Source of the DNA: Gammaproteobacteria bacterium | GTDB taxonomy: Bacteria; Pseudomonadota; Gammaproteobacteria; Steroidobacterales; Steroidobacteraceae | Length of the DNA stretch: 64,000 nucleotides | Assembly: GCA_018970145.1 (NCBI GenBank) | Contig: JAGWWY010000002.1 | Location: 62,001 to 126,000, forward strand | Reading direction: 5' to 3' | In this document: positions 1-64,000 of the stretch, piece by piece | Layout of the letters: each line of letters starts with the position of its first letter | Numbering within the stretch: position 1 is the stretch's first letter | Position numbers and translations under genes: made by a program | Notes under the pieces: model-generated | Seen by the model: only the letters and a program-made list of their open reading frames with translations | The model's database searches: none | Told to the model about the DNA's origin: nothing

Positions 1-246
1 GCCTTGAACGTTCGGGATAACGCCGAACAGATCTTTGTTGTTGGCGATGCCAAGCTCCGCAATGGTCTTGGCGCTCAATGCCGTGATAGCAATTGGCGTG
101 GTCTGCAAATTCTCGGCGCGCTTCTGCGCCGTGACGACGATCTCCTCTAGACCGCCTTGATCGGCGTCCTGCGCCCCCGCTGTTGCGGCTGCGACTGCAG
201 CGATCAAGCCCGTCACGATCGACGGCACTGAGTGATTCCTCTTCAT
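1..246 (-). CDS. TonB-dependent receptor, N-terminal part (cut by window edge)
   Basis: Eighty-two N-terminal residues are visible and the gene runs off the left edge. A signal peptide (MKRNHSV start, hydrophobic stretch rich in Ala, AGA-Q cleavage region near residue 25) is followed by a TonB-box-like segment LEEIVVTAQKR (about 33-43) and the start of a plug domain. This is the standard beginning of outer-membrane TonB-dependent receptors that import large, poorly permeable substrates using the proton motive force. A GGAGGA ribosome site lies 9 nt before the ATG. The gene diverges from an MFS transporter and shares a promoter region with it that carries a candidate operator. By context it probably imports a steroid or related hydrophobic substrate, but the ligand is inferred. 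Confidence 0.85.
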   Translation of the reverse strand, partial: MKRNHSVPSIVTGLIAAVAAATAGAQDADQGGLEEIVVTAQKRAENLQTTPIAITALSAKTIAELGIANNKDLFGVIPNVQG

Positions 247-344
247 GTTCCCCTGTCCTCCAGTAAACGTGTGTTTCTTGTGCGGCACTGGTCACCGGGT
301 CGGCGTTTGTTACACCGGACCCCCGTTTGCCTATGCTTTCAACA

Positions 345-374
345 TGCGTAATCCATGTCAATAAAAATTACGCA
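345..374. promoter_or_regulatory. Candidate steroid-regulon operator, site 1
   Basis: A 30-bp inverted repeat: TGCGTAA at 345-351 and TTACGCA at 368-374, separated by 16 bases. It sits in the 246-bp gap between the TonB receptor and the MFS gene. The same arms with the same 16-base spacing recur at 5837 and 18179, also in divergent gaps. Read leftward, a perfect -35 hexamer TTGACA (361 to 356) lies inside the repeat, with a weak -10 AAGCAT 17 bases on, so binding here would compete with RNA polymerase on the receptor promoter. I saw nothing else definite in the gap. Confidence 0.7.
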
Positions 375-492
375 AAGTGACGTTATCTCGATCCGAGGAC
401 TGCTAATATCGCAGCGGAGTGGTTCTTTTGCCACGAATCCGCCCGATAGAGCGGAGTGCTGCAGGTTCAGACCGGAGCGGCGAGGAGGGGGC

Positions 493-1824
493 ATGACATC
501 GGAGACGGGGGATCCAGGCGAGAGCGTCGCCGAAACGGCCGTCAGCAGGCGTCCGGGCGGCTACGCTTGGTACGTTGCCGTCGTGCTGTTCTTCGTTTAC
601 CTCGTCAACTACGTCGACCGTTCCGTCCTTAATGTGCTCTCGCAACTGGTGAAGGACGATCTCGGCGCATCCGATACCGTGATGGGTTTTCTGGTCGGGC
701 CCGCGTTTGCTGTGTTTTATGCACTCGCTGGTATCCCGATTGCGCGTTATGCCGATCGATCCAATCGAATCCGCATCATTGCGATCGGTTGTTTGGTTTG
801 GAGCGGCTTTACGGTGGCGACGGCCTATGCGCAAACGTGGCAGCAGTTGGCGTGGTTCCGTATCGGGGTTGGCATTGGCGAGGCCGCTTTTCTGGCACCT
901 GCGTACTCCATCCTCGCCGATTATTTCCCGGTTCGCTATCGGACTCGGGCGCTGTCGCTATTGGGGTTGGCTGTCTATTTTGGGCAGGTGACCGGTATGG
1001 TGACCGGCGCGATGCTCGGCGCCTCGCTCGGTTGGCGTGATGTGTTCATTTACGCGGGGCTCCCGGGTATCGCGGTGGCGATGATCGCGTGGCTGACGGT
1101 ACGAGAGCCGGTGCGCGGCGCGCAGGACTCGATCGAGAGAGCAACCGAAGGGCTCCGCCTCGACCTGTGGGGGGCGATCCGACAACTATGGGCGTATCGG
1201 AGTTTTCGCAAACTTTGCTTTGGAACCGCACTGGGCGTGTTTGGTGGTCAGGCGTTCGCCGGTTGGTCCGCACCGTTTCTGATGCGTTCGCACGGCGTTG
1301 ATCTTGTCGCCATCGGGACCGTATTCGCACCGCCATATCTGTTGTCGGCACTCATCGGCACCGTCCTGGCAGGTTTTGTCGCCGATCGCCTCGTTCGGCG
1401 TAATCTCAATGTGCCGGTTAAAGCGTCGAGCTATGCGCTCGGTCTAGCGACCGCGATCCTGTGCATGGCCTGCTGGGTCCCGAGTTTCACATGGCTCGTA
1501 ATTTTGACGATTCCGATGGGGTTGGTCGGGGGCGGTTGGGTGTTGCCGATGCAGTCGAGTACTCAAAACGCACTGCCGCCGGAGTTGCGTGCGACGGGAA
1601 TCGCCGTCTTTTGGTTTGTCGTCAATTTGGTCGGTATCGCTGGTGGCCCCTGGTTCACGGGCTTCGCTTCGGATCTTCTGGCAGTCCGGTTCGGCAACGA
1701 CTCTCTGCGTTACGCCTTGTTGCTCGCCGTTTCGGTGAGCTTCATCGGAGCGGCCATCATTCGATCGGCGGGAAGGCAACTGCATGCAGAGGCCCTGTCG
1801 ATGGGTATTCAGCACCGGGGTTGA
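493..1824 (+). CDS. MFS transporter, spinster-like
   Basis: A 443-aa major facilitator superfamily permease of the inner membrane with about 12 hydrophobic segments. The N-terminal half carries the VDRSVLNVL helix, the loop GIPIARYADRSNR (the MFS signature between TM2 and TM3) and an APAYSILADYFP segment typical of spinster-type bacterial carriers found in aromatic and steroid gene clusters. The ATG at 493 is chosen because a GAGGAGGGGG ribosome site lies just upstream; the frame stays open back to 355, but that part lacks transporter character. The stop is 2 bases before the next gene, an acyl-CoA ligase, so they form one operon. Its cargo is probably a steroid or side-chain acid, inferred from neighbours only. 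Confidence 0.88.
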   Translation: MTSETGDPGESVAETAVSRRPGGYAWYVAVVLFFVYLVNYVDRSVLNVLSQLVKDDLGASDTVMGFLVGPAFAVFYALAGIPIARYADRSNRIRIIAIGCLVWSGFTVATAYAQTWQQLAWFRIGVGIGEAAFLAPAYSILADYFPVRYRTRALSLLGLAVYFGQVTGMVTGAMLGASLGWRDVFIYAGLPGIAVAMIAWLTVREPVRGAQDSIERATEGLRLDLWGAIRQLWAYRSFRKLCFGTALGVFGGQAFAGWSAPFLMRSHGVDLVAIGTVFAPPYLLSALIGTVLAGFVADRLVRRNLNVPVKASSYALGLATAILCMACWVPSFTWLVILTIPMGLVGGGWVLPMQSSTQNALPPELRATGIAVFWFVVNLVGIAGGPWFTGFASDLLAVRFGNDSLRYALLLAVSVSFIGAAIIRSAGRQLHAEALSMGIQHRG

Positions 1825-1826
1825 AC

Positions 1827-3455
1827 ATGACTAGCGCCAAACAGCTTACCTTGAACTTCGCCGACCTGTTGCAGCTCGTGGCGAGCACCGTTCCCGAGCG
1901 AACGGCGTTAATCTGCGGCGATGAACGCATCAGCTTCGCCGAGTTGTCCACTCGTAGTGAGGCCTTGGCGGCCTACCTGCACAGCAAGGGTCTCGTCGCC
2001 GGGCAAACCATCGCGCTGCACTCGGGCAATCGTCCTGAGTATTTGATCGGCTTCTTTGCAGCTTGTCGCTTGGGTTGCCTGCCATTCAACGTCAACTACC
2101 GCTATCTCGAGGCGGAACTCGATTACCTCTACGGCAACGCACGCGCGGCTGCGGCCGTCATCGAACCGGAGTGGTTGCCGAGGGTGGCAGGTATACGTGC
2201 GCGCCCGCCGCTGCTCCTAGTGACGCAAGGCGTGTCGGATCAGACGTCACCGCCCGAGGGGACCGTGTCACTCGCGCAAGCGTTGCAGGCCGCGCAAGCG
2301 CTCGCTCCGGTGTCGCGCCAGACAAGTGGTGACGATCAACTGATCATCTACACGGGTGGCACTACCGGTATGCCAAAGGGTGTCGTGTGGGCGCAAGCCG
2401 ATATGCTGATGGCCTCACTCGGCGGCGGCGGCTTTTTCTCGAAGCACGGACCGATACGCTCAGCACAAGAGATCGTCGATCGTGTCCGCGAAGCGCCGCA
2501 CCTCGTGATGTTCCCCGTCGCACCGTTGATGCATGGTGCAGCGCTGTGGGCCGCCTTGGCCTCTTTGTTCGCAGGACATACGCTCGTACTGCAATCAGGT
2601 AAGTCGTTCGATCCGGCGGGCGTCTTCGATCTCTGCGAGCGTGAACGGGTCAACTTGCTGGTGATCGTGGGTGATGGCATGGGTCGACCGCTCGCCGATG
2701 TGCTCCATGAGAACCCCGGTCGGTGGCAGCTGCCGGCGCTTAGCTATATCGGCTCCGGTGGTGCGGTGTTCTCCGCGGCAGTGCAACAATCTTTGAAGTC
2801 GGCGCTTCCTAGACTAGTCACGAGTAGTTCGCTCGGCTCCACCGAGTCCGGTACGCTTGGCGCGGGCGGGGCGACCGTGACCGGTGAAGGACTGATGCGG
2901 TTTGCGCCGCGTGCCGATATGCATGTTATCTGTGACGGCGAACGCTACGCAGAGTCCGGTGAGACTGGCATCTTGGCGCGGAGTGGCCCGCTGCCGGTTG
3001 GCTATTTCGGTGATCCAGTCGCGACGGCACGCACCTTCATTGAGCTCGACGGTCGACGGATTTCATTGACTGGCGATGCCGCTCGTCTTGAGACAGACGG
3101 GTCCATCACAGTACTTGGCCGCGGGTCCACCTGCATCAACAGCGGCGGCGAAAAAATTTTCCCCGAAGAGGTCGAACAATGCCTCAAACAGCACGAGGCC
3201 GTCGTGGATGCTTTGGTGGTGGGCCTGCCCGACTTGCGCTTTGGTGAACGGGTCGTGGCGGTCGTGTCGTTACGCTCGGCTGACGCCGTAGACGAGGAGA
3301 CTTTGCGTCAACACTGTCGTGCCGTGATTGCCGGCTACAAAGTCCCGCGACGCATCGTGTTCGTTCCACAAGTATCACGCACGAACACGGGCAAGCCCGA
3401 CTACACGTGGGCGAAGAGTCACGCTGGCGAGCTGTTGTCGCAATCGAGCGGCTAA
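1827..3455 (+). CDS. AMP-forming acyl-CoA ligase, FadD19-like
   Basis: A 542-aa ANL-superfamily acyl-CoA synthetase. It activates a carboxylic acid with ATP to an acyl-adenylate and transfers it to CoA. The AMP-binding loop TGGTTGMPKG is at residues 176-185, followed by the usual SLGSTESG region, a YFGDP/LTGDA segment and the C-terminal catalytic Lys in RTNTGKPDY. The TGGTTGMPKGV form, with Gly-Gly in place of the usual Ser-Gly, is the one I associate with actinobacterial FadD19-type steroid side-chain ligases. The ATG overlaps none of the MFS gene (2-base gap). A role in activating the C24-C27 side-chain acid fits the cluster; the exact substrate is not shown by the sequence. Confidence 0.85.
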   Translation: MTSAKQLTLNFADLLQLVASTVPERTALICGDERISFAELSTRSEALAAYLHSKGLVAGQTIALHSGNRPEYLIGFFAACRLGCLPFNVNYRYLEAELDYLYGNARAAAAVIEPEWLPRVAGIRARPPLLLVTQGVSDQTSPPEGTVSLAQALQAAQALAPVSRQTSGDDQLIIYTGGTTGMPKGVVWAQADMLMASLGGGGFFSKHGPIRSAQEIVDRVREAPHLVMFPVAPLMHGAALWAALASLFAGHTLVLQSGKSFDPAGVFDLCERERVNLLVIVGDGMGRPLADVLHENPGRWQLPALSYIGSGGAVFSAAVQQSLKSALPRLVTSSSLGSTESGTLGAGGATVTGEGLMRFAPRADMHVICDGERYAESGETGILARSGPLPVGYFGDPVATARTFIELDGRRISLTGDAARLETDGSITVLGRGSTCINSGGEKIFPEEVEQCLKQHEAVVDALVVGLPDLRFGERVVAVVSLRSADAVDEETLRQHCRAVIAGYKVPRRIVFVPQVSRTNTGKPDYTWAKSHAGELLSQSSG

Positions 3456-3480
3456 GTTTTCGAATCGAGCTTGCGGTCGA

Positions 3481-4554
3481 TTAAGAGACGCGCGCGAGTG
3501 GCCAGCCGGGTGTGCCCGGCACTACGTGCACACCCTCAATCGGTGCGATCAAGCGTTTTGCTTCGCTGCGCGGATGGTAGAACTGCTTGTACCAAATCCG
3601 GGCTTTGTGAAATGGACCGTCGGTCGGGATCTGCAGGATATTAAAAGCGGGCCGTTTGTTGCCCCAGACTTCGAAGTCTTGCAGAAACGCGAGACGACTG
3701 GATTCATTGAAGCCACGAGCCGCGTCGAAATCGGCCTCTGTCGGCACGGCGTTCGCACCCTTAATGAGAAGGCCGTGCCAGACCTCGATGACGCCATCGT
3801 CGACTGGCGTGTGCGTGATCATCAAGACGGTCTCGAACAAGCCCGTCAGATGGGAGACCAAAATACCGGGACCATGATAGACGGTATCGGTGTAGAGCTT
3901 GTCACCCGGTCCCGCCACGAGGGTGCGGTGTCCGCCGGCTTGGCGCTGAATCGCTTTGTGTCCACGGAATTCGTTCTCAAAATATTCCACCGTCGAGCCG
4001 TGAATCGGACCCAAGTGTGGCAGATCAGCGATGTTGTCGATGATCTCCTGCGGATGGCATGCCATCACGCCGAGCTTGTCGATGTTCCAGGGCACCCAGT
4101 TCGGCTGACCGTACTCGGTGAGAGGCGGCAGGTCGAAGTCTGGCTCACCCTCTTCCGGGTCGAACCACACGAAAACCACACCGGCGTGTTCTCGTACCGG
4201 CCAACTTTTGACGCTGGCGGCTTTGGGAATGTTGCCGTCGTAGTAAGGGATGTGATTACACTTGCCATCTGGGCCGAATCGCCAAGCATGGTACGGGCAG
4301 CGGATGTCGTCGCCCTCGACGTGACCGTCGCGCGCCGTGTAAGACGATTTGTTCTTCGCCAAGTGCGTGCCCATGTGTGGGCAGTAGGCATCGAGCAGGA
4401 CGACCCGACCGCTCTTGCCGCGATACAGCGCAAAGTCACGACCGAAGTAACGGACGCCTTGCGGCTGATCTGTCACCTCGCTCGAGATGGCGACCATGAA
4501 CCAGCCGCGCGGGAAAGTCTGAGGACCGATTTTGTAGTCCGCGGTGGTTGCCAT
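3481..4554 (-). CDS. Rieske non-haem iron oxygenase, KshA-like
   Basis: A 357-aa oxygenase component. The Rieske [2Fe-2S] ligands are Cys58-x-His60 and Cys86-x2-His89, followed by FGPDGKC. A mononuclear-iron motif with Asp177, His180 and His185 (IADLPHLGPIH) lies in the catalytic domain. KshA is the oxygenase of 3-ketosteroid 9-alpha-hydroxylase, which with KstD opens ring B; the related DAF-36/Neverland enzymes act at C7. The gene follows hsaA by 4 bases in the same minus-strand operon, supporting KshA, but a different steroid position is possible. No reductase partner (KshB) is present in the window. The start ATGGCAACC at 4554 gives a normal N-terminus; an open frame further upstream only overlaps hsaA. 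Confidence 0.8.
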   Translation of the reverse strand: MATTADYKIGPQTFPRGWFMVAISSEVTDQPQGVRYFGRDFALYRGKSGRVVLLDAYCPHMGTHLAKNKSSYTARDGHVEGDDIRCPYHAWRFGPDGKCNHIPYYDGNIPKAASVKSWPVREHAGVVFVWFDPEEGEPDFDLPPLTEYGQPNWVPWNIDKLGVMACHPQEIIDNIADLPHLGPIHGSTVEYFENEFRGHKAIQRQAGGHRTLVAGPGDKLYTDTVYHGPGILVSHLTGLFETVLMITHTPVDDGVIEVWHGLLIKGANAVPTEADFDAARGFNESSRLAFLQDFEVWGNKRPAFNILQIPTDGPFHKARIWYKQFYHPRSEAKRLIAPIEGVHVVPGTPGWPLARVS

Positions 4555-4558
4555 GGCG

Positions 4559-5764
4559 TCAGACGAAGAATTCTTGCGGCTGCTCGCCGAGATACAAGTT
4601 GCCAAGGGACATACCCACGAGGGCAGGGTCGTTCGCCACGTGAGCACGAGCGGCATTGGTGTCGAGCCAGTAACGCACGACTGGGCTGTCCGTGTAGATC
4701 GCCCGTCCACCGAGCAGCGGCATCAGTTCGTCGATCAAATCGGCACAGCGGCGCACGATCTGTGAGGACTGGTAACGGTAGCGGATGCGCTGTTCCATGC
4801 TGAGTTGGCTGCCTGCACGCATCGTTGTCATCATGTCGTCGAAGTTGCGATATAGCACCGCCTTCATTTCGTCGATGGCCGATTGCGTACGAGCCACGGC
4901 GAGAATTGAGTTGGTGTCTTGTCGCGTTGCCTTGCCGGTGTTGGTCGAGACTCGCTTCTTGGCGATGTCCATGAACGCATTGAGCGCGCCCTGAGTCGAG
5001 CCGATGGCGGCCGTCGAGACGGAACGGACGAATACCTGGGCCCAGGGCAGACGATAGAGCGGACCGTCGTTTACGGCCTGCCCCGGATTTTGGCAAAGAA
5101 ATCCGTCGACCGCCTTATGCGTGCGATAGTCAGGCACAAACGCATTTTCCACGACGATGTCTTGGCTACCCGTGGCCTGCAAGCCGAAAGTGTGCCAGTT
5201 GTCGAGGATCTGATAATCCTTGCGCGGGACGAGGAAAGTGCGCATCTCGGGCGCGCCGCCGTCTTTGTTGAAGATCAATGAGCCGAGCAGCACCCAATCG
5301 CAGTACTCGCTACCACTCGAAAACCCCCAGCGGCCCGAGAGCCGAAAGCCGCCCTCGACGACCTCGACCTTACCGACCGGCTGATAGGACGAGCTAACGA
5401 GCGTGTCTGGGTTCTTGCCCCACACTTCCTGTTGAGCGCGATCGTCGAACAGCGCGAGTTGGTACGGATGACAGCCGACCACGCCCAATACCCAAGCGGT
5501 CGACATGCAAGCTTCGGCAATGGTCATTTGGACGTCGAAGAAAACCTGTGGGTCCATCTCGAAGCCACCGTAGCGCTTCGGCTGAAGAATTCGGAAAAAT
5601 CCAGCGTCGACCATTTCGCGCATGGTTTCGGCTGGCAGCTTGCGGTTCGCGTAGGCTTCGTTCTGACGCGCTTTCAGCGCGGGGAGCATCGCTCGGGCGA
5701 GCTCTAGGAGCTCATCGCGAGTTGGCAGATGAATGTCGAGGACGTGGGCAGCGGCAGTGGCCAT
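4559..5764 (-). CDS. hsaA: HsaA-like flavin-dependent 3-HSA monooxygenase
   Basis: A 401-aa protein with the acyl-CoA-dehydrogenase fold of group D flavin monooxygenases; length matches HsaA (about 394). Characteristic segments are RILQPKRYGGFEMDPQ near residue 60, a WGFSSGSEYCDWVLLG beta-domain segment, GLQATGSQDIVV, and a C-terminal LLGGRAIYTDSPV. HsaA hydroxylates the phenolic secosteroid 3-HSA at C4 using reduced flavin from HsaB; an HsaB-like reductase is encoded at 19927. The gene begins the minus-strand unit that also holds the Rieske oxygenase and diverges from hsaD across a gap with operator site 2. The assignment rests on family features and context; other flavin hydroxylases of phenolic substrates look similar. 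Confidence 0.83.
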   Translation of the reverse strand: MATAAAHVLDIHLPTRDELLELARAMLPALKARQNEAYANRKLPAETMREMVDAGFFRILQPKRYGGFEMDPQVFFDVQMTIAEACMSTAWVLGVVGCHPYQLALFDDRAQQEVWGKNPDTLVSSSYQPVGKVEVVEGGFRLSGRWGFSSGSEYCDWVLLGSLIFNKDGGAPEMRTFLVPRKDYQILDNWHTFGLQATGSQDIVVENAFVPDYRTHKAVDGFLCQNPGQAVNDGPLYRLPWAQVFVRSVSTAAIGSTQGALNAFMDIAKKRVSTNTGKATRQDTNSILAVARTQSAIDEMKAVLYRNFDDMMTTMRAGSQLSMEQRIRYRYQSSQIVRRCADLIDELMPLLGGRAIYTDSPVVRYWLDTNAARAHVANDPALVGMSLGNLYLGEQPQEFFV

Positions 5765-5836
5765 GGATGGTTCCCTCGGTTAGGCGTTAAGACCCAAATC
5801 CGATGCTAGCTTGGGCGCGCGGCGTCTGCAAGCAAC

Positions 5837-5866
5837 TGCGTAAAATACATAGGTGTTTTTTACGCG
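5837..5866. promoter_or_regulatory. Candidate steroid-regulon operator, site 2
   Basis: TGCGTAA at 5837-5843 and TTACGCG at 5860-5866 with a 16-base spacer, in the 234-bp gap between hsaA and hsaD. It is the most symmetrical of the three sites: the pairing extends to GCGTAAAA/TTTTACGC and includes inner ACA/TGT steps, 11 of 14 pairs in the 28-bp core. A rightward -10-like TAAAAT (5841-5846) overlaps the left arm, so a bound protein could repress. The rest of the gap shows no other clear element. Confidence 0.72.
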
Positions 5867-5998
5867 TTTCGATTGTTCCCGGGGTGCTCGGGCAACCAAA
5901 AGCGCCGTCAGGTGCCTCTAACTTTACGAAGCAGGTTTGCCGAAGCCGACGAAAGCCACTATCTTTCGTCGCTCTGCAACCAGCCACGGGGGGAGGGT

Positions 5999-6856
5999 AT
6001 GGCAAGTCAACAAGAGCCGCTCAAGACGGCCACCGGCGGACCACCGAGAGCGCGAGCGATCCCACTTCCGAGCGGCTACGAGCTGCATTTCCACGATACC
6101 GGACCCTCGCCAGGCGGTAGCACCGTAGTGTTGCTTCAAGGAAGCGGACCCGGCGCGAACGGTTGGAGCAACTTTCGTCACAACATCGAGCCGTTGCGAG
6201 CGGCAGGGCATCGCGTCATCGTCCCGGATTTGATCGGTTTCGGTTATTCCTCGAAGCCGACCGGGCTCGACTACACCTTGGATTTGTTCGTCGAGACCAC
6301 ACTGGAGCTGCTCGATGCGTTGGGGGTGCGGCAGTGCGTACTCGTCGGTAATTCCTTGGGTGGGGCCGTCTCGATTGGTATCGGTCTGGCGAGGCCGGGC
6401 TTCGCCCAGAAACTCATCGTCATGGGTTGCGGGGGCATCGAGTCGACCGAAACCTATTTCAAGATGCCCGGGATTCAAAAAATGGTCTCCGGTTTTGTCG
6501 GTGGCGAAATCAACCCGACGTGGTTGCGTGGCATCTTACAGATGCTGTCGTTCGATCCGATCCACGTCACCGACGAATTGGTTGCGGAGCGGTTTGCCAT
6601 TCTGCAGTTGATGCCGAAAGAGGTGCTCGGCCGGATGCGTATTCCAGATTTGACGCCGCGCCTCACGGAGTTGTCGATGCCCGTGCTCGGTTTTTGGGGT
6701 GTCGAGGATCAGTTTTGTCCGGCCTCGGGCGCCCTGAAAATCACGAGCCAGTGTCGTGACAGTCGCGTCATCCTGTATTCGCGGGTGGGCCATTGGGTGA
6801 TGATCGAAAGGGCGCAGGAGTTCAACCGACATGTCATCGACTTCATCGCCGCCTGA
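5999..6856 (+). CDS. hsaD: HsaD-like meta-cleavage product hydrolase (alpha/beta hydrolase)
   Basis: A 285-aa alpha/beta hydrolase. The nucleophile elbow GNSLGG is at 117-122 (Ser119), with Asp237 in WGVEDQF and His265 in VGHW completing the triad. The oxyanion segment QGSGPGANGWSNF (47-59) is that of C-C bond hydrolases (MhpC/BphD/HsaD). HsaD cleaves the ring-opened product DSHA to a C5 dienoate and HIP. It is the first gene of a five-gene plus-strand operon, downstream of operator site 2. The ATG at 5999 follows a G-rich ribosome site; an upstream open frame to 5873 lacks family similarity. The partner dioxygenase HsaC is not in the window. MhpC-like activity on simple aromatics is the main alternative. 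Confidence 0.87.
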   Translation: MASQQEPLKTATGGPPRARAIPLPSGYELHFHDTGPSPGGSTVVLLQGSGPGANGWSNFRHNIEPLRAAGHRVIVPDLIGFGYSSKPTGLDYTLDLFVETTLELLDALGVRQCVLVGNSLGGAVSIGIGLARPGFAQKLIVMGCGGIESTETYFKMPGIQKMVSGFVGGEINPTWLRGILQMLSFDPIHVTDELVAERFAILQLMPKEVLGRMRIPDLTPRLTELSMPVLGFWGVEDQFCPASGALKITSQCRDSRVILYSRVGHWVMIERAQEFNRHVIDFIAA

Positions 6857-7649
6857 CGCGGTTTCGCGCGCGGCGCTCATCGATTCGGTGGCGCAAACAC
6901 TGCATAAGGCGTGGCGGCAGCGCCTCACGATAGCGCCGCTGCGAGAGCAGCATCCGTGGCTGACGCTGGATGATGCCTACGCGATTTCTTTGGGATTCCT
7001 GCAGCGACGCACTCAGGCGGGTGAGCGCGTGGTTGGCAAGAAGATCGGTGTGACGAGCAAAGCCGTCCAGGACATGCTTGGGGTGCATCAGCCCGACTTC
7101 GGATTTCTCACCGACGCCATGCAAGTACCGAACGGCGGCAACATCGAGATTGGGCAGCGGATGATTCAGCCGCGCGCAGAGGCCGAGATCGCACTGATCT
7201 TGCGATCGAGTTTGCACGGGCCCGGAATCACCGAGCAGGACGTATTGAACGCGACCGACAGCATTGCAGCCTGTTTTGAGATCGTCGACTCGCGTATCGA
7301 TTCTTGGAATATCCGCATCGTCGATACCGTCGCCGACAATGCATCCTGTGGTCTCTTCGTGTTAGGAAATGAGCGCGTATCACCGCGAGGTCTCGATCTC
7401 GCTGCGATGGAAGTACGCGTCAAGAAAAACGGCCGTCACCTGTCGCGTGGGGTCGGTGCGGCGGTGCAGGGATCGCCGCTTGCGGCGGTCGCGTGGCTCG
7501 CCAATACCCTCGGCGCATACGGCGTCACGCTCGATGCCGGCGACATCATCCTGTCTGGTTCTCTCGTGCCACTTGAGTCGGCGGCGCCCGGCGACGTCTT
7601 CGAGCTGGATCTCGATCACGTCGGTTCGGCGATCGTGACGTTTTCTTGA
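6831..7649 (+). CDS. hsaE: 2-hydroxypenta/hexadienoate hydratase (HsaE/MhpD family)
   Basis: A 272-aa member of the 2-keto-4-pentenoate hydratase family, which adds water to the dienoate released by the meta-cleavage hydrolase. Diagnostic segments are GKKIGVTSKAVQDMLGV near residue 65, IQPRAEAEIALIL with the metal-binding Glu residues near 105, and a C-terminal AGDIILSGSLVP. The start lies 26 bases inside the end of hsaD, so translation is probably coupled. In steroid degradation HsaE acts on the C6 dienoate from HsaD, followed by HsaG/HsaF, which are not in this window. The sequence cannot separate HsaE from MhpD by itself; the neighbours decide. Confidence 0.86.
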   Translation: MSSTSSPPDAVSRAALIDSVAQTLHKAWRQRLTIAPLREQHPWLTLDDAYAISLGFLQRRTQAGERVVGKKIGVTSKAVQDMLGVHQPDFGFLTDAMQVPNGGNIEIGQRMIQPRAEAEIALILRSSLHGPGITEQDVLNATDSIAACFEIVDSRIDSWNIRIVDTVADNASCGLFVLGNERVSPRGLDLAAMEVRVKKNGRHLSRGVGAAVQGSPLAAVAWLANTLGAYGVTLDAGDIILSGSLVPLESAAPGDVFELDLDHVGSAIVTFS

Positions 7650-7661
7650 GGAGTTGATCCC

Positions 7662-9380
7662 TTGGAACCTAATGCTTTGCCTGACGTGATGACGGATGTG
7701 CTCGTGGTCGGTAGTGGTGCGAGTGGGCTCACTGCCGCGCTGACCGCTGCAGACCAGGGCGCGAAGGTACTCATCATCGAGCGCGGTCATCTATTCGGCG
7801 GGACGTCGGCCACATCGGGTGGGACGATCTGGATTCCGAACAACCATTTGATCGGCCCGGCCGGTGGTCGAGACACGCCGTCCGAGGCGGAAGAGTACAT
7901 CCGGGCGTTAGCCGGAGAATTCTCTTCGATCGAGCGTATCAAAGCTTTCGTGGAGCAGGCACCGCGCATGTTCCGCTATCTCGATGAGAAAACCGACGTC
8001 AAGTTCGAAAGCCTTGAAAAGTACTGCGACTATCATCCGGAGTTGCCTGGCGGTAAGCCGGGGTTTCGCAGCTGTCAGGCGCTGCCCATCCAGTGCGATG
8101 TCTTAGGTGGCGAATTCGATTCCTTGCAGCCACCGCATGTTGGTACGACTGCCTTTGGTCGCATCAATTGGACGGCGCGTGAGGCCCATCCGTTGATCAC
8201 GCAGTCCAAGGGCGCCAAGCAGATTTTTTTGAGAATCGCCGCGAAGTATTACCTCGACGTGAAACAGCGCTGGAAAACGCATCGCGATCGGCGATTGACG
8301 GGTGGTGGTGCATTGGTTGCCCGATTGCGCTGGTCGCTGCGCAAGCGCAAGGTGCCTTTGCAACTCTCGACCGAGTTGGTCGATCTGTGTATCGAGAGTG
8401 GACGAGTGGTCGGTGCGAAGGTGCTAAACAACGGTCTGCCGCAAATCATCCGCGCGAGTCGCGGAGTGATTCTTGCCGCCGGTGGCTTCGAGCGCAATGC
8501 GCAGATGCGTGCGACGCATCTTCCAAGTCCAACCACGACAGCGTGGTCGGCCGGCAATCCCTTCAACACCGGGCTCGCCACGGAGGCGGCCATCCGTATC
8601 GGGGCGCAGACGGCGAACATGGACTCGGCGTGGTGGGCGCCCGGTTACAAACTCGCCGATGAAGATCGCGCGCGACCCATGTTCGTCGAACGTTCGTTGC
8701 CGGGTTCGATCATGGTCGACGGGGCAGGTCGACGGTTTTGCAACGAGGCTGCGTCATATCACGTGACGGGTGGCTTGATGGCGCGCGGTCACCGACCTGC
8801 CGATGGTGGCACAGTCCCGAGTTGGTTCATCTTCGATGCGCGCTACCGCGGCAAATATGCGCTTGGACCCATCTTCCCTGGGCCGCCGAGTTTCGATCGC
8901 AGCATTCGACCGAGCATGCGGGCCATCCTGCGCTCGGCTAGCACGATCGAAGAATTGGCGGATGCGATCGGTGTGCCGCGTACGAATCTCGCAGCTACCG
9001 TGAGCTCGTTCAACCAGCATGCAGAGCATGGCCGGGATCCAGATTTCGGTCGCGGCGACAGTCTTTACGATCGCTATTACGGCGACCCGGCTGTTCAGCC
9101 GAACTGTTGTCTCGCGCCGTTACGCAAGGCACCGTTCTATGCCATTCCGATCCAACCGTGCGATATCGGTACCAACGGCGGCATGCTGACCGATGAACAA
9201 GCACGTGTGATTGACGGAGCGGGTGCGCCGATCGAGGGACTTTACGCCGTCGGTAATTGTGCTGCCTCCCCGATGGGTAAGAGTTACCCGGCAGCGGGTG
9301 CGACTTTGGGGCCCGGCATGACGTTCGGTTATCTGGCAGCGCTGCATGCGGTGAACGGGACTGTCGACATCGCGCGATGA
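7662..9380 (+). CDS. kstD: 3-ketosteroid delta1-dehydrogenase (KstD-like flavoprotein)
   Basis: A 572-aa FAD-dependent oxidoreductase of the KstD/fumarate-reductase flavoprotein superfamily. The dinucleotide-binding motif GSGASG is at 18-23. A DYHPELPGG segment near residue 125 matches the region holding an active-site Tyr in KstDs, and KSYPAAGATLGPG near the C-terminus places Tyr542 and Gly546 like the Tyr/Gly pair of the characterised Rhodococcus enzyme. KstD introduces the C1-C2 double bond in ring A; with 9-alpha-hydroxylation this opens ring B. The chosen start is a TTG preceded by GAGGAG at 8 nt. The stop overlaps the P450 start by ATGA. A 5-alpha-steroid delta4-dehydrogenase is the main alternative. 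Confidence 0.85.
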   Translation: MEPNALPDVMTDVLVVGSGASGLTAALTAADQGAKVLIIERGHLFGGTSATSGGTIWIPNNHLIGPAGGRDTPSEAEEYIRALAGEFSSIERIKAFVEQAPRMFRYLDEKTDVKFESLEKYCDYHPELPGGKPGFRSCQALPIQCDVLGGEFDSLQPPHVGTTAFGRINWTAREAHPLITQSKGAKQIFLRIAAKYYLDVKQRWKTHRDRRLTGGGALVARLRWSLRKRKVPLQLSTELVDLCIESGRVVGAKVLNNGLPQIIRASRGVILAAGGFERNAQMRATHLPSPTTTAWSAGNPFNTGLATEAAIRIGAQTANMDSAWWAPGYKLADEDRARPMFVERSLPGSIMVDGAGRRFCNEAASYHVTGGLMARGHRPADGGTVPSWFIFDARYRGKYALGPIFPGPPSFDRSIRPSMRAILRSASTIEELADAIGVPRTNLAATVSSFNQHAEHGRDPDFGRGDSLYDRYYGDPAVQPNCCLAPLRKAPFYAIPIQPCDIGTNGGMLTDEQARVIDGAGAPIEGLYAVGNCAASPMGKSYPAAGATLGPGMTFGYLAALHAVNGTVDIAR

Positions 9381-10720
9381 GACCGCTCGAGACCGACATC
9401 ACCTCGCCGCAGTTGTACGAAGATCCGCGGCTACTCGCGCCGGTGTTCGCCGACTTGCGCGAACGCCATCCCATCGCCTGGGTCGACCGTGAGCCGTACC
9501 GGCCCTTTTGGGCGATCACGCGTCACACGGACATCGTCGCGATCGAGCGGCAGCATCGTTTGTTCATCAACGAGCCGCGACTGTGTCTGATACCGAAAGA
9601 AATCGAAGCACAGTCGGCCTCCGCTATGGCGGGCGGTGTTCGCGAGACCTGCAAAGTGCTGATGTCTCTGGCGCGATTATCGCAGCGCCCGCTGGGTGAT
9701 TTGCTCGACTGGCTGCAGGCGCGCGAAGAGAATCGTCGGCGGGGTCGTCGCGAGCGTGTCCGAACGCTGATCGATATGGATGAGCCTGAGCATCGCGCGT
9801 TCCGCGAGCTCACCCAAAGTTGGTTCATGGGCGCCGGCGTGCGGCGACTCGAGGGGCAGGTCACTGCGATGGTCGAGCGATCGATCGCCCGGATGCGTGA
9901 GTGTGGATCCGAGATCGATTTCGCCAAAGACGTGGCCGTTTGGTTTCCGCTGTCGGTGATCATGTCGATTCTTGATTTGCCGGAGAGTGACGCGCCGTTC
10001 ATTTTGCGAACGACGCAGCAGTTGCTGAGTGCAAGTGACCCGGAATTGCGTAAATCCGAGGCCTACGGCGTCGACGTCGTCGGAGAATTATTTGCCTATT
10101 ACGAAGACATCGTGCGGCATCGTCGTCGCAATCCTGGCGACGATTTAACAAGCCTCATCGCCAACGCCCGCATCGATGGCCGACCGCTCGGACCGGTGGA
10201 AACACTCTCGTACCTGCTGATCGTCACAACCGCAGGGCACGAGACGACGAGCGCCGCATTGGCTGGCGGTATGCAGGCGCTCACCGAGAATCCGGATGAG
10301 CGTCGTCGAGTAGAGCCTGGCGTAGAGTCGACCAAATTGTTGGCCGATGAAATCGTTCGTTGGGTCACGCCGGTACGTCATTTTTGTCGTACCGCTACCG
10401 AGGATACCGAGCTCAGCGGCGTCAAGATTGCCGCAGGCGAGTCCGTAACCTTGTTCTTCAATTCGGCGAATCGCGATTCGCAGGTCTTCGATCAGGCTGA
10501 GCGTTTCATCGTGGATCGACGCCCGAATCCCCATCTGAGTTTTGGTCACGGTGTGCATCATTGCCTCGGGCGCGTACTCGCGCTGACGGAAATCCGCGCA
10601 TTCTTTTCGACCTTGTTACCGATGCTGTCGGACGCGTCGATCGCAGGTCCCGTCAAAGGAATCGAGAGTAATTTCACCGGCGGATTGAAGAGCCTTCCCA
10701 TGCACCTGGTGTGGCGATGA
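9377..10720 (+). CDS. Cytochrome P450
   Basis: A 447-aa soluble bacterial P450. The I-helix oxygen-activation motif AGHETT is near residue 286, the K-helix E-x-x-R is in DEIVRW, and the haem loop FGHGVHHCLG gives the thiolate ligand Cys396. Such enzymes hydroxylate unactivated carbons using electrons from a ferredoxin or reductase; none is encoded nearby. The gene sits fourth in the hsaD operon, overlapping kstD and the next gene by ATGA at both ends, which argues for a steroid substrate. CYP125/142-type side-chain oxidation or ring hydroxylation are both possible; the sequence does not decide. Confidence 0.88.
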   Translation: MRPLETDITSPQLYEDPRLLAPVFADLRERHPIAWVDREPYRPFWAITRHTDIVAIERQHRLFINEPRLCLIPKEIEAQSASAMAGGVRETCKVLMSLARLSQRPLGDLLDWLQAREENRRRGRRERVRTLIDMDEPEHRAFRELTQSWFMGAGVRRLEGQVTAMVERSIARMRECGSEIDFAKDVAVWFPLSVIMSILDLPESDAPFILRTTQQLLSASDPELRKSEAYGVDVVGELFAYYEDIVRHRRRNPGDDLTSLIANARIDGRPLGPVETLSYLLIVTTAGHETTSAALAGGMQALTENPDERRRVEPGVESTKLLADEIVRWVTPVRHFCRTATEDTELSGVKIAAGESVTLFFNSANRDSQVFDQAERFIVDRRPNPHLSFGHGVHHCLGRVLALTEIRAFFSTLLPMLSDASIAGPVKGIESNFTGGLKSLPMHLVWR

Positions 10721-12150
10721 CGATCAACGAGGTGATGATGCAAGTGCGCGAGGCCTGGCGGTCGCTCGCCGGCGGATGTCTGCTGTGGGGGCTGATCTTC
10801 GCGGTGGCGGTGACACCCTTGACCGCGGCGACCCCAACGGAGGAGTTGGAGGAGGCGCAGGCCTTCCACATTGGCACGATCGCTTATCTGTACGGATTCC
10901 CCGCGGTCGACATGACGCAGGCGATGTTCAATGAAACCCACGCTGTCAGTTCCGAGCAGCGAGTGCTTTCGCCGGTGAATCAGTTCTTTCGATTCCGTGA
11001 ACGAGTTACGCCGAAGAGTGCCGGTTCGTTGCGTGCTCCGAACGCGGATACGCTGTACTTGAGCGGATGGTTCGATCTGCAGTCGGAACCAGTTGTTATC
11101 CGCGCTCCTGACACCCGAGGTCGCTACTACACACTCGCCGTCACAGACTTCAACTCGGAAGTACAGCATGTCGGTCGACGGACGACCGGTACCGATGCGC
11201 GCGATTTCGTATTGGTAGGCCCGACATTCGAGGGCGATTTGCCGAACGGGTTGCATGTCGTTCGTGTGCCCACTCAGCGTGCTTGGGTGCTCGGGCGCGT
11301 CATGGTGGGCGGCGAAGATGATCTCGAGTCGGCTCGTCAGATCCTTGAAGGCTTCACGACGATCGGCTTATCCGACTGGAAACGCGGTCTTGCAGCCACT
11401 GCGTATTCGCCGCCAGAGGCCGCCAAAGCCGTTCGCCTAGTCGATTCCTTGCCGTTTTACGAGACGCTTAACCTGTGGCTGCGCACGAATCCGCAGCGTT
11501 CGGAGGAGTCGGCGTTGCTTGCGCAGTTCGATGCTGCGGGCTTTGGACCTGCGCAGCGTTTCTCGGCAGAGCAGGCGAGCGCGGCAACCCGTCGAGGTCT
11601 GACGCGAGCGATCGAGTCGGGCCGTCAAATGTTGGTGACCGCTTCGCGTCGTCCGTTGTCCGATATTCGACGTGGTTGGATCTTTCCGCTCGCGCTTGGT
11701 CGATACGGTTACGACTATCTGATGCGGGCGACGGTCGCCTTCAGCGGCTATGCGAATCTGCCCGAAGAAACCGTGTACGGCGCGCTGACGAGTCAGGGTA
11801 GTGGTGTCGAACTGAATGGTGCGCGACGGTACCTATTGCGCTTCGCGCCAGATGGTGCGCCCCCGGTCGGCGCCTTTTGGTCGATCAGTGCCTATCGAAG
11901 TCGTGATTATTCTTTGATCGAGAACCCGCTCGGCCGCTACAGCATCGGTCCGCATGTATCCGGATTCAAGACCAAAGCGGATGGTTCGTTCGCGATTGTC
12001 GTATCGCGCGAGGCGCCCGCTGACGATAGCGTCAACTGGTTGCCCATCGACGAGGACCCGTTCTATCTGATCATGCGGATGTATGAGCCCGCACGCGCCA
12101 TACTCGATGGTCGCTACCAACCGCCTGCCATCGAAGTACTCGAGCCCTGA
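10717..12150 (+). CDS. DUF1254/DUF1214-family exported protein
   Basis: A 477-aa protein whose body matches the DUF1254 plus DUF1214 architecture: a YLYGFPAVDM helix start, the PNADTLYLSGWFDLQSEPVV segment and a C-terminal FWSISAYRSRDYSLIENPLGRYSIG block. An N-terminal hydrophobic stretch (GGCLLWGLIFAVAVTPLTA) indicates export or membrane anchoring. The ATG at 10717 overlaps the P450 stop as ATGA and is preferred over a GTG 6 bases upstream. The biochemical role of this family is unknown to me; members recur in gene clusters for hydrophobic substrates. It ends exactly where the convergent SDR gene ends, without a spacer base. Confidence 0.8.
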   Translation: MTINEVMMQVREAWRSLAGGCLLWGLIFAVAVTPLTAATPTEELEEAQAFHIGTIAYLYGFPAVDMTQAMFNETHAVSSEQRVLSPVNQFFRFRERVTPKSAGSLRAPNADTLYLSGWFDLQSEPVVIRAPDTRGRYYTLAVTDFNSEVQHVGRRTTGTDARDFVLVGPTFEGDLPNGLHVVRVPTQRAWVLGRVMVGGEDDLESARQILEGFTTIGLSDWKRGLAATAYSPPEAAKAVRLVDSLPFYETLNLWLRTNPQRSEESALLAQFDAAGFGPAQRFSAEQASAATRRGLTRAIESGRQMLVTASRRPLSDIRRGWIFPLALGRYGYDYLMRATVAFSGYANLPEETVYGALTSQGSGVELNGARRYLLRFAPDGAPPVGAFWSISAYRSRDYSLIENPLGRYSIGPHVSGFKTKADGSFAIVVSREAPADDSVNWLPIDEDPFYLIMRMYEPARAILDGRYQPPAIEVLEP

Positions 12151-12903
12151 TCAGCAGGTCGAGGATCCGCCGTTGAGCGGAATGGTTTGTCCGGTCATCC
12201 ACGAGGCCTCACGCGAAGCGAGATAGGCAACGGCTGCACCGACGTCCTCAGGGGAGCCGGCGCGTCCGACTGCGGTCACCCGTTTGGCGATTTCGTCATA
12301 GCCGTAGTTGTTCATGGCGCCGAGCGAGAGAACATTGACCGTCACGCCATCGGGGCCGACCTCTTTGCACAGGTTGCGCATGAAGCCGATGGTTGCGGCT
12401 TTCGCTGCCGCGTAGTCTGAGAGTCCCATGCTTTGACCGAGTCGCCATGACTCCGATGAGATGGTGACGATACGGCCAAATCGGGCGGCCTGCATCGCGG
12501 GCAGCACGGCTCGGCACAAATGAACGACCGCGTGGAAGTTCAGGGCCAGTTGTCGATCAAAGTCGATGCTGCCGAGTTTGTCGAAGGTGCGAAGCGAAGT
12601 AGACATGCCGACCGGCACGCCCGCGTTGTTGATCAGTGTGTCGATGTTTCCGTAATGCGATCGCGCCAAGTCGCACAGACTCTCGGCCGTGGTCGCTAGG
12701 GTGATATCGCCCGGCGCAGCCACCGCTTCATAGCCATTGGCGCGTAAGGCGCTAGCCGCTGATTCGGCTCGTTCAGCGTAAAAGTCATTGACGAGAACTC
12801 GCGCACCGAGTGAGGCGAGCGTTTTGGCGATGCCAAGTCCCATCCCTTGTCCCGCGCCGGTCACGAGGGCGACGCGGTCCGTGTACTCGAATAAACGTGT
12901 CAT
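12151..12903 (-). CDS. Short-chain dehydrogenase/reductase
   Basis: A 250-aa classical SDR with the cofactor motif TGAGQGMGLG at 15-24, NNAG in the centre, and the catalytic Ser/Tyr/Lys set in TISSESW...YAAAK (Ser150, Tyr164, Lys168). An Asp at the end of beta-strand 2 (VNDF) suggests NAD(H) preference. The ATG at 12903 is chosen because GAGGAG lies 7 nt upstream; an in-frame TTG further up would bury that ribosome site. It is last in the operon that starts with the FadD3-like ligase. A hydroxysteroid or beta-hydroxyacyl-CoA dehydrogenase role is inferred from context; substrate unknown. Confidence 0.85.
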   Translation of the reverse strand: MTRLFEYTDRVALVTGAGQGMGLGIAKTLASLGARVLVNDFYAERAESAASALRANGYEAVAAPGDITLATTAESLCDLARSHYGNIDTLINNAGVPVGMSTSLRTFDKLGSIDFDRQLALNFHAVVHLCRAVLPAMQAARFGRIVTISSESWRLGQSMGLSDYAAAKAATIGFMRNLCKEVGPDGVTVNVLSLGAMNNYGYDEIAKRVTAVGRAGSPEDVGAAVAYLASREASWMTGQTIPLNGGSSTC

Positions 12904-12914
12904 AACGGATCTCC

Positions 12915-13688
12915 TCAATTGAGATCGGCAACCAGCGGCACCGACGGGTCACTCGTGTCGACGGTTGTACCGCGCTGCCGGATCGCGATCGACATCTGCG
13001 GCTCGCTATAACTGTGGCAAGCGTCGCGCATCATGGTGTGGTGGGCTACTGGCTTATCGGCGCCTGCCTCGACATCCCAAGCACGGGCACGACTCACGAA
13101 ATAGCCCTTGTGTAGGACGAGTGCCGCCTCGAGTTCGTCGCCCTCGAAGCGACTCGTCGCCCAGCGTGAGAAGCCGCGCAGCAACGGCTTGTCCGCCAAC
13201 TCCATAGGTTCGAGAATGCGAGCCTCGAAAGTGCGCCAGCGAAACATCGTTTCGCCATCACGCTGCAGCGTTGTCCATACCGGCCCAGGATGCTCATCTG
13301 GCACGGTGACATCGTAGGTGCGTGTGCCGCCTCGACGCGCATGCGCCATCGCGAGTACGGCAAGATCAAATAAATGCGTACAGTGGGACCGCGGGCTCTC
13401 GCGCGTAGCCAGTTCCCGCCAGCTGCTATCGAGCGATGTGCCGATCAGTCGTCGCAACGGCAGGGCAGCGGAGGGGCAGGTGGTCAGCGGTACACGATGG
13501 AACTGCGGCAGCAGTTCGACGATCCGCTCGCCATCGTGGCGCAGTGTCATGCGGAACGAGTGATAGGCATCCTCGACGCCGGCACGAACCTCGTTACCCT
13601 CGGCGATTAAGCGGATTCGACGTCGAAGCGCTCCCTGACCGAAGTCGGGGTTGTGTCGCTCGAAGCCTTTGGGCCCGGCCTCATCCAT
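12915..13688 (-). CDS. DUF2889-family protein
   Basis: A 257-aa protein matching the DUF2889 family: EDAYHSFRMTLRHDGERI in the first third, then the conserved block with Cys and His residues ending PRSHCTHLFDLAVLAM. The conserved Cys/His pairs look like a metal or catalytic site, but no reaction is known to me. The ATG at 13688 overlaps the MFS stop by 8 bases, which is typical of coupled translation; the longer open frame upstream is only the antisense part of the MFS gene. Its position between a transporter and an SDR suggests a role in steroid or acyl-CoA metabolism, which is an inference. Confidence 0.75.
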   Translation of the reverse strand: MDEAGPKGFERHNPDFGQGALRRRIRLIAEGNEVRAGVEDAYHSFRMTLRHDGERIVELLPQFHRVPLTTCPSAALPLRRLIGTSLDSSWRELATRESPRSHCTHLFDLAVLAMAHARRGGTRTYDVTVPDEHPGPVWTTLQRDGETMFRWRTFEARILEPMELADKPLLRGFSRWATSRFEGDELEAALVLHKGYFVSRARAWDVEAGADKPVAHHTMMRDACHSYSEPQMSIAIRQRGTTVDTSDPSVPLVADLN

Positions 13689-14823
13689 GCGCGGGGCGAC
13701 GAGCGACGTTCCAGAACGCGATCGTCGGGATGGCTGCACAAGCGACGGCAAGTACGAACAGTGGAGTGAAGCCGCCGGCTTCGGCCAGGCGTCCTGCGAG
13801 TTCGGGGCCAATGAATGCGCTGACGGCGAAAGCGGCCGGGACGAGCACGACGAGACGATTACTCTGATCGAGTTTGGCGATTGCCGCCGTTTGATAGACG
13901 CAACCGATGGTGAAGGCTCCTTCCCAGATCCATGCGCCGAAAGCGTAGATCCAGAAATTGACCGGGTTGGCGAGCATCAATACGCCAAGCGTCAAAAACA
14001 ACAAAACGAGCACGTGAGGCCAGCGGTTGCCGAGTCGATCACCGAGCAGTGCGACTAGCGCGGCGCTTAGTCCGCCGACCACTTTCAGAGCAGCGAATAC
14101 GAGACCCATGTCGCTCGCGCCAACTTCGATGCTGCGTCCGATTCGTTCGATGAAGACCCAGAGTGCGACCTGACCGCAGGCGAACAACACGAAAATAGCC
14201 AGCGCGATCCATGCGAGACGATCGATAGCGGAGCGGTCCGCTGCAGTGTCTGTCGTTACGGTCTCGGCACCTTTGGGGATGACGAGCGCCGAGAGAGACA
14301 TCACGAGAACGGCAACCGCCAAGAGCGCAATACCACCCGCGATACCCTTAGATGCAATCAACAAGGGCAGGAAGTACAGCAAGGTGGCGACGATCACGAG
14401 TTCTGTGAGCAGGCGGACGCCGAAGGCTCTCTCTTTGTTGGCGACTTCGCCGACCATGCGCATACCAAGCGAGTGCATTAAGCCCGCTGCGAAACCGAAT
14501 ACAGCCAAGGGTAGGTAGGGCGTTGGGCCGCTCGAGCCACTCCACCACAGCGCGATCGCCGTCAGCCCTGCAGCAAGCGCGGTGGCGTAACGCCAGTGAA
14601 CTCGATCTACCCACAGCGGCCCGAGCAAGGTGCTGATGAGGTAGCCGCCGGTGCAGGCGCTGCCCAAGGTGCCAAGCTCGGCCGGGCTCAAGCCACCGGC
14701 ATCGGCGAATGCGCCAAGCAGGATCGGCAAGGTATTGAACGGTAAACCGCCGATCGACGAGGCCACACTCGCCGCTAGCAAGAAGGCCGCTCCGCCGCGG
14801 ATCCAGAGACCTGATTGAGTCAT
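13681..14823 (-). CDS. MFS transporter
   Basis: A 380-aa hydrophobic protein with about 12 membrane segments and major-facilitator character: a long first helix (AAFLLAASVASSIGGLPFN), GGYLISTLLGPLWVDRVHWRY resembling the TM2-TM3 loop, and many Gly-rich helices. The ATG at 14823 overlaps the flavoprotein stop as ATGA, with GGAGTGGG upstream. It is distinct from the MFS gene at 493 in length and sequence, so the cluster encodes two permeases, possibly for different intermediates or for efflux. Cargo unknown. Confidence 0.82.
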   Translation of the reverse strand: MTQSGLWIRGGAAFLLAASVASSIGGLPFNTLPILLGAFADAGGLSPAELGTLGSACTGGYLISTLLGPLWVDRVHWRYATALAAGLTAIALWWSGSSGPTPYLPLAVFGFAAGLMHSLGMRMVGEVANKERAFGVRLLTELVIVATLLYFLPLLIASKGIAGGIALLAVAVLVMSLSALVIPKGAETVTTDTAADRSAIDRLAWIALAIFVLFACGQVALWVFIERIGRSIEVGASDMGLVFAALKVVGGLSAALVALLGDRLGNRWPHVLVLLFLTLGVLMLANPVNFWIYAFGAWIWEGAFTIGCVYQTAAIAKLDQSNRLVVLVPAAFAVSAFIGPELAGRLAEAGGFTPLFVLAVACAAIPTIAFWNVARRPAHG

Positions 14824-16544
14824 GATGCGTTCCCACTCCAAGTGATGCCCCGGGCCGCATGCAAGCCTGCGCGCCTGCCGGAGAAGATGCCATCTGCAAT
14901 AGATAGTCCCGACACGTACAGCCCGGAACTTACGCCGACGGCATTGCGACCTGCCGCGTAGAGTCCCTCGATAGGTCGACCCTGTGCATCGGTAACGACC
15001 CCGGTGGCTTCATCGACGGTCAGACCGCCCAGCGTCAGTGTCGGGCAGGGCAGTAGTTTCGCCGCAAGTCCCACATCGATCGCCATGAAAGGACCCTCAG
15101 TCAGAGCCGCGCAATCGGCGGACGCTTTGCCGAATCGGTCTGCCTGTTGGCCTGATGCGCTGCGGTTGTAGTCGCGAACGGTGTTCATAAGTCCGTTCGG
15201 ATCCACGCCGATTTTTTTGGCAAGTGCCTCGAGGCTCGCGGCTTTACGTCGTCCCAACAACATATTCAACCGGGCGAGATCGCGCTGAAAAGCGAGAACA
15301 TGACCTGTGCCAATTTGTTCCCAGGCGCGTTTTGTCAAACGTGCATCGAGGATGAGCCATCCACGGCCCTCGTTTTTTTCCGCCAAGGCATGCCCAAGTG
15401 TAGCGCCGTACGACATTTCGTTGGCAATTCGCTCGCCGGCTGCGTTGACCACGATCCCCTCGGCCCACGCTTTGGGTGGGTTGATGAATCGCCACGCCGA
15501 CACATTGTCCATTCGAGCCGCCGCTGCGCCCACGGAGAGCCCAAGGTGAATGCCGCTGCCATCATCGCCCGGCGTTCCGAGCGGATAACCACGACGATAG
15601 CGGGGGGCATGGTGAGCGAGCATCTTGCGATTGAAGACGAAGCCGCCTGCCGCGAGACAGACGCCGCGGCGTGCGCGCACATAGCGCGGCTGGCGACACG
15701 ACGCCTCCAACTCGGCAGCTCGTTGCAGTCTTTTGATGGCGAAGCGCAACAGATATTTGGCGCCGGGCAGAATCGGTGGCACGAGTGCGTACCACCGCTC
15801 GGCGATTTTTTTGTGTTTGATAAACTCATCTCGAGCCGTGCCTTCCGGCAGTTCCAAGACCTTCACACCAACGACGCATCCGGCGCGATCGCGCAACAGC
15901 TGCCGCGCTTCCGTATATCGCTTGAAGGTGGCGCCGTGTGCGAGCAGCCAGTCGTGTAGGGGCCAAACGATCGAACCGCCGAGACCCACCGCTTTCAGCA
16001 TTTGCTCGCGGGTCAGTCGGCCCGCGCCACGATGACCTCGCGCGGCAGGCTTGGCTTTGGCGGCGTACTCCGGTAGCAAAGAATTATCCGAGTGATATAG
16101 GAAGTAGTCGATCTGCGGATACGAGGTCTTGTCGCGATAGAGCGTCGAGCGAAACTCGACGCCTTTGTCTTGCAGCCACTGCACCGTATGCCGGCTCTGC
16201 TCGCAAAAACGCATCAGGGTCTCATCGGAGACGCAGCCGCGGGTTTCCATCGACAGGTAGGCGAACATGTTTTGCGGACTGTCGTCGACGTTAGCTTCTT
16301 TTTGAATCGTGGTGCCGCCGCCTGCGTAGAGCACGCCACCACTTGCGGCAGTGGCGCCGCCGCCCTCGTAGCGATCGAGCAGCGTCACGCGCAAACCCTG
16401 CTCGAGCGCTTCAGCGGCGGCCGCAGAACCTGCCGCGCCCGAGCCGACGACGACAAGATCGGCCTCGTCATCCCAAGCGAACGAGTCCGGATCGTCGATC
16501 GTCAAAGCGGGTTCAACTTGTGAGAACCAGGGCGTCGATGTCAT
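14820..16544 (-). CDS. KstD-like FAD-dependent dehydrogenase (second copy type)
   Basis: A 574-aa flavoprotein of the same superfamily as KstD, with GSGAAG at 34-39, GGGATAASGGVLYAGGGT near 61-78 and a C-terminal SGLYVSGLSIADGIFSGRRAG block. The C-terminal block differs from the SYPAAG form of the KstD at 7662 and resembles flavoproteins annotated as 3-oxosteroid delta1- or delta4-dehydrogenases or urocanate/fumarate-reductase-like enzymes. It overlaps the ligase upstream (ATGA) and the MFS downstream (ATGA). A dehydrogenation of another ring, for example delta4 of a 5-alpha or 5-beta steroid, is plausible; the substrate is not determined. Confidence 0.78.
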   Translation of the reverse strand: MTSTPWFSQVEPALTIDDPDSFAWDDEADLVVVGSGAAGSAAAAEALEQGLRVTLLDRYEGGGATAASGGVLYAGGGTTIQKEANVDDSPQNMFAYLSMETRGCVSDETLMRFCEQSRHTVQWLQDKGVEFRSTLYRDKTSYPQIDYFLYHSDNSLLPEYAAKAKPAARGHRGAGRLTREQMLKAVGLGGSIVWPLHDWLLAHGATFKRYTEARQLLRDRAGCVVGVKVLELPEGTARDEFIKHKKIAERWYALVPPILPGAKYLLRFAIKRLQRAAELEASCRQPRYVRARRGVCLAAGGFVFNRKMLAHHAPRYRRGYPLGTPGDDGSGIHLGLSVGAAAARMDNVSAWRFINPPKAWAEGIVVNAAGERIANEMSYGATLGHALAEKNEGRGWLILDARLTKRAWEQIGTGHVLAFQRDLARLNMLLGRRKAASLEALAKKIGVDPNGLMNTVRDYNRSASGQQADRFGKASADCAALTEGPFMAIDVGLAAKLLPCPTLTLGGLTVDEATGVVTDAQGRPIEGLYAAGRNAVGVSSGLYVSGLSIADGIFSGRRAGLHAARGITWSGNAS

Positions 16545-18112
16545 GTGTCAGAGGGTCCTGTTGTCTTTGGCGTGTCACGCAACGCGAATCGCTGTACTTT
16601 GCCCGACGCGGTAGTCGGCAGTTGCGTCACTAGATGTACTTGTCTTGGAACTTTGTAATTGGCCATGTTGGCTCTGCACCAGCCTAGGAATTCGTCGAGG
16701 TCCCAGGGTCGATCGACGCGCGGCACGATGTACGCGGCGGCGACTTCGCCCATTCGTTCATCAGGAACGCCGACGACGGCGACGTGTGCGACGCCCGGAT
16801 GGGCACTGATCAAAGATTCGATTTCCGCCGGGTAACAGTTGAAGCCACCGACGATGAACATGTCCTTCTTGCGATCGGTGATCCGCAGGTAGTCGCGCCG
16901 GTCCATGGTGCCGATATCGCCCGTGTGTAGCCAGCCATCGGTATCGATGGCCGCGGCCGTGGCGAGCGGATCGTCCAAATACCCTTGCATGACGTTGTAG
17001 CCGCGAACCCAGATTTCGCCTTCTTGTCCACGAGCGACTTCCGCGCCTTGTTCATCGACGATCTTGACCTCGACCCCCGGCAGAGGGGCGCCGCAGCTGC
17101 GCGCGATCGTCTCGGGGTCGTCACCGGGGCGGCACATGCTGACCGTGCCGGTCGACTCGGTGAGTCCGTAGCCGGTGATCACGGTGCTGAATCCGAGATC
17201 CTGATGCATCCGCTCGATGAGAGCCGTCGGCACGTTGGCCGCGCCCGTGACAGCAAGTCGCAGCGACGCGGTTTGCGAGCGCTCGAGTGCCGGGTGCGCG
17301 AGCATCGACTGGAAGAGCGTCGGTGGACCCGGCAGCACCGTGATGCGATCCGCAGTGATGCGCCGGATCACCTCGCCGGCGTCGAAGACCGCCATCGGTA
17401 GGATGATCGCGCCGGTGATCAAGCAGGCAAGCCAGCCGGCCTTATAACCAAATGCGTGGAAGAACGGGTTGACGATGAGGTAGCGATCCGCGCTTTGCAA
17501 ACCGACGATCGCGCTCCATTCGGAAAAAACACGTACGTTCTGGCTGTGGGATGACATCACGCCCTTCGGTTGGCCGGTCGTTCCCGAGGTGAACATCACA
17601 TCGGCGAGATCTTCTGGGGAAACAGCGGCTAGGCGTGCTTCTAGCTCCCGCGTGCTCGTGATCGAGCCTCGATCGAGCCAGTTCGTCCACTCAGGCGAGT
17701 CGAGCTCGAGGCGTTGTTGCAACGCGGGTAGCGCTTCCGAGGCGATCAGCGCGTTGAAGTCGCTTTGTAGGAAACGGCCCGAGTGGCAGAGTGCCGTGGC
17801 GGAGCTGCGCTGCAGAATGTAGCCCGCTTCGCGGCCTTTCAGCCGAGTGTTCAGCGGGACGATCGCGGCCCCGACCGATTGCGCGCCGAGTGCGGCGATG
17901 ATCCACGGAATGCCGTTTGGCCCCCAGATGGCAACTCGGTCGCCGTGCTGAACGCCGGTGGCGATGAATGCCGCCGCGGCACGTTCCACCTCCCGCTTGA
18001 GCGCTGCGAAGGTGAGCTGTCGCGGGCCGTCCTCAATGGCAACCTTATCGGAGTACTGCGCTGCTGCCCGGTGGAGGACGCCCGGCAGGGTCTGAGCGAG
18101 GACAGACTGCAT
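16541..18112 (-). CDS. fadD3: FadD3-like acyl-CoA ligase
   Basis: A 523-aa ANL-family ligase. The adenylation loop is in MFTSGTTGQPKGVM; NPFFHAFGYKAGWLACLITG, RITVLPGPPTLFQSML and TGYGLTESTGT are strikingly like mycobacterial FadD3, which activates HIP, the C/D-ring propionate left after rings A and B are degraded. The C-terminal catalytic Lys is in TASGKVQR. The ATG at 18112 (MQSVLAQ) is chosen because upstream sequence to 18475 is intergenic and antisense; no strong ribosome site is visible (a GGGGG run 13 nt away). It heads a five-gene minus-strand operon below operator site 3. Other CoA ligases of the family are possible but less likely. Confidence 0.82.
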   Translation of the reverse strand: MQSVLAQTLPGVLHRAAAQYSDKVAIEDGPRQLTFAALKREVERAAAAFIATGVQHGDRVAIWGPNGIPWIIAALGAQSVGAAIVPLNTRLKGREAGYILQRSSATALCHSGRFLQSDFNALIASEALPALQQRLELDSPEWTNWLDRGSITSTRELEARLAAVSPEDLADVMFTSGTTGQPKGVMSSHSQNVRVFSEWSAIVGLQSADRYLIVNPFFHAFGYKAGWLACLITGAIILPMAVFDAGEVIRRITADRITVLPGPPTLFQSMLAHPALERSQTASLRLAVTGAANVPTALIERMHQDLGFSTVITGYGLTESTGTVSMCRPGDDPETIARSCGAPLPGVEVKIVDEQGAEVARGQEGEIWVRGYNVMQGYLDDPLATAAAIDTDGWLHTGDIGTMDRRDYLRITDRKKDMFIVGGFNCYPAEIESLISAHPGVAHVAVVGVPDERMGEVAAAYIVPRVDRPWDLDEFLGWCRANMANYKVPRQVHLVTQLPTTASGKVQRFALRDTPKTTGPSDT

Positions 18113-18178
18113 GATTCGTTGATGACCCCCGTCTGAAAATTCGCGACCGATGTATAAATTGGTAATAGAATGATCGTT

Positions 18179-18208
18179 CGCGTAAATAACATAGCAAATT
18201 TTTACGCA
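18179..18208. promoter_or_regulatory. Candidate steroid-regulon operator, site 3
   Basis: CGCGTAA at 18179-18185 and TTACGCA at 18202-18208 separated by 16 bases, the same geometry as sites 1 and 2; the spacer shares ACATAG at the same offset as site 2. It lies in the 102-bp gap between the fadD3 operon and the SDR operon. The right edge is only 6 bases before the SDR start codon, so for that gene the site overlaps the transcription start or the ribosome-loading region. Leftward, a TATACA hexamer at 18158-18153 could serve as -10 for fadD3. Confidence 0.7.
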
Positions 18209-18214
18209 ATCGCC

Positions 18215-19024
18215 ATGCAAACAGGTCAACTCATTAATCTGGGCGACGCGCTCGACCTCACCGGCAAAGTGGTGTTGGTGACTGGTGGTGTCAGTGGCAT
18301 CGGTGCCGGGATCAGCGCTCGATTTCTGGAGGCCGGCGCGACCGTCATCGCGTGCTCGCGGCGTCCGCCGTTGGAGCTGCCGTCGTTCGGCACCCGTGAA
18401 GTCGAATATCATGCTTGCGACGTGCGGCGCGCGGCAGAATGTCAGCAGCTCGTCGCGAGCATTGTGGCGCGACATGGTCGGCTCGATGTGCTCGTGAATA
18501 ACGCCGGCGGTGGTGGCGAAATGCCGTCTGCCGAAATGGATCCGGCCGTCGTCGAGAAGATCATTCAGTTGAATCTCACGGCCGCTTTCTTCATGAGCCA
18601 GGCGGCTTACCGCGGCATGCTCGCGAGCGGCGATGGCGGCTCGATCGTTAATATCTCGAGTGTCTCGGCAGTCCGTGCCTCGCCATTCAGCGCCGCTTAC
18701 GGTGCCGCGAAGGCCGGGCTCGTGAATTTGAGCGAGTCACTGGCGATGGAGTGGGGTGCGCAGGGTATCCGCGTCAATTCTTTGATCGTTGGTCTCATCG
18801 CTACACCAAACTCGCTCGAACATTATGGGGGAGAGGCAGGACTGCATCGTATCGGAGCGATGTTACCGCTCGGTCGCATGGGTGAACCTGCCGATGTGGC
18901 GGATGTGTGCGTCTTTCTCGCCTCGCCGCTCGCTCGATATGTTAGCGGCGCACAAATCGCCGTCCACGGCGGGGGAGAGAGACCGGTGTTTCTCGATATA
19001 GCCAAAGCTTCGAAGTCACGTTAA
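18215..19024 (+). CDS. Short-chain dehydrogenase/reductase
   Basis: A 269-aa classical SDR: TGGVSGIGAG cofactor motif near residue 24, CDVRR near 70, NNAGGGG, and catalytic set in NISSVSAVRASPFSAAYGAAK. The ATG at 18215 is the first start giving a normal N-terminus (MQTGQLINLGDAL); no ribosome site precedes it and operator site 3 ends 6 bases upstream, so the mRNA may be leaderless. It starts a six-gene plus-strand operon with a second SDR 24 bases on. Role as a hydroxysteroid or hydroxyacyl-CoA dehydrogenase is inferred. Confidence 0.82.
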   Translation: MQTGQLINLGDALDLTGKVVLVTGGVSGIGAGISARFLEAGATVIACSRRPPLELPSFGTREVEYHACDVRRAAECQQLVASIVARHGRLDVLVNNAGGGGEMPSAEMDPAVVEKIIQLNLTAAFFMSQAAYRGMLASGDGGSIVNISSVSAVRASPFSAAYGAAKAGLVNLSESLAMEWGAQGIRVNSLIVGLIATPNSLEHYGGEAGLHRIGAMLPLGRMGEPADVADVCVFLASPLARYVSGAQIAVHGGGERPVFLDIAKASKSR

Positions 19025-19048
19025 TCCAAGAACAGCGGGGGGTTTCCC

Positions 19049-19912
19049 ATGTCCGATTACCAACCAAAAGTCGCGATCGTCACCGGAGCGAGCCGGGGAG
19101 CCGGCAAAGGTATCGCTCTGGCGTTCGGTGACAAAGGGATGACTGTGTATGTCACCGGTCGTAGCACGCGCGAGGAAGACCATTTCTTGGGTGGCACCGT
19201 GCAACGCACTGCCGACGAGATCACAGCAGCCGGCGGCAAGGGGATCGCGGTCATCTGTGATCACGAGAAGCCTTCGGACATCGAGGCGCTGATCAAGCAA
19301 GTGGAGCGCGAGCAGGGTCGTATCGACATCCTGCACAACAACGTCACCTTCATCCACGACGATCTCATCCTGCCCGAGCCGTTTTGGAAGCGATCGGTCG
19401 ATCTCGTGCGTATTCTCGATGTGGGTCTGAAGTCGGCTTACTACGCCTGCTACTACGCAGCACCGACCATGTTGAAGCAGGGGCGTGGGCTGATTTCTTT
19501 CTCCTCATCTTTCGGTTCCGCCTGTTACATGCACGGGCCGGCCTATGGCGCGCAGAAGGTGGGCGTCGACAAGTTCGCCGCGGACATGGCCGTCGATTTC
19601 GAGAACACCGGCGTGTGCTGCGTCTCGTTATGGATGGGTCCGCTGCTCACTGAGCGTTCGCAAAAGGCGTTCAAGGAACGCCCGGATCAATATGCCCCCT
19701 TTCTCGAGGTCGTGGAGACCCCGCAGTTCTCTGGGGACATCCTCTACGCAATCGCCACGGATCCCGATAACGCCAAGCTCTCAGGCAAGACGCTCGTGGG
19801 CGCCGAGATCGCGCTGCAGTACGGCCTGAAGGATCGTAACGGCAAGCAACCGCCGACTTATCGCGAGATGCTGGGCGCGCCGCGCGAGCAGCACCCCGCG
19901 CGCGTTTACTGA
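19049..19912 (+). CDS. SDR oxidoreductase, DHRS1-like
   Basis: A 287-aa SDR with TGASRGAGKGIAL near residue 13, a VTGRSTREED segment after beta-strand 2, NNVTF in place of the usual NNAG, and catalytic residues in SFSSSFGSACYMHGPAYGAQK. The combination TVYVTGR, GQGL/GRGLI-type strand and CCVSLWMGPLLTE resembles animal DHRS1, an SDR that acts on steroids, more than typical FabG-type enzymes. A GCGGGGGGT ribosome site precedes the ATG. It is second in its operon, 14 bases before the flavin reductase. Substrate unknown; steroid ketone reduction is plausible. Confidence 0.82.
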   Translation: MSDYQPKVAIVTGASRGAGKGIALAFGDKGMTVYVTGRSTREEDHFLGGTVQRTADEITAAGGKGIAVICDHEKPSDIEALIKQVEREQGRIDILHNNVTFIHDDLILPEPFWKRSVDLVRILDVGLKSAYYACYYAAPTMLKQGRGLISFSSSFGSACYMHGPAYGAQKVGVDKFAADMAVDFENTGVCCVSLWMGPLLTERSQKAFKERPDQYAPFLEVVETPQFSGDILYAIATDPDNAKLSGKTLVGAEIALQYGLKDRNGKQPPTYREMLGAPREQHPARVY

Positions 19913-19926
19913 CGACGGATCGCGCG

Positions 19927-20451
19927 ATGGACGCGAGGGAACTGCGACGAGTTTTTGGTCTATTCACCACCGGTGTGACGGTGGTGACGGCCGTGAGTCC
20001 AGGTCCCGAGCCGGTCGGCGTGACGGCGAACTCGGTCACGTCGGTCTCGCTCGACCCGCCGCTTCTACTTTGGTGTCTTGCCAACAAGAGCAGCAGTCTC
20101 GGTGCATTCACACTGGAGGCGCCGTTCGCCGTTCATATACTGGAGGCGCAGCAGGCGGACATCGCGCTGCATTTCGCGCGGTCCGGACGTACCAAATTTG
20201 AAGTCGATGCCTGGTGGCAATCTCATCCGACCCCCCCGGTAATCGATGGTGCACTGGCGCGCATCGAGTGCCACGTCGAGGCGCTTCATCCTGGCGGTGA
20301 TCACACGATCATCGTCGGCCGGGTGCTCACGATGTCCTCGCGGAGCGTGCAACCGCTCGCGTTCCATGCCAGTCGTTTTGGCAAGTTCTCCCCGCAACGG
20401 GATTCAGTCAATGTCGACGTTTGGGCCGATCCTCGTGATGCATGGATGTGA
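19927..20451 (+). CDS. hsaB: HsaB-like flavin reductase
   Basis: A 174-aa flavin reductase-like domain protein. Typical segments are RRVFGLFTTGVTVVTA at the N-terminus, GVTANSVTSVSLDPPLLLWCLANKSS in the middle (FMN-binding region) and GDHTIIVGRV near 120. HsaB supplies reduced FMN to HsaA, whose gene lies 14 kb away on the opposite strand; the separation is unusual because hsaA and hsaB are often near neighbours. The 3-prime end overlaps the next gene by 10 bases. Assignment to HsaA rather than to another monooxygenase is inferred from the absence of other candidates in the cluster. Confidence 0.82.
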   Translation: MDARELRRVFGLFTTGVTVVTAVSPGPEPVGVTANSVTSVSLDPPLLLWCLANKSSSLGAFTLEAPFAVHILEAQQADIALHFARSGRTKFEVDAWWQSHPTPPVIDGALARIECHVEALHPGGDHTIIVGRVLTMSSRSVQPLAFHASRFGKFSPQRDSVNVDVWADPRDAWM

Positions 20452-21515
20452 CTTCGGCCGTGGCGGTCAGCGATCAGCGACTTCACCAATGGTTATCTGC
20501 CAGTTTTCTCCATCGCACTGCGCTTTCGATCGACGCTTTGTCCGCCCCGACCGATGGTTACTCGAATCTCACGCTGATGGGTTGCATGCGATGGACTGAG
20601 GGGGGGCATGATCGCGCCGAAGATTTCGTGCTGCGAATGCAGCCGCCCACCGACTCGATTTTCCCCGGTCACGATGTGTTGCGCCAGGCGGACATTTTGC
20701 GAGCGCTCGAGGACACCGATCTACCGCTGCCGCGGATTCTGGCTGTCGAGTCCAATCCTGAGGTGCTAGGCGCGCCGTTTTTTCTGATGCAGCGCTTGCC
20801 CGGGCAAGTTCCGAACGAAAATCCGCTTTATCACCTTGAGGGATGGTTTCATCAGGCATCCGCCGACGATCAACGTCAAATGTGGTTCGACGGTCTTGAT
20901 CTACTCGCGCGCATTGCGCGCGTCGATTGGCGGGCTTCAGGTCTAGAATTTTTGAAGCCGAGCGGGGGTTCTCCATTGGAGAGCCAATTACGGTACTACC
21001 AAGATGCAGTTCGTTGGTCGGAGCAACGCGCGCAGAAAGGTTATCCGCTGCTGCGACGCGCGGGTGATTGGTTGGTGGCGCATCAGCCGGTAGGCGAGCC
21101 GCTCGCGTTTACCTGGGGTGATGCGAAGCTTGGCAATTGTCTCTTCGAAGAAGGTAGGTTGGTCGGTGCGCTCGATTTCGAGCAAGCGAGCATCGGCAGT
21201 CCGATCGATGATCTCGCTTGGTGGTTGGTGCTCGATGATGCACTGTCACGTGGCTACGGTGTCCCGCGCCTCGCGGCGCTGCCGCCTCGCGAAGAGTCGA
21301 TCGCCTATTGGGAGTCGAAAACAGGTTATTCCGCACAGCATCTCGAGTATTACGAGATCTACGCTGCATGGCGGTTTGCCTTCATCATGACGCGTATCGC
21401 GCAGGCTTTTCGGCAGCGCGGTTGGATCGCGCCGGATTCGAATATGGACACTCACAACGGTGCGATGACGTTGCTGCGCGCGCACGCAGCGTCGCACGGT
21501 TTTGCGGAGGACTGA
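20442..21515 (+). CDS. APH-like phosphotransferase family protein
   Basis: A 357-aa aminoglycoside-phosphotransferase/choline-kinase-fold protein. The catalytic loop is TWGDAKLGNCLF, with Asp as base and Asn as metal ligand but Trp replacing the common His; the metal-binding segment is VGALDFEQASIGSPIDDLAWW with Glu after the Phe in place of the usual Trp. An N-terminal GYSNLTLM nucleotide-loop equivalent and FVLRMQPP with the ATP-contacting Arg are visible. Proteins of this family recur beside acyl-CoA dehydrogenase and steroid genes, but the phosphate acceptor is unknown. It overlaps hsaB by 10 bases and is followed after 2 bases by the next gene. Confidence 0.78.
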   Translation: MDVTSAVAVSDQRLHQWLSASFLHRTALSIDALSAPTDGYSNLTLMGCMRWTEGGHDRAEDFVLRMQPPTDSIFPGHDVLRQADILRALEDTDLPLPRILAVESNPEVLGAPFFLMQRLPGQVPNENPLYHLEGWFHQASADDQRQMWFDGLDLLARIARVDWRASGLEFLKPSGGSPLESQLRYYQDAVRWSEQRAQKGYPLLRRAGDWLVAHQPVGEPLAFTWGDAKLGNCLFEEGRLVGALDFEQASIGSPIDDLAWWLVLDDALSRGYGVPRLAALPPREESIAYWESKTGYSAQHLEYYEIYAAWRFAFIMTRIAQAFRQRGWIAPDSNMDTHNGAMTLLRAHAASHGFAED

Positions 21516-21517
21516 CC

Positions 21518-22660
21518 ATGGCGGGAACGATCGGACCATTGGTGGCAGCGGATGAGCAGTTCTCGCATCAAATTGTCGAGACCCACGCGACGGTGTTACA
21601 CACCGATCCAGCCTGGACCGAAAAGGTATGGGGTAGCGTCTGCAGCCTCGACGGGTCGCTGCAAGTTAGCTTCGGCTTTGGCAAGTACGTCAATCGCAAC
21701 GTCGTCGACGGGTTCGGTGGCGTCAGTCGCGGCGTGGAGCAGTGGAACGTTCGCGCGAGCCGGGCGCTTTCCAGCGATGTCGACTCGATCAATGTGGGTC
21801 CGTTACGTTACGAAATCCTTGAGCCGCTGCGCACGGTTCGGGTCGTGCTTGACGAGAACCCCGTCCAACCCGTTCGATTCGATTTGACTCTGCGCGGAGT
21901 GACGCCCTGTGCGGTTGAGGAGCGGGAAGATCGACGAACCCTCACGGGCTACAAACGCAGTGCCGACCAGATTCGCTATCACCAAATCGGTGTCGCCGAG
22001 GGTTGGGTCGAAGTGGCCGGCGAGCGTGTCGTGGTTCGAGATTGGATGATGGCCCGCGATCGATCTTGGGGCGTCAGGCCGAGTGTCGGCGGCCCGCAAG
22101 TGGGCTTTCAGCCGGATCCGATGGACAGGCATCCGCCGCGAGTGCTCGCGGTCTGGAGTCCGGTTTTGTTCGGTCATGGCGCCGATGCCTACGGCTACAT
22201 GCAGTATCTTTTGATCTACGAAGGCGAGGGCTGGCGCCACGAGAAGCACCAAGGTAGCTTCGAATACACAGATGGGCGAAGAATCGTCGTATCGCGAATC
22301 CAGCCAGAGCTGCGCTTCGATCCATCCAATCGTCGTTTGCTCGATGCCAGTTTCGAACTGGTGCTGGCAGATGGCTCACGACGTCAGCTGACGGCGACCC
22401 CCATGCAGGGAACCGGGTTCCATTTGGGTGGTGGTTTGTACATGGGGCTCGATGGCCATTATCACGGCGAGTGGCGTGGAGAGTTTCATCTCGATGGTGA
22501 ATACATTGATAACTGCGCGGCGCCAACGAGTGCGCAACGATTCAATCAATTTCGCGACTGTGTAATGCGTTTTGTAGATGAGCAGACCGGTGCCGTGGGC
22601 ACAGGTGTTTGTCAGACATGGGTGCAGGGATCATGGCCCAGCATGGGCTTGGAGGGATAG
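21518..22660 (+). CDS. Uncharacterised protein of steroid cluster (DUF7064-like)
   Basis: A 380-aa soluble protein without signal peptide or membrane segment. It is rich in beta-type segments, for example QVSFGFGKYVNRNVVDGFGG near 50, VVRDWMMARDRSWGVRPSVGG near 170-190 and GLYMGLDGHYHGEW near 310. The RDRSWGVRP block and overall length resemble proteins I would place in the DUF7064/7065 group, but I am not certain and know no function. The ATG follows the phosphotransferase stop by 2 bases, with GGAGG upstream; the open frame further back to 21308 is antisense-like overlap. Gly-Leu-Glu-Gly at its end encodes the ribosome site of the next gene. Confidence 0.65.
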   Translation: MAGTIGPLVAADEQFSHQIVETHATVLHTDPAWTEKVWGSVCSLDGSLQVSFGFGKYVNRNVVDGFGGVSRGVEQWNVRASRALSSDVDSINVGPLRYEILEPLRTVRVVLDENPVQPVRFDLTLRGVTPCAVEEREDRRTLTGYKRSADQIRYHQIGVAEGWVEVAGERVVVRDWMMARDRSWGVRPSVGGPQVGFQPDPMDRHPPRVLAVWSPVLFGHGADAYGYMQYLLIYEGEGWRHEKHQGSFEYTDGRRIVVSRIQPELRFDPSNRRLLDASFELVLADGSRRQLTATPMQGTGFHLGGGLYMGLDGHYHGEWRGEFHLDGEYIDNCAAPTSAQRFNQFRDCVMRFVDEQTGAVGTGVCQTWVQGSWPSMGLEG

Positions 22661-22665
22661 GCGAC

Positions 22666-23418
22666 ATGAAGTACGAATTTGGCGGCAAGGTGGCATTGGT
22701 GACCGGCGCAGCATCGGGTATCGGGCGCGCGACGGCAATCGCGTTCGCGCAGGCCGGTGCCGCGGTCGTTGTCGCCGACGTGGATGCGACCCGTGGCGAG
22801 GAAACGGTTCAGTTGATTACGGGCGCAGGCGGCCGAGCGGTGTTTCAGTCGTGTAACGTCGCGTCTGAGCCCGAGGTCGAGGAGCTCGTGGCACGTGCTG
22901 TCGGTGAGTTTGGTCGTCTAGATTTCGCTCACAATAACGCCGGCATCAACAATCTCGCCGTCGACGAGTGGGAGTCTCCCCATTGGGATCGGAGTCTTTC
23001 GATCAACCTTACGGGGGTCATGCTGTGCATGCGGGCCGAAGCCGAGATCATGTTGGCGCAAGGTTCGGGCGCCATCGTCAATACAGCGTCGATCAATGGA
23101 CTCGTTGGCAATGCCTCGCAAGCCGCATACACCGCAACTAAGCATGGTGTGATCGGCCTGACACGACACGCGGCGCTCCGTTGGGCGCGCAAGGGTATCC
23201 GAGTGAACTGCGTTTGTCCGGGTGTGGTCGATACACCGATGGTCGAGGAGGTTACAGCGCGCCCCGAGTTGCGCAAGATCGTCGAAGGGATGACGCCGAT
23301 GGGGCGATTCGGCAGACCCGACGAGATCGCAGCGGGTGTGCTGTGGTTGTGCTCGGAGGCGTCAAGCTTCGTGACCGGGCATCCACTCGTGATCGACGGT
23401 GGAGCGACGGCAGATTAA
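22666..23418 (+). CDS. Short-chain dehydrogenase/reductase
   Basis: A 250-aa classical SDR: TGAASGIGRA near residue 13, ADVDATRG after beta-strand 2 (Asp suggests NAD), HNNAGINN, catalytic NTASINGLVGNASQAAYTATK, and the usual CPGVVDTPMVEE and VIDGGATAD end. The ATG at 22666 is chosen over one at 22609 because GGAGGG sits 9 nt before it and the protein then starts in the standard way. It is last in its operon and its stop codon abuts the stop of the convergent nitroreductase. It resembles hydroxysteroid dehydrogenases as well as FabG-like enzymes; the substrate is open. Confidence 0.83.
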   Translation: MKYEFGGKVALVTGAASGIGRATAIAFAQAGAAVVVADVDATRGEETVQLITGAGGRAVFQSCNVASEPEVEELVARAVGEFGRLDFAHNNAGINNLAVDEWESPHWDRSLSINLTGVMLCMRAEAEIMLAQGSGAIVNTASINGLVGNASQAAYTATKHGVIGLTRHAALRWARKGIRVNCVCPGVVDTPMVEEVTARPELRKIVEGMTPMGRFGRPDEIAAGVLWLCSEASSFVTGHPLVIDGGATAD

Positions 23419-24093
23419 TCAAAACCCGCGGAACTCGACGAGTTCATCGAGCGACATGCGCGAGCGCGGGAATTGATTGACCGGCTTGTCGGTCGCGGGG
23501 AATCCGACCGACATACCGCAGTAAATCATCTCGTTCGGCGCCAGCTGGAAGCGGGTTGCGAGCTCCGCGCGGTAGGAGGCCCAGGCTTCCTGCATACAGC
23601 TACCGAGACCTCGCTCTTCGAGTAGCAACGCCACGGTCTGGATCAGCATGCCAAGATGCGCCCACTGGCCATGAACGACACGTCGGTCGATGACGAAGAA
23701 GAGGCCGACCGGTGCGCCAAAGAATTCAAAATTGCGTGCGACGTGCTGGAATCGCGCTGGTTTATCCTCGCGCGGAATGCCAAGCGCGCGGTACATATCC
23801 TCGGCAAGGGTGTACCGGCGCGTCCGCAGCGGCTCCCATAACTCCGGCGGGTAGATCGGGTAGGGATCGTCCGTCTTGCCAAAACCGGCGCTCGTCGGGG
23901 CCTTGCGGGTGATTTGCACCACGGCATCGCGCTCAGCTCCAGCGACAGCGATGATGCGCCACGCCTGAATGTTGCTACCCGACGGAGCCCAGCGTGCCGT
24001 ATCGAGGATGTCGGCGAGTAGCTCTTGCGGCACCGGATCGGCGCGAAAATCGCGGATAGATCGCCGCTGACGCACGGCATCGGAGACATTCAT
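23419..24093 (-). CDS. Nitroreductase-family flavoprotein
   Basis: A 224-aa nitroreductase-fold enzyme with the FMN-phosphate contact motif RQRRSIRDFR near residue 10, ARWAPSGSNIQAWRI near 35-50, and EERGLGSCMQEAW near 155. Such enzymes transfer hydride from NAD(P)H through FMN to nitro groups, quinones or enones. A GGAG ribosome site lies 8 nt before the ATG. The start is only 20 bases from the 3-prime end of tmRNA on the same strand, so it may receive read-through or use an unseen promoter in that space. It converges on the SDR gene. A role in steroid metabolism is possible but unproven. Confidence 0.82.
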   Translation of the reverse strand: MNVSDAVRQRRSIRDFRADPVPQELLADILDTARWAPSGSNIQAWRIIAVAGAERDAVVQITRKAPTSAGFGKTDDPYPIYPPELWEPLRTRRYTLAEDMYRALGIPREDKPARFQHVARNFEFFGAPVGLFFVIDRRVVHGQWAHLGMLIQTVALLLEERGLGSCMQEAWASYRAELATRFQLAPNEMIYCGMSVGFPATDKPVNQFPRSRMSLDELVEFRGF

Positions 24094-24113
24094 GACAGGA
24101 ACTCCGGAAAAAA

Positions 24114-24468
24114 TGGTGGAGGCGGCGGGAATCGAACCCGCGTCCGCAAGCACTAGACTTCAGGATCTACGCGCGTAGCTCTCTCATTGGATCTCGCCTT
24201 GCGCTACCCGAGGAGCAGGGAAGACGCTCAGCCAGCACACGGTGACTCTTAGCGGGACTGCCCCGTCGCACGGCAGCCCGCGATCCTATAAGCGCGTCCC
24301 CTGATTCGGTGTTATAGGCACCAGCCGGTCAGAGGTTAGGCGGGATTAAGCCGCCAGAGCGTAGTTGTCGTCGTTGGCAACTGTAGTTTGCAGCAAAGTT
24401 TTACGAGGTTCACTGCACCTCGGCACGCCCCTGAAGGTTCGCAACCCACGTCGAAGCCGGTCGCCCCC
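24114..24468 (-). ncRNA. ssrA: tmRNA (ssrA)
   Basis: A 355-nt transfer-messenger RNA, which rescues stalled ribosomes with SmpB (encoded at 29377). The 5-prime GGGGGC pairs with GCCTCC before the 3-prime ACCA, the T-arm GGGTTCGATTCCC is intact, and CCA is encoded (24116-24114). The tag frame at 24378-24346 encodes ANDDNYALAA and ends in TAA; this is a common gammaproteobacterial tag. A run of six T follows the CCA directly on the transcribed strand and may aid termination. The gene divides the steroid cluster from core DNA; ssrA 3-prime ends are well-known integration sites for genomic islands. Confidence 0.95.
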
Positions 24469-24481
24469 ATCAAGATGCTCT

Positions 24482-24509
24482 AGTGTATAGACGAACGGGG
24501 TGATTACAA
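24482..24509 (-). promoter_or_regulatory. Probable ssrA promoter
   Basis: On the minus strand a -35 TTGTAA (24509-24504) and a -10 TACACT (24487-24482) are 16 bases apart, with the mature tmRNA 5-prime end 13 bases beyond the -10. The fit is moderate; tmRNA is processed at its 5-prime end, so exact spacing to the mature end is not critical. Confidence 0.45.
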
Positions 24510-24523
24510 GGGCGCGAGGCGAG

Positions 24524-27500
24524 TTAACGCTTACCGACACCTTGCAAGGTATTGGCAAGTCGATCGATCAGAACCCGCGCGATGCCGAGCGCGATGGCGG
24601 CATCTTCTTCAACGAGTCGAACGAATACGTCTTGCCGCAGCGCGAGCAGACGTGTGTCGCGTGCCGCGCGTATGCTCGTCGTGCGGGGTCGATTGGCGAG
24701 TAAGGCCATCTCGCCAAATATTTGATGTTTACCGATTTCGGCGACGACCGATTCGCCGCTCGACGTCGATTCGATGACGACCTCGACCTGCCCATCGAGA
24801 ACGACGTAGGCGCGATCACCGAGATCACCTTGACGGAAAATCACATCGCCCGCGCTGTAGGTGACCTCTTCGCTGGTGAAGGCCAATAACTTGAGTTTCG
24901 ATCGATCGATACCGGCAAAGAGCGGAATTTGCGCCATGATCTCGGCCGAGCCGCCGAGCCCGACAGCGCTCGGGCGTGAGTTTAGGCCGCGCTCAGATAA
25001 GCCCGCGGCAGAGGTTCTTTCGAGCAACCGACCGTTCACAATATCGAATGTTCGCTGCATGAGTGCGACGTGATCATCCGCAGGCTCGATCATCAGCACC
25101 GTGCGGTCCGACATGCGCTGTCGCAACGAGGCTAGCAAGGTGTCACGTCGTGATGGTTCGATGCCGGCGAACGCTTCGTTGAGGATGAGGATGTCGGGCC
25201 GCTTGATCAAGCAACGCGCTAGCACGATTCGTTGGCGCTGCGAGACACTAAGTCGGCTCGCGCCGATGCCTGTATCGAACTGCATGCCCAACCGCAGGGT
25301 CAAGGCTAGCAAGTCGACCTTCTCGATCACCGTGCGCATCGTCCTGGCAATTTGAGTTTGAGTATCCGGTCGTACCGAGATGGCTTTGCCGAAGAGCAGG
25401 TTTTCGTACAGGTTACGAGCAGGGTCGACGAGTTGGGGATCGAAGAAAACGATCCAGCGAACGAGATTTTTCGGAAGTGTTTTCTGAAATCGTTGACGTG
25501 CCCGCAAGACTTTAATGCGCAATGCATCATCGACGACGCCCAAGGTATGGCGCGACGCAGTCAGCTGCAAGGCGAGTCGGATCAGGGCATGTTGGCCATC
25601 CGCGTGAAGTGAGGATACGCCATGCGTCTCAGCACGCCGCCACATCGTCTCGTAGGCGGGCAGATCCTCGGGTCGAATGAAATTAAAATCCTGGAAAAAC
25701 GCGTCGTGCGGATCTAAATCTTTGAACATTTCGAGCATCAGGCCAGCGACGGTCAGACCGATCCGTAGGCAGTCCTGTTGCAGTTCGGATTCCGCTAGTG
25801 TGGCAAACAGGTGTTGATCCAGCACTCGGTGCTCGCTGCTGTCGATCGACCCGATAAAAGTTCCGAAGATGATGTTCTCGCCCAGCGTGCAACCTTCGAG
25901 AAATCGTGTCGGATCGAAATGCTCGACGGCATTGGCGAGACCGGCTTCTTGCAGGCGACCTCGAAGATCGCTGCGAGCACGTAGTAGGCGAGCTGTCTCG
26001 TCAGCTGAGACTCGTTGCAGTGGACGGCGAATTCCCCAGTCGAAAACCTCCGCCTCCAGATCGGTCGCGCGCAGAAGCTCGAGCAGATTTTCCTCGAGCT
26101 CGGTGATATCGCGACACCCGGCCGCACCGTAGTCGATCCAGTCCGCATCAGGATTCCACGCGCAGTTTCCGGTGAGAGTGGCCTCGCGTTCACCGGCATG
26201 TGGTGAGGCGGTGTTCGGTCGTCGCAATAGCGGGTAGATCAGCAGCTCGCGTAGCGTTCCGCCTGCAAGCCATACGTCGGATCCGGCGTAAGCGACGCGG
26301 CGTCCAATGACACTATCGGGAAGATCCGCGATCGCCAGCTCACCGAGCCTGAGATCGCCTGAGGTCGGCTTCGACTGACGAAGCAGAAGTCGTGCCAGCT
26401 CACTTCTGCTGTTGCCCGTGCCGCCGATGAACGCGGCATGAATCGGGAGGTCTAATCGTGCCGTGGCACCATCGAGGGATTTCACGCCATCGCCGCTGTC
26501 GACGATCACGTTGCTGAGGATCAACTCGGCTCGATCCAGTTTGAGATGGGGTGCATCGTCGTGAATGACAGAGGCCGCCATCAGTGATTTAGGCGTGAAA
26601 TACTCGCGCAGTTGTCCGTATTTGACCCGCGCGTCTTCGGCTTTCTGGTAATAGTCGATTAGGTCTTTCCACGGCGCATACATATCTTTGTGCGCCGCAA
26701 GCACCGCGACCAATGAGCCTAAGGATATTTCTCCACGAATGACGAGGAATCCGCCGATCGATAAAAAAAAGAAGGGCGTCAGTTGCGAGAAAAACTGGTT
26801 AAGGACGTTGACGGTGTAGCGAGAGCTCGCGATCCGCACGCGCAGATCGAAAATGGTTTGCAGGCGTCGAGTGATATTGGCGAGCTCAAACTGCGATGTG
26901 TCGTTACCGTGAATTTCCGCTGCGTTGCTGATCAGTTGACTGACATTGTCGGAAACACCGCGAACGGCCAACGATTCTCGTCTCTGTAGGTCGTTGACCC
27001 GTTTCTGAATCCTCGGAATGAGATACATCTGAAACGGGTAGAGAGCGATCGCCGCCATCCCCATCATCCAATCTTGGGTGAAGATGAACAGCAAAATGGT
27101 GAACAAAGTTCCGGCAGCCACGGTCGGGACCGTTAGAGCCTCCGACATGAAGAACCCGAGCGGCGACGTTTCTGCCGCCACCATGGAAACCACTTGGCCC
27201 GAGGATTGATTTCGAAAGTCACCAACCGGAAAACGTAGCAGGCGCTCCACGAGCTGGTAGCGCAAGCGCCGAAGCAGGCGATCGCCAACTTTATATCGGT
27301 AAGTCGAGGTGAAAAACTTGAATGCGCCGTTAATCAGAACCAGAGCGAGAAAAATCGCGCACAAAGTAAACAGGTAGGGTAATTGCCCGAGCTCCAGGCC
27401 GAGCCAAGCCTTGGGAAACGGTGCGCTGTTGGATAGCGCTTCGTTGACGATGAGTTTCGGAAGCTCGAAGGAATAGTAGAGGAAGGGCAGCGCTGCTACC

Positions 27501-27571
27501 GATAGCAGCACCAGGACGACTTGATCTCGTCGGCTGTGTCGTAGGATGAACGGATAGATGCCGGATTCCAC
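24524..27571 (-). CDS. ABC exporter-like protein with degenerate ATPase and cyclic-nucleotide-binding domain
   Basis: A 1015-aa protein. Residues 1-330 form an ABC type-1 transmembrane domain (hydrophobic segments near 17-35, 65-85, 150-185, 255-280). The nucleotide-binding part is abnormal: the Walker A position reads GGTGNSRS (383-390) with Arg for Lys, the signature reads LSVSQ (774-778), and Walker B reads ILILNEAFAG (794-803) with Asn for Asp. Walker A and signature are about 385 residues apart instead of about 100. Residues 880-1000 are a cNMP-binding domain with FGEMALL...RPRTTS (952-966), a good phosphate-binding cassette. The start is GTG. It is last of a three-gene operon, 37 bases after a lipoprotein gene. 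ATP hydrolysis is doubtful; function unknown. Confidence 0.85.
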   Translation of the reverse strand: MESGIYPFILRHSRRDQVVLVLLSVAALPFLYYSFELPKLIVNEALSNSAPFPKAWLGLELGQLPYLFTLCAIFLALVLINGAFKFFTSTYRYKVGDRLLRRLRYQLVERLLRFPVGDFRNQSSGQVVSMVAAETSPLGFFMSEALTVPTVAAGTLFTILLFIFTQDWMMGMAAIALYPFQMYLIPRIQKRVNDLQRRESLAVRGVSDNVSQLISNAAEIHGNDTSQFELANITRRLQTIFDLRVRIASSRYTVNVLNQFFSQLTPFFFLSIGGFLVIRGEISLGSLVAVLAAHKDMYAPWKDLIDYYQKAEDARVKYGQLREYFTPKSLMAASVIHDDAPHLKLDRAELILSNVIVDSGDGVKSLDGATARLDLPIHAAFIGGTGNSRSELARLLLRQSKPTSGDLRLGELAIADLPDSVIGRRVAYAGSDVWLAGGTLRELLIYPLLRRPNTASPHAGEREATLTGNCAWNPDADWIDYGAAGCRDITELEENLLELLRATDLEAEVFDWGIRRPLQRVSADETARLLRARSDLRGRLQEAGLANAVEHFDPTRFLEGCTLGENIIFGTFIGSIDSSEHRVLDQHLFATLAESELQQDCLRIGLTVAGLMLEMFKDLDPHDAFFQDFNFIRPEDLPAYETMWRRAETHGVSSLHADGQHALIRLALQLTASRHTLGVVDDALRIKVLRARQRFQKTLPKNLVRWIVFFDPQLVDPARNLYENLLFGKAISVRPDTQTQIARTMRTVIEKVDLLALTLRLGMQFDTGIGASRLSVSQRQRIVLARCLIKRPDILILNEAFAGIEPSRRDTLLASLRQRMSDRTVLMIEPADDHVALMQRTFDIVNGRLLERTSAAGLSERGLNSRPSAVGLGGSAEIMAQIPLFAGIDRSKLKLLAFTSEEVTYSAGDVIFRQGDLGDRAYVVLDGQVEVVIESTSSGESVVAEIGKHQIFGEMALLANRPRTTSIRAARDTRLLALRQDVFVRLVEEDAAIALGIARVLIDRLANTLQGVGKR

Positions 27572-27608
27572 AGGCGGCCGGGCTAGGTTCGTTGCAAGAG
27601 CGAGCGGA

Positions 27609-28673
27609 TCAGCGGGTAGGAGACAAAGAAATCAAGGGTGCCATGCGGGCTGTGTCGCCGCTCTGCAGCATCAACATCATGCTCAGCAAGGCGAAAGTGG
27701 TACGCGAGTCGGGATCGGTCGCAGGGATGTAAAACCATTGGTCACGGTAGCGAACCTTGACGGCTGCATCGGCCGGCATGCCCGCAGCAGTTTGAACTTT
27801 GAAAAGATCGCCGCCTCGATCGAACACACCACCCTCCAAGCGACGTCTCTGCAGTACACCGTCGCCGACATCGCGAGCAGGAGCTTCGACGCCGTTAGAG
27901 AGGAAGTAGAACGATGAATACAGCGATCGCGTAGCGAGAAATACATATGAGTTTGGATCCGGGCGCTCGCCGATGCCAAGTTGAACACGTATCGGACGCC
28001 CATCAGCAGGGAAATTCATGAGACGACACGCTTCTTTATAAGCCTCTGTCGCGAGTGCTGTCGCCGTTGGAATCATCGCGAGGATATCGACGTTATTGTA
28101 GGTCTCCAGTGCGAATGAGAGTTGATCGGCGCGTTGCAGCGTTCGCAGGTGATCGACCAAGACGCGGTAGTCGCCGGCGCCGGCCGTGGTGTTCTTCAGT
28201 CCGGCGAAGGAGTCGCCGGCGACCAGAAGCACGCGCTCGATACTCCAACCAGACTGCAATAACAAAGAAATCGTGCGTAGATCGATTGGTGTCAGGATTT
28301 GGCGGACGAATCGTTCGCCTGTGTTGGGTGAGTAAAAAACCAAAGGCGAGTCGCTGAAGCTGCCGCCGATGCCGCCGTTATACGACTCAGGACTGCCGCC
28401 GCCTGGGAAAAACCCGGAGAGATTCAAACTGGCGGAGCGCGAAATCGAGCTCGAAACGGACGCGACCTCCAAAAACATCACCGGATCGTTGTACCGCTGG
28501 CGAACGATGTTCAACAGCAACTGCTCACCATCGGTACGTTGTATTGCCGAGTTGAATTCGGTTCGCGACAACTCAAGACCCCGTGGACCGATTGAGACGC
28601 ATCCCGACAAGGCGAGGCTGACCGTCGCCACTGCGCCTAGCGCAAATTGTTTGTTGAGCCGGAGGTGTTGCAT
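27609..28673 (-). CDS. Uncharacterised lipoprotein
   Basis: A 354-aa protein with a lipoprotein signal peptide: basic N-terminus, hydrophobic core and lipobox LSGC (Cys near residue 25), then VSIGP. The mature part begins ELSRTEFNSAIQRTDGEQLLLNIVRQRYNDPVMFLEV, a block I recognise from hypothetical lipoproteins of proteobacteria without a known role, and contains a Gly/Ser-rich region (FFPGGGSPESYNGGIGG) near 85-100. The ATG at 28673 has AGGA 6 nt upstream. Residue +2 is Val, so outer-membrane sorting is likely. It lies between a Pro-rich exported protein and the ABC-like protein, suggesting one envelope complex. Confidence 0.8.
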   Translation of the reverse strand: MQHLRLNKQFALGAVATVSLALSGCVSIGPRGLELSRTEFNSAIQRTDGEQLLLNIVRQRYNDPVMFLEVASVSSSISRSASLNLSGFFPGGGSPESYNGGIGGSFSDSPLVFYSPNTGERFVRQILTPIDLRTISLLLQSGWSIERVLLVAGDSFAGLKNTTAGAGDYRVLVDHLRTLQRADQLSFALETYNNVDILAMIPTATALATEAYKEACRLMNFPADGRPIRVQLGIGERPDPNSYVFLATRSLYSSFYFLSNGVEAPARDVGDGVLQRRRLEGGVFDRGGDLFKVQTAAGMPADAAVKVRYRDQWFYIPATDPDSRTTFALLSMMLMLQSGDTARMAPLISLSPTR

Positions 28674-28730
28674 GGAAGATCCTGTGGCGGGGCTGGGGTC
28701 AAGACGACGCATTTATCGCGGCTGATGCGA

Positions 28731-28762
28731 TAGCGGGGATTGAGTTGCCCCAATCCCCGCTA
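28731..28762. other. Strong stem-loop between the Pro-rich and lipoprotein genes
   Basis: A perfect 12-bp inverted repeat (28731-28742 with 28751-28762; arm sequence TAGCGGGGATTG) with an 8-base loop. It lies in the 117-bp gap of the minus-strand operon. No U-run follows on either strand, so it is not a standard intrinsic terminator. It could slow polymerase, protect the upstream mRNA 3-prime end or set the ratio between the Pro-rich protein and the downstream genes. No other feature is seen in this gap. Confidence 0.6.
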
Positions 28763-28790
28763 GCGCGCAAGCGAACGCTCGCGGGTGAAA

Positions 28791-29216
28791 TCAGCCGCCC
28801 GGTTGATTCGGTGGCGTGCCGGTCGGTGGCGGCGGTACCGAACCACCCGGGGGCGGCGGCGGTCCCATCGGAGCGCCCTGCGGCGGCTGCTTCGGTCCGC
28901 TCATCGGCGGCATTTTTGGCGGCTGTCCCTGCGGCGGTGCGCCCGTGGGCGGCTGTCCCTGCGGCGGTGCGCCCGTGGGCGGCTGTCCCTGCGGCGGCTG
29001 CTTCGGTCCGCTCATCGGCGGCATCATTGGCGGCTTCTGGCCACCGTGTGATTGTGAGCCGGGTTGCGGCGGCGTCGGGGGGCTCGGCGGCGAGGGCGGA
29101 GTTGGGGGCTGAGCTTGGTCGGCGAGGGCGAGGCTTTGCGGTCCGGTCAGGTTGGCACCGGCAGCAAAAACCAACGCCGTTGCCGCAGCGGCGACACTGA
29201 AGCGAATGAGTTTCAC
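28791..29216 (-). CDS. Exported proline-rich repeat protein
   Basis: A 141-aa protein that starts with GTG (GGAG 7 nt upstream). Residues 1-33 look like a signal peptide (KLIRFSVAAAATALVFAAGA) with cleavage near LALADQA. The rest is almost only Pro, Gly, Gln, Ser and Thr: PPSPPSPPTPP, a GQPPTGAPPQ repeat in tandem, PPMSGPKQPP twice, and a PPPPPGG run. Such chains are extended and often span the periplasm or bind SH3-like or TonB-like partners. It is the first gene of the operon with the lipoprotein and the ABC-like protein. No enzyme motif is present. The opposite strand shows an open Gly-rich frame, which is only the complement of the Pro codons. Confidence 0.72.
   Translation of the reverse strand: MKLIRFSVAAAATALVFAAGANLTGPQSLALADQAQPPTPPSPPSPPTPPQPGSQSHGGQKPPMMPPMSGPKQPPQGQPPTGAPPQGQPPTGAPPQGQPPKMPPMSGPKQPPQGAPMGPPPPPGGSVPPPPTGTPPNQPGG
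28876..29024. repeat. Coding repeats in the Pro-rich gene
   Basis: A 30-bp unit is repeated exactly in tandem at 28921-28950 and 28951-28980 with a partial third copy to about 28996 (protein GQPPTGAPPQ). A 38-bp block at 28876-28913 recurs at 28987-29024 (protein PPMSGPKQPPQG region). The exact identity at DNA level points to recent slippage or recombination, so repeat number may vary among strains. Confidence 0.9.
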
Positions 29217-29252
29217 GCGGGGACTCCGTGATGTTGTTGTTGGAGAGTCCGA

Positions 29253-29281
29253 TGGATAACTCCATTTTGGAGTGGAGTCAA
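29253..29281 (-). promoter_or_regulatory. Promoter of the Pro-rich/lipoprotein/ABC operon with a spacer palindrome
   Basis: On the minus strand, -35 TTGACT (29281-29276) and -10 TATCCA (29258-29253) are 17 bases apart. The spacer contains a perfect palindrome with a 3-base centre, ACTCCAAAATGGAGT (29273-29259), in the position of a classical repressor operator. The start codon of the Pro-rich gene is 37 bases from the -10. A second, looser pair GGACTC/GAGTCC (29221-29226, 29245-29250) lies in the leader. Confidence 0.5.
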
Positions 29282-29376
29282 CGACGGTTTCGCGACACCG
29301 CCATGAGGCAGTGCCTCGATCGCAACCGTTACAACTTGCGTGCGATTGGCGCGTGCGATTGGGCGAACGTCGAACG

Positions 29377-29859
29377 TCAACCCCGACGCAACAATCTCGC
29401 CTTGTCACGCGACCAGTCGCGTTCTTTCTCGGTCTCGCGTTTGTCGTGCTGTTTTTTGCCCTTGGCAAGACCGATACGAATCTTGGCCTTGCCGCGCTGC
29501 CAATACAGTTCAAGCGGCACGATGGTGTAGCCCTTGCGCTCCACCGCACCGATGAGGTGAGCGATCTCGCTGTGATTGAGCAACAACTTGCGCGTGCGGG
29601 TCGGGTCAGCGACGACGTGCGTCGAAGTGGTCTTCAGAGGATTGACATGCGCACCGATCCAGAACACTTCGCCATCGCGCACGAACACATGCGACTCGGT
29701 GATCTGCGCCTTTCCCGCGCGCAGCGCCTTGACCTCCCAGCCCTCGAGCACGACGCCCGCCTCGTAACTTTCCTCGATGAAATAATCGAAGCGCGCTCGA
29801 CGATTTTCGGCGATGGTTTTCGGTCCCTCGCTGGTCTTGGGCCTAGTCTCGATCTTCAT
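29377..29859 (-). CDS. smpB: SsrA-binding protein SmpB
   Basis: A 160-aa SmpB, the protein that binds the tRNA-like end of tmRNA and brings it to stalled ribosomes. The family blocks are clear: [15 protein letters not shown] near residue 16, [19 protein letters not shown] near 35-53, [16 protein letters not shown] near 80-95 and a basic tail [19 protein letters not shown] that folds in the ribosomal channel. Its partner ssrA lies about 5 kb away, beyond the three-gene envelope operon. It diverges from ratA over a 29-bp gap. Confidence 0.97.
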
Positions 29860-29870
29860 GGTCTACGGGC

Positions 29871-29882
29871 ATTCTATACAAT
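29871..29882. promoter_or_regulatory. Possible bidirectional -10 region, smpB/ratA
   Basis: The 29-bp gap between smpB and ratA contains a 12-base AT-rich block that reads TAGAAT toward smpB (29876-29871) and TACAAT toward ratA (29877-29882). The ratA ATG is 6 bases after the TACAAT, so a transcript from it would be leaderless or nearly so. The -35 regions are weak in both directions and lie in the opposite coding sequences. Confidence 0.4.
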
Positions 29883-29888
29883 GCACGG

Positions 29889-30314
29889 ATGCGCGAAGTC
29901 GTTCGTTCTGCGATGGTGTCCGTCTCCGCGGAGACGCTCTATGAACTCATCAATGATGTGGCGCGGTATCCGGAGTTCGTCCCCGGCTGCCGTCTTGCTC
30001 GTATCGAGGAACGTGGTGAGGGTTATGCGATCGCGACCCTCGGTGTGCAGCGCAGCGCGCTCAACACGGAGTTCACCACGCGCAACGAACTCGAGCCCCC
30101 GCGTCGAGTGACGATGCGACTCGTCAAAGGACCCTTTCGATTCCTCGAGGGCGTCTGGGAGATCGAGCCGATTGGGGAGCAAGGCTGCTCCGTCACACTG
30201 CGGTTGCGTTTTGAATTCGCGAATCGTCTCGCGGGTGCGATGTTCGCACCGCTTTTTGAAGAGACGGCCGCTTCGTTGGTGGACGCCTTCGTGCGTCGCT
30301 CTCGCCGGTCGTGA
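29889..30314 (+). CDS. ratA: RatA-family START/polyketide-cyclase protein
   Basis: A 141-aa coenzyme-Q-binding (COQ10/RatA) START-fold protein. LINDVARYPEFVPGCRLARI near 20-40 and KGPFRFLEGVWEIEP near 80-95 are the family signatures. E. coli RatA was reported as a ribosome-association toxin, while homologues such as COQ10 bind quinone; the two roles are not separated by sequence. The next gene rnfH starts within the stop (GTGA overlap), the usual ratA-rnfH pairing in gammaproteobacteria. Confidence 0.92.
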   Translation: MREVVRSAMVSVSAETLYELINDVARYPEFVPGCRLARIEERGEGYAIATLGVQRSALNTEFTTRNELEPPRRVTMRLVKGPFRFLEGVWEIEPIGEQGCSVTLRLRFEFANRLAGAMFAPLFEETAASLVDAFVRRSRRS

Positions 30315-30655
30315 AGTGTTCTTTCGCGGTCGCCCTGCCGAGTTGGCAGGGAGAGCTACCTCTGACTCTCGAGTCAGGTGCAACCGTCGAGGATTTGCTT
30401 CGACACGCGCAGCCGTGGCTCGCTCGGCATATCGAATCGGCGGGGCAGGCCGCCGCCGATGAGACTTGGTGGCGCGAGGCACCGGTCGGTATTTTTGGCG
30501 AGCGCTGCGACCGATCACGCACGCTAGCTGAGGGCGATCGGGTCGAGCTGTATCTGCCCTTAAAGGTGGATCCCAAGGCGGCCCGCCGACAGCGAGCGCA
30601 ACCCCATCAAACGGACAAAGGTCGCAATCCGCTCACCCGAAAGCCGGGTCGTTGA
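30311..30655 (+). CDS. rnfH: RnfH-family ubiquitin-like protein (UPF0125)
   Basis: A 114-aa beta-grasp protein with GTG start overlapping the ratA stop. The fold is indicated by the alternating first strand (KCSFAVAL), ESGATVEDLLRHA helix, VGIFGERCDRSRTLAEGDRVELYLPLKVDPKAARRQRA, which is the RnfH signature end, and a basic tail. The molecular role of RnfH is not settled; it usually pairs with ratA. It converges on bamE with a 9-bp gap and no visible terminator. Confidence 0.9.
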   Translation: MKCSFAVALPSWQGELPLTLESGATVEDLLRHAQPWLARHIESAGQAAADETWWREAPVGIFGERCDRSRTLAEGDRVELYLPLKVDPKAARRQRAQPHQTDKGRNPLTRKPGR

Positions 30656-30664
30656 GCAGCCGCG

Positions 30665-31066
30665 TCAGGGCGTGGTCGCGGCGGGCGTCGGTGCTTCGGA
30701 TGCCGGGACTTCCGTCGGTGCACCCACGTTCTCGATGCGGGTGACTTTGTCGTCGGTGAAGTAGATCGTAAGCCGCTGTTCTTCGGCTTTCTGCAGGCGA
30801 CCGACCTTGAGGTAGTAAAGGTAGTCCCAGCGATCTCGATCGAACGCATCGGGCAGCATCGGCGTGCCGAGCAGGAAGCGAACCTGCGCGCGGGTCATCC
30901 CCTCTTTGACCTGTACGACTTGGCGTGCGTCGAGAAAGTTGCCTTGCTGCACCGTCATTCGGTACACACAACCGGAGGTGACTAGCGTGGAGAGCAGGAT
31001 CGCCAGCAGTGCGAAGCCTGGCAGGCGAGGACGAAAAACTGGAGCAGGTCGACGGCGCTGTACCAT
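30665..31066 (-). CDS. bamE: Outer-membrane assembly lipoprotein BamE
   Basis: A 133-aa lipoprotein of the BAM complex, which inserts beta-barrel proteins. A signal peptide with lipobox LVTSGC precedes the SmpA/OmlA fold: QGNFLDARQVVQVKEGMTRAQVRFLLGTPMLPDAF near 40-75 and RWDYLYYLKVG near 80. The Pro/Ala/Thr-rich tail is a little longer than usual. It diverges from fur, a pairing common in gammaproteobacteria, over 36 bp. On the minus strand TAGAAT is 9 bases before the ATG, so its leader is very short. Confidence 0.96.
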   Translation of the reverse strand: MVQRRRPAPVFRPRLPGFALLAILLSTLVTSGCVYRMTVQQGNFLDARQVVQVKEGMTRAQVRFLLGTPMLPDAFDRDRWDYLYYLKVGRLQKAEEQRLTIYFTDDKVTRIENVGAPTEVPASEAPTPAATTP

Positions 31067-31081
31067 AATCGCCGCATTCTA
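31064..31081. promoter_or_regulatory. Possible overlapping promoters, bamE/fur
   Basis: In the 36-bp gap and the first bamE bases, CATAAT (31064-31069) points toward fur with the GTG start 33 bases on, and TAGAAT (31081-31076) points toward bamE with 9 bases to the ATG. No convincing -35 and no clear Fur box was seen. Confidence 0.35.
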
Positions 31082-31102
31082 ACCCAACCCGTCGGGGCTC
31101 AC

Positions 31103-31537
31103 GTGGAAAGCAAGGATCTCCGCAAGGCTGGTCTGAAGGTGACGTTGCCGCGCGTCAAGATTCTCGAGATCCTCGAGAGCAGCGGTAACCGGCACTTGTC
31201 AGCCGAAGACATTTACCGACGCCTCGTCGATTCGCGCGAGGATATCGGTCTCGCGACCGTTTATCGCGTGCTGACCCAGTTTGAGGCTGCCGGTCTCGTG
31301 ACGCGTCACCATTTCACCGACGGCATGGCCGTCTTCGAGCTCAACGAGGGTGCGCACCACGACCACATCAAGTGTGTCGATTGCGGACACGTCGAGGAGT
31401 TCATGGATGACGATATCGAGCGGCGCCAGCATGCCGTCGCCGAGCGTCACGGGTTCGAGATCACCGACCACGCACTCGTGATTTACGGGCACTGCCGGAA
31501 GACGAACTGCCCGCATCGCGCGAACTCGGTGGACTGA
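31103..31537 (+). CDS. fur: Ferric uptake regulator Fur
   Basis: A 144-aa metalloregulator. The DNA-binding winged helix spans about 10-85 (LSAEDIYRRLVDSREDIGLATVYRVLTQFEAAGLV), followed by the metal-site segment HHDHIKCVDCGHVEEF with two Cys and several His, and a second Cys pair CRKTNC near the C-terminus. With Fe(II) it represses iron-uptake genes. The start is GTG. Its last 77 bases overlap the 3-prime end of recN on the other strand. Confidence 0.96.
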   Translation: MESKDLRKAGLKVTLPRVKILEILESSGNRHLSAEDIYRRLVDSREDIGLATVYRVLTQFEAAGLVTRHHFTDGMAVFELNEGAHHDHIKCVDCGHVEEFMDDDIERRQHAVAERHGFEITDHALVIYGHCRKTNCPHRANSVD

Positions 31538-33224
31538 CTCCGCCACGCAACATTTCGGCAGCGTGTTCGCGCGCCGTGTCGGTGATGGTTACGCCACCAA
31601 GCATGCGTGCGATTTCTTCGACTCGGTCGGTGCTTTGCAGGTTGCGGATGCCGGTCTGAGTCCGTTTGCCATCGCTCTGCTTGCGCACCTGCAGATGCTG
31701 GGTGCCAAGGGCCGCTACCTGCGGAAGGTGAGTAACGCAAAGCACCTGTGCGGTACGCGCGAGCGCGGCGAGTTCACGGCCGACGATCTCGGCAACGGCG
31801 CCACCGACCCCGGAATCCACTTCGTCAAAGACCATGCAGGCAGCGGAGGTCTCGTCGCTCGTAGCACGTGCAGCGAGAGCGACTTGCACGGCCAGTGACA
31901 GGCGCGAGAGCTCGCCGCCCGAGGCTACCTTGGCGAGCGGACGCGGTGGTTGGCCTGCATTGGCTGACACTTGGAACTCGACGTTCTCTGCTCCATGGGC
32001 TTGCGTGAGTCCCGTTGATGCTTGCGACGGCAGGGTGATGCGAAACTCGCCACCGACCATGCCAAGCCCCTGCATGCGCTGCGTGATGTCGGTCGCGAGC
32101 TCTTCCGCTGCTGTGCGTCGACGCTCGCCAAGTTGTGCTGCGACCTTGCGCCATTCGGCGACGAGACGATCACGCTCGTCGGTCAGCGAACCTGAGTGCT
32201 GCTCGAGCTTGTCGAGCCGTTCGAGTTCGACGCCAAGTTGCGAGAAAACGAGAGGCAAGCCCTCCGGTCCAACGCGGTGCTTGCGTGCGAGCGACTCGAT
32301 GGTAGCCAAGCGTTGTTCGACGAGTTCCTGACGACTCGGATCGGCCTCGCGTTTATCCAGATAGCGGGTGAGATCGCGAGCGACATCGCGAAGCCGGATC
32401 ACGGATTCTTCGAGTGCGGGCAGGCTCTCGGCCAAGGTGGTATCCAGATGCGCGACTTGGCGCACCTGACTCAGTGCGCGAGCGGCCAGAGCGTGCGCAT
32501 TCGAGGACTCGTTGGTATCGATCAGTTCCAACGCGACACGCGCGGCATCACCGAGCTTTGCGCCGTGCGTTAATCGATGGCGCTCTTCCATCAACGAGAC
32601 GAGCTCGCCTTCTTTCAGCGCCAGCGTTTCCCACTCGGCGAGTTGATGTCGCAGCAACTCGAGTCGAGAGTCGCGATCGCGCGCTGCGTTGAAAAGATCT
32701 TCGAGTGATTCGTCAACTTTGACACGCGCACGGTGCAGCTCAGCCACGCGCTCGGCGAGACTCGTAGCGCCGGCATAGCTGTCGAGCAGTTCACGTTGCG
32801 CATGGCTGCGCATCAACGACTGAAACTCGTGCTGGCCGTGGATGTCAGCAAGCCATTCACCGGCTTGACGCAGCAATTGAAGGGCGACGGTGTGACCGTT
32901 TAAATAAGCGCGGGATTTGCCATCGCGTTGGATGACGCGACGCACGACGAGTTCGTCATCGCCCTCAATGCTTTGCTCAAGCAGCCACTCGCGTAGCGCA
33001 GCGGGTGTACCCGTCAGCGCGAAGGTGGCGGTGATCTCTGCGCGATCGGCGCCATGACGGATCACTTCGGCGCCAGCGCGACCGCCAATGGCCAGCTGCA
33101 GCGCATCGACCAAAATTGACTTACCCGCACCCGTTTCGCCGGTCAGCACGGTGAGACCTTCGCGAAGATCGAGCTCGATGCTCTCGATGATCGCGAAGTC
33201 GCGGATGTGCAGATGGCTCAGCAT
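31461..33224 (-). CDS. recN: DNA repair ATPase RecN
   Basis: A 587-aa SMC-like protein of double-strand-break repair. Walker A GETGAGKS is near residue 29, a coiled-coil middle spans roughly 150-370, and Walker B CMVFDEVDSGVGG lies near the C-terminus before VLCVTHLPQVAALG. The C-terminus extends about 25 residues past the usual end (HAAEML) and this part is antisense to fur. The ATG at 33224 gives the family N-terminus MLSHLHIRDFAI; no ribosome site is evident. It follows nadK after 23 bases. Confidence 0.96.
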   Translation of the reverse strand: MLSHLHIRDFAIIESIELDLREGLTVLTGETGAGKSILVDALQLAIGGRAGAEVIRHGADRAEITATFALTGTPAALREWLLEQSIEGDDELVVRRVIQRDGKSRAYLNGHTVALQLLRQAGEWLADIHGQHEFQSLMRSHAQRELLDSYAGATSLAERVAELHRARVKVDESLEDLFNAARDRDSRLELLRHQLAEWETLALKEGELVSLMEERHRLTHGAKLGDAARVALELIDTNESSNAHALAARALSQVRQVAHLDTTLAESLPALEESVIRLRDVARDLTRYLDKREADPSRQELVEQRLATIESLARKHRVGPEGLPLVFSQLGVELERLDKLEQHSGSLTDERDRLVAEWRKVAAQLGERRRTAAEELATDITQRMQGLGMVGGEFRITLPSQASTGLTQAHGAENVEFQVSANAGQPPRPLAKVASGGELSRLSLAVQVALAARATSDETSAACMVFDEVDSGVGGAVAEIVGRELAALARTAQVLCVTHLPQVAALGTQHLQVRKQSDGKRTQTGIRNLQSTDRVEEIARMLGGVTITDTAREHAAEMLRGGVSPPSSRDAGSSSSGSARKSRVRGR

Positions 33225-33247
33225 GGGGGGATTGGTCAGGTGATTGG

Positions 33248-34138
33248 TCAGCGCAAGACATCGAAACTGCGGCGACCCCAATTGAGTTTGCTGCGCAGCA
33301 ATCGGAAGTAGTCGTAACCCGCCGGGTGCAATAGCGTGACGCGTTGGGTCGCCGAGCGAATCGCCAGATTACCGCCGGGAGCCAGACGTCCGAGTGTATG
33401 ACCATCGCAGGCCACCTCGGCGATCGAGTCAGGCCGATCCAGCATCCGCACTTCAACGATGGACTTGGCGCCAACGACGATGGGGCGATCGGAGAGCGTA
33501 TGCGGGCAGATGGGTGCCACCACGAACACCTCGAGATCGGGATCGACGATCGGACCGCCGCAGGAAAGAGCGTACGCGGTGGAGCCGGTGGCGCTCGCGA
33601 CCACGAGACCATCACCACCGTGTGCGTTGACGAAGCGACCGTTGATCCAGGTTTCGTAATCGACGAGACGACCGATTTGACTGGTTTGCAGGACGATGTC
33701 GTTGAGTGCGAGCCCGACCTTGCGCTGTCCGTCCGGGGCGGTGAGCTCGGCAGATAGCAACGGCCTCGAGTCGCGCGCGCAGCGGCCCTCAATCGCATCA
33801 TCGACCGAGGCGAGCATGTCTTCGGGCATGACGTCGGTGAGGAATCCCAGCCGACCACGGTTGACGCCGAGCAGCGGTGTGTCAGTGCGCGCGAAGAGGC
33901 CTGCGGCGTGCAGCAAGGTGCCATCGCCACCGATGGCGATCACTAGGTCGGTGTCGTCGGCGAGGGCGTCATCCGACACGAAACGCACCGCGAGATCGGG
34001 TAAGCGCGCCGCCTCGGACTCGAGCGCCAACACCTCGACATGCCGCTCGCCGAGGTGGCGAGCGAGCAGGGCCGCGCTCTCGGCGACGCGAGCATCGGCG
34101 AAGCGGGTGACGAGGGCGCAGCGGCGAATGAGGGACAT
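33248..34138 (-). CDS. nadK: NAD kinase
   Basis: A 296-aa NAD kinase, which makes NADP from NAD and ATP. The GGDG motif is in VIAIGGDGTLLHAAGLF near 70, the substrate segment reads ALNDIVL (the common NEVVL block), and HGGDGLVVASATGSTAYALSCGGP near 175-195 is the conserved Gly-rich core. It is the first gene of nadK-recN on the minus strand and diverges from hrcA over 110 bp. Confidence 0.97.
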   Translation of the reverse strand: MSLIRRCALVTRFADARVAESAALLARHLGERHVEVLALESEAARLPDLAVRFVSDDALADDTDLVIAIGGDGTLLHAAGLFARTDTPLLGVNRGRLGFLTDVMPEDMLASVDDAIEGRCARDSRPLLSAELTAPDGQRKVGLALNDIVLQTSQIGRLVDYETWINGRFVNAHGGDGLVVASATGSTAYALSCGGPIVDPDLEVFVVAPICPHTLSDRPIVVGAKSIVEVRMLDRPDSIAEVACDGHTLGRLAPGGNLAIRSATQRVTLLHPAGYDYFRLLRSKLNWGRRSFDVLR

Positions 34139-34248
34139 GCGTTGGCACCGGATGAAAGCTGCGCCGTTTTATCACGGAGCTGGGGGTGGCACCAACGCAT
34201 AAACGCTGCGCTTGACGGGATTCGTCGTGGGTCGGTAGCGTTTTACCC

Positions 34249-35310
34249 ATGGCTCATGATTACGACTCCCTGAACGATCGCGCCCAGCAACTGTTGCGGG
34301 TGCTCGTCGAGAGCTACATACGGGATGGGCAGCCCGTGGGATCACGCGCTTTGTCGCGCGAATCGGGACTGAGCCTCTCGTCGGCGACCATTCGTAACGT
34401 GATGGCCGATCTCGAGGAACTCGGCTTCGTCGTCTCGCCTCACACCTCCGCAGGGCGTATCCCAACGGATCGCGGCTATCGCTTCTTCGTCGATATTTTG
34501 CTTCGCTCGCGCCCCCTCGAGGGCGTCGCGGCGGATGAATTACGGCAACAGTTCGGGCCGACCCTCATTGGTGATCCGAAGGCCTTGGTCGCGAACGCAT
34601 CGCAGTTGCTCTCGAACGTGACCCGTTTGGCAGGCGTGGTTACCGTGCCGCGGCCCAAGGTCGCCTCGATCACTCAGATCGAGTTCGTTGCGCTGTCTGA
34701 GAATCGCGTGCTCGTGGTGATGGTCTTCGATGACCGAGAGGTGCAGAACCGCATCATCCACCTCTCGCGTCATTACTCGGGCGAGGAACTGCGTCGCGCG
34801 TCGCAATATCTGAACGAGCAGCTCGTCGGACGCACTCCTGAAGAAGCCCGCCGAGAGATCCTGCAGCAACTGCAGGATGCGCACGCCCACATGAACGCCT
34901 TGATGCTCGATGCGATCGGCGCCGCGCAGCAGGTAGTCGATCAGACGCCGACGCCGACGGCGGGTCTTGAGTACATCGTGGCCGGCGAGACGAATCTCAT
35001 GGGCGTGGCGCAGCTCTCGAGCGTTGAGAAGCTCAAGCGATTGTTCGAGGCCTTCAACGAGCGGCGCGACTTTCTGAACTTGCTCGATCAAAGCTTGCAC
35101 GCCGAGGGCGTCCAGATTTTCATCGGGCAGGAGTCGGGGTATCGCGTGCTCGATGACTGCAGCATCGTCACGGCCCCGTATAGCGGTGACGAAGGCGTCA
35201 TGGGGGTGATTGGTGTCATCGGCCCCACTCGCATGGCCTACGAACGAGTGATCCCGATCGTCGACATGACGGCACGACTCTTGGGCTCCGCCTTGAATTC
35301 GCGTCGGTAG
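34249..35310 (+). CDS. hrcA: Heat-shock repressor HrcA
   Basis: A 353-aa repressor of chaperone genes that binds the CIRCE element. The N-terminal winged helix (SYIRDGQPVGSRALSRESGLSLSSATIRNVMADLEELGFV, about 22-65) and the HTSAGRIPTDRGYRFFVD block are diagnostic; the GAF-like middle and C-terminal GVIGPTRMAYERVIP complete the family. A TTGACG (34212) 18 bases before TAGCGT suggests a promoter with a short leader. No CIRCE sequence is visible upstream of hrcA, grpE or dnaK. Confidence 0.97.
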   Translation: MAHDYDSLNDRAQQLLRVLVESYIRDGQPVGSRALSRESGLSLSSATIRNVMADLEELGFVVSPHTSAGRIPTDRGYRFFVDILLRSRPLEGVAADELRQQFGPTLIGDPKALVANASQLLSNVTRLAGVVTVPRPKVASITQIEFVALSENRVLVVMVFDDREVQNRIIHLSRHYSGEELRRASQYLNEQLVGRTPEEARREILQQLQDAHAHMNALMLDAIGAAQQVVDQTPTPTAGLEYIVAGETNLMGVAQLSSVEKLKRLFEAFNERRDFLNLLDQSLHAEGVQIFIGQESGYRVLDDCSIVTAPYSGDEGVMGVIGVIGPTRMAYERVIPIVDMTARLLGSALNSRR

Positions 35311-35411
35311 ACCCCAATTCCGTCTGCGGGAATCGCGATAAACGGCGGGGAGTTAATCCTCTGCCGACTCTAACTTATCTTCGTAAACCATTGTTTTTTA
35401 GGTGATATACT

Positions 35412-35921
35412 ATGAGTGAATCGCCGGAACAGGCGGCTTCGGCCACCCCGGAACTCGAAGCGCTGCGCGAGGAACTGGCGGTGGCGCGAGCACTCGTCGA
35501 GCAGCTGAAGGACGAGAAGCTGCGCGTTTTCGCCGAGCTCGACAACATCCGAAAGCGTGCTCAGCGCGACGTCGAACAAGCGCATCGCTATGCGCTCGAG
35601 AAGTTCGCCGGTGACCTGCTGCCGGTGAAGGACAGTCTCGACCTTGGGGTCGAGAACGCCGGCAGAGCGGATGCAGCGGCTCTCGCCGAAGGGCAAGCCG
35701 CCACGCAGCGTCTGCTCGCCAAGGCGATGGAAAAGGCGGGCCTCGTCGAGCTCAATCCGGTGGGCGAGCCGTTCGATGCGAATCTGCACGAGGCGATGGC
35801 GGCGCAGCCTTCGGATACCGCCGAGCCCAACTCGGTGCTCGCCGTGATCCAACGCGGCTACACGCTGAATGGTCGTTTGCTGCGCGCCGCCCGCGTCATC
35901 GTCGCTCGAGCCCCCGGTTGA
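35412..35921 (+). CDS. grpE: Nucleotide exchange factor GrpE
   Basis: A 169-aa GrpE, which releases ADP from DnaK. An N-terminal long helix with heptads (ALREELAVARALVEQLKDEKLRVFAELDNIRKRAQRD) is followed by the head domain with EPFDANLHEAMAA and VLAVIQRGYTLNGRLLRAARVIVA. The ribosome site AGGTGA is 6 bases upstream. The 101-bp gap after hrcA shows an AT-rich stretch just before the start but no CIRCE and no clear promoter. Confidence 0.97.
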   Translation: MSESPEQAASATPELEALREELAVARALVEQLKDEKLRVFAELDNIRKRAQRDVEQAHRYALEKFAGDLLPVKDSLDLGVENAGRADAAALAEGQAATQRLLAKAMEKAGLVELNPVGEPFDANLHEAMAAQPSDTAEPNSVLAVIQRGYTLNGRLLRAARVIVARAPG

Positions 35922-35932
35922 ATCCCTCGCCG

Positions 35933-35962
35933 GGTTGAATCCGAGACGAACACCCCCATCTA
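35933..35962 (+). promoter_or_regulatory. RpoH (sigma-32) type promoter of dnaK
   Basis: A -35 element GGTTGAA (35933-35939) and a -10 CCCCATCTA (35954-35962) are separated by 14 bases, matching the known heat-shock pattern CTTGAA-N13-14-CCCCATNTA closely. It lies in the 93-bp gap between grpE and dnaK, with dnaK starting 52 bases after the -10. The -35 block repeats an identical GGTTGAATCC at the grpE stop 16 bases earlier. Confidence 0.65.
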
Positions 35963-36014
35963 CAGCGGCATAACGGGCCGGTTGGCCCCCGAAATCCGTA
36001 ACGGAGCACACATC

Positions 36015-37961
36015 ATGGCAAAAGTAATCGGCATCGACCTCGGCACCACGAATTCCTGCGTCGCCATCATGGACGGCGGCAAGCCGCGGGTGATCGAAAA
36101 CAGCGAAGGCGATCGCACAACGCCGTCGGTTGTGGCGTTCACCAAAGACGACGAGGTGCTCGTCGGCCAGTCCGCCAAGCGTCAGGCGGTGACGAACCCG
36201 TCGAATACGCTGTACGCCGTCAAGCGCCTGATCGGGCGTCGGTTCGACGAGAAGATCGTCCAGAAGGACATTGACATGGTCCCCTACAAAATCGTCAAGG
36301 CGGACAACGGTGACGCCTGGATCGAATCGCAAGGCAAGCGGATGGCGCCGCCGGAGATCTCGGCACGGGTGCTCATGAAGATGAAGAAAACCGCCGAGGA
36401 GTTTCTCGGCGAGGAAGTGACCGAAGCGGTCGTAACGGTGCCCGCGTACTTCAACGATTCACAGCGTCAAGCCACGAAGGATGCCGGTCGCATCGCAGGC
36501 CTCAACGTCAAGCGCATCATCAACGAGCCGACGGCTGCGGCGCTCGCGTACGGCCTCGACAAGGACGGCGGTGATCGCAAGATTGCAGTGTACGACTTGG
36601 GTGGCGGTACGTTCGACGTGTCGATCATCGAGATCGCCGAGGTCGACGGTGAGCGTCAGTTCGAGGTGCTCTCGACCAATGGCGACACCTTCTTGGGCGG
36701 TGAAGATTTCGACTTGCGAGTCATCAACCACCTGGCTGATGAGTTCCAAAAGGAATCGGGTGTCGATGTCCGCAAGGACCCGCTCGCCATGCAGCGCCTG
36801 AAAGAAGCCGCTGAGAAGGCGAAAATCGAGCTCTCCTCGAGCCAACAGACGGATATCAACCTGCCGTACATCACCATGGATGCGACGGGCCCGAAGCATC
36901 TGGCGGTGAAGCTTACTCGTGCCAAGCTCGAGTCGCTGGTCGAAGATCTGGTCAAGCGCACGATGGAGCCCTGCAAGGTGGCGCTGAAAGACGCAGGTCT
37001 CTCGGCAGCCGAGGTTTCCGAGGTCATCCTCGTCGGTGGCCAGACGCGCATGCCGCTTGTGCAGAAGTACGTCAAAGATTTCTTCGGCAAGGAGCCGCGC
37101 AAGGACGTCAACCCGGATGAGGCCGTGGCCGTCGGCGCCGCCATTCAGGGCGGCGTACTCGCCGGTGACGTGAAAGACGTGTTGTTGCTCGATGTGACGC
37201 CGCTGTCGCTCGGTCTCGAGACCTTGGGTGGTGTGATGACCAAACTCATCGAAAAGAACACCACGATCCCAACCAAACACTCGCAGGTGTTTTCGACGGC
37301 TGAGGACAATCAGACCGCAGTCACCATCCACGTGTTGCAGGGTGAGCGCGAGCGTGCACTCGATAACAAGTCGCTGGGCAAGTTCGACCTGACTGACATC
37401 CCTTCTGCCCGTCGCGGCACGCCGCAGGTCGAGGTGACCTTCGACATCGACGCCAACGGTATTCTCAATGTGTCGGCTAAAGACAAGGCGACCGGCAAGG
37501 AGCAGCGTATCGTCATCAAAGCGTCCTCCGGTTTGTCGGAAGACGAAATCAAGCGCATGGTTCGCGACGCGGAGGCGCATGCCGAGGAAGACAAGAAGTT
37601 CCGTGAGCTCGTCGAGACGCGCAACAAGGCGGATGGTCTCGTGCACTCGGTCGAGCAGTCTCTCAAAGATTTGGGTGAAAAGGTTGCTACCGAAGAGCGC
37701 GTCAAGGTCGAGAACGCCCTCAACGATTTGAAGGGCGTGCTGAAGGAAGACGACAAAGACAAGATCGAAAAGAAACTCGAGGCGCTGATGCAGGCCTCCA
37801 GTGCCATCGCGCAGCAGGCCTATGCACAACAGTCCGGTGAGGGCGGCGAGGCTGCTGCGGCGTCGGCGGGTTCGGAAGGCTCGAGCAAGGATCGTGGCGA
37901 TGTGCTTGATGCAGAGTTCGAGGAAGTGAAGGACAAGGACCAGGACCGCAAGGCGTCCTGA
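36015..37961 (+). CDS. dnaK: Molecular chaperone DnaK
   Basis: A 648-aa Hsp70. The ATPase domain has [11 protein letters not shown] at the N-terminus, [11 protein letters not shown] near 190 and [11 protein letters not shown] near 340; the linker is [16 protein letters not shown] near 385-400; the lid ends in a flexible [13 protein letters not shown] tail. It works with GrpE and DnaJ encoded on either side. The start MAKVIG is preceded by GGAG at 9 nt; an 11-codon upstream extension is not conserved. Confidence 0.98.
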
Positions 37962-37986
37962 TCGGCGTCGCGCCGACTGAACTCAC

Positions 37987-39111
37987 ATGGCCAAACGCGA
38001 CTACTACCAGATCCTCGACGTTGCCAAGGGTGCGTCGGAGGCCGACATCAAGAAGGCCTACCGACGCCTCGCGATGAAGTACCACCCGGATCGAAACCCG
38101 GGTGACGCCGAGGCGGAGGAGCAATTCAAAGAGGCCAAGGAAGCCTACGAAATTCTCTCCGATGCCCAGAAGCGCGCGGTCTACGACCAGCATGGTCACG
38201 ATGGCATGGAGGCCATGCGGCAAGGCGGTGGGCCGGGCGGCGCCGATTTCGGCGATATCTTTGGCGAAGTTTTCGGCGATATCTTTGGTGGTGGCCGTCG
38301 TGGCGGACGTGCGCAGGTGTTCCGTGGTGCGGATCTGCGTTACGAACTCGAGCTTGAGTTGGCGCAAGCCGTGTTCGGTTATACGACCGAGGTCGAGATT
38401 CCGCGCTTGATGGAATGCGAAACCTGTCACGGCAGCGGTTGTGCCAAGGGGGCGAGTCCGGTCACCTGCGAACAATGCCAAGGCAGCGGCCAAATGCGTA
38501 TTTCACAGGGCTTTTTCCAGTTGCAGCAACCCTGCAACAAGTGCCGCGGCACGGGCCGCATCATCAAGAATCCCTGTGATACCTGCCTCGGTCAGGGGCG
38601 CGTCCGACGTACCCGCAAGCTGTCCGTCAAGGTGCCCGCCGGTGTGGCGACAGGTGATCGTATTCGTCTAGCCGGTGAAGGCGAGGCAGGCCGCAATGGT
38701 GGGCCGCCGGGCGATCTCTACATCGAGATGAACGTCAAGCCGCACCCGATCTTCGAGCGCGAGGGTGACGATCTGTCCTGTGAGGTACCGATCAGCTTTG
38801 CGACCGCCGTGCTCGGTGGTTCGGTGAATGTGCCCACGCTCGAAGGCGAAGTATCGATCAAGATTCCGACCGAGACCCAGTCGGGCCGGGTTTTTCGCTT
38901 GCGCGACAAAGGCGTGAAGCCGGTGCGTGGTGGCAGCCGAGGCGACCTTTTCTGCCGCGTTGTGGTAGAAACGCCCGTGAATCTGTCGTCCGAGCAGCGC
39001 GATTTGCTGCGCCGATTCGATGAGTCACTACGTGGCGATGGCCAAGGGCACACGCCGCGCGAAGAGGGCTTCTTCGAGGGCGTGAAACGCTTCTTCTCTG
39101 CCGGCGACTAA
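37987..39111 (+). CDS. dnaJ: Chaperone DnaJ
   Basis: A 374-aa type I Hsp40. The J domain carries HPD in [10 protein letters not shown] near residue 33; a G/F region ([14 protein letters not shown]) follows; four CxxCxGxG-type zinc motifs ([32 protein letters not shown]) span about 140-205; then the substrate-binding C-terminal domains. Gap to dnaK is 25 bases, so they are cotranscribed. Confidence 0.98.
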
Positions 39112-39130
39112 AACCGTCAGGAGTGTTTGC

Positions 39131-39937
39131 ATGCGAGTGGTGATCGTTGGAGCCTCGGGCCGCATGGGGCTCGCCATCACGCGTGCCGCTGTCGAGATGG
39201 GCGATGTCATGTTCGTCGGCGCGATCGACCGCGCGGGCGCCTCTGTCGTTGGACGCGACCTTGGCGAACTCGCCGGATTGCCGGCCATCGGTACGCGGGT
39301 GACCACCGATTTGGCGGCCGCACTCGGTGATGCCGAGGTGGTGATCGACTTTTCTGCAGCGAGCGCGACGCTCGGTAATCTTGCCGCTTGCGCTAGCGCG
39401 GGTGTGCCTATTGTCATTGGTACCACCGGTCTTGATGCCGATGTAGACGGTGCGGCCGAGCGTGCTGCGCTACAGATTCCCGTACTCATCGCCGCGAACA
39501 CCAGTCTCGGCGTGACGCTGCTACTCGAACTGGTGCGACAGGCGGCGCGATCGTTGCCCACCGACTTCGATATCGAAATTGTCGAGGCACATCACCGCCA
39601 CAAGCGGGACGCGCCGTCGGGTACGGCGTTGGCGCTGGGTCGCGCGGCATCGTCGGGTCGCGACGTCGAGTTTCAACCGAGCGTGTTGCGGCACCACGCG
39701 GACGGCGGCGTTCGACCGGCGGGTGCGATCGGCTATGCCGTCGTTCGAGGCGGGGATGTGGTGGGTGACCACACGGTGTCTTTTCTCGGCGCGGGGGAAC
39801 GAGTCCTGCTGTCACATCAGGCGACCGACCGAGCAATCTTTGCTCGTGGCGCCCTGCGGGCAGCGAAATTTTTGTCCACACAGGCGCCTGGCCGATATGA
39901 AATGGGCGATGTAATTCGATTAAAATCAATAGTTTAG
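39131..39937 (+). CDS. dapB: 4-hydroxy-tetrahydrodipicolinate reductase DapB
   Basis: A 268-aa reductase of the diaminopimelate/lysine pathway. The nucleotide motif VGASGRMG is at 6-13, IGTTGLD near 100, and the substrate block EAHHRHKRDAPSGTALALG near 155-175 contains the catalytic His and Lys. It follows dnaJ by 19 bases and precedes carA, as in many gammaproteobacteria. Confidence 0.97.
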   Translation: MRVVIVGASGRMGLAITRAAVEMGDVMFVGAIDRAGASVVGRDLGELAGLPAIGTRVTTDLAAALGDAEVVIDFSAASATLGNLAACASAGVPIVIGTTGLDADVDGAAERAALQIPVLIAANTSLGVTLLLELVRQAARSLPTDFDIEIVEAHHRHKRDAPSGTALALGRAASSGRDVEFQPSVLRHHADGGVRPAGAIGYAVVRGGDVVGDHTVSFLGAGERVLLSHQATDRAIFARGALRAAKFLSTQAPGRYEMGDVIRLKSIV

Positions 39938-40052
39938 GAGATTATCTCGGTGTTTCGTATCGGTGCGATCTCGTCGCGAATTTCATGGACAGAGTGGGGT
40001 CCGAAACCATAGAATTTCCTTCTAATCCGATAGCCGGGTTAGTCCGAGCAAG

Positions 40053-40082
40053 GCGGGAGGCATTCGAGAGGATGTCTCCCGC
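40053..40082 (+). promoter_or_regulatory. Stem-loop in the carA leader
   Basis: The 208-bp gap between dapB and carA contains a 7-bp inverted repeat, GCGGGAG (40053-40059) and CTCCCGC (40076-40082), with a 16-base loop, followed by only three T. It may be a weak terminator after dapB or an attenuation structure for carAB. The same gap has a repeated GAATTTC (about 39979 and 40014). I saw no upstream reading frame or known riboswitch. Confidence 0.35.
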
Positions 40083-40145
40083 TTTGTCCATCTGATACCC
40101 GAGCTCTGCGTCGGAGAGTGTTTTTGCAGAGCAACGGGTGACTGA

Positions 40146-41294
40146 GTGAGCGAAGCAGTGCTGGCGCTCGCGGATGGTTCGACCTTCCGCGGCCAATCGA
40201 TCGGTGCGACAGGAACTACCTCCGGCGAAGTCGTTTTCAATACCGCGTTGACCGGTTACCAGGAAATTCTTTCCGACCCGTCCTACTCGCGGCAGATCGT
40301 CACTCTCACTTACCCCCACATAGGCAACGTTGGCACCAATGACGAGGACATGGAGTCTGTCGCGGCGTACGCGGCGGGGCTCGTGATCCGCGATCTGCCG
40401 CCGCGCTGCAGCAACTACCGCTCCACACGCAGCCTGCCTGACTTTCTGATCCAACACGGCGTTGTGGCGATCGCCGATATCGACACGCGACGCTTAACGC
40501 GCATCCTGCGCGAGAAGGGCGCACAGAACGGCGCGATCGTGACCGGCGCGGCGCGCAAGTCGGGCGATGTGACCCAACTCGAAGCGGCGGCGCTCGAAGC
40601 CGCGTGCGCGTTCCCGGGTTTGAAGGGAATGGATCTGGCCAAGGTCGTTTCGGTACCTGAGCGCTATGAGTGGACGCGGGGCTCGACGTTCGACGCTCCG
40701 CCTTCGCGCGCGAGTCATACTCCGTATCGCGTCGTCGCTTACGACTTTGGTATCAAGCACAACATCCTGCGCATGTTGGTCGATGCAGGTTGCTTGGTCA
40801 CCGTTGTTCCCGCCCAGACGCGGGCAAGTGAGGTGTTGGCGCTGAAGCCGGAGGGCGTGTTCCTCTCCAACGGCCCCGGCGATCCGGAACCTTGTGACTA
40901 CGCGATACGTGCCATCGGCGAGATTATCGCAGCGAATGTGCCGATCTTTGGCATCTGCCTCGGGCACCAGTTGCTCGGTCTCGCGAGCGGTGCTCGCACG
41001 ACGAAGATGAAGTTCGGGCATCACGGCGCTAACCATCCGGTGCAGGACCTCGAGAGTCGTCGGGTATTGATCACCTCGCAGAACCACGGCTTTGCGATCG
41101 ATGAGAGCAGCCTGCCTGACAATCTCGTGGCGACGCACCGCTCGTTGTTCGATGGAACTTTGCAAGGTGTGGCGCGCACTGATCGCGACGCATTCAGTTT
41201 CCAAGGTCATCCGGAAGCGAGCCCCGGTCCCCACGACGTCAGCCATTTATTTGATCGCTTTACGGCGGCCATGCAACGCCGCCGTTCAGCTTGA
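40146..41294 (+). CDS. carA: Carbamoyl-phosphate synthase small subunit
   Basis: A 382-aa glutaminase subunit. It starts with GTG. The N-terminal domain reads [18 protein letters not shown]; the class I glutamine amidotransferase domain has the nucleophile Cys in [12 protein letters not shown] and the His/Glu pair in [11 protein letters not shown]. Ammonia from glutamine passes to CarB for arginine and pyrimidine synthesis. The carB start is 20 bases downstream. Confidence 0.98.
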
Positions 41295-41313
41295 TCGAAA
41301 AACCGAGTCCGCC

Positions 41314-44300
41314 ATGCCGAAAAGAACTGATATCCAAAGCATCCTGATCATCGGCGCAGGTCCGATCGTCATCGGCCAAGCCTGCGAGTTCGACTACTCG
41401 GGCGCGCAAGCCTGCAAGGCGCTGCGGGAGGAGGGCTACCGGGTGATTCTGGTGAACTCGAACCCCGCGACGATCATGACCGACCCCGGTATGGCCGATG
41501 CGACCTACATCGAACCGATCCACTGGCGCACCGTCGCCCGCATCATCGAGAAAGAGCGCCCGGATGCGGTGCTGCCGACGATGGGTGGTCAGACCGCGCT
41601 TAACACCGCACTCGATCTCGTGCGCGAGGGCGTGCTCGAGAAGTTCGATTGCGAGTTGATCGGTGCTTCACGTGATGCGATCGACATGGCCGAGGACCGA
41701 GAGCTTTTTCGCAACGCGATGCGCGAGATCGGCCTCGAGTCGGCTCAGTCTGCGGTCGCCCGAAGTCTCGAAGAGGCTTTTGCGATCCAAACGACGCTCG
41801 GCTACCCCTGTGTCATCCGACCGAGTTTTACTCTCGGTGGCTCAGGCGGCGGTATCGCGTACAACCGCGAGGAGTTCGAGTCAATCGTGCTGCGCGGTCT
41901 CGACGCCTCACCGACGAGCGAAGTGCTGATCGAGGAGTCGATCCTCGGATGGAAGGAGTTCGAGATGGAGGTCGTGCGCGATCGCGCCGACAACTGCATC
42001 ATCGTTTGCTCGATCGAGAACCTCGATCCGATGGGGGTGCACACCGGCGACTCTATCACGGTCGCACCGGCACAAACTTTGACGGACAAAGAATACCAGC
42101 GCATGCGTGACGCCTCGATCGCGGTATTGCGCAAGATCGGCGTCGATACCGGTGGTTCGAATGTGCAGTTCGCCGTGAATCCGGCAGACGGTCGGTTGAT
42201 CGTCATCGAGATGAACCCGCGTGTGTCGCGCTCCTCGGCGCTCGCCTCAAAGGCAACGGGATTCCCGATCGCCAAGATCGCAGCGAAATTAGCTGTCGGC
42301 TATACGCTGGATGAGCTGCGCAACGACATCACGGGCGGCGCAACGCCCGCTTCGTTCGAACCGACCATCGACTACGTCGTCACGAAGATCCCGCGATTCA
42401 CGTTCGAGAAGTTTCGCGGTGCCAACGATCGTCTCACCACACAGATGAAATCGGTGGGTGAGGTGATGGCGATCGGTCGTACCTTCCAAGAATCCCTTCA
42501 AAAAGCGCTGCGCGGTCTCGAGACGGGTCTGGACGGCTTGTCACCCGTGACCACACTGCCGCTCGGTGAGGGGACTGCTGCCACGCTCGCACACAACCTG
42601 CGGATGCCGGGCCCGGATCGTCTGCTGCAGACGGCCGATGCTTTTCGAGCCGGCTGGACTTTTGATCGGGTGCATGAGCTCACCCGCATCGATCCGTGGT
42701 TCTTGGCGCAGATCGAAGAAATCGTGTTACTCGAGGGTGAGGTTGCCCAGAGCACGCTCGCGAGTCTCGATGCCGTGCGTCTGCGGCAACTTAAGCGACA
42801 CGGGTTCTCTGACTCGCGTTTGGCGAAACTCGTCGGCGTCACCGAGGGCGAGATGCGTGCACGGCGTCAGCTGCTCGGCATTCGTCCCGTCTACAAGCGA
42901 GTCGATACGTGCGCAGCGGAGTTCTCGACGTCGACCGCCTATCTCTACTCGACCTATGAGCAAGAGTGCGAGGCTGAACCGACCCGCCGCCGCAAGATTG
43001 TAATCTTGGGCGGTGGTCCGAATCGTATCGGTCAAGGTATCGAGTTCGACTATTGCTGCGTGCATGCGGCACTCGCGCTGCGCGAGGATGGTTTCGAGAC
43101 CATCATGATCAACTGTAACCCGGAGACGGTCTCGACGGACTATGACACCTCGGATCGCTTGTACTTCGAGCCGCTGACGCTCGAGGATGTACTTGAGATC
43201 ATCGACAAAGAAAAACCCGAGGGCGTGATCGTGCAGTACGGCGGGCAGACACCGCTGAAGCTGTCGCGAGCGCTCGAGAAGGCGGGCGCGCCGATCATCG
43301 GTACCTCGCCCGAGTCGATCGACATGGCCGAGGATCGTGAGCGCTTCCAAAAATTGGTGCAGGCACTCGGGCTTCGCCAACCCGCCAACGCCACCGCACG
43401 CACGGAGTCGCAGGCGCTGGCGCTCGCGCGTGAAGTGGGCTTCCCGTTGGTGGTACGACCGTCTTATGTGCTCGGTGGTCGCGCGATGGAAATCGTCTTC
43501 AACGAGGACGATCTGCGCGCTTACATGACCGATGCCGTGAAGGTATCGAATGAGAGCCCCGTACTACTCGATCGATTCTTGGACGACGCGATCGAAGTCG
43601 ACGTTGACGCGGTCTGTGATGGTCGCAGCGTGCTGGTTGGCGGCATCATGGAGCACGTCGAGCAGGCGGGTGTGCACTCCGGTGACTCCGGCTGTTCGCT
43701 GCCGCCGAATTCTTTGTCCGTCGAATTGCAAGACGCGCTGCGCGATCAAACCAAGCAGCTTGCTCTGGCGCTCAATGTCGTCGGCTTGATGAATATCCAG
43801 TTCGCGATCCAGAACGGCGTGGTGTTCGTGCTCGAAGTGAATCCGCGTGCATCACGAACGGCGCCGTTCGTCTCGAAGGCGACCGGGCTTGCGCTCGCCA
43901 AGATCGGCGCGCGGGTGATGACCGGACAAACGCTGGCAGCGCTCGGTGCCACCACCGAGCGAGTCCCACCGTACTACTCGGTCAAGGAGGCCGTCTTCCC
44001 GTTCGTGAAGTTCCCGGAAGCCGATCCGATGCTCGGCCCCGAGATGAAATCGACGGGCGAGGTGATGGGCACCGGACGCAGCTTTGGCGAAGCCTACGCC
44101 AAGGCGCAGGCCGCCTCGAGCGTGGTGTTACCCCGCTCCGGGACCTGCTTTTTGAGCGTTCGTGAGCGCGACAAAGCAGGCGTGGTGCAACTGGCGCGTC
44201 GGCTCACCGAACGTGGTTTCGACCTCGTGGCCACCGAGGGGACTGCCGCGGTCATCGCGGCCGCCGGGATCGCGGCGCGCAAGGTCAACAAAGTGCGCGA

Positions 44301-44538
44301 GGGTCGACCCCACTGTGTCGACATGATTAAAAACGGTGACATTGTTCTGATCGTCAACACCACGGAGGGTAAGCAGGCCGTGCAAGAGTCACATTCGATC
44401 CGGCGCGAGGCGGTGCAGCGACGTGTGACCTACTACACGACGCTGGCGGCGGCGCTCGCAACGTGCGAGGCTCTCGACTCGCTCGATCAGGTCGACGTCA
44501 ACCGGCTGCAGGATCTGCATCAGGAGATGCCCGCATGA
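41314..44538 (+). CDS. carB: Carbamoyl-phosphate synthase large subunit
   Basis: A 1074-aa protein with two homologous ATP-grasp halves ([22 protein letters not shown] near residue 10 and [23 protein letters not shown] near 560) and a C-terminal allosteric MGS-like domain ([19 protein letters not shown]). It makes carbamoyl phosphate from bicarbonate, ammonia and two ATP. The start MPKRTDIQ is the family N-terminus. Its stop overlaps the greA start as ATGA. Confidence 0.98.
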
Positions 44539-45014
44539 AGCGTAATCCGATCACCTTGCGTGGCGCTGAGATGCTGCGCGCCGAATTAAAGCGCCTCAAA
44601 AGCGAGGATCGTCCGAGCATCATCAAGGCGATTGCCGAGGCGCGCAGTCATGGCGATTTGTCCGAGAATGCCGAGTATCACGCGGCGCGTGAACAGCAGG
44701 GCTTCATCGAGGGTCGAATCGCCGAACTCGAGGCGAAGCTTTCAACGGCCGAGATCATCGATGTTGCGCAGCTGACGCCGGGCGACAAGGTCGTCTTCGG
44801 CGCGACGGTCGATCTGGAGGCCGAGGAAGACGGTAAACGTGTCACGTATACCATCGTGGGCGACGATGAGGCCGATATCCGTGCCTCGCGTATCGCCATC
44901 ACCTCGCCGATCGCGCGCGCGCTGATCGGCAAGACCGAGGGCGATGTGGTCGATGTCACAGCCCCCGGTGGCGTTCGCTCGTACGAAATCGTCGCGGTAC
45001 GGTACGAAGGCTAA
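44535..45014 (+). CDS. greA: Transcription elongation factor GreA
   Basis: A 159-aa factor that rescues backtracked RNA polymerase. The N-terminal coiled coil has [31 protein letters not shown] near 26-55, with the acidic tip residues Asp and Glu, and the C-terminal FKBP-like domain ends [20 protein letters not shown]. The start overlaps carB (ATGA), a common gammaproteobacterial linkage. It converges on yhbY with a 31-bp gap. Confidence 0.98.
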
Positions 45015-45045
45015 GGCGCTCGTTACGGCGCGCAAGCCGCCGCGA

Positions 45046-45342
45046 TCAATCTGGTAAAACGATCTTGCGTAAATCGGTACGCGGCTTGTAGAGCGTGGCC
45101 ACGTGACCGATGCGACCGACCAGCGCGCTTTCACACTGCACCGCCAGTGCTTCGAGCGCAGCATCGCGCGCTTCGCGATCTGCACCGGTCATGCGAACTT
45201 TAATCAGCTCGTGATCATGCAACGCCCGCTGCGTCTCGGCGACGACCGCCGCGCTCACGCCGGCGTTGCCGACGAGGATGATCGGTTTGAGAGGATGGGC
45301 GAGCCCACGCAGGTACCGGCGTTGTTTTTCTGTTAGTTTCAC
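45046..45342 (-). CDS. yhbY: CRM-domain RNA-binding protein YhbY
   Basis: A 98-aa ribosome-assembly factor with a single CRM/YhbY domain: KQRRYLRGLAHPLKPIILVGNAGVS with the GNxG-type loop, then HELIKVRMTG. The GTG at 45342 gives the family N-terminus (KLTEKQRR); the open frame beyond it is antisense to rlmE. No ribosome site is visible, and TAGAAT at 45355-45350 is 7 bases upstream, so the mRNA may be leaderless. It diverges from rlmE over 24 bp. Confidence 0.93.
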   Translation of the reverse strand: MKLTEKQRRYLRGLAHPLKPIILVGNAGVSAAVVAETQRALHDHELIKVRMTGADREARDAALEALAVQCESALVGRIGHVATLYKPRTDLRKIVLPD

Positions 45343-45366
45343 GGCCGCTATTCTACCCCTTCGAGC

Positions 45367-45993
45367 ATGGTCAAACGTACGCAAAGCAGCCGCGAGTGGC
45401 TGAAGGAACATTTCACTGACCCGTTCGTGAAGCGAGCCTGGGCCGAGGGCTGGCGCTCGCGCGCCGTCTTCAAGCTCGAGGAAATCGATCGCAAGGAAAA
45501 ACTGCTGCAACCGGGCATGGTGGTGCTCGATCTCGGCTCGACGCCCGGCGCGTGGAGTCAGTACGCCAAACGCCGGGTCGGCAAGCACGGAACGCTGATC
45601 GCGAGCGACATCTTGCCGATGGAGCCCATCGCCGGTGTGGACTTCATCGAAGGGGATTTTCGCGAGGAGTCCGTGTTCGAGGCGATCTTGGCCAAAGTGC
45701 CGCCGGGCGGTGTCGATGTGGTGCTCTCGGATATGGCACCGAATCTTTCGGGCGTGGATGCGATCGACAAGCCTAGATCGCTGTATTTATGTGAATTAGC
45801 ACTCGATTTGGCCAACCGGGCCTTGAAGCCGGGCGGTGACGTCCTCATCAAGACTTTTCAGGGCACGGGTTTTGATGTCTTCGTCGCTGAGGCGCGTAAA
45901 CATTACACTCGGGTCAAATTTGCCAAGCCTGCGGCCTCACGTTCACGCAGCCCCGAACTTTACCTGCTTGCGCGCGGTCGAAAGGCGGTGTGA
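45367..45993 (+). CDS. rlmE: 23S rRNA 2-prime-O-methyltransferase RlmE
   Basis: A 208-aa SAM-dependent methyltransferase (FtsJ/RrmJ) that methylates U2552 of 23S rRNA. The K-D-K-E tetrad is visible: Lys in SRAVFKLEEID, Asp in VLSDMAPN, Lys in DVLIKTFQG, Glu in SRSPELYLLARG. The SAM loop is LDLGSTPGAWSQ near 55. It is followed by ftsH, the classic rlmE-ftsH pair. Confidence 0.98.
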   Translation: MVKRTQSSREWLKEHFTDPFVKRAWAEGWRSRAVFKLEEIDRKEKLLQPGMVVLDLGSTPGAWSQYAKRRVGKHGTLIASDILPMEPIAGVDFIEGDFREESVFEAILAKVPPGGVDVVLSDMAPNLSGVDAIDKPRSLYLCELALDLANRALKPGGDVLIKTFQGTGFDVFVAEARKHYTRVKFAKPAASRSRSPELYLLARGRKAV

Positions 45994-46078
45994 GCGGCGG
46001 TTTTCACTGGTTCGGCGGACGCGCTTCGTGTAGTTTGATCGCAGCGGGGCGAGGGAACGCGCCTTCGAGGTATTGGTA

Positions 46079-48010
46079 ATGAACGATCTGATGAAGAATT
46101 TTGTGGTGTGGGCTCTGATCGCGCTGGCGGTCCTCGTGCTCTTCAGCCAATTCATGCCCCGCTCGGGCCCCGTCGCTGAGATCAGCTACTCGACCTTTCT
46201 CGGCGAAATTCGCAACGGACGGATCGAGAGCGTCGTGTTGCAAGGCGACACGATCATCGGGACGCGCAAGGACAAGTCGACCTTCGAGCTCTACAACCCG
46301 GAGACGGACAACACCGCGCTCATCGGCACGCTCGCCAAGTCCGACGTTGCGATCATCGGCCGTGCGCCGAAGCAGCCGAACTTTCTCGCCCAGTTGATCC
46401 TGCAGCTTGCGCCAGCCTTGCTGTTGATTCTGGTGTTTGCCTGGATGCTGCGGCAGATGCAGGGCGGCGGTAATGGCCGCGGCGCGATGTCGTTCGGCAA
46501 GAGTCGTGCTCGGCTCTTGAGTGAAGATCAGGTCTCGGTGACCTTCGCCGATGTCGCCGGTGTTGATGAGGCCAAGACCGAAGTCGGGGAAATCGTCGAC
46601 TTCCTCAAAGACCCTTCCAAGTTCCAGAAGCTCGGCGGCAAGATCCCCAAGGGTGTGCTCATGGTGGGCAGTCCGGGTACCGGCAAGACGCTGCTCGCTC
46701 GCGCCATCGCGGGTGAGGCGAAGGTGCCGTTCTTCACCATCTCCGGATCCGACTTCGTCGAGATGTTCGTGGGTGTCGGTGCTTCGCGCGTGCGCGACAT
46801 GTTCGAGCAGGCTAAAAAGCACGCTCCCTGTATCATTTTCATTGACGAAATCGATGCCGTCGGTCGTCATCGCGGCGCCGGTCTCGGCGGTGGTCACGAT
46901 GAGCGTGAGCAGACATTGAACCAACTGCTCGTTGAGATGGACGGCTTCGAGGGCAACGAGGGCATCATCGTCATCGCAGCCACCAACCGTCCCGATGTGC
47001 TCGATCCGGCGTTGCTGCGACCGGGCCGTTTTGATCGTCAGGTCGTGGTGCCGCTGCCGGATGTGCGCGGTCGCGAGCAAATCTTGAAGGTTCACATGCG
47101 CAAGGTGCCGCTTGGCGAGGATGTGAAACCCTCGCTGATCGCGCGCGGTACGCCTGGGTTCTCAGGCGCTGATCTGGCCAATCTCGTCAACGAGGCGGCG
47201 CTATTCGCTGCGCGCGCGAACAAGCGCATCGTCAGCATGGAGGAGTTCGAGCGCGCCAAGGACAAGATCATGATGGGCGCCGAGCGGCGCTCCATGGTGA
47301 TGACCGAGGACGAGAAGCGCATGACTGCCTATCACGAGGCCGGTCACGCCATCGTCGGCATTTCGGTGCCCGAGCATGACCCGGTCTATAAGGTCACGAT
47401 TATCCCGCGCGGGCGCGCGCTCGGTGTGACGCAGTTCCTGCCGGAGCAGGATCGTTATTCCATGAGCAAGCGCCGCATCGAGTCGAGCATCACGACGCTC
47501 TTCGGTGGGCGTATCGCCGAAGAAATCATTTTCGGCGTTGATTCGGTCACGACCGGGGCCTCAAACGATATCGAGCGCGCGACGGATCTAGCACGCAGCA
47601 TGGTGACGAAGTGGGGTCTGTCCGACCGACTCGGCCCTTTGACGTACTCTGAAGAGTCCGGCGAGGTCTTCCTTGGGCGCTCGGTCACGCAGACGAAGCA
47701 GGTATCGGACGAGACGGCGCACGCGATCGACCAGGAAGTACGACGCGTCATCGAGAGTAACTACCAGCGTGCCAAGGACATCCTTCAGACCCATTTGGAT
47801 AAGTTGCACGCGATGGCCGACGCGCTGATGAAGTTCGAGACGATCGACGACGCGCAGATCAAGGACATCATGGAAGGACGCCCGCCGCGTGAGCCCTCTG
47901 GCTGGGATGACTCCGCCTCGAGCGGTTCGACCGGGGGCGACACGCCGCCGCGCCCTGCGCCCTCGGGTGGCATTGGCACCACGCCCGCCGGTGAGGGCAG
48001 CGCCGGCTGA
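46079..48010 (+). CDS. ftsH: ATP-dependent zinc metalloprotease FtsH
   Basis: A 643-aa membrane AAA protease. TM1 is at 8-24 and TM2 near 105-125; Walker A GSPGTGKT is 197-204; Walker B is IIFIDEID; the zinc site HEAGH is at 419-423. It degrades misfolded membrane proteins and regulators such as RpoH and LpxC. The tail is Gly/Pro/Ser-rich. GAGG lies 9 nt before the ATG. The stop overlaps the folP start (TGATG). Confidence 0.98.
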
Positions 48011-48846
48011 TGTTGCTGCGCTGCGCAGATCGAGTTCTCGATTTGCGTTTCCCGAGGGTCATGGGCGTGCTCAATGTCACGCCCGATTCCTTCTCCGATG
48101 GCGGTCGCTTCGTCGATGTGGCGGCAGCCATGTCGGCTGCCGAACGAATGCGCGCCGCCGGCGCAGACATCATCGATGTGGGCGGCGAGTCGACGCGCCC
48201 GGGGGCTGCCGCGGTCTCAGCCGACGAGGAGTGGCGGCGGGTCGAGCCCATCCTGTGCGCCTTGCTCGAGCGAGGGGCTTGCGTTTCCCTCGATTCCAGC
48301 AAGCCTGAGGTGATTCGCGCAGGTCTCGCGCTCGGCGTGCACTTGATCAACGATGTCTATGCACTGCGCCAACCCGGAGCACTCGAGGCGGTGGCCTCGA
48401 GCGGCGCGGCGGTTTGTCTGATGCACATGCAGGGCGAGCCACGCACGATGCAGCGGGCTCCCCACTACGTCGATGTCGTTGCGGAGGTGGGTGATTTTCT
48501 CGCCGAGCGGCTGCGGGCCGCTCGGGCAGCGGGCATCTCGGAGGATCGATTGGTGATCGACCCGGGTTTCGGCTTCGGCAAGAGCCTGCCGCACAATCTC
48601 GCGTTGCTGCGGCGCCTTGGTGAGCTCCAGTCGCTCGCGGTGCCGATACTCGCTGGATTATCGCGCAAGTCGATGCTCGCGCAGCTCACGGGTCGTCCCG
48701 TGGAGGCGCGTTTGGCCGGGAGCCTCGCGCTCGCGCTCGCCGCGTGTGAGGGCGGTGCGCGTATCATCCGCGTCCACGATGTTGCCGAGACAGTCGATGC
48801 ACTCAAGGTTTGGCGCGCATGGCGTCACGAGACGACACTCGACTAA
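48010..48846 (+). CDS. folP: Dihydropteroate synthase
   Basis: A 278-aa TIM-barrel enzyme joining p-aminobenzoate to the pterin in folate synthesis. Signatures are MGVLNVTPDSFSDGG near 18-32 and DIIDVGGESTRPGA near 55-68; LIDPGFGFGKSLPHNLALL and IPILAGLSRKSML supply further substrate contacts. Translation is coupled to ftsH by a one-base overlap, the usual ftsH-folP-glmM order. Confidence 0.97.
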   Translation: MLLRCADRVLDLRFPRVMGVLNVTPDSFSDGGRFVDVAAAMSAAERMRAAGADIIDVGGESTRPGAAAVSADEEWRRVEPILCALLERGACVSLDSSKPEVIRAGLALGVHLINDVYALRQPGALEAVASSGAAVCLMHMQGEPRTMQRAPHYVDVVAEVGDFLAERLRAARAAGISEDRLVIDPGFGFGKSLPHNLALLRRLGELQSLAVPILAGLSRKSMLAQLTGRPVEARLAGSLALALAACEGGARIIRVHDVAETVDALKVWRAWRHETTLD

Positions 48847-48900
48847 TCTCGTCGGGCAGTCAGGACAAGGGAACTCAGGTAATCGGGGCTCGCACAGAAC

Positions 48901-50232
48901 ATGACCAGACAATATTTTGGCACTGACGGTGTGCGTGGCACGGTGGGGCAGGACCCGCTGACCGTGGATTTTGCGTTGCGCTTGGCCAGCGCTGCCGCGC
49001 GGGTGCTCGCGCCGCAGGGTGGTACGGTCCTCATCGGCAAAGATACGCGGCTCTCGGGTTATATGTTTGAAGCGGCACTCGAGGCGGGATTTATCGCCGC
49101 CGGGCTCGATGTGCTGCTAATCGGACCTTTGCCGACACCTGGCATCGCCTTCATGACGCGCCACTTCAATTGTCGATTCGGTGTCGTGATCAGTGCGTCT
49201 CACAATCCCTACTACGACAACGGCATCAAGTTCTTCGATGCCGAAGGCGGCAAGTTGTCGGACGAGGCTGAGGAACGTATCGAAGCCGAGTTGGCCAATG
49301 GGGCCACCACCGTCGAGTCGGGGCGTCTCGGTCGAGCAGTTCGCGTTGATAAAACTCGCAAGGCTTATCAGGATTTTTGTTGCGCGACCTTTCCGGCGGG
49401 CAAGAGCCTCAAGGGCATGAAGATCGTGATCGATTGCGCGCACGGTGCTGGCTACAAGGTCGCTCCGCGTATCCTGACCGATCTTGGCGCCGAGATCGTG
49501 CCGATCGGCTGCTCGCCGACCGGCCGTAACATCAACGAGGGCTGCGGCTCCACCTCGCCCGAACTGTTGCAATTGACGGTGCCAGGCGTGAAGGCTCAGG
49601 TCGGCATTGCACTTGATGGCGATGGCGATCGTCTCGTGATGGTTGATCATCTCGGTCGCAAGGTCGACGGCGATCAACTGCTCTATGTGATCGCTCTGGC
49701 CAAGCATGCGATCGGGACTTTGCGTGGCCCGGTGGTGGGCACGTTGATGACGAATTTCGGTCTCGAACGCGCGCTGCGCGAGAGCGGTATCGGCTTCGAA
49801 CGGGCGGCCGTGGGTGATCGTTACGTGCTCGCCAAGTTGCGCGAAACGGGTGGTGTACTCGGTGGCGAGACGTCAGGGCATCTACTGACGCTCGATCAGA
49901 CGACCACCGGCGACGCGATGATCGCCGCGCTGCAGGTATTGGGCGTGATGTGCGACACCGGTAAGTCGCTCGCCGAGTTGACGGCCGGTTTGCAGTTGCT
50001 GCCGCAAGCGATGATCAACGTGCGCGTGGCTGAGCGGTTCGATCCGTACACGCGCGATTCGGTGAAAAAAGTGGTCGATGCGGTCAACGCCGAGCTCGAT
50101 GGTCGTGGCCGCGTGGTGTTGCGCGCCTCCGGTACCGAGCCGCTGATTCGAGTGATGGTGGAGGCGGAGGAGTCCGCGACGGCTCGAAGTCTCGCTCAAA
50201 GAATTGCCGATGCCGTCCAATCGGGGGTATGA
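48901..50232 (+). CDS. glmM: Phosphoglucosamine mutase
   Basis: A 443-aa mutase converting glucosamine-6-phosphate to glucosamine-1-phosphate for peptidoglycan and LPS. YFGTDGVRG is at the N-terminus; the phosphoserine loop is VISASHNPYYDNGIKFF near 98-115; the metal loop is ALDGDGDRLVM near 240; the sugar loop is GGETSGH; the phosphate loop is RASGTEPLIRVMVE. It overlaps tpiA by ATGA. Confidence 0.98.
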   Translation: MTRQYFGTDGVRGTVGQDPLTVDFALRLASAAARVLAPQGGTVLIGKDTRLSGYMFEAALEAGFIAAGLDVLLIGPLPTPGIAFMTRHFNCRFGVVISASHNPYYDNGIKFFDAEGGKLSDEAEERIEAELANGATTVESGRLGRAVRVDKTRKAYQDFCCATFPAGKSLKGMKIVIDCAHGAGYKVAPRILTDLGAEIVPIGCSPTGRNINEGCGSTSPELLQLTVPGVKAQVGIALDGDGDRLVMVDHLGRKVDGDQLLYVIALAKHAIGTLRGPVVGTLMTNFGLERALRESGIGFERAAVGDRYVLAKLRETGGVLGGETSGHLLTLDQTTTGDAMIAALQVLGVMCDTGKSLAELTAGLQLLPQAMINVRVAERFDPYTRDSVKKVVDAVNAELDGRGRVVLRASGTEPLIRVMVEAEESATARSLAQRIADAVQSGV

Positions 50233-51002
50233 AGATGACACGTCAGCCTTTGGTGGTTGGTAACTGGAAGATGCATGGCTCGATCGCGGGTAACGCCGAG
50301 TTGCTGCGCGGCTTGCGTGAATTGTTGCCAACGAGCGGCGCCGCCAGCGCCGTGTGTCCGCCGTTCGTTTATCTGCCTGCGGTCAGCGCCGCGCTTGCGG
50401 GCAGCCCGATCGAGCTTGGCGCACAGGATGTCTGCGAACAGGGCGAGGCCGGTGCGTATACCGGCGAGGTCGCGGCATCGATGTTGCGTGAGGTCGGTTG
50501 TCGCTATGTCATCGTTGGCCACTCCGAGCGTCGCGCGATCTATGGCGAAACCGACGCACTCGTCGCCCGCAAGTTTGCAGCGGCTGTCGCCGCCGGGCTC
50601 GTGCCGATACTGTGCGTCGGCGAGTCGTTGCAAGAACGTGATTCAGGTGCGACCGAGGCCGTCGTCGTTCGGCAGCTCGAGGCGGTGATCAGCACCGTCG
50701 GGGTCGGGGCCGTCGGTCGCGGCGTGCTGGCGTATGAGCCGGTCTGGGCGATCGGAACGGGTCGAACAGCAAGCCCGGAACAGGCGCAGGACGTCCACGC
50801 TTGCCTGCGTGGTCGGATCGCCTCAATCGATGCTACAATCGCCGGCTCCGTGAGGGTCCTTTACGGGGGCAGCGTCAAGGCGGGCAACGCGAGAGAGATT
50901 TTCGCGATGCCGGATGTCGACGGTGGCCTGATAGGTGGAGCCTCACTGAAAGCAGCGGAGTTTGCAGCGATCGTCGCCGCAGCCACTGCAACCGGAAAGT
51001 GA
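50229..51002 (+). CDS. tpiA: Triosephosphate isomerase
   Basis: A 257-aa TIM barrel. NWKMHG near residue 12 holds the catalytic Lys, VIVGHSERR near 95 the His, and AYEPVWAIGTG near 165-175 the Glu and loop 6; LYGGSVKAGNA and GGLIGGASLK end the barrel. It interconverts glyceraldehyde-3-phosphate and dihydroxyacetone phosphate. An alternative ATG at 50235 exists; the overlapping ATGA with glmM favours 50229. Confidence 0.97.
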   Translation: MKMTRQPLVVGNWKMHGSIAGNAELLRGLRELLPTSGAASAVCPPFVYLPAVSAALAGSPIELGAQDVCEQGEAGAYTGEVAASMLREVGCRYVIVGHSERRAIYGETDALVARKFAAAVAAGLVPILCVGESLQERDSGATEAVVVRQLEAVISTVGVGAVGRGVLAYEPVWAIGTGRTASPEQAQDVHACLRGRIASIDATIAGSVRVLYGGSVKAGNAREIFAMPDVDGGLIGGASLKAAEFAAIVAAATATGK

Positions 51003-51009
51003 ACATCAC

Positions 51010-51357
51010 ATGCTGCTGACCGCCCTGACCATCTTGCAAGTGTTCGTTTCGATCGCGATCGTCGCGCTCGTGTTGTTGCAGCGTGGCCGCGGCGCCGATG
51101 CCGGTGCTGGTTTCGGTGCGGGCGCTTCGGGTAGCGTGTTCGGCGCGCGCGGCGCGACCACGGGTTTGTCGCGCTCCACGGCGATTTTCGCTGCTATTTT
51201 TATGCTCAACAGCTTGGCGCTGGCGTGGCTTGGTACGCGCGCTACCGCTGAGACCTCGGAAGGCTTGCTCGGCGAATCCGTCGAGCAAGTGGCGCCGGTC
51301 ACTTCGGCGCCGACATTGTCTGACGCACCGCCGGTGGCGCCAGAGCAGGGTCAGTAA
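51010..51357 (+). CDS. secG: Preprotein translocase subunit SecG
   Basis: A 115-aa inner-membrane protein with two membrane helices (about 4-24 and 55-75) around the conserved LLQRGRGADAGAGFGAGASGSVFGARG loop, as in SecG. The C-terminal tail is Pro/Ala/Glu-rich. It stimulates SecYEG export. The order tpiA-secG-tRNA-Leu-nuo is common in gammaproteobacteria. The gene follows tpiA after 7 bases. Confidence 0.95.
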   Translation: MLLTALTILQVFVSIAIVALVLLQRGRGADAGAGFGAGASGSVFGARGATTGLSRSTAIFAAIFMLNSLALAWLGTRATAETSEGLLGESVEQVAPVTSAPTLSDAPPVAPEQGQ

Positions 51358-51373
51358 GTCTGACAACGACGTT

Positions 51374-51458
51374 GCGGTCGTGGTGGAATTGGTAGACACA
51401 CTAGCTTGAGGGGCTAGCGCCGAGAGGTATGGGAGTTCGAGTCTCCCCGACCGCACCA
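51374..51458 (+). tRNA. tRNA-Leu(GAG)
   Basis: An 85-nt class II tRNA. Acceptor GCGGTCG pairs with CGACCGC, with discriminator A and encoded CCA (51456-51458). The anticodon stem CTAGC/GCTAG encloses loop TTGAGGG, giving anticodon GAG (51408-51410), which reads CUC and CUU. A variable arm and T-loop GTTCGAGTC are present. Confidence 0.96.
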
Positions 51459-51546
51459 AACTCGATTCATACCCTGCTACAATTCGCGCCGCTTGCGGCA
51501 CGGGGGTTACGCGGTGTTGCGCCGTGTTCGTGCTAGGGCGGTGAAC

Positions 51547-51915
51547 ATGCTCTCGAATTATTTGCCTGCACTGATCTTCCTGGCAGTGGCTACGGGTCTT
51601 GCTACCGTACTACTCCTACTGGGTACCGGACTGGGTCGGTATTTCTCCAAAGCGCCTGACGATGCGCAAAAACTCTCGGCTTACGAGTGTGGCTTCGATG
51701 CCTTCGAAGACACCCGAATGAAGTTCGATGTTCGTTACTACCTCGTCGCCATCCTCTTCATCGTCTTCGATCTGGAAATCGCCTTTCTCTTTCCGTGGGC
51801 TGTCGCGCTCGAATCGATCGGCACCTTCGGTCTAGTCGCCATGGGTATTTTCCTCGGCATCTTGATCGTCGGGTTCATCTACGAGTGGAAAAAGGGAGCA
51901 CTCGAGTGGGATTGA
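51547..51915 (+). CDS. nuoA: NADH-quinone oxidoreductase subunit A
   Basis: A 122-aa membrane subunit of complex I with three helices. The conserved loop [39 protein letters not shown] is present, including the Cys of the TM1-2 loop. The ATG at 51547 is taken; GTG at 51541 is an alternative. An upstream TACAAT (51478-51483) might be a -10 for the operon, but its -35 is poor. It overlaps nuoB by 10 bases. Confidence 0.97.
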
Positions 51916-52403
51916 ACAACACCGACGAGGCGCAGAGCTTTGCTGAGCGTGGGTTCGTCACCACGCAGGTCGACAACCTCGTCAACTGGGCTCGTACGGG
52001 CTCGCTTTGGCCCATGACGTTCGGGCTTGCGTGTTGCGCGGTCGAAATGATGCACGCCGGCGCAGCGCGTTACGACCTCGATCGCTTCGGCGTCGTGTTC
52101 CGCCCGAGTCCTCGCCAGTCGGACGTCATGATCGTGGCAGGTACGCTGGTCAACAAGATGGCGCCTGCGCTGCGCAAGGTCTACGACCAGATGCCCGAGC
52201 CGCGTTGGGTGATCTCGATGGGATCCTGCGCCAACGGCGGTGGCTACTACCATTACTCCTACGCCGTCGTCCGCGGCTGCGATCGCATCGTGCCGGTCGA
52301 TGTTTACGTGCCGGGTTGCCCGCCGACGGCCGAGGCATTGCTCTACGGCATTATCCAATTGCAAAAGAAGATTGCTCGCACGAGCTCGGTGCTGAACCCA
52401 TGA
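51906..52403 (+). CDS. nuoB: NADH-quinone oxidoreductase subunit B
   Basis: A 165-aa peripheral subunit holding the terminal N2 [4Fe-4S] cluster: the tandem Cys in [11 protein letters not shown], Cys in [13 protein letters not shown] and Cys in [16 protein letters not shown]. It passes electrons to quinone. The GTG at 51906 is preferred (overlap with nuoA); a TTG two codons later is possible. Confidence 0.97.
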
Positions 52404-53077
52404 CGATCGAAACCACCGTGCAGGCCATCGAGGTTCGCTTCGGTTCGCAGCTGCGCCGGGTTGATTCGCTGCCGGATGAAATCGTCTACGAATGTGACGC
52501 TGCGCAGTGGGTCGAGGTCTCGCGCGCATTGCGGGATGATCCGGCTTTGCGTTTCGAGATGTTGATCGATCTGGCGGGTGTCGATTACTCGGAATTCGGC
52601 AAGTCGGAGTGGAAGACGCTCTCCGCGACGGGGTCGGGTTTTTCGCGCGGTGTGAATCGCGGCGCGTCGGCACAAGAGCGCGAGCATGGCCCGCGCTTTG
52701 CCGTGGTGGTGCAGTTGCTGTCGATCTCACGCAATCAACGTCTGCGTCTCCGCGCCTTCTGTGCCGATGACGCCGAACCCATGATCGATTCACTCGTCGA
52801 CGTGTGGGCGTCTGCGAATTGGTTCGAGCGCGAGGCGTTCGATCTGTTCGGGATTTTGTTCCGAGGGCACCCGGACCTGCGTCGTTTACTGACGGACTAC
52901 GGTTTCATCGGACATCCGTTCCGCAAGGACTTCCCGCTGATCGGCAACGTCGAAGTGCGTTACGACCCGATCAAGCAACGCGTGGTGTACGAGCCGGTCA
53001 GTATCGAGTCGCGTACGCTCGTGCCGCGCGTCATTCGTCACGACAACCGGTACGATCCGGCGCTCGGCGGAAATTGA
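52400..53077 (+). CDS. nuoC: NADH-quinone oxidoreductase subunit C
   Basis: A 225-aa 30-kDa-type subunit. The core has [12 protein letters not shown] near 50-62, [39 protein letters not shown] near 130-170 and HPFRKDFPL. Between the first two blocks is a Ser/Gly/Arg-rich stretch of about 35 residues ([19 protein letters not shown]...) that shorter NuoC proteins lack; similar loops occur in xanthomonad-like NuoC. Start overlaps the nuoB stop (ATGA). Confidence 0.96.
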
Positions 53078-53080
53078 TCC

Positions 53081-54334
53081 ATGCCTGAAATCCAGTCTTA
53101 CACCATGAACTTCGGGCCGCAGCATCCGGCGGCCCATGGCGTGTTGCGTCTCGTGCTCGAACTCGATGGTGAAGTGATCCAGAAAGCGGATCCGCATATT
53201 GGCTTGCTGCATCGGGCCACCGAGAAGTTGGCCGAGTCCAAACCGTTCAATCAGTCGATCGGATACATGGACCGACTCGATTACGTGTCGATGATGTGCA
53301 ACGAGCACGCTTACGTGATGGCCATCGAGCGTTTGCTCGGTGTCAAGCCGCCGTTGCGTGCGCAGTACATCCGCACCTTGTTCGATGAAATCACGCGCAT
53401 TTTGAACCATCTCATGTGGCTAGGTGCGCACGGTCTCGACATTGGCGCTATGACCGTGTTCTTGCTTGCGTTCAAAGAACGTGAAGATTTGATGGACTGC
53501 TACGAAGCCGTCTCGGGTACGCGCATGCACGCGACCTACTATCGACCTGGCGGCGTTCATCGCGATCTGCCGCTCGAGATGCCGAAGTATCAAGCGTCGC
53601 GCTGGCGCTCGCAAAAAGATGCCGATCGCCTCAACGAGGCGCGCGCGGGCGGTTTGTTGGAGTTCATCGAGGACTTCACCCGGCGCTTCCCGAAAGCGGT
53701 CGACGAGTACGAGACTCTGCTCACCGACAATCGCATCTGGAAGCAGCGCACGGTCAACATCGCCGTGGTTTCGCCGGAGCGAGCTATGCAACTCGGATTC
53801 TCGGGTCCGATGCTGCGCGGGTCGGGTATCGCTTGGGATTTGCGCAAGCAGCAGCCTTATGAAGTGTACGACCAGCTCGACTTCGACATCCCGGTGGGTG
53901 TGAACGGCGACTGCTACGACCGCTATCTCGTGCGTATCGAGGAGTTGCGTCAGTCCAATCGCATCATCGCGCAGTGCGTCGAGTGGCTGAAGAAGAACCC
54001 GGGGCCCGTCATGGTCGCCGATGCCAAAGTGCGCCCGCCGCGTCGCGAAAATATGAAGGGTGACATGGAGTCGCTGATTCACCACTTCAAGCTGATGACC
54101 GAGGGTTATTGTGTGCCCGCGGGCGAGACGTACGCTGCGGTGGAGGCGCCGAAAGGGGAGTTTGGCATCTACTTGGTATCCGACGGGGCCAACAAACCTT
54201 ATCGCCTCAAGTGCCGTGCGCCGGGTTTCCCGCATCTCGCGTCACTCGAGGAGATGGTTCAAGGTCACATGCTGGCCGACGTCGTCGCGGTGATCGGCAC
54301 GCAGGACATCGTCTTTGGAGAGATTGATCGATGA
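53081..54334 (+). CDS. nuoD: NADH-quinone oxidoreductase subunit D
   Basis: A 417-aa 49-kDa-type subunit that forms the quinone site with Nuo[23 protein letters not shown] at the N-terminus contains the conserved His residues, and [27 protein letters not shown] and the C-terminal [15 protein letters not shown] are family signatures. It starts 3 bases after nuoC and overlaps nuoE by 4. Confidence 0.98.
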
Positions 54335-54879
54335 GCGCTCCCCATCAGGTCACGACCAGTGATGGTCGAGTGTTCGAGCCGGGTGATGGCCCGAATGTGG
54401 CGTTGCTCAGTGAGCACACACGGCGCGAAATCGACGCGTGGCTTGCGCGCTTCCCGGAAGGGCGTCAGCGCTCGGCCACACTGTCGGCGTTACGTTTTGC
54501 GCAGGAACAAAACCAAGGTTTTTTGACGCCCGCATTGATGGATGCGGTCGCCGAGTATCTGCGACTGCCGTCGATTCAAGTCTACGAAGTCGCGACGTTT
54601 TACTCGATGTTCGAGACGCATGAGTGTGGTCGGCATCACGTGAGCGTCTGCACCAACATCAGCTGTTGGCTCAATGGTGGTGAAGACATCCTCGCGCACT
54701 GCGAGCGCAAGCTCGGGATCAAAGTCGGTGAGAGCACGCCGGACAAGCGCATCTTCCTGAAGCAGGAGGAGGAGTGTCTCGCCGCTTGCACGGGCGCCCC
54801 GATGATGATGGTCGATCACGAGTTCCATGAATTTCTGACGCCCGAAAAAGTCGACAAAATCCTGGATGACTTGACATGA
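54331..54879 (+). CDS. nuoE: NADH-quinone oxidoreductase subunit E
   Basis: A 182-aa thioredoxin-like subunit carrying the N1a [2Fe-2S] cluster; ligands are in [12 protein letters not shown] (two Cys) and [11 protein letters not shown] (two Cys). [13 protein letters not shown] near 88-100 is conserved. The N-terminal about 15 residues are longer than in E. coli. It overlaps nuoD and nuoF by 4 bases each. Confidence 0.97.
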
Positions 54880-56195
54880 GTGCATACGACACATGGCGCG
54901 ATCGCATGAATCTGGTGGTGTTCGAGCCGCTTGCGCTCGAGCGTCCATGGACGCTCGAGAGCTACCTCAAGATCGGCGGCTATTCGTCTTGGAAGAAAAT
55001 TCTCGCTGGTGAAATCACGCGCGAACAGGTCATCGAGGCGGTCAAGGCCAGCGGCCTGCGCGGTCGCGGTGGTGCGGGTTTTCCGACCGGCACCAAATGG
55101 TCGTTCATGCCTCGCAATGCGCCGATCCAAAAATATGCCGTGTGCAATTCGGACGAGAGCGAGCCCGGCACCTGTCACGATCGCGACATCCTGAGGTTCA
55201 ATCCGCACTCGCTCGTCGAGGGAATGGCGATCGGTGGATACGCGATGGGGGCCACCGTCGGTTACAACTACATCCGTGGCGAGTTTTTGGGCGAACCCGT
55301 GCCGCGTTTCGAGGCGGCGGTGAAAGAGGCTTACGAGGCGGGGCTGCTTGGCAAGAACGTGCAGGGCTCGGGCATCGACTTCGACCTTTACACCTTCGTC
55401 GGCGCGGGTGCCTACATTTGCGGTGAAGAGACCGCACTGCTCGAATCGCTTGAGGGCAAGCAGGGTAAGCCGCGTTTCAAGCCGCCATTCCCGGCGGCCT
55501 TTGGTTTGTACGGTAAACCGACGACCATCAACAACACGCAGAGCTACGCCTCGGTGCCAACGATCCTGCGTAAGGGACCCGAGTGGTTTGCGCAGCTCGG
55601 CACGACGAACGCCGGCGGTACGGTGATTTTTTCGGTGTCGGGGCATGTCAACAAGCCAGGCAACTTCGAGCTGCCGCTCGGTATCGCCTTCAAAGATTTG
55701 CTCGAGATCGCAGGCGGCGTCCGTGGTGGGCGCAAACTAAAGGCGGTCATCCCGGGCGGATCCTCGGTCAAGGTCGTACCTGGCGACGTCATGATGGGCG
55801 TTAACATGGATTACGACTCGCTGCGTGCAGTCGGATCGTCGGTGGGCTCCGCGGCCGTCATCGTCATGGACGAGACCACCTGCATGGTGCGGGCACTTGA
55901 GCGTATTTCGCGCTTTTACAAATCCGAGTCGTGTGGACAGTGCACGCCCTGTCGCGAAGGTACTGGTTGGTTGAATCGGGTGCTCAAACGCATCGTCGCA
56001 GGGCAGGGTCGCATGGAAGACCTGCAGTTATTGATCGACGTCGCCAATCGTATCGAGGGGCACACCATCTGCGCATTGGGTGATGCGGCAGCGTGGCCGG
56101 TGCAGAGCTTCGTTACGAAGTTCCGGCATGAATTCGAATATATGATCCAGCACGGTGGGCGCAGCCTCGTGGATGGAACCAAGGAGGCGGCGTAA
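54876..56195 (+). CDS. nuoF: NADH-quinone oxidoreductase subunit F
   Basis: A 439-aa NADH/FMN-binding subunit. [20 protein letters not shown] near 60-80 binds nucleotide, [17 protein letters not shown] near 178-194 is part of the FMN site, and [14 protein letters not shown] near 350 with a later Cys ([11 protein letters not shown]) binds the N3 [4Fe-4S] cluster. This is the electron entry point of complex I. Confidence 0.98.
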
Positions 56196-56210
56196 GCCGC
56201 GCGCGGGAAG

Positions 56211-58427
56211 ATGGCAGCGAATCCGCAGGACGATTTCGTCAACGTCGAAGTTGACGGCAAGCCAGTTAAGGCGCGCAAGGGTGCAATGATCATCCACGTC
56301 ACGGATGCGCATGACGCGTACGTGCCGCGCTTCTGTTATCACGACAAGCTGCCGGTGGCGGCGAACTGCCGCATGTGTCTCGTCGAGGTAGAGAAGGCGC
56401 CGAAGCCTTTGCCGGCCTGTGCGACACCGGTCGCTGAAGGCATGAAGATCTTCACGAAGTCGAAGGTCGCTATCGGTGCGCAGAAGGCGACGATGGAATT
56501 CCTGCTGATCAACCATCCGCTCGATTGCCCAATTTGTGATCAGGGCGGCGAGTGTGAATTGCAGGATCTCGCGGTAGGGTTTGGTCGCGACATCGCACGT
56601 TTCGACGAGCGCAAGCGCGTCGTCAAGGACAAGAGTCTCGGACCGCTCGTCTCCACTGACATGACGCGTTGTATCCACTGCACTCGCTGCGTTCGCTTCG
56701 GTCAGGAGATCGCGGGTATTCCTGAGCTTGGCACGACGGGTCGTGGCGAGAATATGGAGATCGGCACGTACATCGAAAAGAGCGTCGATCATGAGCTCTC
56801 GGGCAACATCATCGACTTGTGCCCGGTCGGAGCCTTGAACTCAAAACCCTTCCGCTACCAAGGTCGCTCGTGGGAGATGTCGCAGGTGCCATTCGTGGCG
56901 CCGCACGATGGCCTCGGCAGCAACCTCTTTGGACACGTATTGCGCGGCAAGCTCAAGCGCGTCGTGCCTCGAGCCAACGATGAGATCAACGAGACGTGGA
57001 TCTCCGATCGTGATCGCTACAGTTACGAGGGCGTGCACGCCGATGATCGACTCGCAAAGCCGATGCTCAAGCAAGACGGGCACTGGCAGGAAGTCTCCTG
57101 GGACGTTGCGTTGCAGGCTGCTGCTCGCGGCCTGAGGGCTGCCGGTCACCATCTTGGCACCTTGGTCCATCCGTCTTGCACGACGGAAGAGGCATACCTT
57201 GCGGCCAAGCTCACTCGTGCCTTGGGTTCCTCGAACGTCGATCACCGTTTGCGGCAACGCGATTTCCGCGATGCGGCAGCCGATGCGCGGCAGCCCGCGT
57301 TGGGGTTGCCGATCGCCGAGGTCGATGCCCTGACCGGTGCGCTCGTCATCGGTTCGAATCTGCGTGCCGAATTGCCACTGCTCGCGCATCGACTGCGCAA
57401 AGCCGCGGTCAAGTCGGGCGCGAAGGTGGCATTCGTCGACACCATCGCCCGCGAGTATCGTTTTCCTGTCGCTGTCCAAATTGCGTCTGAGCCGGCGCAT
57501 TGGGCGCAGCAGTTGGCGGGTGTCCTTGCCGCGGTCATCGAGAAGGCGGGTGTACAGGTTGGCGAGGGCTATTCGACTTTGCTGCGCGGCGTCGTGGCAA
57601 CGAATGAGCAACGCGCGGCAGCGGAGGCCTTGCTGTCCGGTTCAAAACGAGTCGTGTGGCTAGGCGCTTTGGCTCTTCGTCATCCGGCATGGGCGGATCT
57701 GCGCTCGCTCGCGGTCGAGATTGGGCGTGTCGCGGGCGCGACGCTGGCGGTACTCGCCGAAGGCGGTAACGCGGCCGGTGCCTCGATTGCCGGTGCGTTG
57801 CCGCATCGCGTAGCGGGCGGATCGCCCGCGGACGTGATCGGCCTCCATGCCAGCGCAATGCTCGAGTCGTCACAACGGGCGTATCTGCTCGTCGGCGCCA
57901 TCGAGCCGCAGCACGATTTGGCTGCTCCGGCTGTCGCGGAATCTGCGTTCGACTCAGCGGCTTGTGTGGTCGCGTTGACGCCGTACGCTTCCAAAGAATT
58001 GTTGGCGCGTGCGCACGTATTGCTGCCGATCGGCAGTTTCGCCGAGACCTCGGGCAGTTACGTGAATCTCGATGGTCGTTGGCAGTCGCAGGCGGCGGTC
58101 TCCAAGTTGCCGGGCGAAGCTCGGCCGGCCTGGAAAGTGCTGCGCGTGCTCGGCAACCTGCTCGAGTTGTCGGGCTTCGACCAAGAAAGTTCCGAAGAAG
58201 TTCGGAGCGAGTTACAGACGTGCATGACCAGCGCCGCCGGATCTGCAGCGCCGTCGGTCATCGTGACTCAACATATTCCGGCGATCGCGGCCGTCAGCGG
58301 CTCTGCGGATCTTGAGATTGGCGATCTGGATGTGCCGATGTACTCGATCGATGCCGTGCTGCGCCGTAGCCCGGCGCTTCAGCAAACCGGGATCGCGCGT
58401 CGTGCCGCCGAGGGAGCAGCGCAGTGA
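56211..58427 (+). CDS. nuoG: NADH-quinone oxidoreductase subunit G
   Basis: A 738-aa subunit with three iron-sulfur regions: [22 protein letters not shown] ([2Fe-2S]), [14 protein letters not shown] with an upstream His, and [16 protein letters not shown] plus CPVGAL ([4Fe-4S]). The molybdopterin-oxidoreductase-like remainder is divergent and Ala-rich, with no obvious extra N7 cluster motif. The start is 15 bases after nuoF, and the stop overlaps nuoH by 4. Confidence 0.97.
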
Positions 58428-59482
58428 CGGACTTCATCCTGAACACGTGGGCCGCGTTGCCGTCCTACGCTCGCTCGACGTTTTGGATCCTTGTCGTGAC
58501 GGTGACGGTGATTCTCTCGGTCGCATTCACGACGCTTTGGGAGCGCAAAGTCATCGGTTGGATGCAGCTGCGCAAGGGTCCCAATCGAGTTGGCAGCATC
58601 TTCGGTTTGGTCCCGGGAATTTTTCAGCCCTTTGCGGATGTCATCAAGCTACTCCTCAAAGAAGTCGTCATCCCGTCGGCATCGAACAAGTGGTTATTCC
58701 GGATCGCGCCGGCGATCACCTTGATTCCGGCCTTCGCCGCTTGGGCGGTGGTGCCGCTCGATCCGAACCTCGTCATCGCCGATATCGACGCTGGGTTGCT
58801 GTACGTTTTGTCGCTAACCTCGGTCGGTGTCTACGGAGTCATCCTCGCGGGATGGGCGGCGAACTCCAAGTACGCATTTTTGGGAGCGATGCGCTCGGCA
58901 GCGCAGGTAGTCGCGTACGAAATCGCGATGGGTTTTGCGCTGGTTGGCGTGGTGATGGCAGCCGGAACGCTCAACTTGGGTGACATCGTTCGCGCGCAAG
59001 CCGGTGGATCGTCGAACTGGTTTGTGATCTGGCTCTTTCCGCTGTTCGTGGTCTACTTGATTTCAGGCGTCGCTGAAACCAACCGTGCGCCGTTCGATGT
59101 GGCCGAAGGCGAATCCGAAATCGTCGCGGGCTTCCATGTCGAATATTCGGGCATCGCCTTCGCGCTGTTCTTCCTGGCCGAATACGCCAACATGATCCTC
59201 ATCTCGGCGTTGACGGCGGTGTTTTTCTTGGGCGGTTGGCTGAGCCCCTTTGAGGGATTGCTCGGTTCCTCGCATCCGCTCGGTGAGCCGGGCTTCCATT
59301 GGCTCTTCGCCAAGCTCTTTTTCTTCCTGACCTGTTTCATGTGGTATCGCGCTACGTTTCCTCGGTATCGCTATGACCAGATCATGCGTCTTGGCTGGAA
59401 GATTCTCATTCCAGTTACGCTGGTTTGGATCGTCGTGCTTGGGGTGATGGTGCACTTGCAGGTCGGCCCCTGGGCCGCGTGA
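58424..59482 (+). CDS. nuoH: NADH-quinone oxidoreductase subunit H
   Basis: A 352-aa membrane subunit at the junction of the two arms, lining the quinone chamber. Signatures are [18 protein letters not shown] near 40-57, [27 protein letters not shown] near 220-245 and [15 protein letters not shown] near 315. About eight hydrophobic helices are visible. Confidence 0.98.
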
Positions 59483-59502
59483 TCGTCAACGGACACAACT
59501 TC

Positions 59503-59988
59503 ATGGCTCTTCACAGCATCATCAAGACGTTCCTGCTCACCGAACTGCTCACGGGTTTGTCGGTGACGGCACGGACGCTCTTTCGTAAAAAGGTCACCGT
59601 TAACTATCCGGAAGAGAAAACGCCGCAGTCGCCGCGCTTTCGAGGTCTGCATGCGCTACGTCGCTACTCCAACGGTGAGGAGCGTTGCATCGCCTGCAAG
59701 CTGTGCGAGGCTGTGTGCCCCGCACTCGCCATCACGATCGAGTCCGACGTGGCTGCCGATGGCACCCGTCGCACGACGCGGTACGACATCGATCTCTTCA
59801 AGTGCATCTACTGCGGATTCTGCGAAGAGGCCTGTCCCGTCGATGCTATCGTCGAGACGCGAATCCACGAGTACCACATGGAAAGTCGTGGCGAGAACAT
59901 CATGACCAAAGACAAGCTGCTCGCCGTTGGTGAGCGCTATGCCGCGCTGATCGATGCCGACAAGGCCGCCGACGCGCGCTATCGCTGA
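59503..59988 (+). CDS. nuoI: NADH-quinone oxidoreductase subunit I
   Basis: A 161-aa ferredoxin-like subunit with two [4Fe-4S] motifs, [12 protein letters not shown] and [12 protein letters not shown], carrying clusters N6a and N6b. An N-terminal amphipathic segment and [12 protein letters not shown] precede them. The ATG at 59503 matches the usual length; a GTG at 59479 overlapping the nuoH stop would add 8 residues. Confidence 0.97.
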
Positions 59989-60003
59989 TCGGGGGACGAC
60001 AGG

Positions 60004-60627
60004 GTGCTGGTTCAACTGCTTTTCTACGGATTCTCGGCCATCCTCATCGCGGCAGCGCTCGGGGTGATCGTGGCGCGTAACCCCGTCTACTCGGCTTTGT
60101 CGCTGGTACTCGCCTTTTTTACGAGCGCGGCGCTGTGGCTGTTGATCGAAGCGGAGTTCCTCGCCATCGTGCTGGTGCTCGTTTACGTCGGCGCGGTGAT
60201 GGTGCTCTTTCTCTTCGTCGTGATGATGCTCGACATCAACGTGGAGGAGATCAAGCGTGGTGTGACGCGCTACGCCGGGCTTGGCTGGTTCATCGCCTTC
60301 GCGGTCATCGCGCAGATGGTGGCGGTATTCTGGTTCCGTGGTTTCGGTATCGACGCGACGCAGGGCATGGCACTGCTGCCCGCGGATCACAGCAATACGC
60401 GCGCCCTCGGTGAAGTGCTCTACACCCAATACGTTTATCCGTTCGAGTTGGCCGCCATGGTACTGCTCGTGGCCATCATCGCGGCGATCACACTCACGAT
60501 GCGCAAGCGCCCAGGCCTGAAGCCGCAGGATGTGGCCAAGCAAGTCGCCGTGCGTCGTGAAGATCGGGTGCGCCTCGTGAAGGGCGTCGGGCCCAAGACC
60601 GATCCGGCGCCGGAGAGCGATACATGA
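60004..60627 (+). CDS. nuoJ: NADH-quinone oxidoreductase subunit J
   Basis: A 207-aa membrane subunit with five helices; [16 protein letters not shown] near 23-38 and [20 protein letters not shown] near 58-78 (the pi-bulge helix region) are diagnostic. It starts with GTG and ends in a hydrophilic tail. The stop overlaps nuoK by ATGA. Confidence 0.97.
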
Positions 60628-60929
60628 TTACTCTGCAGCACATGCTGACCTTGTCGGCGATTCTGTTCTCGTTGTCGATCGCCGGTATCTTTCTCAATCG
60701 GAAGAATGTGATCTTGCTGCTGATGTGTATCGAGCTGATGTTGCTCGCGGTCAATTTCAGCTTCGTGTCGTTCTCGCGTTATCTCGGCGATCTCGACGGA
60801 CAGGTCTTCGTCTTCTTTGTGCTGACGGTGGCCGCTGCGGAGTCGGCGATAGGTTTGGCCATCCTCGTCGTGCTGTTCCGCGAGCGTCGCAGCATCAACG
60901 TCGAAGATCTCGACACGCTGAAGGGCTGA
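60624..60929 (+). CDS. nuoK: NADH-quinone oxidoreductase subunit K
   Basis: A 101-aa three-helix subunit. [21 protein letters not shown] contains the conserved Glu in helix 2 used in proton translocation, and [18 protein letters not shown] holds the second Glu in helix 3. Length matches the family exactly. Confidence 0.98.
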
Positions 60930-60934
60930 GTCAC

Positions 60935-62938
60935 ATGGATCCGAATGTACTGCTTGCCATCCCCTTACTGCCGCTCGCGGCGGCTATCATCGCTGGGCTC
61001 TTCGGCAAGCTTATCGGCCGTGCGGCCGCTCATGTGGTCACCATTGCCGCGGTCGGTTTCGCGTTCTTGTTGAGTGCGCAGGTCGCTTGGCAGCTGATCA
61101 ATGGCGAGGTCGGCGTCTACAACGACTCCGTCTACACCTGGCTGATCAGCGATGGCATCCGGATGGAGGTCGGCTTCCTGGTCGATCAACTATCGGTTCT
61201 GATGATGTGCGTCGTGACGTTCGTGTCGTTCTGCGTACACGTCTATACCATCGGCTATATGCACGACGACCCGGGCTATCAACGCTTCTTTTCGTACATT
61301 TCCCTCTTCACGTTCGCGATGCTCATGCTCGTGATGTCGAATAACTTCCTGCAACTGTTCTTCGGTTGGGAAGCGGTGGGCGTGGTCTCGTACTTGCTTA
61401 TCGGCTTCTGGTATACGCGACCGAGCGCGATCTTTGCCAACATGAAGGCGTTCCTCGTCAACCGAGTCGGCGATTTCGGTTTTGTGCTCGGTATCGCGGG
61501 TGTCGTCTACTACACCGGCTCGCTCGACTACCGCGCGGCTTTTGAGGCCGCGCCGATGTTGGCTGCTGCCGAGTTTGCGTTGAGCGATACCTGGACGGTC
61601 TCGGCGATCACGCTGATTTGCATCCTGCTGTTCATCGGTGCCATGGGCAAATCAGCGCAGGTGCCGTTGCACGTCTGGTTGCCAGATTCGATGGAAGGCC
61701 CGACACCGATTTCGGCGCTCATTCACGCCGCGACGATGGTGACCGCCGGTATTTTCATGGTGGCGCGCTTCTCGCCGCTGTTCGAGCAAAGTGAGGTCGC
61801 GCTCTCGTTCGTGCTCGTCATCGGCGCCACGACCGCGCTCTTCATGGGCTTCCTCGGTATCGTCAACAACGACATCAAGCGGGTGGTGGCGTACTCCACG
61901 CTCTCGCAGCTTGGCTACATGACGGTGGCGCTCGGCGCCTCGGCCTATGGCGCGGCGATCTTCCACTTGATGACGCATGCGTTCTTCAAGGCGCTGCTGT
62001 TCTTGGCTGCCGGTTCGGTGATCATCGGCATGCACCACGAACAGGACATGCGCAAGATGGGCGGTCTCGCTAAGGTGATGCCCATCACGGCAATCACGTG
62101 TTGGGTCGGTGCGCTGGCGCTGATCGGCACGCCGTTCCTGTCGGGCTTTTATTCCAAAGATTTCATCATCGAGTCGGTGCACGAGGCAGATCGATGGGGT
62201 GCGACTTACGCCTACTGGTGCGTACTGATCGGCGTTTTCGTCACGGCGTTCTACACCTTCCGAATGATCTTCATGACGTTCCACGGCGCGCCGCGCTGGG
62301 CGGCAGGTGAGGGGGCTCATGACGATCATGCACATCACGAAGCTCACGGGCATCACGGTGGAACGCCGCACGAGAGCCCGTGGGTGGTGACGCTACCGCT
62401 CGTGTTGCTCGCGATCCCGTCGCTGGCGATTGGTTACCTCACGGTGCAGCCAATTCTCTTCGGTGGGTTCTTTGGTGAGGCGATCCAGGTGCTGCCGGAT
62501 AACGACGTTCTAGCAGTGCTGTCGGGTCACTTCCACGATCCGGCCTCGTTTGCGCTTGAGGCGGTGAAGCATCCGCCCTTGTGGCTCGCGCTCGCAGGCG
62601 TCCTTGCTGCTTGGTACCTCGTGCTCAAAAATCCGAGCGCTGCCAATGCCATCGGCAAGGCACTCACGCCGATCCGCCGTGTGCTCGATAACAAGTACTA
62701 CTTCGACTGGTTCAACGATAACGTGCTGTCGGCGGGGAGCCGTCTGCTCGGTCGTGTCTTTTGGAAGGCGGGCGATCAAGCGGTCATCGACGGCGCGCTC
62801 GTCAACGGATCAGCGCAGTTGGTGGCGACCGTCGCGGGTGTCGTGCGGCGTCTGCAAACAGGTTATCTCTACTCCTACGCGTTTTGGATGACCATCGGCC
62901 TTGCGCTGCTGCTGGCTTGGTTCCTGATCCTCGCGTGA
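60935..62938 (+). CDS. nuoL: NADH-quinone oxidoreductase subunit L
   Basis: A 667-aa antiporter-like subunit, with the lateral helix at its C-terminus. Conserved segments include FFGWEAVGVVSYLLIGFW (key Glu), MGKSAQVPLHVWLPDSMEGPTPISALIHAATMVTAG (key Lys) and HAFFKALLFLAAGSVI. A His-rich cytoplasmic stretch (HDDHAHHEAHGHHGG, about 468-482) is unusual in amount. Starts 5 bases after nuoK. Confidence 0.98.
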   Translation: MDPNVLLAIPLLPLAAAIIAGLFGKLIGRAAAHVVTIAAVGFAFLLSAQVAWQLINGEVGVYNDSVYTWLISDGIRMEVGFLVDQLSVLMMCVVTFVSFCVHVYTIGYMHDDPGYQRFFSYISLFTFAMLMLVMSNNFLQLFFGWEAVGVVSYLLIGFWYTRPSAIFANMKAFLVNRVGDFGFVLGIAGVVYYTGSLDYRAAFEAAPMLAAAEFALSDTWTVSAITLICILLFIGAMGKSAQVPLHVWLPDSMEGPTPISALIHAATMVTAGIFMVARFSPLFEQSEVALSFVLVIGATTALFMGFLGIVNNDIKRVVAYSTLSQLGYMTVALGASAYGAAIFHLMTHAFFKALLFLAAGSVIIGMHHEQDMRKMGGLAKVMPITAITCWVGALALIGTPFLSGFYSKDFIIESVHEADRWGATYAYWCVLIGVFVTAFYTFRMIFMTFHGAPRWAAGEGAHDDHAHHEAHGHHGGTPHESPWVVTLPLVLLAIPSLAIGYLTVQPILFGGFFGEAIQVLPDNDVLAVLSGHFHDPASFALEAVKHPPLWLALAGVLAAWYLVLKNPSAANAIGKALTPIRRVLDNKYYFDWFNDNVLSAGSRLLGRVFWKAGDQAVIDGALVNGSAQLVATVAGVVRRLQTGYLYSYAFWMTIGLALLLAWFLILA

Positions 62939-62951
62939 TGCTCGGCGGAAA

Positions 62952-64000
62952 ATGACCATGCAGGATTTAGGATTGTTGTCGCTACTCGTCTGGTTGCCGA
63001 TCCTCGGCGGCCTCGTCGTGCTGGCGCTCGGCCAGTCACGGGTAGCACTCGGACGCTGGGTGGCGCTCGCGACCTCGCTCGTGGCGCTCGCACTGTCCGT
63101 GCCCTTGTACCAAGGCTTCGACACCACGACGGCCGCGTTTCAGTTCGTCGAGCAGCTGCCGTGGATCCCGGCGTTTAACGCCACGTATCACTTGGGCGTC
63201 GATGGCATCTCGCTACCGCTGATTTTGCTCACGACGTTCATCACCGTGCCGATCCTCATCGCCGCGTGGACGGTGATAGAACAGCGTGCATCGCAATATT
63301 TCGCTGCCTTTCTCATCCTCGAAGGTTTGATGGTCGGCGTGTTCACGGCGCTCGATGCGTTACTGTTTTATTTCTTTTGGGAAGCGATGCTGATTCCGAT
63401 GTTCCTGATTATCGGCATCTGGGGTGGGCCGCGACGCGTCTACGCGACGATCAAGTTCTTCCTCTACACCTTCCTGGGATCGGTGTTCATGTTGATCGCC
63501 ATGATCTACATGTACGTTCAGGCTGGCACCTACGATATCGCGACCTTCCATGATCTACCGCTCACGATGACCGAGCAGTATTGGATTTTCCTCGCATTCT
63601 TCGCCGCCTTCGCGGTGAAGATCCCGATGTTCCCGGTGCATACCTGGTTGCCGGACGCTCACGTCGAGGCACCGACCGGCGGATCGGTCGTCCTGGCAGC
63701 GATCATGCTCAAGATGGGTGGTTACGGCTTTTTGCGGTTTTCTTTGCCAGTCACGCCGGATGCCGCGCGTGAACTCGACGTGCTGATCATCGTGTTGTCG
63801 CTGATCGCCGTGGTGTACATCGGGTTTGTCGCGCTCGTGCAGAGCGACATGAAAAAGCTGATTGCGTATTCGTCCATCGCACACATGGGTTTCGTGACTT
63901 TGGGTAGTTTCCTCGTGTTTGACATCGTCGCGAATTCTGGCGACCTGCGAGGCGCGGGCATGGGGATAGATGGCGCCATGGTGCAGATGGTGTCGCACGG
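62952..64000 (+). CDS. nuoM: NADH-quinone oxidoreductase subunit M, 5-prime part (cut by window edge)
   Basis: The first 349 codons are open to the window end. Antiporter-like features are LGVDGISLPLILLTT near 85-100, FYFFWEAMLIPMFLIIGIWGG near 135-155 with the essential Glu, and FAVKIPMFPVHTWLPDAHVEAPTGGSVVLA near 215-245 with the essential Lys. NuoM is a proton-pumping subunit. An ATG two codons on (62958) is an alternative start. Confidence 0.96.
   Translation, partial: MTMQDLGLLSLLVWLPILGGLVVLALGQSRVALGRWVALATSLVALALSVPLYQGFDTTTAAFQFVEQLPWIPAFNATYHLGVDGISLPLILLTTFITVPILIAAWTVIEQRASQYFAAFLILEGLMVGVFTALDALLFYFFWEAMLIPMFLIIGIWGGPRRVYATIKFFLYTFLGSVFMLIAMIYMYVQAGTYDIATFHDLPLTMTEQYWIFLAFFAAFAVKIPMFPVHTWLPDAHVEAPTGGSVVLAAIMLKMGGYGFLRFSLPVTPDAARELDVLIIVLSLIAVVYIGFVALVQSDMKKLIAYSSIAHMGFVTLGSFLVFDIVANSGDLRGAGMGIDGAMVQMVSH

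Follow-up and report, generated by a model that had tools for sequence, protein, structure and literature searches.

Which signal switches on the steroid genes of this gammaproteobacterium, and which protein reads it? In the window (the whole stretch of 64,000 nucleotides analysed here), the inverted repeat GCGTAA-N16-TTACGC occurs in three exact copies, each in a gap between divergent genes, and our scan of window and genome upheld the preliminary description on this point. These are also the only exact copies in the whole 2.43-Mb genome, where the reversed control gave none; copies scattered through coding DNA, named earlier as an argument against a regulatory role, were thus not seen. The chance expectation for the window, 64000/4^12 = 0.004, had been given correctly, and none of 100 dinucleotide-shuffled windows contained the exact repeat. 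From sequence comparison, we consider it probable that the repeat serves a steroid-catabolism regulon as its operator, most likely bound by two Lrp/AsnC-type proteins, AsnC1 and AsnC2. The putative operators and the genes around them are as follows.

346..373, no strand: operator site 1, GCGTAATCCATGTCAATAAAAATTACGC, in the gap between the TonB receptor gene (start 246, minus strand) and the MFS gene (start 493, plus strand)
5838..5865, no strand: operator site 2, GCGTAAAATACATAGGTGTTTTTTACGC, in the gap between hsaA (start 5764, minus strand) and hsaD (start 5999, plus strand)
18180..18207, no strand: operator site 3, GCGTAAATAACATAGCAAATTTTTACGC, in the gap between an acyl-CoA ligase gene (start 18112, minus strand) and an SDR gene (likely start 18215, plus strand)
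1..246, minus strand: TonB-dependent receptor gene, 5' part, continuing beyond the window (start codon; Pfam match L018:17592-19928)
493..1824, plus strand: MFS transporter, first gene right of site 1 (Pfam PF07690; start codon)
ends 3455, plus strand: acyl-CoA ligase after the MFS transporter (Pfam PF00501)
ORF 3481-4710, minus strand: KshA-like Rieske oxygenase gene downstream of hsaA (KshA_C 198.5 bits)
4559-5764, minus strand: hsaA-like monooxygenase gene (HsaA model 400.1 bits, below its cut-off of 450)
5999..12150, plus strand: hsaD-, hsaE- and kstD-like genes (named by best match, below their equivalog cut-offs), P450 and DUF1254/DUF1214 genes, right of site 2
12151..18112, minus strand: SDR, DUF2889, MFS, FAD-binding and acyl-CoA ligase genes, left of site 3
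18215..23418, plus strand: two SDR genes, a flavin reductase (hsaB-like), an APH-fold gene, an unassigned ORF and an SDR gene, right of site 3

The last three gene runs presumably form operons, the run 5999..12150 judging from gene direction and spacing. Site 3 ends 7 bp before the likely SDR start, which is not certain because a stop follows that start codon in G001.

The repeat had been described as 30 bp long, with ranges one base too wide on each side. The base pair just outside the arms is complementary at site 1 alone (T/A) and mismatched at site 2 (T/G) and site 3 (C/A), so the repeat common to all sites is 28 bp. Its 6-bp arms lie 22 bp apart from centre to centre, and 21 and 23 bp apart in two relatives. 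At site 2, 11 of the 14 pairs are symmetric, as already reported, and the spacer of site 1 carries TTGACA on the minus strand.

We followed the three sites into orthologous promoters of relatives, as had been proposed. Across six sequences, all 12 arm positions are invariant at every window site, while 6, 7 and 14 of the 16 spacer positions are invariant at sites 1, 2 and 3, respectively; TGTCAA of site 1 is kept in all six. Site 3 is also present in G173 and G214. The hexamer ACATAG, pointed out earlier as shared by sites 2 and 3, is invariant at site 3, but G001, G006 and G002 lack it at their orthologous site 2, and we rejected it as an operator element. Among 217 family genomes, we counted 26 exact copies of the repeat, 21 of them within steroid loci. 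A relaxed form, KCGTA-N17..19-TACGM, was found in the hsaA gap of all nine related family loci outside the genus, a post hoc count since the pattern was picked after inspecting those loci. In genus g32, the AsnC1/AsnC2 pair is present and the sites are weak, the hsaA-gap score exceeding the shuffle maximum in only one of four cases.

A search for further sites had been suggested, and we found some in the same locus upstream of the window: one with a single mismatch at the kshA operon, and one weaker site each at hsaG and hsaC. Scoring used a matrix trained on 16 distinct genus sites, including the kshA-gap site and leaving out the hsaG site, the hsaC site and everything outside the genus. With this matrix, the hsaC site of the genome scored 15.1, about equal to a coding match elsewhere (14.9). 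Allowing up to two mismatches added six matches in the window and gave 86 in the genome versus 124 for the reversed control; loose matching alone therefore carries no signal. Six one-mismatch matches lie outside the steroid locus, and all four that were examined (C2:140158 and C2:201237 were left out of this inspection) fall inside ORFs of 272 to 1408 codons.

For sphingomonad plasmids, the relaxed pattern was fixed before the loci were inspected. The hsaA gap carries it in 9 of the 10 alphaproteobacterial loci tested, several Sphingobium loci being near-identical and hence not independent; the chance of a relaxed site per gap in this other class is 0.0003-0.0067. Four hsaA loci on plasmid records lacking the Lrp/AsnC pair had no relaxed site, where the upstream gap was a fixed 300 bp in three of the four, and the pair's absence was taken from the ranking of AsnC1 matches, which drop to 37% from the 22nd onward; a pair may yet be encoded on another replicon. 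In five sphingomonad plasmids whose hsa cluster encloses the pair, the genus-trained matrix finds its best match in the hsaC/hsaA gap. The score of P6W (17.1) stays below its own shuffle maximum (18.1), and no site was found at the hsaA paralogue of TomTYG64. These searches covered 13 of the 21 records with more than 48% identity among the best 25 of 773 records matching AsnC1, and 11 HsaA matches out of 39 matching records.

Could the repeats be palindromes that arose by chance or have no regulatory role, or copies of a dispersed element? Site 3 is kept over its full length in the genus, together with 33 of 40 positions of its left flank, and such whole-length conservation would not by itself mark out an operator. 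Sites 1 and 2, however, combine invariant arms with variable spacers and flanks, the flanks of the three window sites are unrelated to one another, and the repeat reappears in another class at the low per-gap chance given above. On the shuffles, the genome-wide count and the arm conservation, we reject a chance palindrome, and regard this whole explanation as extremely improbable.

The preliminary description placed the regulator outside the window, and the candidate pair indeed lies 4-5 kb before it. AsnC1 (C2:56899-57378) and AsnC2 (C2:57378-57854) are tandem Lrp/AsnC genes that lie between 5.1 and 4.1 kb ahead of the window and apparently belong to the hsaC operon. Both proteins have an N-terminal HTH_AsnC domain (PF13404; 57.7 and 51.9 bits, cut-off 27) and a C-terminal AsnC_trans_reg ligand-binding domain (PF01037; 45.3 and 40.2 bits, cut-off 25), the same domains as in E. 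coli Lrp and AsnC and in Pyrococcus FL11, and both can be aligned with solved Lrp/AsnC chains. The pair occurs in steroid loci of five family genera, our own included, and of Sphingobium/Novosphingobium plasmids. By family genome, AsnC1 is present in 14 of 15 with HsaA versus 6 of 202 without it. Sequence comparison establishes that the site exists, that it is conserved and concentrated at steroid promoters, and that it is linked to the pair. Five sphingomonad pairs distant from steroid genes had no site within 20 kb; the AsnC2 helix is the same in such distant pairs too, so that a conserved helix does not single out steroid loci.

Sites also occur beside the pair itself. G162 has an exact copy (score 32.6) between AsnC1 and hsaG, and N. 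aromaticivorans has a variant site just upstream of AsnC1 (19.4 versus a shuffle maximum of 14.4). In G159 (16.4) and G164 (12.7), the site next to the pair stays below the shuffle maximum of 17.5 each, and our own genome, G000, has no site directly before AsnC1. The pair-adjacent sites of G162, G159 and G164 could each serve hsaG alone, and pair and site could co-occur merely through travelling with the same cluster.

A true operator might instead be read by a regulator encoded elsewhere, for instance a KstR- or EdcR-like TetR repressor, with the pair as a passenger or in another role. A sharp-armed inverted repeat is a common form of TetR-type operators. The described steroid regulators are of TetR, LuxR, LysR or AraC types in the passages cited (PMC8700777, PMC6678751, PMC12882949), and the bile-salt cluster of Sphingobium sp. 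Chol11 contains two contiguous Lrp/AsnC genes that the cited section attributes to amino-acid metabolism (PMC12882949). Chol11, compared by description only, thus has a tandem pair in a steroid cluster as here, and that section proposes no operator. G170 has three sites and no detected pair, but its kstD match ends at the edge of a contig of 7617 bp, and it is on this side that G173 carries the pair; we therefore take G170 as uninformative as a counter-example. Against a regulator elsewhere, none of the scanned steroid-locus proteins except AsnC1 and AsnC2 has a DNA-binding domain, these proteins include no TetR-family regulator and no match to a LuxR-type one, and site and pair are found together in two classes.

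Nor do the KstR, KstR2 and EdcR motifs account for the sites. The actinobacterial TetR repressors KstR and KstR2 likewise use one operator class across several 9,10-seco steroid operons, with TNNAACNNGTTNNA as the KstR operator and CAAGNNCTTG as the KstR2 core. The KstR motif has one window match, at 21864 and off the sites, a count that 19 of 100 shuffles also attain, and the KstR2 motif has none. EdcR, a TetR protein that represses estradiol degradation in Caenibius tardaugens, resembles the present case in that it regulates steroid genes of a sphingomonad through a palindromic operator, which lies over the -10 box in the cited account (PMC8700777); that operator, TnnCnnTACnAnTnGTAnnGnnA, has no window match at up to one mismatch. 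TesR/TeiR of Comamonas testosteroni, described in the cited passage as a LuxR-type regulator of the 9,10-seco pathway (PMC6678751), is proteobacterial too but belongs to another protein family. We consider a regulator encoded elsewhere unlikely. The earlier idea of one regulon stands in that a single operator class marks steroid-locus promoters; its best regulator candidate is the Lrp/AsnC pair and not a TetR protein.

The cited passages of a review (PMC2995911) report Lrp dimers two or three helical turns apart, which the 22-bp arm spacing would fit, and give several dimers on one DNA face and frequent autoregulation as typical of the family. They describe the sites as usually short and degenerate, and the tabulated ligands as amino acids. 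Unlike the regulators described there, the present pair is conserved in tandem and would act through a sharp 28-bp repeat on a steroid regulon. Arm centres about two helical turns apart could let two dimers share one DNA face. In the mechanism we infer, two dimers, of AsnC1 or AsnC2 alone or of both, would occupy a single site, and a pathway intermediate would switch the complex. An operator overlapping the promoter would block RNA polymerase, and one lying upstream may assist it.

Predicted promoters place the operator in blocking as well as activator-like positions and so allow either sign. The repressor responding to a steroid or its CoA ester that was suggested earlier is to be read as a conjecture. 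The operator centre lies near -56 of predicted hsaA promoters in our own genus and g33 (-56 to -58 in four genus sequences, -56 in L168, L193 and L194), at -56 of the predicted hsaC promoter, and at -86 and -88 of predicted kshA-operon promoters (L017, L021, L185, L201), all from an approximate promoter matrix with no null, which also predicted other distances and left the choice among promoters to be made afterwards. These positions would suit a mainly activating pair. Both that matrix and the four Sphingobium hsaA promoters with the centre at -12, over TTGACA-N17-TTATAT/TTACAT in a blocking position, speak against it, as does site 1 lying over TTGACA; a mainly activating role is possible, but we lean away from it. 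In a yet more tentative version, which we rather doubt, AsnC1 and AsnC2 would be an obligate heteromer sensing a steroid-derived metabolite and straddling two half-sites two helical turns apart. As a shared master switch for steroid ring breakdown in both sphingomonads and Steroidobacteraceae, it would repress covered promoters and activate those with a site near -56 or -87.

In the open-access literature, we found no account of this operator, nor of the pair in steroid control. An operator and candidate pair common to Alpha- and Gammaproteobacteria would give many environmental steroid degraders a single rule that can be tested. The operator would let steroid gene clusters be spotted by their promoters, and with its regulator would provide parts for steroid biosensors. 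The Lrp/AsnC family would thereby gain a role beyond amino-acid metabolism.

Scanning the window, we found three exact copies of the inverted repeat GCGTAA-N16-TTACGC (hereafter the operator) in intergenic gaps, as the preliminary description had reported, and none in 100 shuffles:

346-373, operator site 1, gap between the genes of a TonB-dependent receptor and an MFS transporter
5838-5865, operator site 2, gap between hsaA and hsaD
18180-18207, operator site 3, gap between the genes of an acyl-CoA ligase and an SDR

The length of 30 bp first given for the repeat needs shortening: the core common to the three sites is 28 bp, and the outer pair is complementary at site 1 only. The whole-genome scan proposed with it returned these three copies and no others in the window's own assembly (2.43 Mb, 23 contigs, 94.65% complete), and none of a reversed control. 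The operons at the sites carry hsaA-, hsaB-, hsaD-, hsaE-, kstD- and KshA-like genes; the names hsaA, hsaD, hsaE and kstD denote best matches only, because HsaA, HsaD, the HsaE-like hydratase and KstD score under the NCBIfam cut-offs. Within the hsaB operon lies a gene for an APH-fold phosphotransferase (20442-21512), and just past the steroid genes an ABC transporter ORF (24527-27571, 1015 aa) has a C-terminal cyclic-nucleotide-binding domain, an unusual pairing. Directly before the predicted hsaD -35 region, a half-site-like TTTACGA element (5920-5935; TACGA invariant in six sequences) is possibly an extra half-operator.

The steroid locus is larger than the window. Upstream of it on the same contig (C2), positions 22001-62000 hold hsaC, ipdAB, beta-oxidation genes, kshA, hsaG and hsaF, as well as a second gene for a TonB receptor. 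Allowing mismatches, we detected a site at C2:37315 (GCGTATAAGTTGACCATCAACTTTACGC) between an SDR operon and a ligase/amidohydrolase/kshA operon, conserved in the related genomes G006, G002, G001 and G012. A matrix trained on 16 distinct genus sites, this one included, then gave two weaker matches, near hsaC and hsaFG, where the preliminary description had proposed to look. The match upstream of hsaG (C2:27785, TCGTAGAAATAAACGACTATATTTACGA, score 24.2) is conserved in G006, and that upstream of hsaC (C2:43394, GCGTAAAAAACACCCCCTTAAATTGACG, score 15.1) in G006, G002 and G001. The hsaC site has a single clear arm, and its score is on a par with that of a coding match from another part of the genome (14.9); its putative operator role rests on conservation. 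TATTACCAATT or its complement adjoins both site 3 (18155-18165) and the hsaG site (L017:5770-5782), either as a second promoter element common to both or by chance. G002 also carries parts of the locus a second time, in diverged form, on short contigs (L022, L023 and L044; G002:C85, C138 and C169), probably reflecting a mixture of two strains.

Checking orthologous promoters of relatives, we found the sites conserved. Within the genus, 6 of 24 genomes carry exact copies, 18 in total and at the same gaps, and these six are the ones with HsaA identity of at least 83%. With six sequences for each site, all arm positions are invariant (12/12) at sites 1, 2 and 3, compared to 6, 7 and 14 of the 16 spacer positions, respectively; the 40-bp flanks (left, right) hold 13 and 22, 19 and 5, and 33 and 13 invariant positions. 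Family-wide, 14 of 217 genomes (25 genera) have an exact copy, and 21 of the 26 copies lie within steroid loci. The other five are single copies (G070, G169, G176, G223, G225); near four of them no locus protein was matched, and near that of G223 there were just weak matches, to MFS and TonB proteins. The reversed control occurs 58 times in the family genomes and never in the six site-bearing genus genomes, and we therefore regard single copies elsewhere as background.

Outside the genus, all nine family loci examined have a site in the hsaA gap, spaced as if N15 in G214, N17 in G069 and N16 in the rest. Other sites lie in the kshA gap (G170, G173), in the ligase/SDR gap (G173, G214) and at hsaC (G159, G164). 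A relaxed pattern, KCGTA-N17..19-TACGM, chosen after these loci were seen, matched 21 times in 513 kb of these loci, 18 of the matches in gaps before steroid genes; one lies within an SDR gene and two are unassigned. Four control palindromes matched to it in composition occurred 1, 17, 6 and 1 times. The hsaA-gap scores of genus g32 were low (9.0, 11.9, 8.8 and 2.4), one alone exceeding its shuffle maximum.

The regulator had been expected outside the window, and a candidate pair of tandem Lrp/AsnC genes indeed lies before it, flanked by MaoC and GMC oxidoreductase genes:

C2:56899-57378, in line with hsaC, AsnC1, Lrp/AsnC gene
C2:57378-57854, in line with hsaC, AsnC2, Lrp/AsnC gene

Among the scanned steroid-locus proteins, these two alone have DNA-binding domains. 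They share 32-34% identity with each other, and within the genus they are 89-97% (AsnC1) and 91-94% (AsnC2) identical to the copies of the window's genome. The AsnC1 match on contig CAMCBU010000011.1 (L056), titled Klebsiella pneumoniae, equals that of G006, a member of the window's genus, and the label looks wrong. Of the 217 family genomes, 20 have AsnC1 (E<=1e-30). Fifteen of the 217 have HsaA (E<=1e-100), and AsnC1 is present in 14 of these; the 202 that lack HsaA account for the other six. Three of the six (G012, G171, G173) carry other steroid genes, two (G065, G066) show little beyond a thiolase in the stretch examined, and the last, G147, has a weak AsnC1 match. In G170, the fifteenth HsaA genome, we found three operator sites and no pair; its kstD contig stops on the side where G173 has the pair. 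Searching the open-access PMC literature, we found neither a description of the operator nor a link of the pair to steroid control; an excerpt of PMC12882949 mentions that the cluster of Sphingobium Chol11 has two Lrp/AsnC genes side by side, and proposes a role in amino-acid metabolism for them.

The pair is also present on Sphingobium and Novosphingobium plasmids (AsnC1 identity 48-57% among the matches listed), and in S. herbicidovorans, TomTYG73, TomTYG65, TomTYG46 and Novosphingobium P6W it lies inside the hsa cluster. On these five plasmids, the best match of the genus-trained matrix per 40-kb stretch lies in the hsaC/hsaA gap (e.g. GCGTAATAGCAGTTTACATAATCTACGC). Four score 26.9-31.1 against a largest shuffle maximum of 16.5, and P6W scores 17.1, below its own maximum of 18.1. 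Sites before hsaA also occur in N. aromaticivorans, KACC 22771, PP1Y, ES2-1 and THN1; the TomTYG64 hsaA paralogue has none. On four apparently pair-less records (B. arboris, Caballeronia SBC2, V. alfacsensis, N. humi), the hsaA gap contained no site; the N. humi hsaA shows no surrounding hsa cluster, V. alfacsensis has a matrix match (15.7) within hsaC, and Caballeronia SBC2 one unassigned 27-bp match away from the hsaA gap. Around five pairs that lie apart from steroid genes, no site was found within 20 kb. Tandem pairs of the same kind occur on conjugative Sphingobium plasmids (L212, L217, L219), with no steroid genes in the stretch examined. TomTYG65 (L214/L227) and S. herbicidovorans (L209/L228) each have a megaplasmid that bears the hsa cluster in two near-identical copies. 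An AsnC pair and the operator accompany both copies in TomTYG65; the second S. herbicidovorans stretch stops before that point.

In G162, G159 and G164, the pair forms a separate unit running divergently from hsaG-hsaF, and the gap between the two has a matrix match. In G162 this is an exact copy (32.6); the matches in G159 (16.4) and G164 (12.7) are weaker, and shuffles of these two reach 17.5. N. aromaticivorans has a variant site upstream of AsnC1 (19.4 vs a shuffle maximum of 14.4). These sites resemble autoregulation, which excerpts of PMC2995911 ascribe to most Lrp-type members; those of G162, G159 and G164 could instead serve hsaG alone. The arm centres of the operator are 22 bp apart, and the same excerpts describe Lrp-type dimers lining up on one helix face, two or three turns apart. 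In the recognition helix of AsnC2, TEGT(V/I)R is retained by all 30 aligned sequences, a conservation not specific to steroid loci because the five pairs located apart from such genes share it. Judged from sequence, the pair probably reads the operator.

Relative to promoters predicted from an approximate matrix and no null, the operator centre lies at about -12 at four Sphingobium hsaA promoters, -56 at hsaA (genus and g33) and hsaC, and -86/-88 at kshA. Site 1 contains TTGACA, invariant in six sequences. That an operator regulon exists is near certain; on the predicted promoters, operator positions of both blocking and activator-like kind would occur, so the regulatory sign may differ by promoter.
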